From Owenia fusiformis (Eukaryota; Annelida; Polychaeta; Sabellida; Oweniidae), in contig CAIIXF020000008.1 of NCBI GenBank assembly GCA_903813345.2, forward strand, positions 14,678,822 through 14,742,821: a stretch of DNA of 64,000 nucleotides, written 5' to 3'. Shown piece after piece: positions 1-64,000 of the stretch. The translations under genes were made by a program, and so were the position numbers. The notes beneath the pieces are model-generated. The model had not been told where the DNA came from, made no database searches, and was given only the letters and a program-made list of their open reading frames with translations. Every line of letters begins with the position of its first letter. Within the stretch, counting starts at the first letter, position 1.

Positions 1-827
1 TTCCTTATGCAAGTCAGCCTTCAGGTCTTTAGTGTCTCCATCTATCTTCTAGGCTATGTGATTAAGGATGGTGAATATCAAAAATAGCATTTAATCATGA
101 TGTAAAACTTCAAACAACTAGCCACAAAGCAATTTTTCAGATATACTTGCATGTACTTCCTCATTTTGGTAGTAATTATGTGATAAGAAGAAATTCTACA
201 AGTATGAGTACATAGAGTAGTATAGGTAGTTCTGGACTGGAGCAATATTTTGAAAAAATCCTTTGACATGATATTTTAGTTATACCTCGAGGAAAACAGA
301 TGGTCACACATAATAGAAAATGATAAATCATGTCCATGTTCTTATCTTGGACAGACATCTCCCTTCAGTTGTTATATTTTAGTGTATGTTATATTAAGAC
401 ATAGTCTAGCTACAAGCTCTTGTTCCCCTTCCCCCCTCCCAGTACTTGACCCCATACCTTCTCATACACAAAAGTGAAAACAGGGGGTCCATAGTCTTTA
501 AGCAAGACTTATTGAGACAATATGTATGCCAAAATGTTTTGTCTCATTTTTTCTGGTGAGATGATATTGCTTTCTGATATAATTAACCTGAGTCAATACT
601 AATATGATGCTTTGGATTTAATCTGAAATGGACATATACGAGGGGGGATCAATAAGTAATTGACGCTTTTATATACCGCTTTTCATAGACCAATCTCTTT
701 GATTTTTTACCAGTGATACATGGATAACTACATAATGTATTCTGTAATTGTCTCTTATTGTTATTTATTCTTGTTCATTGTCATGTTTATGCTAATTTAA
801 GCTGGAATAAATATTTGTGTTTTTCAG
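1..827 (+). other. Intron of the FERM gene (5' side)
   Basis: No coding exon is recognisable here. The stretch ends in a polypyrimidine tract and TTTTCAG acceptor at 821-827 and is read as intron upstream of the first visible FERM exon. Near 639-665 is ACGAGGGGGGATCAATAAGT, which resembles one terminal repeat of a mariner-type element; I found no partner in inverted orientation. Confidence 0.6.
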
Positions 828-3800
828 ATAACGAGTACCAGTTCTTATCCCTTGATACCAAATTGGCCACGTATGTACCACAGAGGTGGCGCATTAACAG
901 AATGGTAAGTTTAGATAACCTCAAATACATGTGTATGTGTAGCTTATAATTCGTGGGTTCTTTTTTTTGTGGATGGAGGGCATCTCACGAATATAGCGAA
1001 AATATACACACCGCAAAATTAAAGACGTGTACAGTACCTGTTTTGTTTAATTGAATTTTGATATATTACAATAGAAAAGACAACTCAAGCAACCACATAA
1101 CTCCAAAGTATAACAATTGAAAAATAAGTTTATATAATCAGTTACTTAATCATACAGACCTCAACAAAATAAGATCAAAGTGAGAAAATTGAGGTTAAAG
1201 TGAACCTCATTTGTAAACAGAACACGTCTTGGTCCATTAAAGTATTTAAAATGACTAAAGCAACGTATCGTATGGTATAAAAGTATAGACAAATCGCGGA
1301 TGTCCTATAAGGAAATGTGTTGAAGTTCATGTTCGAGTGAAAATTAAATATTATTGACATTCCACCTGTGAAGTTATTTATGGCGTTTGAATATCATTAG
1401 TTATTTTTATAGCTACATATACATGTTCATCCATGTATACATATTTTTACTTTTGTTTTTAAATGGGTCAATTTGTTTTTGATAAATCCTTTTGTATTTA
1501 CTGAATGCAACTATCTTTTTTGATAAATGCAAAATGTATTCAAAATCAACTGAATTGAAAAGATGCATTATTGGTAGAGCTGCACACTTAAGGTTAAAGT
1601 TAGACCTTTGTCCTGTTTTGGTGTAAATATTGACAAAAACAACTTAGGAATGTCAGCTTATTTTTATTATTTATAAAAGGGCTATCTTGACATGGTTTGT
1701 TGTTGCTTAAGTCTTATTGGAATGTATCTTCGCATGAAGTAGGCTCACTGTGCAGCAGATGAAACTTGAAATATCTCAATAATTAACCGGAACCCCCATG
1801 GCCCAGATGTAACTGTAATATTTATTAAAAAGAATGATGATTTAATTGCTTCAGACCATATTTTAACAAAAGAGGTAGCTACACTGTTACACAATTACTT
1901 TTATAGAAATCCTGTTTTTCAATAAGGGAGAGGGGGGTATTGGTATCGATGTCTCGTTTACCATTAACAGGACTGTATTCGCCTGAATGTCAGCGTCTAA
2001 AATTAGGCAGATGAGTGTCAGTGAAGCTCTCTTTTAAGGAGGCAAACTATTGAGAAGGTTTGAGCTTCAGTATATATCCAGTTTATGGTGATTTTCATAC
2101 ACATTTTGCCTCCTTAGTTAATTCTAGTAACAATATGCGACTGAGATGTTTACTCTTGTTATCTTTCCAGAGCACTACAGCAGGGAAACCTATGCTAACG
2201 CTATATTTCCGGGTGCAATTTTATGTTGACCATGTGATGTTACTAAAGTAAGTTTTGATTCATGAATAATGCTTGTATTGTAAAGCCTGTTTTATTCAAA
2301 TGCCTCTGGAATTGGCGAAAAGTGTTTGGATAAGGAAGTGTTTATATTTCAATGTTTTTAATATGGAAGTAAATAGAAAGAACAAACAGGATCAGAAAAA
2401 GATGATCGCAGATTGCAGAGGAAGGTTTTTAGATTGGAGAGGTGTTTGAATATATGCAGGTTTTACTGTATTTAAGTCAAATCTTGAAGATAGTAGATTT
2501 ACCTCATGATTCTTTGTAAAATTCATCTAGTATACTCAAGACTAAGTGCATGCTTCTTAATAATTGCTTCAAATATTTTAGGAATACTATCTATAGACAC
2601 AATATTCTTTTTGACTATTCTATTGACTGTTCTGTATCCTGAACAGATCCTGCAAATATCAAACAAGTAGTTGAACATAGTTTGAGTTTTGAGTGAAAGT
2701 CTTATTATCCCAAATTTTGATAACCCAACTTAGTCTAGTCCTCATGACAAAGAATGTTGGAATTATTGCTGACCATGAATATATTCAACCATTCATACTA
2801 CCTCATACTTTTAAATATGTTCAATTGGCATTTCACTCATTATCCTAAATATGTGTATATTATTATCATTATGAAAAAATGTAGACGTCTCAACTTGTTT
2901 TTCACCCACAGTGGTGACATATTATTGTATTCTCCAATTTTTTGTGGCGGGTGTTCGGCTTTTGATGTTTGGTGGTTTGGTAAATGGGAGCTGGTGACAT
3001 TTTTTATAAATGTCTTGTATTTTTTGTTGCAGAGAGCGAGTGAGTCGCCAGTTGTATTACCAGCAGTTGAAGGAGAATGTTCTCACATATAACCAGTTAG
3101 GCAATGAGGAGAAAAGCTTCCTCATCTCGTCGTACGCCATCCAAGCAGACCTAGGGACTTACAATAGTAGCAAACATGGCACTGAATACTTTGATCCTAG
3201 GGAATATTTTCCTGCTTGGGTAAGTCATAAATCTTTGGCAAATAATAGTAAAAACAGTGTAATGGAACACCTCTCTTCATGAAAATATTGACTTACATGT
3301 TAATGAACACCTCCTCTAAGGAACACCTGTCTATATGTGACATTTGCCAGTAGAAAGGGTGTTCCATATACACAGATTTAACTTTTCACTGGGGATATAA
3401 GGACTTCATATAAGACTATGTAACATTTTTGCCTCACTAGATTGTTAATTGACAGAGCCGGATATGGAATACAGTAGTTGACAATGACATTGATTGAAGT
3501 TTACGAAGCATACTCCCGCTGCTGAAGTGTGCCAATTTGCTGGGAAATGTTACTAAAGGCTAAATGCACATCTCCCTGCCCACTCCTAATCTTGTTGATA
3601 CTGTTAGCCAAAAATGCCCTTTAATGAGTATTGTCTCAATGTATAAAACACTGAGATAAATAGAAAGTGATTTTTTTAAAAACAAGTCAACATTATCGTC
3701 TTGACTTATAATTATCACTCCACATGCTATATACCACTAACAAACTACAGATAAATGATGCCAAAAAGTGAAATTGAAATGGCATGAGTATTATGTCATT

Positions 3801-6800
3801 AAACATTGTATAAGTATGTGTAGTATGTTATCAAACCCTATAGCCATACTATGTGATTGTCAGTGTATGGAAACCTAAACTTAATTTCACTCAAGTTGTG
3901 AACCTTGAATGAATGGTCAATTTTTGTATAGTCTATATAATTCCCTAACTTGATAATTTGCAGAATTAATATTTAAGCATGATACAATGGTTTTGAAGAT
4001 ATAGCTTTCTTATTTTTTTCAGAGTGACATTTGAAATTAACAACATCATAGTATGACTTCATTAATTGAACTAAAAGTACAACATGTGACCTTCCAAAGG
4101 TTAAATGCTCTTATATAACCTGAAATATTTTGACAAATTGTTTATACAAGTTGTTGTTTTGATTATATACAAGGTGACCCAAAAATGCAACCCTGTAAAT
4201 AGGAATAGCTTTCTTAATTGGTGCGGTCTTCTCAAATTGTTTTATTTACTAGATAGTGTTCAGTGGAGCAAACAATGGTATTCTTATCTATTGACTGAGA
4301 TTTAGACAAATCTTTTTTTCTATTTAGGCATTTCTCATATAAAATCCTTCAAAACTTCATAAATATGGGCTATCTGTCTTCGTCATTTCTGGAGTTTTTT
4401 AAATACATTGTATATGCTATACTTGTGACTTGCCTATTTGTTAAATACTGAAAATGCACATATTTGAAATGGCAATTTGGAAATGGGAACTTGCCTGGAT
4501 AGAAAATGTGACTTCTCTCAATGCAATTTGTTGATGCAATAGCAGTATTTCGCTGTTTGCTTTATTGAACACTCACACTCTAACTCTCTAAAAAAATCCA
4601 AGAAGATTTTTAAATTAATCAACTTATTCATTAACATTTTTTCGGGTCACCCTGTATTTATTGACTGGGTACCACTAACCATAGCAAAGGTTACACCATT
4701 AAAACTAGCAAAAAGTTATGAAATTATGTCAGCTAAGGGCAATTTTGTAATAAAACATCATGCATGTTTCTAATTACTTGGTTATGAATGCTCTAAATAA
4801 TATAACATAATGTAAGTCATTTGTGACACAACAGTTATTGTATTCATCACATTTTGAATTGTAAAGTTTGTCAAAGCGGGATGGAATGAAAGAAGATAAT
4901 TTATGTGATATTCTTTGGTATTTTTGGCATATGGAATAAAACATGTTTTTGCAATATTTGATTCTTTTGAAGTTTACTCATCAAAGTTACAATTATATTC
5001 CCACAATTAAAGGTCGCATTGTTCCATTGTTTTTACTCTTGATTGGAATTTTAAATGATTTCCTACATACATACCTGTATGCACATACAGCAATACAAAA
5101 TATATAGGGAATTTTATGATATTTGCTTATGAGTGGAGAAATGTGAAGAATGGAATGCAACGCCAGAAGGGAAAATTCTGGAATGATAATAGGATGATAA
5201 TGATTTCAGGGCTCCTGAGTTATTGTCATGTTGATAATAGTCGCTTTAAATAAATTGATATTTATGTATAAAATCCTGTAGGCTAGATGTTATTTTGAAG
5301 TCTGGTTTGACCAGCTTGTAACAGTATTGATAGGCATTGTTTGTGTTATTAAGAGCAGAGTAGATGTACATGTACATTATTTTAACAAGTGCCTGGTATC
5401 GTCCTTATAAAACACTCTGCTATTAGCCGTCCAAATATTACTTCATTTTATTTTATGATACTTCATAAGTTGGTTGACACTATCATCTTGTCAGGTTATA
5501 TAGTTTGTAAAAAATACATCAGGGAACACTATTGCCATCCTTGGTCCAAGGGTATTTCACTTCTTTCCATAGATGCTGTATTGCAGTGAAGCTTGATCTT
5601 GTAGGATGAACTATTGCATCAAGCCCTTGTTACATACTGTTTTCAGGAGAATTCATACAAGATTACATTTACATTTTTGCAAAAAAAATGTTCACAGTTA
5701 AACAGTGGATCCCTTATTAATTGGATTTAACGTGTTTTTAAAAAGTTGCTTCTTGCTCCTGATATAAACCTAAAGGAAGATGTTTCTAGTTTATAATGCA
5801 CCTTGTATGCAATTTGTCAAAATGAAACCACAATGGCCTTCATCTGCTGTATGTAAATGATATATCACTTTAGAGAATAGCTCTATTATAGGATAGGTTT
5901 AACAATAGCATTCCTAAGCCGACATACTTCTATTGTAGAAAAGCTATAAATGCTATAAATATGTCATTGCACATTTCATAGTATTTTGCACTTTGATTTC
6001 TCAGAATTAAACGGACATTCCTGGCCAGACAATTTCTATCCTGATATGATAGCTATAATCATATATATATACTATCCATATTTAGCAAAACAAGGGGAAA
6101 AGAGTATGATTCCTTTAAATAAATAAAATGCAAGATTTGAACCTCTTCTGAACTCTTTCAAAAAAAAAAAAAAATTATGTTTTGATAATGCAACATAAAT
6201 GGAAAGCAGAATAGCTACAAGTCAGTTTGCTAAGTATCAGAGTCAAGTATATTGTAAGAGAAGCAAAACCAAACTATAGAATACGTTATCGATATATGGA
6301 CTGCAATGCACAACGTGTAAGATATTATAATTGAATATATGTGCATTGTAGTACTTAAATACTGCAAAATGCAGATTGAAATGTCTATATGCATTGACCT
6401 TAGCTAGCATATAGCAAGGTTCAGGTATGTAGAGTTGACAAGAAATGTTGGAAGACATACCAACACAAAGCTCAAGCCAGAATCTGCTGTAGGCTGCATA
6501 TAATGCATAGCTAACATTTTTGCTAGTCTGCAGTTTTCTCAGCATCCAAGTTGGTTATCTAGCTTTCATGGATGGCTCAGATTTATTATGAAGTATTTAG
6601 TTCATTCATTCTGAGGATAGAATATTTTGCAAGCCTATCCTTTCCCTGTCTCTGTTTAGCATTTCCATTGAAATACTCTTACATCAATATTCGGGTTCCC
6701 CCAATGTAAACTGTTGCATTGTATCACCTGTGTCATTTTTATCATTGATGAATTGTTTTTTTTGGTGACAATATTTATTGCAATATTTACGTATAAGCGT

Positions 6801-9800
6801 TATATTGTGATTGCAGGTGATTGACAAGAGGGGGGTGGAGTATATTCTCCAGAGTATGCCAGCGATACACAGAGACCTCAGGGGAATGTCACGCACAGAG
6901 GCACAGACTCAGTACATCCGGGAAGTGTCTATGTCACCAGCGGCACACAACCTACACTTTTACCAGCTGCGGAAGAGGAAAAATGACCCATTGCCAAACT
7001 TGTGGATGGGAATTACATCAAAAGGCATTGATATTTTGGAGGTAAATTGCTTATTTTAAATATTCTGGTTTTTGTGAGTTCTTAGAAAAGTTGTTGGGAT
7101 GATTCCTAATGATTTTCTCTGGGATACAGGTATTTTAAGAAAATTGTATTATGATTAACCTTATGATAGAAATGTTATTCACAATTACAAAAAGTTTTAT
7201 ACTTACTTTAACCTTTTATATTAATATTTCCAGGAGTCACGCAATGGGTTCAAAGATACAATATCCTCTCTTCTCTGGCCCTCTATAGGGAAATTAAATT
7301 TTGTTGTAAGTATTAAAATTTTCCTACTAAATATATTCATATTTCAGTTTTAATATGTGTATATGGTTTTAAATCAATTTCATCACCTATCTAAGCTTAC
7401 ATGAAAAAGTCCATTTTGCTGAGGAAACTTAAAAAATTGGATTTTTCTTAAAAATGCTTTATATTGCAGAAAATATTTTGAAATGTCTTCAAAATCAAAT
7501 TCATTTCTTTTTTCAGAAAAAGAAGTTTGAGATTCGAGTAGTTGGTAGTAGTCAGAAGTATATTTACTACACTGGTAGTGATGAGAGGTCCAAGTACCTG
7601 CTTTCACTTTGTATTAACACACATGTCTTCCACATGACAATGCAGCATAAACTAGCAGAACTGAGGCACCTACAGGCAGAAGGTTAGTTTATGTAACTGA
7701 TGCATTTGATTATTCCATTTACACTGACTTATATGTATGTCTTAGAATACATTTGTTATAGTGATATACTTGATTTTTATGTCACCATATTGTTATAGTC
7801 TCAAACTTTTTTGGACAATGTTTGGCGCTTGGTGTTGGCATTCAGCTATCAGTGAACAGCATCTGTAACAAATTGCAGGTGGTGACATTTTGCTGTTAAA
7901 GCCCCATAGATATTAAAGTATATACATGTACATAGTTACTATTATTGAAAAAGATGTAATAGTGGCTTGATTTCCTTCACAAGTTTGGTTTGTGCTCTCT
8001 CTGTTAAATAACTTCAGTAAGAAAAGTAATCACATTGGAGGTTTCTTCTCAAAAATATTGCATCTCACAATTTCTGGATTTTAACTGCATTTTACAGAGT
8101 GTAAAATTAGAGGTATCGTAGAAGTCAGCTGGGTTCAAATTTTGAATTGATAAAGTCAAATTATTGTTCCAAATGCATATTTTCCTCATTTTTTATTGGA
8201 GAATATGATACATATCTTGAACCATCATTTGTGTTATCTCAAATGAGTTATTTATTGTTTTTTAGATCAACGTCGCTACAAGGAATCTTACATCTACAGT
8301 GACCCTGTAGATCTCGAATGGGAAAGAGAACAGACTTCTATACATGGTGCCCTTAGTGTCTCGCTGGTGAACTGTAGTACGATCGATCGTAAGACGAAAG
8401 CCGACCAGCGTATTTCTATCATCAGTAACTCGAGCTCTAATACAACTTCTGGAATCGTCAGTGATAGAATGCACATCAGCTTTGATGATAGTAGTGAAGG
8501 TGAGGAATATATGAACTTTGTGACTGATTCATACATTGAATTTACAAATCAACTTAGATCACCTGTATAATTGGCTTAGAAATGTTCAAAGTTCCTCTAT
8601 TGTTTTATTCAAAGCACCGTTTGGAAGTAACTTGATGTGAACGATGCACAAAATCATATTATCTTATCCTTATGATATTTTCGATTTATGAGTGTCTTTC
8701 TATTCGTGTCATTCAAAATTCTAATTTTGATACATGTATCAAACAATACTGTACAATACAATATAATACAATACAATGAAATGCAATGCAATGCAATACA
8801 ATACAATACAGTACAATACACATTTTCCATCAGGTGGTGAGAGGGACATTGAGGTTTACCCCGGAGAAATAATGATCACAGCACCCCCTGGTGGCCAGGT
8901 CAGATTATCATGTGGGAGTCGCAACAGTAAAAAATCAACAACAGGTATGTACAGTTTAGTACCAGGCAATGATGACAGTTTACTTGCCTTTTTTCTCTGT
9001 TGGATGTCATATGTATTAATGATGATTTGTATATATGTGAAGGTCAATTTAATTAACATAACGGGTATCTCGGAAATTTTGGGACCTATAATGTGTTGGA
9101 AGGCATTGAACTTTTAGTACCAATATAGATACTCAACTGTAACTTGATGAATACTCATTTCATTGTTTGTATTGTGTCACGATTTATATCCATCTTTGTT
9201 GACTTTGACTGTTTGTTGTTCCAGGTACCAGTGGTCAAAGTTCCCCAACTGATTCTAAATCTGGTGATCTAAAAGTACGAGGGAGCAAATTACTTGACAG
9301 TGGCATAGGCCAGGGTGGTAGAATCAGCCCTAAGGGGAGTGGTGGTAAAGGGGTACAGCAAATACAGGCCCCAGCCCTGCCTGCGAGAAATGGCAATGGG
9401 CCAAGGAGGACAAATTCTGGGCCAACAAGGGTGCCATCTGGGCCTAAACGGGTCGGTTCTGGTCCTCGTCTTGTCACACCCACCAAACCACCACTAGAGG
9501 GAGCAGTAGGTGGTGTATCCATGGCAACCACTGGGGAGTACAGTCCATCTACCGTAACAGCCGCAATGGCTGCCCAGTCTGTGCACACAAAAATCGTAAC
9601 AGCCAGTAGCAATCTCCATGACATACAAACTCACATTGTAAACAGCGTGCCAGTTGCGAACACTGTCAAAATAGTTGATGCAGATAATGAACATTTTTAT
9701 GAAAATTTGCCCTATCATAAAAACAAAATGGAATCAAATGCAGTTATCCGTGACTTTTGTATGCCAGTCCATCTCAGCCCTACCAATTCTCCACCATACT

Positions 9801-11572
9801 CTCAAATACCTCACAGCAGTCCCCTGAAGCTGTTGCCTAGCAACACTACCCAGGTCGTGGCTGATGTTCATCCCCTGCCAAAACCCATGATGAGTAAAAC
9901 AGTACCAAAGATGGGGGTATCGAATCTATCTCCAAAGAGTGTCACCAGCAGTATAGTGTCTTCATACGAACTCCCACCCACCCAGGTTGCCTCAAGCTCC
10001 TATATTGGTCATCCTATAAACCCAGTGGTGCCTAACACAATTTCTGACAACCCATATCTGAACCAAGGTATCCCTACTACACATGCAGAGAATCTTCATA
10101 TTAACCAAGCTGTGCCCATGAGCAGTAGACAAGACACTCAGTACATCATTCAAGGTATGCCTAGTGACAACACATATCTAGCAAACTCTGGAGTGCCCAG
10201 TTCTTTACCAGAGTATGATCTGAGTAGCCTTAAGCAGGCTCTACCAGTGTACCAGGTTATCCAGCCAGGGGCTCCTAATATGAACCTGGTAGGGGGTAAT
10301 CAGTACCAAACCCAGCAGATGAACCTAGGGCACCAGGGGATAGACTCTACCAATATGTCATTGTTACCATACAACTACACAGATATAAGCGCTGAAGCCC
10401 AGGGCCTTAAGCCAGTCAACTGCCAGCCTATACCCCTCCCCCCTCCCCCTGAGTACCCTGGAACTAAATCTCAACCTCAGGCAGCACCCCAGGTGAACCA
10501 TCTGGCACCCCCTACACCTCACCCCCAACCACAAAATCTCGCTGTACCAGCAATGACAAAGAGCCAAGGCCTGACACTCACACACAACTCACTTCTTGCA
10601 CAATTTCAAGCCTCTAATGAACTGCAACGTCGACCAGCGGGATCGAAAAGAAAGGTAAATGTTTGACAATGTGCCAAAGTTAAATACACGCATGCTTACC
10701 TCCTTAAGATTCAGTTCCTTGCAACAAAATCTTACCAAAAATCATCCAACAATGTCAAAGTGAATCATATGAGTATAAAATGTAGTATAAAATTGAATGG
10801 AGATAATTTCCATATAATTATACAGTGTTGCTGTTTCAGTGTTATAATGAATTCAGGAAGGAAATTGTAATAGCCAACTAAAAGTTTTGATGATATTTTT
10901 CAGATACACAAAAATAGTGACCCACTTCATGAACACCATCGTAGGCACAGGAAACATGAACCACGTTACAAATCAGATCTGTCTAACTCCTCAAGCGATA
11001 TGTCTGCTTACGTCGCGAAACAACAGCGATTCGATGCAAAAGAGAAACTCCATCCTGACATTGCCCAGTTACAAAAGAAAAATGTATCTGTGCCACTTTT
11101 GACAGCCTTGTGTAATGATCCTTCGTTATTCTCTGAGCCGTTACTTACCCAGAATGCATCTGTGGAGAAATCGTCAGATGAAAAACAGACTAAGGTGGCA
11201 CCACAAAGGAACACTGATTCTGCGAATCCTGGGACAACTATGGTATCTGAGCAGTCACTTCAAAATGCTCGGCCTGTTTCCTGGCATAGTGAGACCTTTA
11301 ATTTCGACCCAAGCCTGCATTGTGGCACCCCTCAGCAAAATGGACAATCCAGCAGTTATGATGGCCAAGAGCTGCCTTATGGTGACTATTTGCTACAGCA
11401 GCATTGTGACCCAAGTCAGACTTCTCTCCCATTGAACCAACTGATTGCTAATGGCTACGGACATTTACTAGGCAACCAACTAATACCATACTCCCTACAG
11501 AATGGTAACCATGGTGATATTCCTATGCCTCAAATCAGACAGAAGTCTTATGGAGAGAATGTCATGGCTTAG
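828..11572 (+). CDS. FRMD6: FERM-domain protein of the FRMD1/FRMD6/Expanded family (5' partial, 10 exons)
   Basis: Membrane-cortex scaffold of the Expanded/Willin type, which in animals acts upstream of Hippo/Warts and can bind Yorkie/YAP. Exons read by splice logic: 828-904, 2171-2247, 3033-3219, 6817-7041, 7234-7305, 7517-7682, 8266-8499, 8834-8944, 9225-10654, 10904-11572 (stop). All phases join, giving about 1081 visible residues; the N-terminal F1 exons lie upstream of the window. FERM landmarks match FRMD6 in order: LYFRVQFYVD, YAIQADLGTY, YFDPREYFPAW, then DKRGVEYIL, and the F3 lobe with KKKFEIRVVG and YIYYTGSDERSKYLL. A long disordered Pro/Ser/Gln-rich tail is encoded mainly by the 1.4-kb exon. 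It holds one PPxY motif (PPPPEYPG, near 10435-10460), the class that binds WW domains, and loose repeats ending in NQGIP, NQAVP and IQGMP. Family assignment is strong; exact orthology (FRMD6 versus Expanded) is inference. Confidence 0.88.
2911..3003 (+). repeat. Short dispersed repeat, copy A
   Basis: Shares GGTGACATA, then ATTGT..TCTCCAATTTTTTGTGG, and a closing GGTGACATTTT with copies near 7781 and 61571. It lies in the intron just 5' of the FERM exon at 3033. Non-coding. Confidence 0.5.
3220..6816 (+). other. Large FERM-gene intron
   Basis: A 3.6-kb AT-rich intron without convincing coding exons. It contains one mariner-type MITE (4170-4654). Otherwise I see only low-complexity A/T tracts, such as the poly-A run at 6161-6173. 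Confidence 0.6.
4170..4654. mobile_element. Non-autonomous mariner-type MITE, TA-flanked
   Basis: The left end CAAGGTGACCCAAAAA and the right end TTTTTTCGGGTCACCCTG form inverted repeats of about 17 bp with one or two mismatches. Each end is flanked by TA (4168-4169 and 4655-4656), the target duplication of Tc1/mariner elements. The 485-bp interior has no transposase ORF. Confidence 0.75.
7781..7894 (+). repeat. Short dispersed repeat, copy B
   Basis: Starts TGTCACCATATTGTTATAG and ends TGTAACAAATTGCAGGTGGTGACA. In this copy the ends form a short inverted repeat (TGTCACC/GGTGACA). The right half matches copy C near 61680-61707 closely. Confidence 0.5.
8741..8822 (+). repeat. Pentanucleotide microsatellite (ACAAT)n with (GCAAT) variants
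   Basis: About 80 bp of degenerate pentanucleotide repeat ends 11 bp before the acceptor of the FERM exon at 8834, where a polypyrimidine tract would normally lie. Length changes here could affect splicing of that exon. Confidence 0.8.
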
Positions 11573-14340
11573 TTAATAAGAAGTGCAAACGGTGTTATAA
11601 TCTCACATTAAGGTAGCCTTACGCGAAGTTGATTGTTGAATATTTCTTTTTCAGCTTTTTGTCTACAGCTCTTGAACTCAGAATTGACTATAATATAATG
11701 CAAAAGTGGGATTCTCTTTGAGGTATGAAATTTCAGCAATTCTTTTTAGAAACACATATTTTTATTGCATATGGAGTTGTTTTTATTATTTTATTATCGT
11801 ACCCATAGACACATTAACTGATGTACCATGTATTTATAAACAATATTATTATATTCCATATTACACTGTGTATAATTAACAGTTTGATTTTCTGAATTAG
11901 TATTTATATCCCTGTAATATCCCACATACATAATCAAGATATTAAAATACTATACAATATTTACGCTGAGTTATAGTTATGTTTTGTGGGAGTTCAAATA
12001 TTTCTTGAGATTCAAGATGAAGTAGATGATGAAATGGTTACCCAAATTATGAACTTCAAAATAGATCGTAAAGTCTTCCAAATTGTGATCTTCCAAATAT
12101 TCAAGTTCATATAATTTGACCTATGTGTTTTAGAAGATATTGTGATTCAGATATATCCCTCCGAAGCTTAGTGGACGGGAGACACATTCCATGTCTCAGT
12201 ATTGATTATTGAGGCAACTTCCATATTGAATAATTATTGAGTCCACGGTTATACAATTGGTTTGAAAATCCTGGATGTTGATAGCAATTTTGTCACCCCT
12301 TATACCTATTATTCTAGCTTTAAATGAAAATATGAGAATAGATAATAGCTATGAGGTACGATTTATAATTTCATGTGGATAAGGTAAATTGTTTTTACAT
12401 TTGGTTAAAATGAATAAACCTTGTTAAGTAAATAATAAAATGATTATTAGCAGATGTTTATTCATTTGACTTGTGGAGAAAACAGTTTTGAGATCTGAAA
12501 ATAGCACTTCAGATTTCAGTTGAAATTGATGCTATTTTTTTCAGGTATAATCCATTTGAGAAATACATATATGACGCATGCTATAAGGGTGTATATCAAA
12601 TTGCATTTATTAGAGTGCCTTATATAATATATCAACATGCTTGTAATATTATTATGTATCTTAAATATGTACAGGGCAATATTTTGCCATATATAGAGGC
12701 ATTTAACATGGTGCCTAATGCAGGTGAAAATTCCTGTATTTTACTATATTTTTCTATCTGGTGAGACTGAGTGTATGAGATGTGCAAACGCAATTGAAAG
12801 TGTGGAAAATCTGGCAAACGGAATTAAGTTACAGTTATACATATTACTTTTGATATTTTAGAATTCAATACACTGCATATGTTTGATTGAAGCCTATAAA
12901 ATGCTTTAATAGAAAAATATATTCTACTCATATTATTATATGATATCTACATGTATTTACTATTAAAGTATATGACAACTTGCATATTATACAATAATGT
13001 ACTATTGGTGAAAACATTAGGATTGTTTTACTTCGTAGAAGTTATAAACAATTTATTATAAAATATCTCTGTACAATGTATTTATTTCTTGTATATTTTT
13101 AACTGTAAATAGTTCTCTCTAACAATGCATATGCTTCAATCTATATTTATTAAATGGCCTCTGAAGGAGTCACACGTCTTTCTGTATTTTCTTGGCTGAT
13201 GTATACGTTTTATGAGATTAGAGGTACAAATAAGGGTTTTTAAAAACTGTGAGTTTTATACTGATAAGTCAAAACAGAATGGCCTAAATAGAGAAATTCT
13301 TTGAATTAAAATTGAAGAGATCTTTTTAGATTTGCCCTCTTGATAATTTTTGACATGAACTTAGAAATGGGGAACTCATGTGCTCTCCTTACAGGGGTAG
13401 TTTTATTTTATGTAATTAATGCCAGTATATCGGGATATATTGTATGTGTGATGCATGGAGACTGGATATTAGAACCTTGTAACATTGGTAGAAAATAAAA
13501 AATTGCCAAATAGAAAATACTCACAATGCATGAATACATTGAAAATCTACCTTTTAAGAATGTGAACGTGGAAGTTAATCCAGTCTTCAGTTTATGATAA
13601 CCCTGTGTTTTGGTATCCCTGATTGGTTGACTTAGGTCATGTGATATAAACAGTGCATTGTGGGAAAGAACTTTCATTTGATGTTGGAAATACAGGGTGA
13701 TCAAAGTGGATGAATGAGTGATAAAAACTAATGAATCAAGCATAATTTAAATTCTACTTGCACTTGGTAAAGGTAGACCCAATGTTATATGATAAATGTA
13801 CCTTTCTGCTCAAAATAGACTGTATGATTGGCTCATATATTGTATAGGGTATGAAATAAATTAAGAAAAATAAATTCATATTTTGTTTCTGTATTCCCCA
13901 GGCCCTGTTGTAGTAGTAACCTTATGAAAATTGACAAAAAAGGCTTAAAACAAAGGATATTTTGAGGTGTTTCACAGGTACAATAACCCTGCTGTTTAAC
14001 AAGACTCCTGTCCCAATCTCTGTCTATTTTCTTCTCATGACTTGGATGTGTCAAAAATTTGGCTAAAATGTATAAAAACAAATATTTAGCACTGGAAGTC
14101 TGGCACTGCTGGAATTACACTAGATTCTTGACAACTTGCTTGGGAAGCATACTTGAATGTATTGTGGAGCTTAAGTTATTTTATTTAGCCTTGCACAATC
14201 CAGTCTTGCCAATCTATTCCTCCATCAGAAAACCATGATGTATGATCAAGTTGATCTCCTCGGTTTAGATTCACCCACACATGATTTAAGGGATTAAGCA
14301 TGAGTACTTATGTCATAAAATGAACTAACATATCACACTC
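11573..14340. other. 3' UTR of the FERM gene and convergent intergenic region
   Basis: No coding sequence is supported. AATAAA hexamers at 12413-12418 and 12434-12439 could end the FERM transcript on the + strand. TTTATT at about 14359 (AATAAA on the - strand) could end the SLC3 transcript. The short reading frames here have no recognisable motifs. Confidence 0.5.
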
Positions 14341-17249
14341 ATATACTTTGTTAAAACTTTATTTTTGATGGTATAAAAAACTAAAGATTTCCGATACAAT
14401 ACAAAATGGCACATGATGTGAATACAAAACAGACATGCTTAGTCAGCATCTCTGGAATGACTGCTAGGAAATATACATATACATATACAGTAGAACCAGT
14501 AAAGTGGAATGACTAAGTTGAACACTAAAAAGTCCACTTATCGATGTAAAACACTATTTTGAGGAATTGAAAATGCTCTACTCTACTAGTTTTAACTTTG
14601 ACTGTTCATGGAAATTTAACGTTTAATCATGGAATGTATGTAGAACATTAGTAAAAGTAAAAACCTTAAGGCTAAAATTAGGACCATGATTTCAATGAAA
14701 TTCAAGCAAGGACTTCAAAGCACTAGAGCATAACAGCACTCAGTGTATGCGTATATTACTTCTTCCAAACAATATTATTGATCAGAAATAATATGATTAA
14801 TCAGTAAATGATCATATCCATCATCAACGATATTTTCCATGATCAATTAGATTATTCATAAGCAATCTGATGTTTCACATCTTTCCTATTCATGCATGAT
14901 AAATATGATCGAATAAATATATGGGTCAAATTCAGATCAAATATTAGTCACTTACAATCTAAATATACAAATATATTCTAATATATACATCATACAATTA
15001 TATACAAATATATTTACCATTTCTTGTATACATAGTTCATAGTACAATAGTACAAAAGTCATATAAAATGTTGGTGATTTTCCTCCCAAAATATTCAGAT
15101 CTAAGCCTTCTTACATTCAGTCTTTTATTTTAATATATACAATGAATTGTATACCCCTTGTCTATCAAAATTAAATTTGAAAAATGGAATGAGTTTTGGA
15201 ACAATATGAATGTAAACATTATAAAATATATTTTACACCATGATACCATTACTTCAGGTAACACCAGGGAATATAACTGATATGAAAAAATTGTATTCAC
15301 CTGATCATTCCCATTTACCTGGTCATTCCCGTTTTCTTATTCTCTGACATTTTTAAGTTTCCTCATTATCCATAAATTTTTCATGAAAATTATGCATTAT
15401 TTTTTACAATTTGATTCGATGAGTTGTTTCAATATACCTTGATCAAAATGATTTTGGTCTTCAGTATAAAACCCATATCCAATCCCTCCAAGTAAATAAT
15501 CTCTACATACACAAAACAGGGTTGGCCAAAAAATATGCCAACAAGTTAGAGAAATTAATCTATATACATTGTATACAGCACCTTGATATACAGATTTAAA
15601 TGTTATTGGGTTTGTATTTCTACAAAACACTAACCCACGAATAAACTGGAATGATATGAAGATTCATAAACTACATTTATGACAGTATAAGCCATGGACT
15701 GCTGACAGTCTAAGTAGCATATAAGTAATTGACAGTTCCTACTGTACTTACTGCGGTGAACACTCGAACTTTTGAGAGAAAAATATATTTCAGAGAAAAC
15801 TAAAAAGCAAAAATATGTTAAATATATGTGTCTCCTACATATGTACATCAGGAGTTCAATATTTGTAATATGATTGAACGTTTTGTACAAAAGACATGTA
15901 TTCATGTAATTTCTCAACAGACCTTTCAAGAAAGATGTCTGTTTTGTACAAAGACACTATTCAGGCATGAATGATGAAGCTGCATTGGATATTTGAGGTA
16001 AAATGCAGCATCGGTTATATACATTATGAGCATAATTACAACTTGTATTTGAAATGCATGGACATTCATAATAAAACACATATAATAGCAAAAGCAGATC
16101 TTTTTCTTCACTAAAAATAAAACAGAAATTTGAGATTTCTAAAGAAAAAGTATAATCCACTTTTTGAACATAAAATATAAACCAGATCTCATTTTCTTCA
16201 CTAAAAAAACTGAGATTTCCAAAACTATGAACGAAACATAAATCAGATCTATTTCATTTCTCAAAGAATTCTTTCTTTTTGATTTCTTATTGAGCGATTA
16301 AGTGTCACTTTACACAATTCGTAACTTGTAAATGCAATACCCTTAAAGCTACAACCATTCAGTACAAAATATATGTAAACTACATAATATAAAATTACCA
16401 ATGTGACCCATTCCATCAATCACTGGTACAATACAAGATCATACTCTAGTTTCCATGGTAGCATCCTCTCATCGATGGGCTTCAAGATGCAGAATTTGAG
16501 TTTGGAGGATGCCACTGTTGCAGTGATACAAAGATTGAGTGTGATTTGAATATAACCAGATAAAGAATGCAATGGATAACATATGTAACTCTATTCCATG
16601 GTACACAGTAAAACCTGTGTATGTAAACCTAACCTGAACACCTCAAAATGTGATCCCTTTTAGGGAGATTGTATTGAGTTTGAGTTTATCAAATAAAGTG
16701 CAAATGTCCTTATATGCCTTCAATATGACCACAGTCAATTCAACCAGTGCTCAACCATATGGGACTAAAATCTAAACAACATATGAGCCAGGCCACAGGA
16801 AAAGGGGTCTTATCACAGATTTTTCAATATTCCGATTTTTTATTTATCTTAAAAACACAAAGAGACCTTTCAAATGAGCCATGGCTTGTGTCTTAACAAT
16901 TTTTCCTTGCATATATAAACTAATAAGTCGGATTTGAATTTAGCACATTTTCCTCTAAATCTTGGGCACATTTTTGGCTCTGTAGCACAATTTCAATTTT
17001 TGTGATGAGACCGGTTTTCCTATGGCCAGGCTCATATGTTGATTAAATGTTTTAATTTCCCTCCTGCCAGATTCTGAATCTTGAAAGGTGTTAATTTGTA
17101 GATTGTATGACAATTGTAACATAAGCTAGATGAGAGGACACAATGATCAATATTGACATTAGACTCTAACTGAATGCCATCCTTTAAACTAACACTTTAA
17201 CAGGTGTTCAATGTACCAGGTTTCACTGTAAGTATATATCAAGGTACAC
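14341..17249 (-). other. Probable long 3' UTR or downstream region of the SLC3 gene
   Basis: 2.9 kb of AT-rich sequence downstream of the SLC3 stop codon on the - strand. It holds a palindromic MITE (16777-17041) and short ATAC repeats near 14475. No exon is supported. Whether all of this is transcribed is unknown. Confidence 0.4.
16777..17041. mobile_element. Small MITE with terminal inverted repeats
   Basis: CAACATATGAGCCAGGCCA at the left is matched in reverse complement by TGGCCAGGCTCATATGTTG at the right. The inversion continues inward as AGGAAAA..GTCTTATCAC versus GTGATGAGAC..TTTTCCT. The element is 265 bp with no ORF, and both flanks carry TAAA. It lies about 200 bp past the SLC3 stop, so it may sit in that 3' UTR. 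Confidence 0.7.
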
Positions 17250-20200
17250 CTATGGTTCAAAGGAGGCAACTATACCCTGGCCAGGTTTAAGAACAAACTC
17301 TCTCATTTCTTGATTTGTGCCATTATACAACCCTTTAGAGTCTGACAAAATATAGATAACATCTTCAGTTATACTGACAAAATCACGCTTTCGATCATAA
17401 TCCAGTTGAAGATTCAATGCAGAAAAATATGTCAGCTTTCGTGGAAATGTCCGCTTAATAGTGAGAATTTCATGTGTTACATAAGGGAATGAGAATCCAT
17501 TTGCGTAACCTGCAAGACTGCTATAACCTTCGGTCTTCAATGCATACTCGACTTTACGCTTGTTGATGATGACTGAGTATGTTGTAACATTGGCATCTGG
17601 GCTATTCTCATTGAACGGCTTTGTATTTGTAATTTCTCCGGATGGCCATGCCAGCATTCTCTCTTCCACTGGACGTGTCTGCAATTCAAGGAGGTTGGTG
17701 TGATAGAAAAGTAAAGTGAAGATAGATCAATAATTCTTAAGAGTGCATTCATTCAAATGTCCATTCAAAATATAGGCCTTGGTAAAACTGAAACCTCGGA
17801 ACTCGATTGCTTTTTGATTCTATGTATGAGAAGGACAGACATTTGAATAACTCAACAACATTTTTTGTTTGCTGTAAAAACAGAAGTTTAGCAATAGTAT
17901 ACACACGATGAAAATCAACACTGCTATTATAACCACTATACGGTACCATGTTAATCCCATCCCTATGATGACCATCAACATTGCAATTTTCATGACAAGC
18001 ATCACAGAATCAAAATTCTGAATCATGTTAATTATATACCCATGATGAGCATTAACATTGCAATTTTCAAGACAAGTACACAGAATCAAAATACTGAATT
18101 GTGTTAATTATATACCCATGATGAGCATCAACATTACTATTATCATGACAAGCATCATAGAATCAAAATACTGAATCATGTTAATCATATACCCATGATG
18201 AGCATCAACATTGCTATTTTCATGACAAGCATCATAGAATCAAAATACTCAATCATGTTAATCATATACCCATGATGAGCATCAACATTGCAATTTTCAT
18301 GACAAGCACCATATTATCAAAACACTCACCATGTTAACCTCATCCCCCATGATGAGACAAGGGGTTCCAGGGAGGGTAAGTAGGAAGAGAACCATGGCTG
18401 GGTGGTGGGCAGGGTAGGGGCTATATGTCCAGGGCTCCAGGTGGAAACTGATCCAAGGCTTATCCTTGGAACTATGGTAAGCTAGACCTAAAATCAATTC
18501 AATAAATTCAGTAAAAAAATCTGGAGAGACCTTCCATATTTTTACTTCTAAACAGCTTATGAGCAACTGTTGAATTAAGAAAAATGGGTCAACAACAAAT
18601 AATGTTAGTCACTCTTGTTTTATGTTCACCTTTGTCTTTGCAACAAGTTTCTTTTTTACACTGAAAAACATTTCTCTTTATCATATCAAAGTTTAAATTT
18701 ATAATTTTGAAAGTCAACCTTTTATTGCAATTTAAGATTTACTTTTAGCTTACCTTTATTGATTTCATCAACGAGAGGGTAAGTGGCATTTGCTATAGAG
18801 GTCAGAGTGAGTGGCACATCAATAAGTTGTATGTATGGCAAGAAGTCATCTGGTGTAACCTGGAATTAATAATATTTTCCTTGCATATAAGAGTGGATGA
18901 TCTTCCATGAATTTTTCTTAACTAAGGGTGAAATTCTCAATTTCCCTTTTCTAACTTGTTAATATGGAAAAATGGAAAAAACCACCACCTGGTAAGTGAT
19001 TGGAAATGGTTACAAAAGCGTAACAATTGTTATAAATGCCAATGCAATCAAAAATATGTCTCCTTGGTGGTGACATTAGAATTGGTCGAAATAAAATAAT
19101 CGGACAAAAAATCCAAATTTGGTCACTGTATACATCTTCTCAAAAAAACAAAAAAAACATATGCCTGCAACTTACAGTTGTTTTTATAACAGAATTCCTC
19201 ACTGAATCCAAGAACAGTGAACTTAGCACAAAGATCTTTGCTGTATCACTCTCTCCATCTACACCAGCTTTCCATTCTTTGAAGATAGTCAATAGTTTCA
19301 CCCAATCTGTTTTGGGAGTGTTGAGCCTCTGGTCCTGGAACATCATATTCTCAAGCTCCAAAAAGTAGAATCCATCTATACCTCTCTCCAACCAGTATGC
19401 AAGAGCCTGCTTCATTCTATTCCTCACCTGGATTTATGAAAAGCAAGTATATATAAAATGTGACTGTTAAAATAATGTTCAGACATCATAAATGATATCA
19501 TGCTACTTTGTTTAACATGTAGATTTAATACTTTCTTTCCTTTTAAGTTTCTTGGTTTATATTCAAGCTTTAATTCATCTTTGTGTCTGGGGGAAAAGGG
19601 GATATATATAAAACAGTAAGAAACTAGGATTAAGATCACATATTTCTGTTTTTTACACATACTATTTAATATGTTGGTATTCAAATATGCACACTGTACA
19701 AAGTAGAGACCATAACAACGATTACAACATGACACCATTTACTAATGAACAAACACATGTGGCATTTTATCCAAATCAATAACATTTTTCTTATATATAT
19801 TCTAACATGATTCAATGTTGTTATTGTCCTAAGTAATTCTTTACATAAATGGTTCAAAAAATATTGCTTAAACTTTTCATATAAGGCCTACGAAATATGA
19901 TACCCAGAGTCACAAAGGAAATGTAATGTAACATTCAAATGAAGAAGGATGTGACAGTAATCTAGATTTGAAGATCAAATGATTTCTCATATCGCCATTA
20001 AATTCCCTTAATCAAGCAATGCAAAGCAATTTGCTTTCAATGAATGGTTCGACAGGTGACAACAAAAATGCACTTTTTAAATAAGGTGTCAACTTACCGA
20101 AACTTTGTCAAAGTTCAGCAGAGCTTTGTTGGGTTCGTTTGGTATGTGACGATAATACGCATTTCTGTATTCATTGTAGGACCAATCACTTCCCGGTTGC

Positions 20201-23200
20201 TGGAGAAAAATACATATTTACAGTGTTAAATGCTCAAGTTGGAATTTAAAGAATCAATGAGATAAGAAAGTTCCTTAAGAAAGTTCCTTCAATTGACCAT
20301 GAATTTACAATCATTGTTTCTTTGTTTTTAATTTCACTGAAAATTATGCACAACTAAAATAGCAAAATTAAAAAAAATATGAATATTTCCACCTATACAG
20401 TATTTGAAGATGGTAACAAAACTTACAAAGTATGAATCTTGTTTCCTCCAAAAGTAGTATGCACTGTACTCATTTCCCGAGAAGTCACTTTGCACCATAC
20501 TCTGTTTGAACCATTTATGCTCAATACTTGTATATGGAGGCCTGAAGTCCATGATAACTCTGATACCTGAAATATATACCATCGGGAATACAATTTACAG
20601 TACCAGTGAATTGACATTTTGTAATTTAAAGTATTTTACTTCAGAGCTGCTAGTGCTGAATATATGCATGCAGATATATTGACATATTCATACCCTAGTT
20701 TATCCCATACTTGGACGTGTTTCAGGTATATAAAGCAGGTTTGTAAAAACTGAAATTTTCATCAGCAGGCAGATATAGCTTTATGTCTATAAAGGACTTA
20801 CAGCCATCTGGCAGATATATTATATTGGCCTTGGGATAATCCTAATATCCTGGGGGTCATTAACAGAACCATCGCAACGTTACGAATTCGCAAGTCAATT
20901 GTTAATTTTACGAATTTGGTAAATGTGCATTAACAGAACTTTCGTAAAGTTACGAACGATTCGCAAAGTTACGAAAAAATGACGTCACATGTGCTTTCGT
21001 TCGTAACTTTAATAGCACCTCAGACCCTTTCATAACTTTGCGAATGGCATATTTCTCATCCAATTCTTATGTAAGGTATACAGGTTGGCAAAAAGAAATT
21101 GTTCTTTATATGCATGCTAAGTTTCAAGCTAAAATATTCACCTATTCTTACATGATAAGCAAATATGTTCCTGAGCTGGGAATCTTTGAAATCGCGGAGA
21201 CAGGCTTAATCACAGCGCGCAATGATATCAAATGACATCATATTTTTATTTGTGCTAAATAATGATATAAGATGACGTCACAATTTGAAATTCGTTTACG
21301 AACGATAAAACTTATGAATGACTTACGAAAGTGTTCTGTTAATGGCCGATTCGTAACTTTATGAATTCGTAAATCATTCGTAACTTTTTAAATATTTACG
21401 AATTTCATAAAGTTACGAATTACGAATTCGTAACTTTGCGAAAGTTCTGTTAATGACCCCCTGAACCTCATATAGGATAATCTCTATATATACATGTGAT
21501 ATACTATTTAGTATTAATTCTATTAAATGCATGTAAAATACAAGTGAAACAGTAAGCCTATTTAGAAACTCAGCCAGGAGGCAAGGCATCCAATGAACAA
21601 TTGGTTGTTGTCATCATATCAGACTGATAATGATACTTATTTTAAAAGTTTTGAGAAAAGAATTTGAAATGTTTATGCTATCCAATAACTTGTATTTAGA
21701 TACCTTGGGTAAGACAACATTAACAATTATTTCCAATAGCGTTTATTATTATAAAAACTTACTAGCATATTAAGATAATTAGGGCCTATTGTTGTGGCAA
21801 TGTTTGAAATAAATCTATTGTTTGTAATGAACTATTATATGACAATTAGCCTTAAAGTTATGCCAAACCATAGGATGACAAAGAGTCTCTGGAATAGAGG
21901 TGTTCGTACTGTAAAAGATCTTCAACCAGCTATAGGCCAGTCACAAGCCTGACAAGAGATAGCCAAGTTAACTCAAATCACCCATCAATCCATGAACAGT
22001 CCTATAGCTGTAGCAAAGCACTTGATGTTTAAACAATGACTGTATTGATTACAAAGAAGATAAATAGAAGTTATACCCAGGGAGGGATTGTATATTGGGT
22101 TTATCAAGAAGGATGATATGATATCCTCATGAGGGACCAGAGGGACTGAGTGATCGTGGTACATGTATAATGATAATTTTTGTACAGAATTAACATTTAA
22201 AAATTATGGACAAGGTCAATATTGAAATACATTTACCACACTCATAATTATGTTAGAGCAGGGAGTAAAACACCATTATTCTTTGTGAGTGTTCACCAAT
22301 TTTCACAAACAAACCAACTTTTCATTTAAAGATATCAAAATACATGTTAAATTCCAAACGGAAATGATCACAAATCATGTACCATATTTAAGCCACAGTA
22401 CCTTTCTCATGGGCGCCGCTGACCATTTCATTCAAGTCCTGTCCTCTCCCTATTACATTGTCCACGCTGTCGAAACTTAGTGGAGTACCATCATCATCTC
22501 TCTGGTAGAGATTAGACAGTCTAATGATTTCAATGCCAAGGTTAGATAAATATTGCATTTGGTTTGCAACACCCTTTAATTCCCCTACACCATCTTGGTT
22601 CTGAGAGTCGTAAAATCCACGAGGGTTGACATGGTACATGACGCCACCCTGCCACCATTGTAAGTTTGGGTGACACTTTGCACTCTCCAGGATTCCAACC
22701 CCTATGAGGACACCAATCAGAGCGATGATCCCGGCAAAGATGAACACGACCAAGCTCACACGAATCCAAACCCAAGGCCAATCATTGAAGCTGTATTCAT
22801 CAAAATATAAGTCAGGCATTGACCTTGTCTCTGTGTATGCTATGGATCCAGCTTTACTGGTTCCTGAACGGTAATCTGGCCAATCAATGACAGGGTTCCC
22901 ATATGTTGAACTACCACCATCATTAAAAGTGCTTGGAGGTCGGCTGCCATCTGTAACTGATGGGGTCCTGAAGGCAGCCACCGCTACTTCCACAGTACAT
23001 GGGTTCAACTGCTCGCAATGCCTAAAATAACAAAAACATACTTTGTCAGTATTTGGGACAAAAAGAAATGTACTTCAATTTGTAATGTGAGACTTCTTTG
23101 GATAAGAACTTTAGCTAAGAAGTTTTCTTAAAAGAGATGAATATATTTTATGTAATCATCATAGATTCCAACCAGATCATCTGTATCTAGTAATTTAGTA

Positions 23201-24293
23201 GTGCTAAATGAGAATTCCTGGATATTTGGAGTATAACTTTCCATGACATTTAATGCAAAATTTGCCATAATAAATCACAGGTAGTAGTCAAACAGCACCT
23301 TCTTGAAATTATGCACGATCCGGGTAAAAATCACATACAGGTAGGTCATAAAACTGCATCTAAATCACAATTTACTATAATTGACCTATCTGTTTATGAT
23401 CTATTAAGTGAAATCACACAGTTGAGATTTCAATTTGTGTGCAGTCTCACGAACAACCTAGACTTATTGAAGTATCCTAAAAGACACAGATGATGTGAAA
23501 CACATTCCGCTAGCTGAATATACTAACAAGAATAAGCTAGGTCGATGAACTTACAAGAAAGAGCATTCGTTTTCAAAAAAAATTCCCAAATCTCACGACT
23601 TTTTACCGGAATGTGCGGATTTTGGAGGAGAGTGCTGTTTGATTACTCCCTGTGTAAATATAAATTACAATATTCATATTCAGTTTTATAAAACAAAACA
23701 AGTAGCAGCAGAAAGATGAATTGCTTACTGTAGCTCTGAATTATATATATATATATGTAAAATGTAAGATCTGTCACTGCGAGCATTATAATGAACATTC
23801 AGAAAGATGGTACTTTTTTCAAGAAATTTCCATTTTGTGTATATGATGGGCTTTCGATAGTTAGGTCTAGATCTTGAGCCGATCTTGAGTCTACTGGTAA
23901 TTTAGCCTTATAAAAGACTCTCAATTTCTCGTTAGACTATTAGATTAAAATTTGAGATTTGAAATCAAATTGAGTCTTCTAGAAAAAGATAAGTGAGCGA
24001 TAGCGAAATCTCACAAATGATGTGAAATAAAACTGGATATATATGTTTTAGTGAAAACGCAAAATAATGGTTTTCTATGAATCATAATTCATAACAAGGT
24101 AGATCATCTGTAGGTCAAATAAACAAAAATATTTTGAATTTTTTTACCATCCAATCACATTGATGTCACTCTCGGGTTCCGAAGCAGTCTGGCTCCCGGT
24201 GAAGTCTTCTTTGTGTGAATGTGGTGCAGTTCTAAACACAGAGTGGTCTGATTTATCAGTGTACCCAGTATATTGGGACAGCCTCTCCGACAT
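17250..24293 (-). CDS. SLC3A2: SLC3-family (4F2hc/rBAT) amino-acid transporter heavy chain, complete, 8 exons
   Basis: Type II membrane glycoprotein that pairs by a disulfide with a light-chain (SLC7) amino-acid exchanger and carries it to the plasma membrane. Exons on the - strand: 24148-24293 (ATG at 24293), 22402-23021, 20427-20566, 20098-20199, 19176-19427, 18754-18859, 18330-18487, 17250-17678 (stop). Every phase joins, giving about 650 aa. A cytosolic N-terminus precedes one transmembrane segment (VSLVVFIFAGIIALIGVLIG). A Cys follows (ESAKCHPN), placed like the 4F2hc residue that bonds the light chain, then WWQGGVMYHV opens the alpha-amylase-like ectodomain. GIDGFYFLELENM lacks the Asp of active glycosidases, as in 4F2hc and unlike rBAT; LLTLPGTPCLIMGDE is conserved. 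Sequons include NVT and NGT. It starts 317 bp from a divergent acylphosphatase gene. SLC3A2-like rather than SLC3A1-like is inference. Confidence 0.88.
17947..18360 (-). repeat. 77-bp tandem repeat seeded by an exon end
   Basis: About five periods of 76-77 bp; the CATGTTAA landmark recurs at 17947, 18024, 18100 (variant), 18177, 18254 and 18330. The terminal unit is the real 3' end of the SLC3 exon 18330-18487 with its donor. The other units are degenerate copies running into the intron. Confidence 0.8.
20567..22401 (-). other. SLC3 intron 2 with a foldback element
   Basis: 1.8-kb intron between SLC3 exons 2 and 3. The 610-bp foldback element at 20852-21461 is the only structure I can define; the remainder is AT-rich unique sequence. 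Confidence 0.6.
20852..21461. mobile_element. Foldback/MITE element with nested palindromes
   Basis: The ends GGGGGTCATTAACAGAAC and GTTCTGTTAATGACCCCC are perfect 18-bp inverted repeats. Inside them a second pair (CATTAACAGAACTTTCGTAA near 20930, AAGTGTTCTGTTAATG near 21330) suggests a nested or duplicated arm. The arms are rich in TTACGAA/TTCGTAA words. No ORF for a transposase is present. Confidence 0.75.
23285..23649. mobile_element. Probable MITE with imperfect inverted ends
   Basis: GTAGTCAAACAGCACC at the left is matched by GTGCTGTTTGATTAC at the right in inverted orientation. Further partial matches lie inward (CCGGGTAAAAA versus TTTTTACCGG). About 365 bp, in SLC3 intron 1, no coding capacity. 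Confidence 0.5.
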
Positions 24294-24610
24294 TTCGAAT
24301 AAAGCACAAATAAACTGGACCTAGATTTTAAAATTTTCAAATATGGCGATCACCAATCACTTCCTTATTGTAGTAAAGTAGCGAACGTTTAAAATTAAGC
24401 GAACGTTAATGGTCAACGTGTTATTAAGAATTCCTTACTTTGGAATTAACCATAATTAGGCTAGTATGATAAAATAATAATATAATCATTTGATAAAATT
24501 AGCTTGATGTTTTGTTCATCACTACAAACTTTTAAAATATGTGAAACAAACATTTGTCATAGATAACTATAATATTCAATTGTTCGGTGTTATGGTAGAC
24601 TACAACTAAA
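24294..24610. promoter_or_regulatory. Divergent promoter region between SLC3 and acylphosphatase genes
   Basis: Only 317 bp separate the SLC3 ATG (- strand) from the acylphosphatase ATG (+ strand), so both 5' UTRs and core promoters must lie here. I see no clear TATA box. AAAATGGCGGC at 24608-24618 spans the acylphosphatase ATG and fits the YY1-type AANATGGCGGC element often found at TATA-less starts. A similar ATATGGCG lies near 24341. The promoter call is inference from gene layout. Confidence 0.6.
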
Positions 24611-24665
24611 ATGGCGGCAGCCAGATTTGTTTCTGTTGATTATGAGGTGTTTGGAAGAGTTCAGG
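24611..24665 (+). CDS. ACYP: Acylphosphatase exon 1
   Basis: ATG at 24611 encodes [18 protein letters not shown] plus one base of the next codon, followed by GTATGT. The SVDYE.FG.VQG stretch is the family's first strand and the start of the phosphate-binding loop. Reading on past the donor gives an unrelated sequence, so splicing to 27029 is required. Confidence 0.88.
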
Positions 24666-27600
24666 GTATGTTCTTTGTAATATATTTTGTACAAATAACA
24701 TTTATTGACTCTTCTACCTTTTTATCGGGGAAAACACGTTATTTCTATATTTTCTGCTGGGTGACATTAGTTTTGAGAACCCGACTCTCAAAAATTAAAA
24801 AAATTCTTGTCAACTTTTGATTGCTTATTTTTTAAATTCAAAGTAGTTGGACTAACATTTAAAATTTAACTTTAAGCTTAGACGCCTACATCGGATAGAC
24901 AGGTATAGAAACACCATAGATTCCAATTTGATCAAACATGTAGCCTACTACTATTTTTTTCATGGCCTGAGTTTGTCGCTAACATGCTAAATATAAGAGT
25001 TAGCTGACGTTTGGGAGTCTGACTTACCTTCTAAAGGTTAGAACCGGAATCTTAATGAAACCATATCACCCACCTTTGTTGCGTCGATGATGATGCATAA
25101 ACACAGCATTCTCCCAAACGTCAGCTAGAGTCAGTACGTCTATTTCCAAACACCCCCATCAAAAAATGTAGTTAGCTTGGCTGTACTGCACATCTATGCT
25201 ATGATTCTATATATATTATGTGTATTATCCATGGTAGAATGCATTTGCAGAAAAAATTACGAAAAATTGTAAAAAATATCTGGGTTATTCCATTTTTACT
25301 ACAAGGTATTTCAGGGGGGTAATTCCGAACAGGAGTTTTTTTGGGGGGTAAATCCGAACACTTGCATGGGGGTAATTCCAAACACTTAACTTAAACTTAA
25401 TTGTTTTAATTATTAGATTGATGGTATATCATTATATGATACCCTTAACTTATGATACTGGATCCTGTCACCCCTGCATATCAAGAAACCCAAATTTAAA
25501 TCATTTATTACTGACATCTATTTATTTAAACGCACAGAGTTTGTGGGGGTAATTCCAAACACTAGCATGGGGGTAATTCCGAACACCTAAATCATCATAA
25601 TTGATTATTTTATTGTAAGATTGTTGGTATACATCATTATATTATATCTTTCAGGCTATAAATATTATGTAGAGGTAGTAGAGGTACTATTATTCAATTC
25701 AATGATCTGCTTGCCATTATTTGGAACCCGTTCGTGTTTACCCCCCTGTTTGGATTTGGACGTATTGACTCTAACTCTTATATTTAGCATGTTAGCGACG
25801 AACTCAGGCCATGAAAAAAATAGTACAAATTGAGAGTTTGAGAAACTAGTAACGCCTAGCTGCACTACTGGTAAAGAGTGGAGATGTCAATGCGGCAGAC
25901 TGACACACATGGCTGCTATCTTTTGCAAGACTTACGCCTGGCGTAACCGTCACCATGTTATTCAGTGTTTTTAAGTAGCGCAAGGATCCTGTCATGACCG
26001 TGGTAGCGTTATCGTGGAAGCCTGGTATATCCGGGACAACCCTGTATTATATTGCAAGGCCTGTCATGACCGTGGTAATGTTAAAGCCTGATATAACCGT
26101 CACAATGCTCGCAAGGCCTGTCATGACCGTGGTAATATTAAAGCCTGGTATGACCGTCATAATGATAGCAAAGTCTGTCATGACCGTGGCAATGTTAAAG
26201 CCTGTCATGACCGTGGAAAGGTTAAAGCCAGACCGTGACAATACGTGCAAGGCCTTTAATGACCGTGGTTGTATTAAAGTAGCAAGAGAACACCGTAATG
26301 ACAATTTTCTTCATGTTTAACTACCTTAAATATGTAAATCAAGACTAATATACATGTACATGGTACTCATGTTCATTGATAAATAAAAATGTATATTAAT
26401 TTCACAACGAAACACTCATTTTTAACTCATAAATAATTTGCGAACAAACTATATCTCTATTCTCATTCAAGAAGGTTCGATTCGAAAGCACATACTTTCT
26501 GAAATGATCAATCAAAAAGGTTAATCCATAGAAAACTAACAGCAATGGGCGAAACATGAAATAAGTCATAAATGTCATATAAAGAGGTCACGGTCGCGCC
26601 AGGCTTACACGATTACACTACAACGGTCATGGCAGGTATTGCAATATACAGCATTGTCGCAACAGATAGGGTCTCGCCTGACAGTTGCCCCTGGTTTATG
26701 AAAAAATACCGAATGCTGAATACCGTCCACCGACCAGTCACTCTCCACAGTTGGGTACACATTGTTGGTGGTCGGCTCTCAGTCTTTTACATAAAGATGA
26801 AAAGATGCAAAATTAGGAGTAAAACTAAAACTGAGAATCTAATGACAATACATGTACCTTTACAAGGTTGTGATTTAAAAATGTATTTAATCAATTCAAA
26901 TCATAGGTAATTATAGGGTGTAGGTGTAGTTTTTAATAATTACTAACATTGAAGATCAGAAGTACCCTGCTCCTAGGATATGTTGTTTTCAATTTCATTC
27001 TCTTTGAGATGTACACTTTGTTTTCTAGGTGTGTTCTTCAGGAAATATACACAAAAGGCAGCCAAAGAGTATGGGCTGGTTGGATGGGTGAAAAACACAA
27101 CTACAGGGACTGTGACAGGACAGGTCCAAGGCCCAAGAGATAAAGTGATACTCATGTAAGATCTAAATCTGTCAATACAAAAAGTTTAGAATTAAATTAT
27201 TCTCAAGGTTTGAGTTTATGCTCCTTTAAGCTACCATTTGTTTTAGTTTGTGTTGTGTAGCATACTAATTCCTCTTGAAGGTCTCTTCTCTAGTTAATAA
27301 GGAATAAAATAGTTGTGTAATGTTTGATTTTGAATTTTAAATTTCTCCCTTTGGGCACCCAGTAGATATACTTTTTCTCTAAGGGATGAATCTTGTATTC
27401 AGACCATCAGACATCAAATGATTTTCTCATGTTCATTGTAATTTTGTTTTAACTAAAGATATTACAAGATTAGTTTTGAAGTTTTTTCTAGGAAACAAAA
27501 AGAGATAAAACAAAAACAATAAGAATCGAATATGCCTAGAACACACCTGTTTTGGAAAAGTTCCTCTTTGCTATCTGATTTCACCTTTAGTTTAAAGGCA

Positions 27601-30600
27601 GAATCAGATCTATGGGGTTGAAAAAATTACAAGCAATGTGTACAATTGACCTACCTATCTATTCCTTACAATCTCAAATACAATATCTCCCAAAAGATTC
27701 ATGCTACGTTATAAATTGGTGAAGTTATAATGGATTATAAGTCCAAAAATGAGTGAAAAATGTTTAAATTCTCTCAAATAACTAGAGGTTTAAGATTGCA
27801 AGCAATCTTAAGGAGGCCCTGTAGGCGTTTTTGGCAATTTCAAGGTCAGCCAAAGGTCGAATCTCAAATCTAGGGTCATATATTAACACCAGGCGACTTG
27901 TAGATGATTTTTAAAAAAAAGTTTGGTCAATTTGAAGCAACTTGAAATTTAGTCTTGAAAAGTTTGGAAATTTGACCTTTTTTCAGTTTTTGAGTCCTAA
28001 TATCTCAAAACTGGTACACAATTTTAATAAATAGTCAATTGCTAATATGTGTAGAACCTATAGAGGAATATATATCCTGACTTTCATGAACAAATATTGA
28101 TTTGTAGTCACCAAAACTTAGAAACTTCGAAAACACAGTTGGTGATTTAATTTGAAGACTTTGACCTTTGATCTTGCAAATTTTACTTTAATTGACCTCA
28201 GTTGGTCTTTTGTGATCAAATATACCTAAATTTGAATCAAGAAAATCGATTTAAAAAATCAACTTTTTTTACCTTCCGAAGGTCACTGAAGGTCAACCAA
28301 AGGTCAAAGGTCAAAAGTAAGGTCAGATTTGGATTCCTGAGATCTTGTAGATGCTTTTTAAAAAAAAAGTTTGGTCAATTTAGAGCAAGTTGAAATTTAG
28401 TCTTGCAAAGTTTCGAAATTTGACCTTTTTTTCAGTTTTTGAGTTCTAATATCTCAAAACTGGTACACAATTTTAATAAATAGTCAATTGCTAATATGTG
28501 TAGAACCTATAGAGGAATATATATCCTGACTTTCATGAAAAAATCTTGATTTGTAGTCACCAATTTTGAGAAACTTGGAAAACACAGTTTGTGATTTAGT
28601 TTGATGACCTTGACCTTTGACCTTACAAATTTTACTTTTTTAGACCTCAGTGGGTCCTTTGGGATCAAATATACCTAAATTTGAATCCAGAAAATCAATT
28701 TGAAAAATCAACTTTTTTTACCTTTCGAAGGTCACCAAAGGTCAACCAAAGGTCGGAGGTCAAAATTTAGGACATATTTGAGTTCCTGAGATCTTGTAGA
28801 TGATTTTAAAAAAAAATCTGGTTCATTTGAAGCAAGTTGAAAAATGACCGATTTTTGCCGTTTTTTGACGTCAAATATCTCAAAAACGGTAAAAAATTAA
28901 CGCGTACATATTGTGAGCAATTTGTAGAGAATGCTTATATCTAGTTACATTTTAATTCATCGCAAGAAATAATGAAGTATGAGGACGAAATCTGAGAAAC
29001 TTAAAAAAAAATTTGATTTGACCTAGATTTTGACCTTTGACCTTGACCTAGATAAAAAGTTCTTTCCCCCAAGTTCAGCCAAGGTCCCTGAAAGGTGCAT
29101 GTAGGAGATGGTTGAAAGGTAGTTGGAAGTAGGAGAAAAGGGTTTAGGAAGAATAAAGAATAACTAGAGGTTTAAGATTGCAAGCAATCTTAAGGAGGCC
29201 CTGTAGGCGTTTTTGGCAATTTCAAGGTCAGCCAAAGGTCAAATCTCAAATCTAGGGTCATATATTAATATATTAACACCAGGTAACTTGTAGATGATTT
29301 TAAAAAAAAAGTTTGGTCAATTTGAAAAATCAACTTTTTTTTACCTCCGAAGGTCACTGAAGGTCAACCAAAGGTCAAAGGTCAAAAGTAAGGTCAGATT
29401 TGGATTCCTGAGATCTTGTAGATGCTTTTAAAAAAAAAGTTTGGTCAATTTAGAGCAAGTTGAAATTTAGTCTTGCAAAGTTTCGAAATTTGACCTTTTT
29501 TCAGTTTTTGAGTTCTAATATCTCAAAACTGGTACACAATTTTAATAAATAGTCAATTGCTAATATGTGTAGAACCTATAGAGGAATATATATCCTGACT
29601 TTCATGAAAAAATATTGATTTGTAGTCACCAAAACTTAGAAACTTGGAAAACACAGTTTGTGATTTGGTTTGATGACCTTGACCTTTGACCTTGCAAATT
29701 TTACTTTTTTAGACCTCAGTGGGTCCTTTGTGATCAAATATACCTAAATTTGAATCCAGAAAATCAATTGTAAAAATCAGTTTTTTTTACCTTTCGAAGG
29801 TCACCGAAGGTCAACCAAAGGTCGGAGGTCAAAAGTAAGGACATATTTGAGTTCCTGAGATCTTGTAGATGATTTTTAAAAAAAATTCTGGTTCATTTGA
29901 AGCAAGTTGAAAAATGACCGATTTTTGCCGTTTTTTGACGTCAAATATCTCAAAAACGGTAAAAAATTAACGCGTACATATAGTGAGCAATTTGTAGAGA
30001 ATGCTTATATCTAGTTACATTTTAATTCATCGCAAGAAATAATAAAGTATGAGGACGAAATCTGAGAAACTTAAAAAAAACTTTGATTTGACCTAGATTT
30101 TGACCTTTGACCTTGACCTAGATAAAAAGTTCTTTCCCCCCAAGTTCAGCCAAGGTCCCTGGAAGGTGCATGTAGGAGATGGTTAAAAGGTAGTTGGAAG
30201 TAGGAGAAAAGGGTTTAGGAAGAATAAAGAATAATAACTAGACATTTAAAATCGCCACGGGGGCGATTTCGTAGAATGCCGTTCCTCGCCGCAGCAGCAA
30301 ATTCGGTGCACAATTGACCTTTTTCAAGGTCACGCAGAGGTCGAATTCTAAAACCACAAGCATATTTAGAATCAGGGACATCCATACTTCATACTTGCAA
30401 AGAATTGGAATGAAAATCACCCAAATTATAAACCCTAGAGATATGTTAAATGGGAAGAGTAAGGCATGCAAAAAATAACTACAGTGGCTCCTTTAACAGG
30501 TAAAACAAGAAATAAGTTTTACGTCATTTTTAGGTGAAGGTCAAAGGTCAAGGTCAAAATGTTGACCTAATTTACTCTAGTTTAGTACAGTGTAATACAA

Positions 30601-31302
30601 TGGTACCAATTTCGAATCAATTTTAGCAATTTAACCTTTTTGACCTTTTCAAGGTCACCCGGAGGTCAAATTCCAAAACCACAAGCATATTTAGAATCAG
30701 GGACATCCATACTTCATACTTGCAAAGAATTGGAATGAAAATCCTAGTTTTCAACTTTGAGGTCATTTGAAGGTCAATGTCAAAGGTCAAGGTCAAGGTC
30801 AAAATGGTGACCTAATTTACTCTATCCGAGTACAGTGTAATACAATGGTACCAATTTGGAATCAATTTGAGCGATTTTGATTTTTGAACTTGTTGACCTT
30901 TTCAAGGTCACTCAGAGGTCGGATTCCAAAACCGAAAGCATATTTGGAATCAGGGGCTTCTATTCTTTATATCTGCTCAGAATTGGGATCGGATACACAG
31001 TTTTCAAATTTTGCCCCACTGGGGTGCCCCATTTTTCAAATTTGGGGCACCCAATTTTAAAACCCGGAATATATGTGAAATGGCAATTGTGAGGGATGGC
31101 ATATCCAAATTTTGGGTAAAAAATAAAAATGGTTACTCCTTGTACGTGCAAAAATGTAAAAATTTGCGATTTGACCTTGGCTAATTAGGGAGGGGCTAAT
31201 TAAAAAAATGAAGGCATTTCCCTGTAGCCCAGGAACATGTCAAGGTTGATGGTATATGCTAATTAGCTGACATGCCGGTGTGTGCGGAGAAATCTTGCGT
31301 GG

Positions 31303-31334
<32 letters not shown>

Positions 31335-34300
31335 TAAGAAAAAGGCGAAAACTATAGAATGCCGTTTCTTCGAAACCGGCATTCTAATAACTAGAGGTTT
31401 AAGATTGCAAGCAATCTTAAGGAGGCCCTGTAGGCATTTTTGGCAATTTCAAGGTCAGCCAAAGGTCAAATCTCAAATCTAGGGTCATATATTAACACCA
31501 GGCAACTTGTAGATGATTTTAAAAAAAAAGTTTGGTCAATTTGAAAAATCAACTTTTTTTACCTTCCGAAGGTCACTGAAGGTCAACCAAAGGTCAAAGG
31601 TCAAAACTAAGGTCAGATTTGGATTCCTGAGATCTTGTAGATGCTTTTTAAAAAAAAGTTTGGTCAATTTAGAGCAAGTTGAAATTTAGTCTTGCAAAGT
31701 TTCGAAATTTGACCTTTTTTCAGTTTTTGAGTTCTAATATCTCAAAACTGGCACACAATTTTAATAAATAGTCAATTGCTAATATGTGTAGAACCTATAG
31801 AGGAATATATATCCTGACTTTCATGAAAAAATATTGATTTGTAGTCACCAAAACTTAGAAACTTGGAAAACACAGTTTGTGATTTGGTTTGATGACCTTG
31901 ACCTTTGACCTTGCAAATTTTACTTTTTTAGACCTCAGTGGGTCCTTTGTGATCAAATATACCTAAATTTGAATCCAGAAAATCAATTGTAAAAATCAGT
32001 TTTTTTACCTTTCGAAGGTCACCGAAGGTCAACCAAAGGTCGGAGGTCAAAAGTAAGGACATATTTGAGTTCCTGAGATCTTGTAGATGATTTTAAAAAA
32101 AAATTCTGGTTCATTTGAAGCAAGTTGAAAAATGACCGATTTTTGCCGTTTTTTGACGTCAAATATCTCAAAAACGGTAAAAAATTAACGCGTACATATA
32201 GTGAGCAATTTGTAGAGAATGCTTATATCTAGTTACATTTTAATTCATCGCAAGAAATAATAAAGTATGAGGACGAAATCTGAGAAACTTAAAAAAAACT
32301 TTGATTTGACCTAGATTTTGACCTTTGACCTTGACCTAGATAAAAAGTTCTTTCTCCCCAAGTTCAGCCAAGGTCCCTGGAAGGTGCATGTAGGAGATGG
32401 TTGAAAGGTAGTTGGAAGTAGGAGAAAAGGGTTTAGGAAGAATAAAGAATAACTAGATTTGTGAAATTGAACAAGTTCAATTTAAGACTCCAGATTTATT
32501 TGACCTAGATAGATCAGTAAAGAGCTGAGTAAGTAACTGAGTAATTAGCTGAGTAAGTACCTTAGTAGTAGTTGAGTAAGTAGCTGAGTAAGTAACTGAG
32601 TAAAAAGCTGAGTAGGTAGCTGAGTAAGTAGCTGAGTAAGTACCTGAGTTAGTAGCTGAGTAAGTTGCTAAGGAAGTAATAACTAATTAAGTAATTGAGT
32701 AAGTAGTCAAATAAGTAGCTGAGTAGGTAGAGAGGTAAAGTAGGGTATGCAGGAATTTTTGAAAGTATATTTGATCAATCTGCATCGTGAATACTGGCAA
32801 GTGCGAATTTCAAACTTCAAAATGGCGTAGAATCTAAACCGGGGGTCGGATTGCAATTTTAATTTCAGATCCAGATTCCTGAGGAAATTCTACCCCTAAT
32901 TCATAACTCATACTTTAAAATTGGAGAACTTTTTATTTTGACCTACATTTCGGACACCATATCTCAAAAGTGGGTCAAAAAACTTATTGACGGCAAAATG
33001 TTACCATTATTAGCACACTCTTTGCTACAAGTTTACAAAATTTCGGAGAATATCATTGAAGTGTAGTGTCAGAATCGCAAAATAAAAAAAACTATGAATT
33101 TGACCTAGATTTTGAACTAGGTATTTTGGTGTCCAAACTTTGAAGGAAAGTAGCTTTTGAGGTCCCCTTCTTCTATGGGCTTTCATTATGTTTAGCTGTA
33201 CTCATTCTATATCTCGTATTTTCAAAAAATTATTCGGTCCCATTGATTTAACATGGGGCACCAAATTTAGCGATTTTTGAGATTTTAAAACGCCATAACT
33301 TCAAAACAAGTAGTCGGATCGAAATATGGTTTGCAGATCTAGATTTCTGAGAAAATTCTTCCCTTAATTCATAACTCATACGTTAAATTTGGAAATTTTT
33401 TAACTTTGGCCTACTTATCGGACACCATATCTCAAAAGTGGGTCAAAATACTTTCTGACGGCAAAACGCTAACACTATTAGCATACTCTTTGCTACCTGT
33501 ATACAACATTTTAAAGCAAATCATTAAAATATAGTGTCAGAATCGCAAAAATAAGGGAAAACTATAAATTTGACCTAGATTTTGACCTAGGCATTTTGGT
33601 GTCCAAATTTTGGAGCTAAGTAACCTTCGAGGTCCCCTTCTTTAATAGGCTTTCATTATATTAAGCTATACTCAGTCTATAACTCGTAATTTACACTTCA
33701 AAAAAATCTTTTTTCCCATTGACATAACATGGGGCAGCAAATTTAGCGATTTCTGAGCTTTCAAAACACCATAACTTCAGAACAGGAGGTCGAATCAAAA
33801 TTTGATTTGCAGATTCGGATTCCTGATAAAATTCTACCCCTTATTCATAACTCATACGTTACATTTGAAGATTTTTTATTTTGACCTACTTTTGGGACAC
33901 CATATCTCAAAAGTGGGTCAAAATACTTTTTGACGGCAAAAGGCTAACACTATTAGCACACTCTTGGCTACATGTATACACAATTTCGAAGAATATAATT
34001 AAAGTGTAGTGTCAGAATCGCAAAAATAAGGAAAAGCTTTGAATTTGACCTAGATTTTGACCTAGGCATTTTGTTGTCCAAATTTTCAAAATTAGAAGGT
34101 TTTGAGGTCCCCTTCTTTTATGGGCTTCCATTATGTTTAGCTGTACTTAGTCTATATCTCGTATTTTACACTTCAAAAAAATATTTTTTCCCATTGACAT
34201 AACATGAGCACCAAATTTAGCGATTTTTGAGCTTTCAAAACGCCATAACTTCCGAACCGGAAGTCGGATCGAAATTTGGTTTGCAGATTTGGATTCCAGA

Positions 34301-37300
34301 GAAAATTCTATCCTTAATTCATAGCTCATACGTTAAATTTGGAAACTTTTTATTTTGACCTACTTTTCGGACACGCCATAACTTCCAAACCGGAAGTCGG
34401 ATCGAAATTTGGTTTGCAGATTCGGATTTCTGAGAAAATTCTATACTTAATTCATAACTCAAACGTCAAATTTTGAGAATTTTTTATTTTGACCTACTTT
34501 TCGGACACCATATCTCAAAAATGGGGCAAAATACTTTCTGACGGCAAAAGGCTAACACTATTAGCAGACTCTTAGCTACATGTATACAAAATTTCGAAGA
34601 ATATAATTAATCTGTTGTGTCAGAATCGCAAAAATAAGGAAAAACTTTGAATTTGACCTAGATTTTGACCTAGGCATTTTGGTGTCCAAATTTTGAAGCT
34701 AGATGGCTTATGAGGTCCCTTTCTTTTAAAAGGTTTTATTATATTTAGCTGAACTCAGTCTATATCTCGTATTTTTCACTTCAAAAAAATCTTTTTTCCC
34801 ATTGACTTAACATGGGCACCAAATTTAGCGATTTTTGAGCTTTCAAAACGCCATAACTTCCGAACGGGAAGTCGGATCAAAATTTAGTTTGCAGATTCGG
34901 ATTCCTGAGAAAATTCTACCCTTATTTCATAGCTCATATGTTAAATTTGGAGAACTTTTTGGTTTTGACCTACTTTCAGGACGCCATATCTCAAAATCGC
35001 TAAGAGTAATCAAAAAACGGATGGCACACTCTCGATTTGTTTTTTTCTAAGCTACATGTAGAAACTAAGATGAAGTAGTTACGACAAACAACAACGAAGA
35101 TAATTGACAGAATGTTGATTTGACCTTGATTTGACCTAGTTCTTGACCCTTGACCTAGATAAAAATTTGACCTAATTTCCCATCATCCCAGGAACTGCCC
35201 CTAGTTGATCATGTAAGCAGCTTAAAGTAAATTCTTTTAGTTGGTGAGAAATCTGGGAAGGAGGAAGATTCTGAAAGAATAATAATAATAACTAGACATG
35301 TAAATTGAACAAGTTCAATTTAAGACTCCAGATTTAAAACTTTTTATAAGCTGAGTCATCCAAAATACTGTAAGCTGAGCCATTCAGAATAAGCTGAGTC
35401 ATCTACAATACAGACATTTAGACAACTCTTAAGTAGCTTATCTTCGTCTACATTGGCTTAACATGGGGATATCATAATATCGACTTTTCGAGACTTCAAA
35501 CAGCTATAACTATCTAACCAGAATTTGGGTCGAAATTTGGTTTGCAGATTCGAATTTCTGAGAAAATTCTACGTTTGTGTCATAACTCATACATTAAATT
35601 TTGAGAACTTTTTATGTTGACCTACTTTCCGGACGCCATTCCTCAAAATCGGTAAGAGTAATCAAAAAAGACAGTTACAATAATGAAAGGACTGTCTTTA
35701 AGCTACATGATGAAAAAAAGATAGGAATAACGACGAATAGTGACAAAGATAATTGACATAACATGGGATATCAAAATACCAATTTTTTAATTTTTCAAAA
35801 CGCCATTACTTCCAAACCAGGTGTCGGATTGAAATTTGATTTGCAGATCCGGATTCCTGAGAAAATTCTACCCTTACTTCATAACTCATACGTTGAGACG
35901 GAAATCCGTTGAATAAATTCGGATCGTTGCCGGATGATACCATTCCTACAAATGGCAAAGCAGAACTGAAAGCTTGTATAGAAGCTCTGCGTATATGCAA
36001 GGACGAAAATATAACCCATGTACAGATTTTCTCTGATAGTGAATACGTGGTTAACGGGATTTCGAAATGGATTCCAAATTGGATAAAAAAGGGATGGAAG
36101 CTTTCAAATAACAACCCTGTGAAAAATCAAGATCTTTGGAAAGAACTTAACACCTTGACCAAACTCAAAACTAAAATCAAATGGACACTCGTCAAAGGAC
36201 ATGCGGGGATTCATGGCAATGAAGAAGCCGACCGACTGGCAAGGAAGGGCTGCATAGCCAATGTCGTTGACAAAGGAATAACTGAAGAAGAACAGTTAGA
36301 TTTGGTTGCAGCTGATACATGTGATACAGATTCTACCGTTTGTACGATTTGTGAGGACTCCAACTCATCCAATATGTTGACATGTAATTGCTGTAAAATG
36401 AACATTCATTATACGTGCTCTAAGTTACCAGCCTATCAGATCCTGCAATACATCAAAAAGAAGAATAAAAAATTCATCTGTGACTTGTGTACCAGCGATA
36501 AAGACAGTGATATTGAGATTCTTTTATCTCAGTCTGATAATCAACAAGAGGACCTAGTTCAGAATATAGATGACTTGATATCTCCAATAAGAAGCTCCCA
36601 GAACCAAAAGCAATCTATCCATCTTCAAACCAACGTCGTTGAAGAATTAAAATCCATATTTGTTGGTAGATTTGATCGTCTGGAATCGGAGTTAGAGCGG
36701 TTAATCAACGAGTCGAAAAGGGATAACGGGGCTAAACAGTCATACAAAGAAGAGAAAATCAAGCTAGAGGCGGTTCTATTTGAGAAAAACTCACAAATAA
36801 AGTTGATGAAAGAATCATTACAGAATAAGGATGAAGAAATCAAAGAGTTAAAAGCTAGAATGCAGGCTATAGAGTCCAAAAATAATGATGCGCTAATGGG
36901 ACTCACGGAGACGACTAAACAAATGAAATCCGAGATAAAAAATCTACAAATAAAAATAGACGTGAAAAATGAAAAACTGATTACGAACCATTTAAATGAT
37001 TCGATTGATCTGCAAACAGATGTCACAATGGGGACAAATGCTTCAACAAATCCTATTTCCAATGAATCAGCGGATACGAGCAAAAAAGAAGAACTAACCA
37101 ACGCATTTGTACCACGCGTTTCCAGTAGGTCAACTCCACGTAGAGGAATACGCAGAAATGTCGAGAATAGGAATTCAAATCGTCAATACCGCGATAGTGT
37201 TTTGATAATTGGTTCGTCACTGATTAAAAATCTACAGCCGGGAAAACTAAGCAGTAGGTTTGATTCATATAAGTATACCGCTTATACGATTGAAGAAGCG

Positions 37301-40300
37301 TCGGATGTTGTTTTGGGTATCAAAGAGAAATGTCACCCAAATGAAAGTCCAAGCTGCATAGTTTTTCAAGTCGTTTCGAATGATCTTAAATTTCTGAGCG
37401 TCGACGCGTGTATTAATCGAATGAATGGTCTTACAACTCTCACTAAAGAGCTATTTCCAGAAACGAAAGTACTCATATCGCTAGCACCAAATAGGGGAGA
37501 TTCGGAAGAGCGTAACAGCAAAACAGAGTACATAAATGAGTACTTTTGGAACAGATATAACAAATCCCACGATATTAGAATTATCGATAATACAAATCTG
37601 TCGTTTTCAGACGGTAGTATCATTCCACGATTCTTCAGTGCAGACAGGGTTCACCTTTCCGAGCAAGGAGAGAGGAGACTCTTTAACAATATTAAATATG
37701 CTATAACCAAGTGCCTTTATTAATACAGTCAATATTCGTTGAACTGAAAGTGTGTAATCGTAAAATATTGGATTTTAGTATCGCTGTATAATTATTGTAT
37801 CATTTATTCATAAAATCAAAAATATGTAATTGTAACCATTTGAAGTATGCGGTAATGGATATGGTTAACTTGCGTCTAATTTCACTGTGATTACGCATGT
37901 AAAATATTGAGATTTGTTCATACGGATACTAATCAGCGAAATGTTACTTTCTAGTCTAAAACTAGCTCATTGGAATGTCGAAGGACTTTTTGACAGGAAG
38001 AGAGAGATGTATAAGTACTGTGATGAGAATTTTGTAAAGTTTATACACGGCTTTGATATAATCGGCTTAACAGAAACTCATGGTGATTGTGATACTGCGA
38101 TATGCGTTCCAGGGTACAAACAGCTGATAAATAATTTTCGGGAAAAATCAGCCAATGCAACGAAAAATACAGGTGGTGTTACGTTTTTAATCAGCGAATG
38201 TGTTTTAGATGGTGTTAAGGAGGAACCAATAACTCATAATGATATAGCATGGTTAAGATTAGATAAAAATTTCTTTGGATTTGAAAATGATTTATTTTTA
38301 GCAGTTGTATATATCAATCCGAGTAATTCATCATTGTCTATGGGACAGGTTGTTGACAAATTCGACATTCTTACTGAACAAATAGCAAAATATTCAAAAT
38401 GTGGGAACGTTCTTATTTTAGGAGATTTAAATAGTAGATTTGGAATTGGAAATGATTTCATAGTCGAAGATGATGAAAAATACGTCCCCGTCTATCCGGA
38501 ATATAACAATGATTGTGATTCAAATCTACTTAATCGCTTTAATAAAGACAAAATCATTAACACACAAGGACGACAGCTGCTTGAACTATGTAAATCTTGT
38601 CAAATGAGAATTGTGAATGGGCGGAAAATTGGTGATTTAGAAGGTAGTCTTACATGTCATAAATATAATGGAAGTAGCACGGTTGATATAGCGCTGGCGC
38701 AATCGGAAATCATGCATAACATATGTACATTTAAAGTGCATGATTTTCAAGGAAACCTTTCTGATCATTGTGCCATTTCTTTGTTATATAATTCTGAATT
38801 TAGCAGAATTTGCAAACATAAAACGAGGAAAAGTAAAGTCTATACTCAAACTCCATTACCTCCGAGATATATCTGGTCTTCAGAAAAAAGCAAAGATTTT
38901 CACGACCAATTGAAAATCGAGATTACAAATAAACGCAGCCTGTACGATATGGATCATAATAGTAATGCAGATGATATGTTAAATAACTTAACTAAGTGTA
39001 TGCACAATGCTGCGTCCAATACGCTTGAAAAGAGGTTCGTCAGACATAAGAAAGGAAATAAACAAAAACGATGTAAAAAGTGGTATAATTTATCGTGCAA
39101 GCAACTGCATTCTGAAGTTCGAAAATTAGGCAAATGTTTACAAAATGATCCCACAAATCCTTATAAAAGAGGTATGTTCTTTAAAGTGAAAAAGGTTTAT
39201 AAAAAACGATGTAAACAAGCTAAATATCAATATAAAGCGGAATTAATTGAAAAGCTTGAAAACGCTAGTTCTACAAATCCAACTGAATATTGGAATTTAA
39301 TAGACAAACTAAAAGAGCCTGGTTCGAGAGTCACTCAAGACCGCGTTGAAATTAACGAATGGTTAGAATACTATTATAAATTACTTAACACGACCGACAT
39401 ATCAAATGTTGAGATTTCTTCTCGGATCGAGGAGATGCGAAAAGAACCATTCTTTTCAGAGTTAGATTTTGAGATTAAACAATCAGAAATCGAGACAGCA
39501 ATTAAAGGCTTAAAAAATAATAAAGCATCTGGTTTGGATATGATTTCGAATGAAATGGTCAAAAGTACCAAATCATTAATACTGCCATATTTGAAAATAA
39601 TATTTAATACAATATTAAATTCAGGAAAATATCCGGCAAGTTGGGGAGAGGGATATATCACTTCAATTTTTAAAAGCGGAGATCCTAGAAAATTATCAAA
39701 TTATAGAGGTATAACAATTAACAATGTGTTTGGAAAAATATTTAGTTCAGTATTGGATGCACGATTGCAGGTTTTCATAAATCATAATAATATTATGAAT
39801 AAAGCTCAAATAGGATTTCAGAAGAAAGCACGAACAGTGGATCATATCTTTATTATCAGAACGCTTCATGATAAATATGTTAAACATTTAAAATCTCCTA
39901 TTTATGGAATATTCATTGACTTTAGAAAGGCTTTTGACAGCGTTTGGAGGGAAGGTCTTATGTATAAACTTTTGTCAGTTGGTATAAAAGGAAAGTTTTT
40001 TGAAATCGTTAGAAAAATGTATCAAGATACCAAAATATGTATAAAAAACAGTATTTCAAATAAGAGGACTGAATTTAGAAAAGTGAATGCTGGTGTTAAA
40101 CAAGGGGATCCAATGTCTCCCACACTATTCAATTTGTTTTTAAATGATCTGCCAGCGGTTATAGGTTACAATGACGCACCAATTTTACAAAGTTCAAAAG
40201 TAAACTGTTTGATGTATGCTGATGATGTTCTACTTTTGTCTTTGAGCAGAGATGGACTTCAAAAGTCTATAGATAATCTTTCAAAATATTGTAAAGACTG

Positions 40301-43300
40301 GCATTTGTCAATTAATTTATCGAAAACAAAAATAATGAAATTTATTGGAAATGGTAGAAAATGTACAGAAAATTTTTATTTTGATGGGGATGAGATCGAG
40401 ACGGTAAAATCATATAAATACTTGGGTTTGACCATAAGTAGTTCAGGTACGTTTAGTAAATCCAAGAACTATCTGTATGACCGAGGATTAAAGGCAATTT
40501 ATAAAATAAAAAGGTCACTAGGCGATACAAGTTTAAAACCTTCAATAGGAATAAAGATTTTTGAACAATTGGTAGTTCCAATAATCTTATATGGATCTGA
40601 AATATGGGGCATGTCGAATTACTTTTCTACAAAAGATTTGAATGAATGGTTTACAAATGGCAGACGATTTCCATCTGAGAAACTTCTGTTATCTTTTTGT
40701 AAATATATTCTTAAAGTAAATAAAAAATCAACAAATTTAGCAATTTATGGAGAGCTTGGGAAATACCCACTATATATAAATATATTCAAACAAGCTACTA
40801 ATTTCTATAATCACATGTTAAATACGCCATACATCTTATTATCAGAAGCACTTACTACATCAAATGACTTATCAAAGATCAACAAGTCATCGTGGATGCT
40901 GAATTTTAAAAGTGTAATGGATAAATTAGAGGTAGTATCATTTTCAGGAAATACTCCCAGCAATATCAATAATACTTTAGATGTAAAAGAATATACTATT
41001 GACGCATCCGAAGTTGTTTGTAAATCAAAAATTAGTTTTGAAGATTATTGGCGAAATCAATTGAATTCCGACCAATGTCGCAAACTGAATACATACAAAA
41101 TATTTAAAAGCAATTTCAGGTTCGAACCATATTTAGATTCAATTTCAAATGGGCATTTACGACGAAGTCTAACAAAGTTTCGTATCAGTAACCACAAATT
41201 AAAAATAGAAACGGGTAGATACGAACGCCCAAAATTAAAGATCGATGAAAGAATTTGCGAGGTTTGCAATTTAATAGAAAACGAAAAACACATAATGCGT
41301 TCATGTAAAAAATACAGTATATATAGAAAGAAAATGCTCGATAAACTTGTATCACACGGCAACCCAATTAAACACCTTTTCAACATGGAGGACGATTCAC
41401 TTTTTTTCCAATATTGTATGTCTTGTGAAAATAAAGAAATTGAAATTGTAGCAGAATTTATTCATAAATGTAATATAACATAGAAGGGTGTGATATATGA
41501 CATAAACAATGGACGCGTATCACAATCACCATTCATGTGCTTATCCATGATGCATATTTATTTGTTCATTTATTTACTTATTTATTCATTATGAAGTGTT
41601 AATTTTGTGTGTTGTTATATATACTGTTTTCTGTTGTATTGATATATTGTAAAATTAGTGTTTACTTTGTGTACACTTAACCTTTTATGGGTATGAATGT
41701 GTAATAAAGTTCATAAATCTAAAATCTACGTTAAATTTGGAGAAACTTTCATGTTGACCTACTTTTCGGACACTATATCTCAAAAGTGGGTCAAAATACT
41801 TTATGACGGCAAAAGGCTAACACTATTAGCACACTCTTTGCTACCTGTATACAAAATTTTGAAGCAAATAATTAAAGTGTAGTGTCAGAATCGCAAAAAT
41901 AAGTTAAAACTATAAATTTGACCTAGATTTTGACCCAGGCATTTTGGTGACCAAATAGTGAAGCTAGCTAGCCTTTGAGGTCCCTTTCTTTTATAGGCTT
42001 TCATTATGTGAAGCTGTACTCAGTCTTTATCTCGTATTTTACACTTCAAAAAAATCTTTTTTCCCGTTGCCATAACATGGGGCACCAAATTTAGCGATTT
42101 TTGAGCTTTCAAAACGACATAACTTCCAAACCAAAAGTCGGAATGAAATTTGGTTTGCAGATTTGGATTCCTGAGAAAATTCTACCCTTAATTCATAACT
42201 CATACGTTAAATCTGGAGAACTTTTTAGTTTGACCTACTTTTTGGACACCATATCTCAAAAGTGGGTCAAAATACTTTCTGACGGCAAAAGGCTAACACT
42301 ATTAGCACACTCTTGGCTACAGGTATACAAAATTTCGTAGAATATAATTAATCTGTAGTGTCAGAATCGCAAAAATAAGAAAAAACTTTGAATTTGACCT
42401 AGATTTTGACCTAGGCATTTTGGTGTCCAAATTTTTATGAAAAGAAGGTCTTGTGGTCCCTTTCTTTTATGGGCTTCCATTATGTTTAGCTGTGCTAAGT
42501 CTATATCTCGTATTTTACACTTCAAAAAAAAATAATTTCCTATTGAATTAACATGGGGCACCAAATTTAGCGATTTTTGAATTTTCAAATCGCCATAACT
42601 TCTGATCCGGAAGTCAGATCGAAATTTAGTTTTCAGATTCGGAATCCTGGGAAAATTTCCTATAAGACTGATATCCTGGACATTGGATTTGGAGAAATTT
42701 CTTTTGGACCTCGTTTTCGGACACTGATATCTCGAAATCGGTTTGAGATACTAAAAAACTAAATCGACCCTAGGTTTTCTACTTTTTTATGAGGAACACA
42801 ATGAAAAAAACCAGGATCAAAAATATTGAAGGACGACCGAGATAATGGGAAAAAGTGACAAAGTACCGGGTTTGACCTAGTTCTTGACCTAGTTCTTGAC
42901 CTTTGACCTATATAAAAATTTGACCTAATTTCCCAGAAAGCCGGATACAGTCTTATGTTAACCATGTAAGTTGGATTAAGTAAGCTGTTATAGTTGACGA
43001 GAAATTTGGTAAGGAGGAAGAAAAAAGAATAATAATAATAAGAAAACAGGCAAAAACAATAGACTCCAGATTTTCAATCTGGAGTCTAATAATAAAGAAA
43101 ACTGACGAAAGCAATAGACTCCAGATTTTCATCTGGAGTCTAATAATAACTAGACTTGGGAAATTGAACGAAGTTCAATTTCAGACTCCAGATCCAGACT
43201 TTTTTAAGCCCAGTCAATTAAAATAAGCCGAGTCATCCAGAATAAGCTGAGTCATCCAGAATAAGATGGATGGATAAAACAGGAAGGTAGGATAGGATAG

Positions 43301-46300
43301 AATGGGAAGGAACGATAGGATAGAATAAGAAAGAAGGATAGGATAGAACAGAATAGGAAGAAAGGATATGATAGGAGAGGATAGGAAGGATAGGAAGGAA
43401 AGGATACGAAGGAAGGATAGGATAGGATCAGATAGGAAGGATGGATGAATTTTTCAATATTTTCTTCTCTACTCTTGACTTTCTATCAGGATACCATCAG
43501 ATCGATTTTTCGAAATTTCAAAACGCCATAACTTCCGAACCGGAAGTCGGATCTAAATTTGATTTAAAGATTTGGCTTCCTGACAAAATTCTACCCCTAA
43601 TTCATAACTCATACATTAAATTTGGCGAATTTTTATTTTGACCTACTTTTTGGACACACCATAACTTCGGAACCGGAAGTCGGATCGAAATTTGGTTTGC
43701 AGATTCGGATTTCTGAGATAATTTTATTCTTAATTCATAACTCAAACGTTAAATTTGGAGAACTTTTTATTTTGACCTACTTTTGGGACACCATATCTCA
43801 AACGTGGGTCAAAATACTTTCTGACGGCAAAAGGCTAACGCTATTAGCACACTCTTGGCTACATGTATACACAATTTCGAAGAATATAATTAAAGTGTAG
43901 TGTCAGAATCGCAAAAATAAGAAAAAACTTTGAATTTGACCTAGATTTTGACCTAGGCATTTTGGTGTCCAAATTTTAAAGCTAGATGGCTTTTGAGGTC
44001 CCATTCTTTTAAAAGCTTTCATTAAATTTAGCTGAACTTAGTCTATATTTCGTATTTTTCACTTCAAAAAAATCTTTTTTCCCATTGACTTAACATGGGC
44101 TCAAAATTTAGCGATTTTTGAGCTTTCAAAACGCCATAACTTCAGAACCGGAAGTCTGATCTAAATTTCGTTTTCAGATTCGGAATCCTGAGAAAATTTC
44201 CTATAAGACTAATATCCTGGACATTTGATTCGGAGAACTTTTTTTTGGACCTCGTTTTCGGACACTGATATCTCGAAATCGGTTTGAGATATCAAAAAAC
44301 TAAATGAACCTAGGTTTCCTACTTTTTTATGAGGAACACAATGAAAAAAACCCGGATCGAATATATTGAAGGACAACCGAGAAAATCGAAAAAAGTGACA
44401 AAGTACTGGATTTGACCTAGTTCTTGACCTTTGACCTAGATAAAAACTTGACCCAATTTCCCACCAACTAGATACTGAACCTAAATAAACTGAATTATGG
44501 TCTTTACTGGATACCTTATAGTTATTGAAAAAAAGGCTACGGAATAATAAGAATAATAAAAATAATAATAATAAGAATACTGGCAAAAACAATAGACTCC
44601 AGATTGACATCTGGAGTCTAATAATAATATCTATAAAATCTATAGGAGGCCCCCTGTCGGGGGGCCTCCTAATAATAATATCTATAAAATTAATAGGAGG
44701 CCCCCCGTTGGGGCCTCCTAATAACTAGACTTTTTAAGATTGCAAGCAATCTCACGGAGGCCCTCTTAGGCATTTTTGACAAATTGAAGGTCAACTAAAG
44801 GACTAATATCAAATCTGAGGTCAGATGAGAACTCCTGAGAACTTGTAGATGATTTTCAAAAAAAGATTTTGTCAATTTGAAGCAAGTTTAAATTTGACCT
44901 TGAAAACTTTCGAAATTGACCTTTTTTCAACTTTTGAACTCTTATATCTCAAACTGGGACAAAATTCTATTAGATAGTCAATTGCTAATATGTGTAGAAC
45001 CCTTAGAGGAATGTGTATATTTCAACGTCAGATTAAAAATATTGGTTTGTAGTCTCGAACTTTGCGAAACTTAGATAGCACAGTTTGTGACCTAATTTCA
45101 TGATCTTGACCTTTGACCTTGAAAAGTTTTACTTTTTTAGACCTCAGTAGGTCTTTTGTAATTAGGCTGACTTAAATTTGAATCCAAAGACTCAATTTGA
45201 AAAATCAACTTTTCTTACCTTTCGAAGGTCATTGAAGGTCAACTAAAGGTCAAAGCTCAAATCTGAGGTCAGCTTTGGACTCATGGGAACTTGTAGATGA
45301 TTTTTTTAAAAAAAATTGGTCAGATTGAAGCAAGTTGAAAAATGACATTTTTCGACCGTTTTTTGACGTCAAATATCTCACAAACGGTAAAAATTTAATG
45401 CTGACATCTAGTGAACAATTTGTAGAAAATACTAAAATGTAGTTTCAGTTTAATTCATCGCAAGAAATAATGAAGTATAAGGACAAAGTTGAGAAACTTC
45501 AAAAAATATTAGATTTGACCTAGATTTTGACCTTTGACCTAATTTGATAACCGTGACCCTTGACCTTGAAAATATAACTGTTTTAGAGCTCAGTAGGTCT
45601 TTTATGCTTAGGCTAACCCTAAATTTGAATCCCAAAACTCGATTTGAAAAATCAACTTCTCTGACCTTTCGAAGGTCACTGAAGGTCAACTAAAGGTCAA
45701 ATGTCAAATCTGTGGTTAAATATGAACTCCTGAGAAGTTGTAGATGATTTTCAAAAAAAAAATTGGGTGAATTTGAAGCAAGTTTAAATTTGACCTTATA
45801 GACTCTGAAAAATTGACCTTTTTCAGTTTTTGAGCTCTTATATCTCAAAAGTGGGACAAAATTTTAATAAATAGTCAATTGCTAATATGTGTAGAACCCT
45901 TAGAGGAATGTATATCTTGACTTTCAATTAAAAATATTGATTTGTAGTCTTGAACTATGAGAAACTTAGATAGCACAGTTTGTGACCTAATTTGATGACC
46001 TTGACCTTTGACCTTGAAATTTTTACTTTTTTAGACCTCAGTAGGCTTTTTGTAATTAGACTGACCTAAATTTGAATCCAAAGACTCAATTTGAAAAATC
46101 AACTTTTCTGACCTTTCGAAGGTCATTGAAGGTCAACTAAAGGTGATAGGTCAAAACTAAGGTCAGATTTGAGTTCCTGAGATCTTGTAGATGCTTTTTA
46201 AAAAAAAGTTTGGTCAATTTAGAGCAAGTTGAAATTTGACCCTGAAAAATTTCGAAATTTGACCTTTTTCAGTTTTTGAGTTCTAATATCTGAAAACTGG

Positions 46301-49300
46301 AGCAAAATTTTAATAAATAGTCAATTGCTAATATGTGTAGAGCCTTTAGAGGAATATATATTCTGACTTTCAGTAAAAAAAGTTGATTTGTAGTCTCCAA
46401 TTTTGAGAAACTTAGAAAACACAGTTTGTGATTTCGTTTGATGACCTTGACCTTTGACCTTGCAAATTTTACTTTTTAGACCTCAGAAGGTCTTTTGTGA
46501 ATAAATATACCTAAATTTGAATCCAGAAAATTGATTTGAAAAATCAACTTTCTTGACCTTTCGGAGGTCACTGAAGGTCAACCGAAGGTCAAAGGTCAAA
46601 AGTAAGGTCAGATTTTGAATCCTGAGAACTTGTAGATGAGTTTTAAAAAAAAATTTGGTCAATTTGAAGCAAGTTGAAAAACGACCTTTTTTGACCGTTT
46701 TTTGACGTCAATATCTCAAAATCTAGACGAAATTTGTCTAGACGGCAAAAGGCTCACACTAATAGAATACTAATATCTATCTGTATGCAAAAAATCAGCC
46801 AAAAATGTTGAAGTGTAGTGTCAGGCTTTGAGAAACTTAAAAAAAGCTTAGATTTGACCTTGATTTTGACCTTTGACCTTGACCTAGATATGAAATATTT
46901 TCCCATCAAGATCAAACCAGGTATCTAGTAGGAGCATATAGTAGAAAGTTGAAAGCTAGTTGAAAGTAGGAGAAAACTGCTTTGATAGAATAATAATAAG
47001 AATAAATAAATAAAGAAAAGCTACAAAAGCTAAAAAAAAATTTGGTCAATTTGAAGCAAGTTGAAAAACGACCTTTTTTGACCGTTTTTTGACGTCAATA
47101 TCTCAAAATCTAGACGAAATTTGTCTAGACGGCAAAAGGCTCACACTAATAGAATACTAATATCTATCTGTATGCAAAAAATCAGCCAAAAATGTTGAAG
47201 TGTAGTGTCAGGCTTTGAGAAACTTAAAAAAAGCTTAGATTTGACCTTGATTTTGACCTTTGACCTTGACCTAGATATGAAATATTTTCCCATCAAGATC
47301 AAACCAGGTATCTAGTAGGAGCATATAGTAGAAAGTTGAAAGCTAGTTGAAAGTAGGAGAAAACTGCTTTGATAGAATAACTAGATGTATAAGATTGCAA
47401 GCAATCGTATAAAGATTGCAAGCAATCTTACGGAGGCCCCGTAGGCTTTTTTGAACATTTAAAGGTCAGCCAAAGGTCAAATCTTAAAAACAAGGACATA
47501 TATGAACTCCAGGCATCTTGTAGATGATTTTTAAAAAAAAGTTTGGTCAATTTGAAGCAATGTGAAATTTGACCTTGAAAAATTTCAACATTAGACCTTT
47601 TTCAGTTTTTGAGGTCCAATATCTCAAAACTGGTGCAGAATTTTAATAGATAATCAATTGTTATTATGTGTAAAACCTTTAGAGGAATATATATCCTGAC
47701 TTGAATTCAAAAATATTGATTTGTAGTCACAAACTTTGAGAAACTTAGAAAACACAGTTTGTGATCTTGTTTGATGACCTTGACCTTTGACCTTACAGGT
47801 TTTACTTTTTTAGACCTCAGTATATCTTTTCTGATTGAAGAAACCTAAATTTGAATCCATAAAATCAATTTGAAAAATTAACTTTTTTGACCTTTCGAAG
47901 GTCACTGAAGGTCAACTAAAGGTCATAGTTCAAAACTAAGGTCAGATTTGAGTTCCTGAGATCTTGTAGATGCTTTTAAAAAAAAATTGGTCAATTTAGA
48001 GCAAGTTGAAATTTGACCTTGAAAAATTTCGAAATTTGACCTTTTTTCAGTTTTTCAGTTCTAATATCTCAAAACTGGAGCAAAATTTTAATAAATAGTC
48101 AAGTGCTAATATGTGTAGAACCTTTAGAGGAATATATATTCTGACTTTCAGTAAAAAAATTGATTTGTAGTCTCCAATTTTGAGAAACTTAGAAAACACA
48201 GTTTGTGATTTCGTTTGATGACCTTGACCTTTGACCTTGCAAATTTTACTTTTTTAGACCTCAGTGGGTCTTTTGTGAATAAATATACCTAAATTTGAAT
48301 CCAGAAAATCGAGTTGAAAAATCAACTTTTTTGACCTTTCGGAGGTCACTGAAGGTCAACCAAAGGTCAAAGGTCAAAAGTAAGGTCAGATTTGGAATCC
48401 TGAGAACTTGTAGATGAGTTTTAAAAAAACATTTGGTCAATTTGAAGCAAGTTGAAATTTAGTCTTGAAAAGTTTCGAAATGTGACCTTTTTTCAGTTTT
48501 TGAGTTCTAATATCTCAAAACTGGTACACAATTTTAATAAATAGTCAATTACTAATACGTGTAGAACCTATAGAGGAATATATATCCTGACTTTCATGAA
48601 AAAATATTGATTTGTAGTCACCAAAACTTAGAAACTTAGAAAACACAGTTTGTGATTTAGTTTGATGACCTTGACCTTTGACCTTGCAAATTTTACTTTT
48701 TTAGACCTCAGTGGGTCTTTTGTAATCAAATGTACCTAAATTTGAATCCAGAAAATCAATTTGAAAAATCAACTTTTTTTACCTTTCGAAGGTCACTGAA
48801 GGTCAACCAAAGGTCAAAGGTCAAAACTAAGGTCAGATTTGAGTTCCTGAGAACTTGTAGATGATTTTAAAAAAAAATTTGGTCAATTTGAAGCAAGTTA
48901 AAAAATGACCAATTTTTACCATTTTTTGACGTCAATTATCTCAAAAACGGTAAAAAATTAACGCGAACATATAGTGAGTAATTTGTAGGGAATGCTTATA
49001 TCTAGTTACATTTTAATTCCTCGCAAGAAATAATGAAGTATGAGGACGAAATCTGAGAAACTTAGAAAAAACTTTGATTTGACCTAGATTTTGACCTTTG
49101 ACCTTGACCTAGATAAAAATTCCTTTCCCGGTAAGTTCAACCTAGGTCCCTAGTAGGTACATATAGTAGATAGTTGAAATCTAGTTAGAAGTAGGAGAAA
49201 AAGTGCAGAGAAGAATAAATAATAATAATAAAGAATAAAAAGAATAAATAATATCTATAAAATCTATAGGAGGCCCCCTGTCGGGGCCTCCTAATAATAA

Positions 49301-52300
49301 GAATAAATAAATAAAGAAAAGCTACAAAAGCTATAGGAGGCCCTTTCAGGAGGGCCTCCTAATAATATCTATAAAATCTATAGGAGGCCCCCTGTCGGGG
49401 CCTCCTAATAAGAATGGTAACCATTCTTATAGAAAAATAATACGTTATTGTAAATATCTTTAGTTTTTCTGAAATAAAGTATGCACTTTGGTGATTTTAG
49501 GAAAATAGACATGAAAGGAATGACATGAGCCAGAAATAGTTTAAAATTGAAACAATTTTTTGTTGGGCTGCTTGCTAGATCTGATTCTCTCTTTAATGCC
49601 AGAACATTGAAATTATCAAGGCTGACATGTGGCATTAATGTCTAAACTTAATACTGTACTTCTACTTAATGAAGTCTCTGCCAAATTCCGAAATTCTCTG
49701 GGATTCACACTGCATGATATTAACCACATTTTCTGGTGAACAATCTCTTTAAAAATCTGTTCAAAATCGTCACATATGTACAATAATAACAACATGTCCA
49801 TTCTCAACTTCATGTACTTTAAAGAACCAAAGACAATTAATAGTCAAACGAAAGTCAACAGATAGCATCAAGGATGTAATAAGTCAAGTGCATCCTTTGA
49901 AGTTCGCCAGATTTTTTAATATTGCAAATCTGCAAAAAAGTCCACGGTGCGGTATCCAAACTGTGCGCATACTATGCACGCAGTTTGAAACCCTGACAAA
50001 CTGCGCGCATATTTAAAAATGGCAGATGGGGAGGACACGACTCCCATAAGGATGAGAAGTACTGGAAATACAAATTTTTTTGTTTAATTTTGTTTATCAG
50101 ACATTACCTCAATCTCAATATATCTCAATATAAGGATCCTAAAGAGCTTTCATGTTCAAAATATACAGTGTTGCGTCATATAATGTCTGTTTGTCGTAAT
50201 TTGAAGTCTATTTAGCCCTTGTGTTGGTATATACTGAAAGATACAGGATTGCTGCATATAGTTTAAGTAATATAGTATTTTCTATTTCTGTGAAAAGTGT
50301 GACATCTTAACTTATGTGGCGGTAATCGAAAAACCGATGACAATTTTTTATTAAACTTCATATATTTAAAAAACTACGTTTATCTAGACATAACTTTCGC
50401 TATCACATGGTAGAACCATATAATTGCCACCGAATGGGCGTATGAAACTATAAAACAAGGCAGAATAAATGTCTTAAAATGACGTTTGAAAACACTTGTA
50501 TGATGCAATGTTGATATGCGCACAGTTTGTCAGTGTTACAAAATGCATGCATAGTATGCACGCAGTTTGGATACCGTGGGATGAAGTCTGCCAAATTAAG
50601 TAGCTGCCAAATGTTCAAAACAGCAAATCTGCCAAAATTAGAAGCGCCAAATTAAGTAGATGTACAGTAGATGTGGAAAAGATAATCTTATCCTTTGTTT
50701 TTTATCTACTTTTACAGAAAACATTGATATTTTTTTGATTAAGTCCCTAATCACTTTTGGAACATTTAAGTAAAATTAATATTGTGGAACTTTCCATTTG
50801 TATTTCAGACTTTAAAAGTTACCAAAACATCAAAAGCAAATTGCTATCTAAACTGTTTGATCTAAAAACATCTTCGTGACATATCTAACAAAATGGAAGA
50901 GTTTAGAAAAAAAGAAATGGAAAAGCTGAACATTGTTATGAACTCAATTATTTTCACACAAGATATGAACGAGTCCTCTAAAACAGAAGATGTTCTTGGT
51001 GATAAGATTCACCATTTTGTCAAGAAGGATATGGGTGCTACAGTCTTTTCTGGTAGTTTAGCAGAAGGTACTGCATTTCTAGGGATTAGTCTTGCAGAGG
51101 AAAGTAACTATGATATGCTTGATCATGTTAAGCGTTTTGATGTTGACATCATGTATGAAGATAAGGACTTCATAGCAATGGAACAATGTGAAAGTCTTGC
51201 CTCCACAATAGAATTTGTTAACATTATACATAAACTTGGTTGTGCTCCATTACTTATAAAACCTTCAGAATCTCAGAATTTGATGTGCGTTCGGATTGAT
51301 ATGCCAATACCAATAATGGATTTTGAGAGAATTGTGAAGGAAAAAGCCTCGAGTAGGAAAGAGGTAAAGATAGGTTGGTTGGAAATAAACGAATTCCAAA
51401 AAATCGAGCCAAGTAAATTGAAAAACTATACTGGACATTTTCGGTTGGTTCCAAAACTGTCACGTTCATATTTACTGAATTTTCTTACAAAGCTATCTTC
51501 AAATAAACATAAATGTGAGTGTAGATGGAAGAGTGGACATAATCGCTATGGGGATCTTTGTGATAATTGCAAGGCTGAAAGTTGCATAATGTTCCGTGAG
51601 AATGGAGTTACAACTGAAATTTGGACAGATCAGAGGCGAATAAGAGGCCCTGCTGTGAATGAAGTAGTGTTTATTGCAAATACAATTCATGAAATACCCT
51701 TTCCAAGACTGCATCTTGGACGCAATATAGGGAAATACATGTCAAGAGTGTATATAGACAGCAATATGGGGCAACCCTTGTCAAGAGTTGAAAAAATTGG
51801 TGAAGTTATTTACACGTCCAAAACCTGAAGGAAAAAGAAAGGTCAATGTGGGTGAGAATGTGCTCTACTCAACTCTGAGTAAATCAAGTTTATATGTGGA
51901 TCATGTGCCAGTTATAAGGTTTCTCAAATGGCCAAAGATTGCTAGAGACTTCATTGAACGGAACATCAAAAAAAGTGGTTGGCCAAATACAGCATTGGTC
52001 AAAAAAATTGTCAATTCTGGATGTCATCTTGTCCCCAGAAGTCCAGGCAAACTACCAGAAACATTGACAAAGATGAGCATAAGTCTGTTCACTGATACAA
52101 CAGAGTGTATTGACTGGAGTTGGTCCTTCTCACTGGCTGAAAAGCAACTTGTGTGGAGCCTGAATAGAACTCAGATTAGATGCTATCTTCTCTTGAAATA
52201 TCTCTACAAATTTTCTTGTGAGACAGATCCAGAAATGGTTTACCTGAAAGATGAGGAGTCAGAATATGATTTCAAGATTGAATTACAGTCATTTCATCTG

Positions 52301-55300
52301 AAGTGCACCCTTCTATGGTTATGTGAAGAGCTACCCCAGTCTGAGTGGACCAGAGAAAATGAGGCAGAATGTTTTATGAAACTTTTAAACAAGCTGCTGG
52401 AGTTTCTCTATAGAAGATTCCTCCCCCATTACTTCGTCCCAGCACACAACGTCCTTCATGAGATGGATTTTGTTGGGTTTGATGCCAATTTGAATATTCT
52501 GGAGAGATTACTTGAAATTCCTTCTGCTTTTGTATGTGCTTCATTTAAAAGTGGGTACATAGATTTGCTCTATCAAGAATGGCCAAATCTAGGGAAAAGC
52601 CTTCAGGACAATGTCTTTTCTGAAATCATCCCTCCTGATTTTTGGAATCTTTTTCTGTCTGACTCTGGATTTGTAAATAAAACTAGTCTTCTGTTTGCAA
52701 CCTCGATCGGAAAAATCGACTTTGAAAGGTGTGATGAATTTGATTTCAAGCTTGCAGAACATTACCGTGTCATGGCTACCTTTATGGTGAATCATGGAGA
52801 TTTCTATGGTCGTGGAAGGAATCGTGAATTAGCGGTGTGGTACACAATACAATATAACAAGATCATAAGGAAACTTACAACAGAGATGCACATGCTTGCC
52901 CCAGTGAGTGCCTCAATCGTTGATATGAGAGAACATTTCCAAAATATTGCAGCATTTCTGAGGGGACTCATAACATGGGCAACACCATTTTATGGTAAGA
53001 GCAAAATGCAACAATTGCAACTTTGGTATACAATCATGTTCGAGATGATTAAAGAACACAAGAGAATATCAAAAGTATCTGAAAGAACACTAGAAGGATG
53101 TGAAAAAATACGGACTGCCAAAATGATCCCTGAAGGGCATGAAGGGATCATTAAAGAACATGAAAGGATCTCTGAAGAACATGAAATAATCTCTGAAAAG
53201 ATACCAGAAGGAGATGAAAATATTCCTGGAGAACATGATAGGATCGTTGAAGGACATGAAAGTGATAGTTATTTCTATAGTGATGTATGGAGTCGTGAAA
53301 TTAATGTGTGGAATGCAGTAATAGGGGAAAAGTTCATGAGAAGACTAAAAGGAATACTGCACTCAGGACTTCAAAAAATGCCTGAAGGACATGAAGAAGT
53401 GCCTGAAAGTGATAAGAGTATATTTAAAGGACAAGAGAGGATATCTGAGAGACATGAAAAGACACATGAAGGACATGAAAAGATATCTGAAGGACACGGG
53501 AGTATACCTAAAGACACAAGAGGATGTCTGAAGGACACAAGAAAACACGAGAGGATGCCTGAAGGACACAAGAAAACACTTGAAGGACATGAGAATATAC
53601 CTGAAGGACAGGTTATTAATAACCAAGCTAGCACATCAATTATTGAAATGAGAGACCATTACAACAATATTGCTGCTTTTCTAAGAGGACTTAAAACTTG
53701 GGCAAGGCCATTTTACAGCAAGAGCAAACTGCAACAATTACAGCTTTGGTATGCAATCATGTTTGAGATAATAAAAGAACACAAGAGCATACCCAAAGGA
53801 TATGAAAGAACATCAGAAAGATGTGAAAAGAGACTGACAGCTGAAATGATCCCTGAAGAAGATGAAAGAATCCCTGAAGAAGATGAAAGAATCCCTGAAG
53901 AATATGAAAGAATCCCTGAAGAAGATGAAAGAATCTCTGAAGAACATGAAAGAATCCCTGAAGATGAAAGAATCTCTGAAGGACAGGAAAAAATCTCTGA
54001 AGAACTTGAAAGAATCCCTGTTGAACATGAAAGAATCCCTGAAGAATATGAAAGAATCCCTGAAGATGAAATGATCCCTGAAGAAGATGAAAGAATCTCT
54101 GAGGAACATGAAAGAATCCCTGAGGAACATGAACGAATCTCTGAAGGACAGGAAAAAATCTCTGAAGGACATAGAAGAATCTTTGAAGAATATGAAAGAA
54201 TCCCTGAAGATGAAATGATCCCTGAAGAAGATGAAAGAATTCCTGAAGAACATGAAAGAATCCCTGAAGATGAAAGAATCTCTGAAGGACAGGAAAAAAT
54301 CTCTGAAGGTCATGAAAGAATCCCTGAAGATGAAAGAATCTCTGAAGGACAGGAAAAAATCTCTGAAGAATATGAAAGAATCCCTGAAGATGAAAGAATC
54401 TCTGAAGGACAGGAAAAAATCTCTGAAGGACATGAAAGAATCCCTGAAGATGAAAGAATCTCTGAAGGACAGGAAAAAATCTCTGAAGAATATGAAAGAA
54501 TCCCTGAAGAACATGAAAGAATTTCTAAAGGACTTGAACGAATCTCTGAAGGACAGGAAAGAATCTCTGAAGAACATGAAAAGATCTCTGAAAATATGCC
54601 TGAAGAACATAAATTAACCTTCAAAGAACATGAAAGGATGCCCGATCAATGTCAAAAAATACCAGAAGGACATGCATTGATGCCAAATAAAATTGGGAGC
54701 CAGACATGCAAACGATATGAAGGTATTTTATAATCATGCTGTTACAATTTAAGATAAATACCATTGTGTTTAGTGAGATTTACTTGTTCGGAGAAATGTA
54801 TTTCCACAATTCTGATTTTTCTAGTGTCTTTGAATTTGTCCTTCAAATATGGATATTTTTCTATATTGATTATAATCCTTCAAAGGAAATGCTTATATCT
54901 AAGTATTAAGATTGAAATTGCATATGTCAGGAAGAAAGTTTCAGAATTTGATAGTTTTTCCTAATAATTTTTTATTTGTAGAGACATCCTCATCAGAACA
55001 TAAAAAGAAATATCAAGATGGAAATGGGACATCTTAGCTGATGTTATCAATGCCATTGTTGAGTTGCAGTCTGGGGCAGTATGCATTTTATCTGATTCAA
55101 TGCTTTCTCATGCTTCCTTATGAGCTTTCTCAGCGGATTATTCTTGAGTGAATTCAGGGGTTTCATTAGCAGCAGGCAACAGTTGATCTTCACCGGTTGT
55201 TTTCACAAAATCGTCTGTCATTTTTGGGGACTTTTCAACTTTTCCATGTTAAATTTATGATTTCCATTAATTTTGCTTGTTGTTTTCATTTATTTAGCCT

Positions 55301-58300
55301 GTTGTGAAAAATTCTAGTGAAATCCCTGTGAATAATCTTTACTGAGGATCCTCCATTGAATACTTGCATATTGTCAGTATGCAAAATTCATATTGGCATT
55401 TGGCATGCTTAATCATATTTTTCATGTTCCTATATGCATGCTACTCATGTGCAAATAATAAGTTCATACCAGAATCCCTCGCTTTTGTACCTGGGGTTTA
55501 TTTTGCATAGGTGTTTAAAGCATTCAAAAAGAATTACCTTTAAAAAGTGAATGTTTCTTTTTTATATACTCCTTTTCAAAGAAAGGAACTGTGGTATTCA
55601 TTTCCATGTACACAAGGTTGGATAAAAATGTCATTACTATGTCAGAAAGGTAGATTTCCAGGACCTGGTTACAAAACTTTGTGTATGATTTATGGCTTTA
55701 TTGTATATATAAGACATATTGCCACATAAACATAAAGAGACACCTTTTGTAAAATATTGTTTCATATAGATGCACTAGTTTTTTATTTTATATCTTCCAT
55801 ATTTACTCAAGGGGCGAGGAGGAAAATTCTCAATAAATGGTGTATAGTTGGTTTGGCAGCATTTTCAGTTAGGGGAGAGTCTTGGATGAAACTTCCACCT
55901 AGGTGATAGCTTCACAGAGTGGTAGGAAGTTCTTTTTTTTGAGGAGTTAGCCCCCCACCCCCCAAAAACACCCCACCCGGGGAAAAAAATTGTTCACAGT
56001 AAATAACCTTAGATATGTTGATGTTTGTAAGTGACATACATAGATATTATATATATGAATCACTTGCAGTATAATTGATGCTGATAACTCCTAAAGAATT
56101 TGAAAATTAGTACAAAGTATGTACCCCAGGGGGCAAATTCGTGACTCATTTTCTTACTATTTTGATTCTAACTTTTCAATTAGACACTGTAAGAGGTTGG
56201 AAAAATTCATGTGAAGTGCCCAATAGCAGGGTTAGAAACCCTGAAAGATGCAAAGCCATGGAAGGGGTAGGAGCTGAGAAAAAATTGTTGATTTTTCGAA
56301 AAATTTGACATTTTTGACAGCTGGATTTTGTGTATGACTATAGCTGACCCTTATAACTTCTAGATCCATCCCTCTATGATGATATTTATGGTTTTATAGT
56401 GTGAAACTAAGATGTTAAACATAATTTAGATGGGTTTTAAGGAAGTTAAAGGTTTTAAACAAGTCCAAAATTTGAAAAATTGTAAATATAAGGTTTCAAA
56501 TTTACGAATTCCAGGTATAGCCATGGCTGACCCCTATAGTTTCTAGATCCATCCCTCTATGATGATACTTATGGTTTTATAGTATGGAACTAAGATGTAA
56601 AACATAATTTAGATGGGTTTTAAGGAAGTTAAAGGTTTTAAACAAGACCAAAATTTGAAAAATTGTAAATATAAGGTTTCAAATTTACGAATTCCAGGTA
56701 TAGCCATGGCTGACCCCTATAGGTTCTAGATCCATCCCTCTATGATGATATTTATGGTTTTATAACGTGGAACTAAGATGTAAAACATAGTTTAGATGGG
56801 TTTTAAGGAAGTTAAAGGTTTTAAACAAGTCCAATATTTGAAAAAATGTAAATATAAGGTTTCAAATTTACGAATTCCAGGTATAGCCATGGCTGACCCC
56901 TATAGTTTCTAAATCCACCCCTCTTTGGTGATATTTATGGTTTTGTAGTATGGAACTAAAGATGTAGAACATAATTTAGATGGTTTTAAGGAAGTTAAAG
57001 ATTTTAAACAAGTCCAAAATTTGAAAAATTGTAAATATAAGGTTTCAAAATTACGAATGTTGGGTATAGCCATGGATGACCCTTATGGCTTTTTCATCCA
57101 TACCTCTATGATGAAACATATATTTTTAGAGTGTGAAACTAAGAAGTAAAAAACATACCAAAGATGAATTTTAAGGAAGTTTAAGAATTTTAACAAGTGC
57201 AATGTTTAAAAAATTGAGAAGTATCAGGTCTCAAAGGAGCACGGAAAGTATCGCAACATATTTCAGACAGTCATATGTTAGATTTTCTCTTTTTCTCGAG
57301 GATTTCAGCAGGTGCATATGATAGGCCATTGCATTACCTACAGGAAAAGAACCCTTAGAGGTGATAAAATAGTTTGGACTTTGAGACAGCGAAGGTGCAA
57401 ACAATCCACCCACATGTTTTTTTCGAAAATGTTGTCCTGATTTTCAAGCCCTTTCACCCATGCTTTTTCAATTTTTGTTGCATCAATATGTTGCGTTTTG
57501 AGACAAAGTTAACCCATAAAAAGGAATAATAAATTTCTTTTAGATAAAGCAGAAAACAATATTTTCCTGTTATTTTCCCATAGGGAAAACTCATGTGCTC
57601 CATTACTTTCAGCTTAATTTTGGTCACCCATATTTGATCTTTTAAACCCCTGATGGAATGCATTATTATCCCATAGAACGAAGTTCGGAGGGATATAGTC
57701 TGTCTGTCCGGGCAATAACTCAAATACCGTTGGCCCGATTTTATTCATATTTTGTTCACATATACCCTATGGGGGTAGAAGTTCTGCTCGAAAGCCGATT
57801 TTCAAAATGGCCGCTCATTTAAAAATGGCGGCCATTTTAGTGCCGATTTTACAGTAATTTAGGTGCAATATGTAAAACTGTAATAGCAATATGTTTTAAA
57901 TGTAAAAAAATTATATAGGACATTAATAAAGCTAGAAATGTAGATATTAAAAAAGCACATGGCAGCCATCTTGAAAAATGGTGGCCTTTACTCGTTATTT
58001 TACGATTTTTGCTGTAACTCGAAAAGTAGTGGAGCGATTTTGTTCATATTTGGTATGTGAATACTATAGGCATGGCACACTGTCTAATGACACTTTTGGT
58101 AGAAGGCGGTCATTTTTCAAAATGGCCGCCATTTTGACAAAATGGCCGGACATTTTGAAAAATGGCCGCCATTTTAACTTATTTTACTAAAACTCGAAAA
58201 GTAGTGGAGCGATTTTGTTCATATTTGGTATGTGAATACGTATAAGCATGGCACACTGTCTAATGACACTTTTGGTAGAGGGCGGTCATTTTTCAAAATG

Positions 58301-61300
58301 GCCGCCATTTTAACATATTTTACTATAACTCGAAAAGTAGTGGAGCGATTTTGTTCATATTCGGTATGTGAATACTGTAAGCATGGCACACTGTCTAATG
58401 ACACTTTTGGTAGAAGGCGGCCATTTTGAAAAATGGTGGACATTTTGAAAAATGGCTGCCATTTTAACTTATTTTACTATAATTCGAAAAGTAGTGGAGC
58501 GATTTTGTTCATATTTGGTACGTGAATACGTATCAGCATGGCACACTGTCTAATGACACTTTTGGTAGAAGGCGGCCATTTTTCAAAATGGCCGCCATTT
58601 TAACGTTTTTTAGTATAACTCGAAAAGTAGTGGAGCGATTTTGTTCATATTTGGTATGTGAATATTATAAGCATGGCACACTGTCTAATGACACTTTTGG
58701 TAGAAGGTGCCCGTTTTGAAAAATGTTCGACGGGATTCGCTACGCTTTGGCGTTGCCGTTGTTCTGGTTTCTTTAAAGGGGTTAACTGTGTGTCAAAACA
58801 CAACATATTGATGCATGTGGGTGGGTTGTTTGCATGCTGTCTCAAATAGAAATTATTTTATCATCTCTATGAGTGCTTTTCCTGGAGGAAATGCATTGGC
58901 CTAACATATGCACCTCCTCAAATCCTCAGAAAATAGCAAAAATCCAACATGTGACTATCCTAAATCTGTTGTGATACTTTCAGTCCTCCTTTTCGATTTC
59001 AGGTATTGCCTTGGATGTCTCTTTTTTGAATGTAAGACTTTTTAGCTTAGAAATTAGATGTTGAAAATATTGTGGTCAGGTTTGATCCATGTTACAAGTA
59101 TTGTTAAAAGAAAAATCCTTAGAGTTGAGGACCTTACCCTAGAGTTCCTAAGGGGGTGAGAGGTTAATAAATCCCCCCCCCCCTAAAGTGTAACTGAAAC
59201 CAATAAGCTGATCAATAACATTGACAAAAAATCTATAAATAGCATCATAGGGAATAGCATGCCAAGTGCTTGTATTTGAATTTATGTGGATTACTCATTT
59301 GGTAGACACCTTATGAAATCTTAAAGTGTTGTTGATTTTCAAGTTGTACAAGCAAAGTGTCATGGGTGCTTTCTTTTCCTGACATAGTATTAACATTGTG
59401 GTAAAAATTATCAAATGTACCTAGTACAGTAGTTCTAGTTCATCATCTTGTATAAATGATATATCATCAGTGAAACCTGTATATCCCAACATCTGACTAT
59501 TGTGAATACCTACCAGTCATCATATCTAATTGAAAAATTAACCTGTCTAACTTGAACTCTTTTTACCAAATATCACATATTTCTTACAAAATTGCTCAAA
59601 TATTGTCAGTTTAACACTGAATTGTTATGATATCAAAACTGTTGAATTGAATTTTGGAATGCTATTAAGCTTTTTATGTGGTCAGTATAAATATTATTAA
59701 TATTTTTCATTGAGAATGCATTCATATTTCTTCAAAATCCAGAACTTGTATTGTAGATGTAAAAACCTCAAAATTCAAACACTCCTAATTAGAATGCTTT
59801 TAGCTGGTCCAAATACCAGTAGCATTCAGATTAGAGAGATTTTACTGTAGTTCACGACGTTTCAATCCATCTATATGCAGCAGACTAACTGCTGCAACAG
59901 GTATATATTCTACACCTGGTCTCTAAGCTATGATATCATAGTTGATACTATTATGCTCATAACCTTCAATTATCAGGGCTCATTCAAGGCTGTACCTGAA
60001 TAACGTGAATTTGAGACCAATTTTGAGATCAATTTTTCAAATTTTGCACTTGTTTAAAACCTTGAACTTCCTTCAAACTCATCTTAGGTATCTTTTACAT
60101 TTTAGTTAAATACACTTAAACTATATATTTCATCCCTGAGGTATAGATGTAAAAACCATAAGGGTCATCTTTGGCTATACCTGAAATTCATAAATTTGAA
60201 ACCTAACATTTACAATACTTCAAATTTTGGACTTGTTTAAAACCTTAAACTTCCTTAAAATTCATTTTGGATATGTTAAATTTTAGTCCCACACTCTAAA
60301 ACTGTATATTTAATCATAGTGGTATGGATGTAAAAATCATAAGGGTCAGCCGTGGCTATACCTGAAATTCGTAAATTTGAAACCTTATATTTACAATTTT
60401 TCAAATTTTGGACTTGTTTAAAACCTTAAACTTTCTTAAAACCCATCTAAATTGTGTTTTACATATTAGTTCCACATGGCAAAACCATAAATACCATCAC
60501 AGAGGGATGGATCTAGAAACTATAGGGGTCAGCCATGGCTATACCTGGAATATGTAAATTTGAAACCTTATATTTACAATTTTTCAAATTTTGGACTTGT
60601 TTAAAACCTTTAACTTCCTTAAAACCCATCTAAATTATGTTTAACATCTTAGTTCCACACTATAAAACCATAAATATCATTATAGAGGGATGGATCTAGA
60701 AACTATAGGGGTCAGCTATAGTCATACACAAAATCCAACTGTCAAAAATGTCAAATTTTTCGAAAAATCAACAATTTTTTTCTCAGCTCCTACCTTTTCA
60801 ATGGTTTTGCAACTTTCAGTTTTACTAACCTTGCTATTGGGCACTTCCAATGAATTTTTTCAACCTCTTACAGTGTCTAATTGAAAAGTTAGGATCAAAA
60901 TAGTAAGAAAATGAGTCACAAATTTGCCCCCTGGGATACACACTTTGTACTAATATTCAATTTCTTTAGGAGCAATCAGCATCAATTATACTGCAAGTGA
61001 TTCATATATGTAATATCTATGTATGTCACTTACAAACATCAAAATATCTAAGGTTATTTACTGTGAACAATTTTTTTCCCCGGGTGGGGTGTTTTTTGGG
61101 GGTGGGGGGCTAACTCCTCAAAAAAAAGAACTTCCTACCACTCTGTGAAGCTATCACCTAGGTGGAAGTTTCATCCAAGACTCTCCCCTAACTAAAAATG
61201 CTGCCAAACCAACTATACACCATTTATTGAGAATTTTCCTCCTCGCCCCTTGAGTAATTTGATTATTTACAGCATTTTAATTTTTTCTTTTTTTTCTCTT

Positions 61301-62456
61301 AATTTGACATTTTCAACCCACACTGTTTATAACCTCTATCTTTCTCATCATCTCTTTATTTGCATTTTCAGCAAAATCAACTAACCAACTACCAAAATCT
61401 TCATTTTTTCAATTAGGTATTTTATGATTGATTTTATGTTTTCTTCAGTTAACAATGGTTTCAGTAGTTTTTTTATTCAAAAATATACAGCTGTATACAG
61501 TATTATTATTCTTTTGTTTAAGTATTAATCACCTTGTGACTCATGTTTCCTCACCATTTCATGGTATTTGATTGATTGCACCAGAAATGGTGACATAGTA
61601 TTGTTATAGTCTCCAATTTTTTGTGGCCTGTATTTGGTGGTTGATATTCGTTGTCTGTAACAGCTTTCGAAGTCTGTAACAAATTACAGGTAGTGACATT
61701 TTACATGTTTATGCCTTGTTTTATCAATGTCATACATATATTTTCAGGAGACATTGGCTTCAAAATGTAGGAAGTCCAGACTCCATCATAGACAAATGCA
61801 TATTTACAAATGATAAAACTATCCCAATCCTTGAATTCAAAAGCTTCAAAGTGTTAGAAAACTCTCAGCTCTCTAGCGCGATTCCTTATAGTTATTACAA
61901 GTATTGATGTGCTTCAAAATTGGTGTGCTTTAGATACTGGTGTGCTTCAAACATAAGAGTGCTTCCTATTCTGCACACACATAGTGAACGAATGAAAAAC
62001 ATGATTGCTTTGTAGTCTATGACACTAGATTCTCGACTAACTACTACTAAAAAAACTATGATCACTACAAACTAATAATCACTGCACATAAAGTTATTTG
62101 GAATAAACAATATTTTATCAGGATCAAATAAACTGCCATTTTATGTCCAAAGTGCAATAGCTATTACAATATAATCATCAGTATCTTGCAACATGGAATC
62201 TGCAAGGCAGAATAAGGCTCAGAATATTAGAGTGCTAAAATAGCTCTTAAACTTAACATATGGATGTTGAATCATCATAACCATAATGGAATTTTACTCA
62301 CTCCACATTGTAACAGTTAGTGTATGTTTTCTACTTGACAGGAAGACTTGGCTTAAGACTAAAGGCAGCAAGAGATCACGAATTGACAAGTGTGAGTTCA
62401 CCAATGAGAAAGCCATTGATCAGCTAGGATTTACTTCATTTGATATTGTGAAATGA
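24611..62456 (+). CDS. ACYP: Acylphosphatase gene with giant intron and two alternative last exons
   Basis: Small cytosolic enzyme that hydrolyses acyl phosphates. Exons: 24611-24665, 27029-27155, then either 61748-61907 or 62342-62456. The two common exons encode [12 protein letters not shown], then VFFRKYT with the catalytic Arg and [11 protein letters not shown] with the catalytic Asn. Exon 2 ends after two bases of a codon, and both last exons begin with the one base that completes ATG. The distal choice gives 98 aa, the normal family length, ending FTSFDIVK. The proximal choice gives 113 aa with an added C-terminal tail. The intron after exon 2 is 34.6-35.2 kb and contains arrays of hairpin-ended repeats, a LINE, a nested Mab-21-like gene and a 5.4-kb foldback. 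Family identity is strong; use of either last exon is not proven. Confidence 0.85.
25003..25125. mobile_element. 123-bp mariner-type MITE inserted in the foldback arm
   Basis: Perfect 15-bp inverted ends GCTGACGTTTGGGAG and CTCCCAAACGTCAGC, flanked on both sides by TA. The opposite arm of the host foldback (25767-25777) keeps the empty site GAGTTAGAGTC in reverse complement, which confirms the insertion and its TA duplication. Confidence 0.85.
25312..25660 (+). repeat. GGGGTAATTCCGAACAC repeat units
   Basis: At least five copies of GGGGGTAATTCC(G/A)AACA, single or paired, occur within a longer duplicated segment. The segment also holds a TTAGATTGATGGTATAT-type stretch twice. All lies inside the 24948-25825 foldback. 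Confidence 0.65.
25987..26320 (+). repeat. Minisatellite with CATGACCGTGG core, period about 57 bp
   Basis: About five degenerate units begin CCTGTCATGACCGTGG and contain AAGCCTG(G/A)TAT.ACCGTCA followed by GCAAGG; a later unit is partly deleted. A reading frame stays open on both strands only because of the repeat. I do not call it a gene. Confidence 0.75.
26321..27028 (+). other. Remainder of acylphosphatase intron 1
   Basis: AT-rich sequence with no exon signal until the TTTTCTAG acceptor at 27021-27028. Near 26590-26635 words like GAGGTCACGGTCGCG and ACGGTCATGGCAGG echo the minisatellite vocabulary just upstream. Confidence 0.5.
27029..27155 (+). CDS. ACYP: Acylphosphatase exon 2 (catalytic core)
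   Basis: Starts after TTTTCTAG and completes a Gly codon split from exon 1. It encodes [34 protein letters not shown] and PRDKVILM (last base in the next exon). The catalytic Arg (FFRK) and Asn (WVKN) are both here, so any isoform made with either last exon keeps the active site. Donor GTAAGA at 27156. Confidence 0.88.
27156..27780 (+). other. Unique start of the giant acylphosphatase intron
   Basis: About 625 bp of AT-rich unique sequence between the exon 2 donor and the first hairpin-ended repeat element. No gene or repeat is recognised. Confidence 0.5.
28280..28325 (+). promoter_or_regulatory. Composite nuclear-receptor-type site DR4-DR5-DR1-DR6
   Basis: Five AGGTCA half-sites in a row with spacers CTGA (4), ACCAA (5), A (1) and AAAGTA (6). 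AGGTCA is the classic nuclear-receptor half-site. The same composite recurs at 29350-29396, 31570-31615, about 48340-48388 and about 48787-48834 (spacers vary slightly). Function is inference; the motif is directly visible. Confidence 0.55.
28605..28623 (-). promoter_or_regulatory. DR0 plus DR1 half-site triplet on the - strand
   Basis: TGACCTTGACCTTTGACCT is three AGGTCA half-sites on the - strand, spaced 0 and 1. The same triplet recurs in nearly every unit of families G (for example near 29675, 31890, 46442, 48218 and 48666). Confidence 0.5.
29163..30236 (+). mobile_element. Hairpin-ended element 2, family G (internally shortened)
   Basis: Same head as element 1, but with one AGGTCA-rich unit fewer: the text jumps from the first polyA-TTTGGTCAATTTGAA to the matching point one unit later. 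Downstream it matches element 1 nearly base for base. Confidence 0.7.
30237..31389 (+). mobile_element. Hairpin-ended element 3, family I
   Basis: The head ACTAGACATTT precedes stem AAATCGCC-ACGGG-GGCGATTT and the word GTAGAATGCCGTT. The body repeats ACCACAAGCATATTTAGAATC and AAGGTCAAAGGTCAAGGTC. An (AAT)n run at 31304-31331 leads to a 3' hairpin at 31356-31385 built from AGAATGCCG and CGGCATTCT, then CTAA. Confidence 0.7.
31356..31385 (+). other. Terminal hairpin, family I
   Basis: AGAATGCC pairs with GGCATTCT and GTTTC with GAAAC, leaving a small loop. It is preceded by GGCGAAAACTAT and followed by AATAA. The 5' arm repeats the head word of the same element (30276 onward). Confidence 0.8.
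31390..32451 (+). mobile_element. Hairpin-ended element 4, family G
   Basis: Nearly identical to element 2 from the ACTAGAGG head to the GAAGAATAAAGAATA tail, including the shared internal deletion. Elements 2 and 4 are therefore copies of the same shortened variant. Confidence 0.7.
32452..35290 (+). mobile_element. Hairpin-ended element 5, family S
   Basis: The head ACTAGATTTGTG precedes stem AAATTGAAC-AA-GTTCAATTT and the word AAGACTCCAGATTT. Next is a GAGTAA-rich simple repeat (32515-32740), then about five tandem units of 250-440 bp. Each unit holds GCCATAACTTCCGAACCGG, GGTTTGCAGATTCGGATT, TCATAACTCATACGTTAAAT and CACCATATCTCAAAAGTGGG. The tail is GAAAGAATAATAATA without a terminal hairpin. 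Confidence 0.7.
32515..32740 (+). repeat. (GCTGAGTAAGTA)n-type simple repeat
   Basis: Degenerate GAGTAAGTAGCT units occupy about 225 bp near the head of element 5. A shorter GCTGAGTCATCC version is found at the same place in elements 6 and 7. Confidence 0.8.
35889..35894 (+). repeat. Target-site duplication TACGTT, left copy
   Basis: TACGTT lies immediately before the LINE and is repeated at 41727-41732 immediately after it. In other S units the uninterrupted text is CATACGTTAAATTTGG, so removing the LINE and one TACGTT restores the normal unit. Confidence 0.85.
35897..37723 (+). CDS. LINE ORF1 protein: RNase H - PHD finger - coiled coil - SGNH esterase (5'-truncated)
   Basis: The frame is open from the insertion junction (first codons GAC GGA AAT CCG); no ATG lies at the start, so the native start was lost. 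Four domains in order. RNase HI remnant: [26 protein letters not shown] and [17 protein letters not shown] supply the Glu, Asp and His-loop regions, but the first strand with the first catalytic Asp is missing. PHD-like zinc finger (about 36338-36500): CTIC, CNCC, HYTC, CDLC. Coiled coil (about 36640-37000), Lys/Glu-rich. SGNH/GDSL-type esterase (about 37190-37700): LIIGSSLI block I Ser, VVSND and DRVHLSEQG with Asp and His. PHD plus esterase ORF1s are known in CR1-like LINEs; RNase H in ORF1 is unusual. Confidence 0.85.
   Translation, partial: DGNPLNKFGSLPDDTIPTNGKAELKACIEALRICKDENITHVQIFSDSEYVVNGISKWIPNWIKKGWKLSNNNPVKNQDLWKELNTLTKLKTKIKWTLVKGHAGIHGNEEADRLARKGCIANVVDKGITEEEQLDLVAADTCDTDSTVCTICEDSNSSNMLTCNCCKMNIHYTCSKLPAYQILQYIKKKNKKFICDLCTSDKDSDIEILLSQSDNQQEDLVQNIDDLISPIRSSQNQKQSIHLQTNVVEELKSIFVGRFDRLESELERLINESKRDNGAKQSYKEEKIKLEAVLFEKNSQIKLMKESLQNKDEEIKELKARMQAIESKNNDALMGLTETTKQMKSEIKNLQIKIDVKNEKLITNHLNDSIDLQTDVTMGTNASTNPISNESADTSKKEELTNAFVPRVSSRSTPRRGIRRNVENRNSNRQYRDSVLIIGSSLIKNLQPGKLSSRFDSYKYTAYTIEEASDVVLGIKEKCHPNESPSCIVFQVVSNDLKFLSVDACINRMNGLTTLTKELFPETKVLISLAPNRGDSEERNSKTEYINEYFWNRYNKSHDIRIIDNTNLSFSDGSIIPRFFSADRVHLSEQGERRLFNNIKYAITKCLY
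37941..41483 (+). CDS. LINE ORF2 protein: APE endonuclease and reverse transcriptase
   Basis: The first ATG (37941) gives 1180 aa, [15 protein letters not shown] onward. APE-type endonuclease comes first: [24 protein letters not shown] and LSDHCAISL carry the expected Asn, Glu, Asp and His. Reverse transcriptase follows at about 39490-40350: [32 protein letters not shown] and the catalytic [10 protein letters not shown] (YADD codons 40215-40226). A C-terminal CCHC-type zinc motif ([18 protein letters not shown]) lies near 41251-41310. No RNase H is recognisable in ORF2, which makes the RNase H of ORF1 notable. No stop or frameshift interrupts it; it is potentially functional. Confidence 0.92.
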   Translation: MLLSSLKLAHWNVEGLFDRKREMYKYCDENFVKFIHGFDIIGLTETHGDCDTAICVPGYKQLINNFREKSANATKNTGGVTFLISECVLDGVKEEPITHNDIAWLRLDKNFFGFENDLFLAVVYINPSNSSLSMGQVVDKFDILTEQIAKYSKCGNVLILGDLNSRFGIGNDFIVEDDEKYVPVYPEYNNDCDSNLLNRFNKDKIINTQGRQLLELCKSCQMRIVNGRKIGDLEGSLTCHKYNGSSTVDIALAQSEIMHNICTFKVHDFQGNLSDHCAISLLYNSEFSRICKHKTRKSKVYTQTPLPPRYIWSSEKSKDFHDQLKIEITNKRSLYDMDHNSNADDMLNNLTKCMHNAASNTLEKRFVRHKKGNKQKRCKKWYNLSCKQLHSEVRKLGKCLQNDPTNPYKRGMFFKVKKVYKKRCKQAKYQYKAELIEKLENASSTNPTEYWNLIDKLKEPGSRVTQDRVEINEWLEYYYKLLNTTDISNVEISSRIEEMRKEPFFSELDFEIKQSEIETAIKGLKNNKASGLDMISNEMVKSTKSLILPYLKIIFNTILNSGKYPASWGEGYITSIFKSGDPRKLSNYRGITINNVFGKIFSSVLDARLQVFINHNNIMNKAQIGFQKKARTVDHIFIIRTLHDKYVKHLKSPIYGIFIDFRKAFDSVWREGLMYKLLSVGIKGKFFEIVRKMYQDTKICIKNSISNKRTEFRKVNAGVKQGDPMSPTLFNLFLNDLPAVIGYNDAPILQSSKVNCLMYADDVLLLSLSRDGLQKSIDNLSKYCKDWHLSINLSKTKIMKFIGNGRKCTENFYFDGDEIETVKSYKYLGLTISSSGTFSKSKNYLYDRGLKAIYKIKRSLGDTSLKPSIGIKIFEQLVVPIILYGSEIWGMSNYFSTKDLNEWFTNGRRFPSEKLLLSFCKYILKVNKKSTNLAIYGELGKYPLYINIFKQATNFYNHMLNTPYILLSEALTTSNDLSKINKSSWMLNFKSVMDKLEVVSFSGNTPSNINNTLDVKEYTIDASEVVCKSKISFEDYWRNQLNSDQCRKLNTYKIFKSNFRFEPYLDSISNGHLRRSLTKFRISNHKLKIETGRYERPKLKIDERICEVCNLIENEKHIMRSCKKYSIYRKKMLDKLVSHGNPIKHLFNMEDDSLFFQYCMSCENKEIEIVAEFIHKCNIT
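41727..41732 (+). repeat. Target-site duplication TACGTT, right copy
   Basis: Partner of the repeat at 35889-35894; the S-family unit continues with AAATTTGGAGAAACT. Confidence 0.85.
43061..43141 (+). other. Two consecutive family-S terminal hairpins
   Basis: AGACTCCAGATT..AATCTGGAGTCT (43061-43087) and AGACTCCAGAT..ATCTGGAGTCT (43116-43141). Each follows an A-rich leader ending CAATAG or GCAATAG, and each is followed by CTAATAATAA. A third copy lies at 44594-44619. Confidence 0.8.
43262..43442 (+). repeat. (GGATA/GGAAGGATA)n purine-rich simple repeat
   Basis: About 180 bp of purine-rich tandem GGATAGGAAGGA words in element 7. Confidence 0.8.
44644..44719 (+). other. Two family-G terminal hairpins in series
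   Basis: AGGAGGCCCCC..GGGGGGCCTCCT (44644-44670) and AGGAGGCCCCCC..GGGGCCTCCT (44695-44719), separated by AATAATAATATCTATAAAAT. They are GC-rich islands in AT-rich sequence. A similar series lies at 49268-49406. Confidence 0.8.
44724..47379 (+). mobile_element. Hairpin-ended element 8, family G
   Basis: The head ACTAGACTTTTT with stem AAGATTGC-AA-GCAATCT and the word CGGAGGCCC is followed by divergent AGGTCA-rich units (more diverged than those of elements 1, 2 and 4). Its end is duplicated: 46645-46993 is repeated at 47032-47380. Confidence 0.7.
46645..47380 (+). repeat. 349-bp direct duplication within element 8
   Basis: Segment 46645-46993 recurs, apparently without change, at 47032-47380 (offset 387). 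The 38-bp link is the leader that elsewhere (49292-49335) precedes a G hairpin. Here the second copy begins exactly where the hairpin should start. Confidence 0.8.
47380..49410 (+). mobile_element. Hairpin-ended element 9, family G, last of the cluster
   Basis: The head ACTAGATGTATAAG carries stem 1 twice (ATTGCAAGCAAT near 47393 and again near 47415), then ACGGAGGCCCCGTAGGC. Three AGGTCA-rich units follow, then the closing GACGTCAATTATCTC unit. The tail holds three G hairpins in series (49268-49292, 49335-49360, 49382-49406), after which unique sequence resumes at AAGAATGGTAACC. Confidence 0.7.
49268..49406 (+). other. Three family-G terminal hairpins closing the cluster
   Basis: Each has an AGGAGGCCC arm, a short loop (CCTGTCGG or TTTCAGG) and a CCTCCT arm, with leaders ATATCTATAAAATCTAT or AGAAAAGCTACAAAAGCTAT and CTAATAA after each. 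The leader is conserved between hairpins although stem lengths differ. Confidence 0.8.
49411..49940 (+). other. Unique intronic sequence between the repeat cluster and the next MITE
   Basis: No gene or repeat is recognised in these 530 bp; short frames on the - strand have no motif. Confidence 0.45.
49951..50575. mobile_element. MITE with inverted ends of about 60 bp, upstream of the Mab-21-like gene
   Basis: GGTATCCAAACTGTGCGCAT at the left corresponds to ATGCACGCAGTTTGGATACC at the right. The inversion continues through ACTATGCA..GCA and TGACAAACTG(C/T)GCGCATAT. CCACGG/CCGTGG flanks suggest the true ends are up to 9 bp further out. No ORF. It ends about 300 bp before the nested gene, so it could contribute promoter sequence. 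Confidence 0.75.
50809..50892 (+). other. Probable 5' UTR exon part of the Mab-21-like gene
   Basis: CATTTGTATTTCAG ends at 50808 and looks like a splice acceptor 84 bp before the ATG at 50893, so an upstream non-coding first exon is likely. AACAAAATGG is an acceptable start context. Confidence 0.5.
50893..55037 (+). CDS. Mab-21/cGAS-like nucleotidyltransferase-fold protein with heptad tail; reading-frame break
   Basis: Member of the Mab-21/cGAS-like receptor superfamily, expanded in invertebrates; active members sense nucleic acid and make cyclic nucleotide signals. Frame 1 (50893-51828, 311 codons) holds GSLAEGT (residues 54-60), RFDVDIM with Asp83/Asp85 and VRIDMPIP with Asp136, a plausible catalytic triad. 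It also holds a Cys cluster (C208, C210, C223, C226, C231) and RGPAVNEV. Frame 2 (51788-54722) continues with the C-terminal lobe: [19 protein letters not shown] and [15 protein letters not shown], all typical of the family. The two frames overlap by 41 bp at +1. After the globular part come two related modules of about 76 aa and a long IPEEHER-type heptad tail. A donor at 54723 joins 54982-55037, adding 17 residues before TAG. Nested in the acylphosphatase giant intron, same strand. Enzyme activity is unproven. Confidence 0.8.
51788..51828 (+). other. Frame break in the Mab-21-like gene
   Basis: The upstream frame reads [15 protein letters not shown] then stop at 51826. The downstream frame is already open from 51788 and keeps family similarity. 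The window holds runs GAAAAAATT and CCAAAACC where a one-base indel could have occurred. No usable intron fits. It could be an assembly error, a real pseudogene lesion or, less likely, programmed frameshifting. Confidence 0.8.
52905..53858 (+). repeat. Duplicated module of about 76 residues in the Mab-21-like protein
   Basis: Copy 1 (about 52905-53135) and copy 2 (about 53629-53858) share [17 protein letters not shown] and QQLQLWY.IMFE.IKEHK. Each is followed by acidic IPEGHE/IPEED repeats. The module is predicted helical and I do not recognise it from another family. Confidence 0.75.
53845..54600 (+). repeat. 21-bp (heptad) repeat array encoding I-(P/S)-E-x-x-E-R/K
   Basis: About 750 bp of tandem units such as GAAAGAATCCCTGAAGAACA encode [14 protein letters not shown] and EKISEEY heptads, with some 5- and 6-residue units. 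Higher-order repeats of 60-120 bp are visible, for example [13 protein letters not shown] recurring five times near 54270-54490. The array also leaves other frames open on both strands; those are artefacts of the repeat. Confidence 0.85.
54982..55037 (+). CDS. Terminal coding exon of the Mab-21-like gene
   Basis: TTTTTATTTGTAG precedes 54982. Joined to the donor at 54722/54723 it completes a Glu codon and encodes [17 protein letters not shown], then TAG at 55035-55037. Without splicing the frame would stop at 54733 after a few residues, so both ends are possible. Confidence 0.6.
55038..55805 (+). other. 3' flank of the Mab-21-like gene
   Basis: AT-rich sequence expected to hold the 3' UTR; no further exon is recognised before the foldback element begins at 55806. 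Confidence 0.45.
56300..57180 (+). repeat. About 184-bp tandem repeats, left arm of the foldback
   Basis: Four to five units share CGAATTCCAGGTATAGCCAT, GGCTGACCCCTATAG, TCTAGATCCATCCCTCTATG and TTTAAGGAAGTTAAAGG. The same units occur inverted at about 60000-60735 in the right arm. Confidence 0.85.
57740..58740 (+). repeat. Central tandem repeats with AAAATGGCCGCCATTTT motifs
   Basis: Five units of about 140-170 bp contain AACTCGAAAAGTAGTGGAGC, GATTTTGTTCATATTTGGTA, GCATGGCACACTGTCTAATG and ACACTTTTGGTAGAAGGCGG. They end in near-palindromic AAAATGGCCGCCATTTT stretches and fill the loop of the giant foldback. Confidence 0.85.
60000..60735 (-). repeat. About 184-bp tandem repeats, right (inverted) arm
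   Basis: Inverted counterparts of the units at 56300-57180, with CTATAGGGGTCAGCCATGGC, GAGGGATGGATCTAGAAAC and CCTTTAACTTCCTTAAAACC. Units nearer the centre are more diverged. Confidence 0.85.
61255..61570 (+). other. Intronic sequence between foldback and dispersed repeat
   Basis: T-rich sequence without recognised features; part of the giant acylphosphatase intron. Confidence 0.45.
61571..61707 (+). repeat. Short dispersed repeat, copy C
   Basis: GGTGACATAGTATTGTTATAG, TCTCCAATTTTTTGTGGC and TCTGTAACAAATTACAGGTA match copies A and B in the FERM gene. It ends 40 bp before the proximal alternative acylphosphatase exon, just as copy A lies just before a FERM exon. Confidence 0.55.
61748..61907 (+). 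CDS. ACYP: Acylphosphatase alternative last exon X (proximal)
   Basis: After ATATATTTTCAG the first base completes Met, then [34 protein letters not shown] and a 17-residue extension ending YSYYKY before TGA. VGSP, IDK, F.N.KTI and LE..SF are acylphosphatase C-terminal landmarks and are closest in style to the ACYP2-type end. AATAAA at 62103-62108 could end this transcript. Confidence 0.75.
61908..62341 (+). other. Spacer between the two alternative last exons
   Basis: 3' UTR of the proximal isoform or intron for the distal one; contains AATAAA at 62103-62108 and the TTCTACTTGACAG acceptor ending at 62341. Confidence 0.55.
62342..62456 (+). CDS. ACYP: Acylphosphatase alternative last exon Y (distal, canonical length)
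   Basis: Starts in the same phase as exon X, completing Met, and encodes [36 protein letters not shown], stop TGA at 62454-62456. The total protein is 98 aa, matching the family's normal length, and the FDIVK end matches ACYP1-type proteins. About half of the aligned residues equal those of exon X. Confidence 0.8.
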
Positions 62457-63138
62457 GGATTTTATAGTTGAAAGGATCGATAAGGTGCCTTATTGTTACA
62501 AACGTAGCCCACCGTGAATTCAGGTCATGGGAATGTGCAATGAGTGTTCAAAAACATGTGAAGTTGTTGATTAATATTACATCTTGGAAATTGTGAAGTC
62601 CAAGAAACATGAACAGCTCATGTAGAAAGAGTGTGAAATTCATAGGTCATACGCATACTCAAGGATTTGCGTAAGCCTGTAAGCCATGGAGACATGGGAA
62701 AGTTATAAAATATAGACATATAAATATGGACATATGTAAAATCTATGTGAAAGTCATGAATACATAGCGAGTTATGAATACATTTGAGTGTTAAGATTGA
62801 GTGAAAATATGGTCACATATAAACCATAACGAAACATCATTCCTGCCAACCAGTGACTGTCTCCTATTAGAGTTTTCATATATTTTTGCATGTGATTTTG
62901 ATTTTGAATGATCTTTGAAAAAAATTCTCAGATTCGGAATAGGTCCCATTTGAACTATATAAAATCTTTGTATCTCACTGGCAGACTAGTGATATTTCTG
63001 GACAAGTTCAATACTAAATCACTATCATTATCCAATCATATTTTACCAAGTAAATATTGTATGAATGAATGAAGTTTCTCATAATATTGGAAAACATTTT
63101 GGTGTGCTCTATATAAAAATAATGAAAGTAGTGTAATA
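62457..63138 (+). other. 3' UTR and downstream flank of acylphosphatase
   Basis: No further coding sequence is seen. Poly-A signals AATAAA occur later, at 63216-63221. Confidence 0.45.
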
Positions 63139-63209
63139 TACAGGATGTCCATGAAGTCTCTACACTTAACACAGACATTTGAAATTGTAGACTTTATGGA
63201 CACCCTATA
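63139..63209. mobile_element. Very short mariner-like MITE
   Basis: CAGGATGTCCATGAAGTCTC at the left and AGACTTTATGGACACCCTAT at the right are imperfect inverted repeats, with TA at both edges. Ends of the CAGGGTGTCC type are common in mariner-like elements. Confidence 0.65.
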
Positions 63210-63431
63210 CAATATAATAAAAATATAATAAAAAAAGGCATTTTCCTTTTCTGTGCAGCAGTTATTTTGTACTTTTTGGTAAATTACGTGAAGTACAATA
63301 GTACTTTTATATTAAGGTATACACTGCTGTCTGATAGATTGTATTCATCATTTTGTGATTAATCTTGTTGAATTCAGAATTAAAGCAAACATGCAATTTT
63401 AGATGTAATATAATTACATGTGTACATGCAC

Positions 63432-63537
63432 TGAATATCAGATGATTTTGAGTGATATCATTTTTATCAACAAGTTGTTGGTATTTGAAATTGAAAAGGC
63501 AATAAAATGATATCACTAGAAATGATCTGATATTGAG
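63432..63537. repeat. Near-perfect palindrome/foldback rich in ATATCA
   Basis: AATATCAGATGATTTTGAGT, GATATCATTTTTA at the left is mirrored by AAAATGATATCACTAGAAAT, GATCTGATATT at the right, about 33 bp per arm. AATATCA words continue to about 63690. Confidence 0.7.
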
Positions 63538-63884
63538 TTCAATACCATGATTATAATCAAAAATTCAAATTCATTTATCATATGTATTTGTGCCTGATAA
63601 ATGATATTAGCCGCATATGAAGCTGATAAACAATTTTCTGAAAAATATCACACCAATCTCCATAATATCATAAAAAATATCACTGGGTGTTATTGTAAAG
63701 ATAGCTCAATAATCTTTGAATAAATGTATTTTATATGATTTGTTTTGAAAGCACAAATTTATTTAAGCATATTCAGTCAGCTGAATACTGTTATGAACCA
63801 AATATGTTATTTAACAATGGGCCTTCATGGTACATGAACTATATGGTTGTGTTGAAAGATGTTTTAAATGTGTATTTAATACAG

Positions 63885-64000
63885 CTAACATTGTAGTAAA
63901 TGAACCTTGTGCAAGCCCAGTGCAACTGCCATCCTCAAAATTCAAGGGTCCAGATAGAACTAAGTGGAACCCCTGCATTTGGAGAATGGACCAACAAAGG
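63885..64000 (+). CDS. Possible exon of an unidentified gene, cut by the window edge
   Basis: TATTTAATACAG precedes 63885, and one frame stays open to the end of the window: NIVVNEPCASPVQLPSSKFK, then GPDRTKWNPCIWRMDQQR. Composition looks coding and GC content rises, but I recognise no family. The phase (two bases first) would also accept the donor at 54722 of the Mab-21-like gene, so it could be a distant exon of that gene or of a downstream one. Confidence 0.35.

Follow-up and report, generated by a model that had tools for sequence, protein, structure and literature searches.

The 64,000-nucleotide stretch of Owenia fusiformis DNA analysed here (the window) contains, between positions 27781 and 49410, elements of three families, G, S and I, whose ends are defined by two composite modules: a head, consisting of ACTAGA, a perfect stem and a family word, and a tail, a hairpin that carries the same family word in its 5′ arm. 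Scanning of the window revealed nine heads and nine tail hairpins, with words that match by family. Eight heads were retrieved on the plus strand by the stem scan, and the ninth, whose stem is duplicated (47380), was recovered by a fuzzy scan. On the minus strand, the stem scan gave a single match, at 30581, which resembles a chance hit, and the hairpin scan also returned head stems and a few unrelated hairpins. AATA directly precedes all nine heads and AATAA directly follows all nine tail hairpins. ACTAGA by itself is not enriched in the window (38 occurrences observed, 31 expected); the signal is the composite head/tail plan and not ACTAGA alone.

Both termini of the elements carry hairpins. 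The three tail hairpins that were folded as single-stranded DNA gave −11.6 to −13.5 kcal/mol (z of −6.1 to −8.5), and the three head stems folded were weaker (z of −2.0 to −5.2). An Rfam search across 27500-49700 produced no match. An earlier note on this DNA had proposed that the three families share one plan with matched head and tail words, and that structure is kept while sequence differs between families; both proposals agree with our results. The CTAA that it placed after the tail hairpin is present as CT and AA but is not a separate word, CT being the end of the 3′ arm and AA following it.

The nine elements delimited by these modules are listed in Table 1. Their strand is given 5′ to 3′ by the Helitron2 convention, i.e., minus; the head (27781-27818 in G1) corresponds to the Helentron 3′ end and the tail hairpin to the Helentron 5′ end. 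Own length is the length of an element after removal of the elements nested in it.

Table 1. Nested elements of the window and the empty site within G4
Feature	Coordinates	Strand	Head at	Tail hairpin	Own length	Position and remarks
G1	27782..49408	-	27781	49382-49406	1,431 bp	outermost, encloses the other eight; very probably a HINE
G2	29164..44721	-	29163	44695-44719	1,126 bp	inside AAT-rich run of G1
I	30238..31387	-	30237	31356-31385	1,150 bp	inside AAT-rich run of G2; head word AGAATGCCG; nothing nested
G3	31391..44672	-	31390	44644-44670	1,119 bp	inside G2, right after I
S1	32453..43143	-	32452	43116-43141	2,893 bp	inside AAT-rich run of G3
S2	35292..43089	-	35291	43061-43087		inside AAT-rich run of S1; holds a non-LTR retrotransposon insertion
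S3	43150..44621	-	43149	44594-44619	1,472 bp	inside G3, right after S1
G4	44725..49362	-	44724	49335-49360	2,724 bp	subtype a; inside G1, after G2; length includes internal duplication
G5	47381..49294	-	47380	49268-49292		inside AAT-rich run of G4; duplicated head stem
Empty site	46984..47031	.				unbroken copy of G4 run and leader, from internal duplication; direct sequence reading

The typed order of the 18 modules, G( G( I( )I G( S( S( )S )S S( )S )G )G G( G( )G )G )G, is fully balanced; the probability that shuffling these modules at random gives a balanced order is 2.0e-4. Every nested element sits in the AAT-rich run beside the tail hairpin of an older element. The unusual feature of the locus is thus that copies lie one inside the other in the manner of Russian dolls, with every insertion made at the same short AAT-rich site; neither the balanced nesting nor the AAT-rich run as insertion site was part of the earlier note. 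Since the 48 bp at 46984..47031 match the joined flanks of G5 (..47380 and 49295..) without a difference, they represent an empty site.

The same organization was followed in other arrays (L011 to L020), which were picked from a listing of G hairpins, mostly for the presence of multiple hairpins, and are not a random sample. Among six such arrays, one (L012+L083) is fully balanced with two families (chance 0.017), two are balanced for S and end in outer G tails whose heads fall beyond the sampled DNA, two have one surplus module, and one (L020+L086) breaks the rule, with two S heads that lack S tails. The surplus of L011+L085 is a head, accompanied by one subtype mismatch. The L020 array resembles a true tandem duplication.

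Genome-wide, using reversed patterns as controls, S modules (at most one mismatch) numbered 3,080 heads (control 0) and 2,917 tails (control 22), G modules (exact) 504 heads and 462 tails, and I modules (at most three mismatches) 72 heads and 50 tails, with controls of 0 for each of the latter four. A same-strand I head was found no more than 40 kb upstream of 41 of 50 I tails (of none when strands were flipped), and 31 of 72 I heads have no recognisable tail in reach. In the first 24.6 Mb of C1, 77 of 90 exact S tails among the matches listed have a matching head (of 100 listed tails, 10 beyond the last listed array were excluded). Unmatched S tails in 29 multi-module C1 clusters numbered 10, where 31.8 were expected and none of 20,000 shuffles gave fewer than 18; with exact matches only, perfect balance was seen in just 7 of the 15 C1 clusters having at least four modules. 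Subtypes agree in 17 of 18 G pairs (Fisher p=4e-4). Random pairing of heads and tails across families, which the earlier note had named as fatal to its matched-word model, was checked in this way, and the model survived, with exceptions such as L020+L086 and L011+L085.

The exact tail-to-head junction occurs 114 times in the genome (0 for the reversed pattern). Sorting by eye of 60 of these junctions yielded none of the additional matched-word families that the same note had suggested looking for: in 57, a hairpin tail is joined to a G, S or I head or to a relic of one. One other junction (L048) has a G head without a hairpin tail, and two (L025 and L026) are chance matches.

The insertion site was determined from a resolved set of 34 elements (35 less one L017 relic without head coordinates). 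This set leaves out the tails of L014 and L016, whose heads lie beyond the sampled DNA; from L020+L086 it leaves out four open heads and two tails, and from L011+L085 one open head. In the set, the left flank is AA[T/G]AA (AAGAA in five elements) and the right flank TAA; insertion occurs at AA[T/G]AA|TAA, and apart from an AA that is ambiguous there is no target duplication. Nested children lie 46-86 bp from the parent's end in 27 of 27 cases. Rejoined flanks form uninterrupted runs, parent runs being continuous once children are removed, and rejoining with zero duplication restores the parent (GGAAGAA^TAAAGAATAA). On the minus strand, TT is found on both sides of all 34 elements, as is typical of Helentrons. 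This TT may be duplicated, may belong to the element or may reflect a cut between A and T as in the proto-Helentron; the flanks fit each of these readings. In the runs examined, the AAT-rich run adjoins the tail hairpin, just as the microsatellite of HINEs adjoins the 5′ subTIR.

A coding partner was identified at three loci, A (C6), B (C1) and C500, where a Rep-associated element begins exactly at a G head: CTAGAAGATTGC...GGAGGCCC is preceded by three different left flanks. Upstream of the head, A and B have only ATAA in common; from the head onward they are 96.8% identical over 2,094 columns, and the homology runs on, with two indels, into non-G sequence. Copy B closes with a G tail 35 kb from its head; the tail end of A lies beyond the sequence examined, and C500 is represented by its head piece. 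The head and Rep pieces are separated by unread DNA of 6.2 kb (B) and 7.5 kb (A), and we infer their continuity at the three loci from the similar head-to-Rep distances. A G head is located upstream on the same strand, at 20.2, 20.4 and 25.7 kb, of three of the four Rep matches scoring 115.3-115.5 bits (chance about 9e-4 per locus). With an element length of about 35 kb, the 20 kb around Rep copies A and B are too short to include a head or hairpin, and none is present there; the link to B came from a G head and a G tail, found genome-wide, that bracket it. Over 1,049 aligned columns, about the first kilobase, window element G5 and the head side of the coding element are 96.7% identical.

The 3,200-aa ORF of copy A, the copy scanned, contains OTU, DUF6570, Helitron_like_N, PIF1 and Exo_endo_phos domains. 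The Helentron set of Rep, PIF1 helicase and endonuclease (PF14214, PF05970 and PF03372) is thus found in that order in one ORF, together with the Helentron OTU domain (PF02338, 2.7e-17). When part of the Rep ORF was used as query against PDB sequences, no match was obtained at E 0.01. The Rep ORF is on the head-to-tail strand, that is, minus in Helentron polarity, which counts against the Helentron reading; this orientation is described only for a minority, such as Drosophila ananassae Helentron-Da-40 and elements of Danio, Chlamydomonas and some Fusarium.

An autonomous element with the same ends in the same genome, as expected for HINEs, was found for G only. The search for such a relative, advised in the earlier note, thus succeeded for G with a Rep/helicase element, found no coding copy with S ends, and gave a single irregular unit for I. 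This unit, on C12, has an I head at 19,533,986, an I tail at 19,506,439 and, between them, a Rep match that lies in a 3,164-aa frame; of its middle, 19.2 kb is unread. Its I body stops at position 133, where it gives way to DNA containing satellite, a degenerate G head and an exon-like stretch present in a single copy. On this account, the unit may be a capture or a secondary insertion rather than a regular autonomous I element. Three other Rep loci (L087-L092) gave no pair of a CTAGA-stem head and a CTAA hairpin. A few stray stems and hairpins are present there.

Read on the minus strand, the 5′ side of the elements consists of TTA|TTAG, a palindromic 5′ ATIR hairpin (the tail), an ATT-rich microsatellite and the body, and the 3′ side of a 3′ ATIR (the head word), a 3′ hairpin and TCTAG|TTATT. 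As can be seen, the 5′ ATIR is inside the terminal 5′ hairpin and the 3′ ATIR upstream of the 3′ hairpin, as in Helitron2. The distance from the 3′ ATIR to the end is 29, 31, 35 and 51 nt in four window elements (51 nt in G5, with its duplicated stem) and, by direct reading, 24 nt in the coding copies. Based on end anatomy and domain content, we conclude that G, S and I are very probably non-autonomous Helentrons (HINEs), i.e., rolling-circle elements of Helitron2 type, and that the long coding G-ended elements probably mobilise at least G. The statement that no described family has this design does not stand, since on the opposite strand it is the Helitron2/Helentron terminus, two hairpins linked by ATIRs. 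The earlier note's suggestion of end recognition as in rolling-circle transposons gains support from membership in the Helentrons, not from experiment.

In the opposite polarity, the elements would be canonical Helitron1-like transposons with a 5′ CTAGA, a 3′ hairpin followed by CTAA (that is, CTRR), insertion between A and T and a Rep ORF in plus orientation. We consider this unlikely. The 3′ CTAA fits CTRR, the insertion is readable as A|T and the Rep ORF is on that strand, but Helitron1 elements, as described, start with TC, have no 5′ hairpin and no ATIRs, and end in CTRR with a hairpin 10-12 nt (10-12 bp) inside the end. The present elements have a hairpin at either end, with ATIRs linking the two; the hairpin lies directly at the terminus, the 5′ end reads CT (or TT), and the protein has a C-terminal endonuclease and an OTU domain.

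The combination of a 3′ hairpin and an AAT microsatellite resembles the tails of stem-loop LINEs and SINEs, and a LINE is present in the window. One could therefore regard the elements as long SINE-like retroposons whose 3′ stem-loop and AAT tail are used by a TAA-targeting LINE for target-primed reverse transcription. This is very improbable, since 5′ truncation predicts that heads should be rarer than tails, which is true of none of the families, rejoined sites show no target duplication beyond AA, and a Rep-coding DNA element has exactly the same ends. Similarly improbable is the view that hairpins and heads are unrelated, the former being tandem repeats or insertions of their own, with arrays arising by unequal exchange and not by nesting. 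It would accommodate the runs of two to seven, about 45-130 bp apart, in which tails often stand, and the tandem-duplication-like L020 without S tails; the typed balance in the window and in L012, the subtype agreement of G pairs, the paired I tails absent from the control and the continuity of parent runs after removal of children argue against it. Least probable of all is insertion by a Crypton-like tyrosine recombinase through crossover in a common AATAA, for although AATAA flanks most insertions on both sides, it is not common to both sides because of the AAGAA left flanks (5/34), rejoining minus one AATAA fails to give the parent, and the coding copy encodes a Rep-helicase.

Returning to the Helentron reading, we infer rolling-circle transposition of G, S and I, with the enzymatic steps, the pairing switch, the moving strand and the partners of S and I proposed as part of it. 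The Helentron protein (OTU - Rep - PIF1 helicase - endonuclease) of the long G-ended elements would mobilise at least G: Rep would nick the TT/A|T junction, and the helicase would peel off one strand. By pairing with the 5′ ATIR, the 3′ ATIR would take the place of the 5′ hairpin, allowing recognition of the ends and release of the strand, which would enter an AAT-rich run with a target duplication of at most TT. A run of this kind lies beside one end of the elements, so new copies would land in older ones, and arrays would grow as balanced brackets. The switch in which the head word pairs with the 3′ arm of the tail was foreseen in the earlier note but is not new, as Bao and Jurka (2013; PMC3627910) proposed ATIR pairing as a stop signal that ends replication, as well as compensatory changes in ATIRs.

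The apparently new design now falls within a known superfamily, and for one family (G) the same genome has yielded a coding partner. The natural record is unusually clean: there are thousands of matched ends, the order of nesting gives relative dates of insertions, and many paralogous empty sites are available for Helentron insertion. We tentatively suggest, as a possibility open to considerable doubt, that in this lineage the microsatellite beside the 5′ hairpin, a published hallmark of Helentron-type elements, evolved as a landing pad by which elements target their own kind 46-86 bp from the end, leaving parent hairpins intact and building arrays of tens of kb. If so, the typed bracket grammar would yield insertion order from sequence alone, the microsatellite of HINE/DINE elements would have a testable reason, and it would be seen how transposons can give rise to long satellite-like arrays.

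Helitron2 elements, as described (PMC3627910), share with those studied here hairpins at both ends, an ATIR within the 5′ hairpin a few nt from the 5′ end, a 3′ ATIR upstream of the 3′ hairpin (24-51 nt here, about 20-30 published) and compensatory change in ATIRs; the OTU and endonuclease domains, the AAT-rich site and the massive self-nesting set the present elements apart. The proto-Helentron-Pi of Phytophthora infestans (PMC4067079) has, as do our elements in the polarity adopted, a 5′ TT, a 3′ CTAG and A|T insertion without target duplication, but it is an oomycete element of about 14 kb, described as structurally nearer to Helitrons than to Helentrons, and the portions of that source consulted make no mention of nested arrays. 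In Crassostrea gigas, Cg_HINE (PMC7492417) has a 5′ subTIR with a complementary IR and a microsatellite, and a 3′ subTIR with a palindrome, and Helentrons carry satellite-like repeats; the Cg_HINE microsatellite, unlike ours, is mostly tetranucleotide. For FoHeli of Fusarium oxysporum (PMC5148889), self-insertion was proposed to produce several 5′ termini before one 3′ terminus, and ORF orientation is reversed in some groups; the cases are few, compared with thousands of modules here, and FoHeli is without endonuclease. No description of balanced nested Helentron arrays was found in the open-access literature searched. Helentrons, HINEs and DINE-1 elements (Thomas et al. 2014, PMC4067079; Yang and Barbash 2008, PMC2374699) share with ours a Rep-helicase-endonuclease partner with OTU, a palindromic subTIR 2-4 nt from the 5′ end, a 3′ subTIR and palindrome, a microsatellite beside the 5′ subTIR, TT at the site and many non-autonomous derivatives. 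The elements of Owenia differ from them, as described, in the longer site AA[T/G]AATAA, in the rarer ORF orientation and in that their microsatellite is the entry point for further copies.

Scans of the window located nine heads and nine tail hairpins, at the coordinates given in the earlier note (27781-49410). In a head, CTAGA is followed by a perfect stem and then a family word; in a tail, an AAT-rich run and a leader precede a hairpin that has this family word as its 5′ arm and is followed by AATAA. The stem of the G5 head is present twice, and its matching tail is still there. The genome (498 Mb in 525 contigs, at least 12 of them 32–62 Mb long) was searched for the modules of the three families. 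As lower bounds, the search retrieved 3,080 heads and 2,917 tails of family S (at most one mismatch) and 504 heads and 462 tails of family G (exact matches), the two numbers being close in each family, and 72 heads and 50 tails of family I (at most three mismatches), where they are less close. Single-strand folding support was strong for the three tail hairpins (z = -6.1, -8.5 and -6.4) and weaker for the three head stems (z = -5.2, -2.0 and -2.7).

If each head opens a bracket and each tail closes one, the module order in the window is G( G( I( )I G( S( S( )S )S S( )S )G )G G( G( )G )G )G. Each tail closes the latest open head and is of the right family, with zero modules left over; the probability of a balanced order when the same 18 modules are randomly ordered is 2.0e-4. 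Six more arrays, whose choice was not random, were extended upstream. One (L012+L083) was fully balanced, G( G( S( )S S( )S )G G( )G )G, with a chance probability of 0.017. The S modules were fully balanced in L018+L082 (seven heads, seven tails; chance 0.125 for S alone) and L015+L081 (three heads, three tails; chance 0.25), and are followed by two and four outer G tails, respectively. The heads of these tails are outside the fetched DNA; just past that of L015+L081, there are five exact-match G heads in the right orientation. One outer tail was in surplus in L013+L084 and one head in L011+L085. The latter array also holds the sole subtype mismatch, where an a-type tail closes a b-type head; the mismatch would disappear if the b head had lost its tail. 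The exception is L020+L086, G( G( S( )G S( )G, with two S heads lacking S tails; it looks like a tandem duplication, head and tail both repeating after 3,784 bp.

Pairing was also analyzed on wider samples. For 41 of 50 I tails, a same-strand I head was found within 40 kb upstream, compared with 0 when tail strands were flipped; nine tails and 31 heads stayed unmatched within this distance. Eighteen of the 41 pairs are spaced by 1.04–1.24 kb and the other 23 by 1.5–27.5 kb, the latter being compatible with nesting by position alone. In the first 24.6 Mb of contig C1, where exact matches gave 100 S heads and 90 S tails, 77 tails were matched. Perfect balance was observed in 19 of 29 S clusters of at least two modules (mean 7.9 and maximum 17 in 20,000 shuffles) and in 7 of 15 clusters of at least four; one array contains 24 heads and 23 tails in 53 kb, with one head left open. 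The G subtypes agree (a with a or b with b) in 17 of 18 pairs (Fisher p = 4e-4). The matched-word pairing proposed earlier held up against random association of families, with exceptions such as L020+L086.

The left flank of 34 resolved elements reads AA, then T (29) or G (5), then AA, while the right flank is TAA, which was partly built into the tail search; the left flank of an unpaired head in L011 is TACAA. In the I-tail search (at most three mismatches), the base after CTAA, counted by eye, was T in 45 of 50 cases, A in three and C in two. All 27 nested children lie 46–86 bp from the end of their parents, whose own length is 0.8–5.9 kb, and parent runs become continuous once children are removed. 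Rejoined, the parent at position 7235 of L084+L013 reads GGAAGAA^TAAAGAATAA, the same as GGAAGAATAAAGAATAA in G1–G3 of the window. Likewise, the internal duplication of G4 holds an uninterrupted run of 48 bp identical to the joined flanks of G5. Since rejoined flanks equal uninterrupted runs, the target duplication is at most AA (TT on the other strand), assignable to neither element nor target. This makes insertion by crossover within AATAA or with its duplication less likely, and likewise ordinary target-primed retroposition.

Other features in and near the array, together with loci elsewhere in the genome, are collected in the table. One ORF of the retrotransposon in S2 has an RNase H domain and, by eye, PHD and SGNH-like parts, and ORF2 encodes endonuclease and reverse transcriptase; its ends carry an apparent 6-bp TACGTT duplication (by eye). 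The later part of the Mab-21-like gene is a long degenerate repeat rich in recurring protein units.

Positions of features in the window and at other loci (C, contig; L, fetched piece)
Feature	Position	Basis or content
Non-LTR retrotransposon inserted in S2	window 35897-41720	protein-domain matches
Internal tandem duplication of G4, ~0.4 kb	window 46640-47380	by eye; copied AAT-rich run and part of tail leader
Uninterrupted run in the G4 duplication	window 46984-47031	by eye
G5 head	window 47380-47430	
Short inverted repeat AAGAATGGTAACCATTCTT in flanking DNA	window 49408-49430	by eye; adjoins right end of array
Mab-21-like gene	window 51758-54733	
G heads past L015+L081	C2:11053077-11061081	exact matches
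S array	C1:22590003-22643105	exact matches
Coding copy A	C6:36035560	
Coding copy B	C1:21115714	
G tail closing copy B	C1:21130672	
Herpes_teg_N match in copy A ORF	L007:6035-6490, residues 593-744	Pfam, 9.6e-9; beside OTU
I-ended unit of 27.5 kb inside a G element	C12 ~19506386-19535423 (L093, L094)	

In reverse complement, each element reads TTA/TTAG, palindromic 5′ repeat, ATT run, body, 3′ repeat, 3′ hairpin, TCTAG/TTATT (slashes, element borders). Helitron2 ATIRs show compensatory changes, and it was proposed that, by pairing with each other, they undo the 5′ hairpin and set where replication ends (PMC3627910). HINEs carry palindromic subTIRs at distances of 2-4 nt (5′ end) and 38-60 bp (3′ end) and insert at TT (PMC4067079), and a microsatellite adjoins the 5′ subTIR and IR (PMC7492417). 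The Phytophthora proto-Helentron has 5′ TT and 3′ CTAG ends and inserts between A and T with no duplication (PMC4067079). DINE-1 3′ stems vary among species with pairing kept, a TT duplication being proposed (PMC2374699). Given this anatomy, the matched word is therefore the ATIR, and head and tail correspond to the 3′ and 5′ ends, respectively. The earlier note knew of no described family with such a design; on the opposite strand, it is the Helitron2/Helentron end plan (PMC3627910, PMC4067079, PMC7492417). The Helentron polarity, with the head as the 3′ end, is very probable and would therefore place the Rep ORF on the minus strand, an arrangement reported for a minority of such elements.

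A PF14214 profile search of the genome gave 58 matches. Two of these loci, A and B, are 92–97% identical in large alignments over ~20 kb. The 3,200-aa ORF of A contains, in order, OTU, DUF6570, Helitron_like_N, PIF1 and Exo_endo_phos, which is the Helentron set; the Herpes_teg_N match is, as a guess, possibly a second protease-like domain. No element ends were found in the flanks first fetched around A and B. In the genome-wide G listings, B is bracketed by a G head, 20 kb upstream, and a G tail, 15 kb downstream, an extent of ~35 kb; an autonomous relative with the same ends had been named as a search target in the earlier note. The likeness of A and B begins at the G head (96.8% over 2,094 columns); before CTAGA they share only ATAA, and past a G-like first 1.3 kb the similarity extends into other sequence (97–100%, two indels) as far as the A piece reaches. 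At A, B and a third Rep locus, C500, three different left flanks are each directly followed by CTAGAAGATTGCAAGCAATCTTACGGAGGCCC; that of C500 ends in another G tail. The fetched DNA covers the head of C500 and, for A and B, the element except for 7.5 kb (A) and 6.2 kb (B) between head and Rep pieces. The like head-to-Rep distances (20.2 and 20.4 kb) support A and B each being one continuous element. The tail of A lies past the fetched DNA because of extra repeat copies carried there. Compared with B, G5 is 96.7% identical over 1,049 columns on the head side and 87.8% identical over 1,406 columns on the tail side.

Comparison of the 58 Rep matches with the 100 subtype G heads listed of 110 gave four pairs within 30 kb, with the head preceding the Rep match on its own strand in each: A, B, C500 (25.7 kb) and C12; the chance of such a same-strand head 18–26 kb upstream is ~9e-4 per locus. 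The G head at C12 is that of the G parent of an I-ended unit, and I heads near Rep matches occur there and on C3, where one head is 7 kb downstream of a Rep fragment. Within the I-ended unit, a 3,164-aa frame carries a Rep match; satellite, an exon-like stretch present in single copy and a degenerate G head are also there. The unit may be an autonomous I element or may reflect gene capture or a secondary insertion. Judging from alignment spacing, the ORF in A and B (L007-L010, L097) is flanked on either side by long arrays of a ~154-bp repeat, like those reported for oyster HINEs.

The ends, their matching, the nesting, the site, the absence of any longer duplication and a G-ended coding element were observed directly. 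The mechanism would follow that of the Helentron family: Rep may nick the DNA, the helicase may peel off a strand, ATIR pairing may provide the end signal, and a single strand or circle would be inserted. In the open-access literature searched, we found neither systematic nesting into an element's own microsatellite at such scale nor a bracket grammar of nested elements. A few Fusarium elements have been described as gaining several 5′ termini by self-insertion (PMC5148889), and a lepidopteran Helitron-like family disrupting (GAAA)n microsatellites is cited, by title, in PMC4067079; beside these, the nesting at this scale and its bracket grammar may be new.
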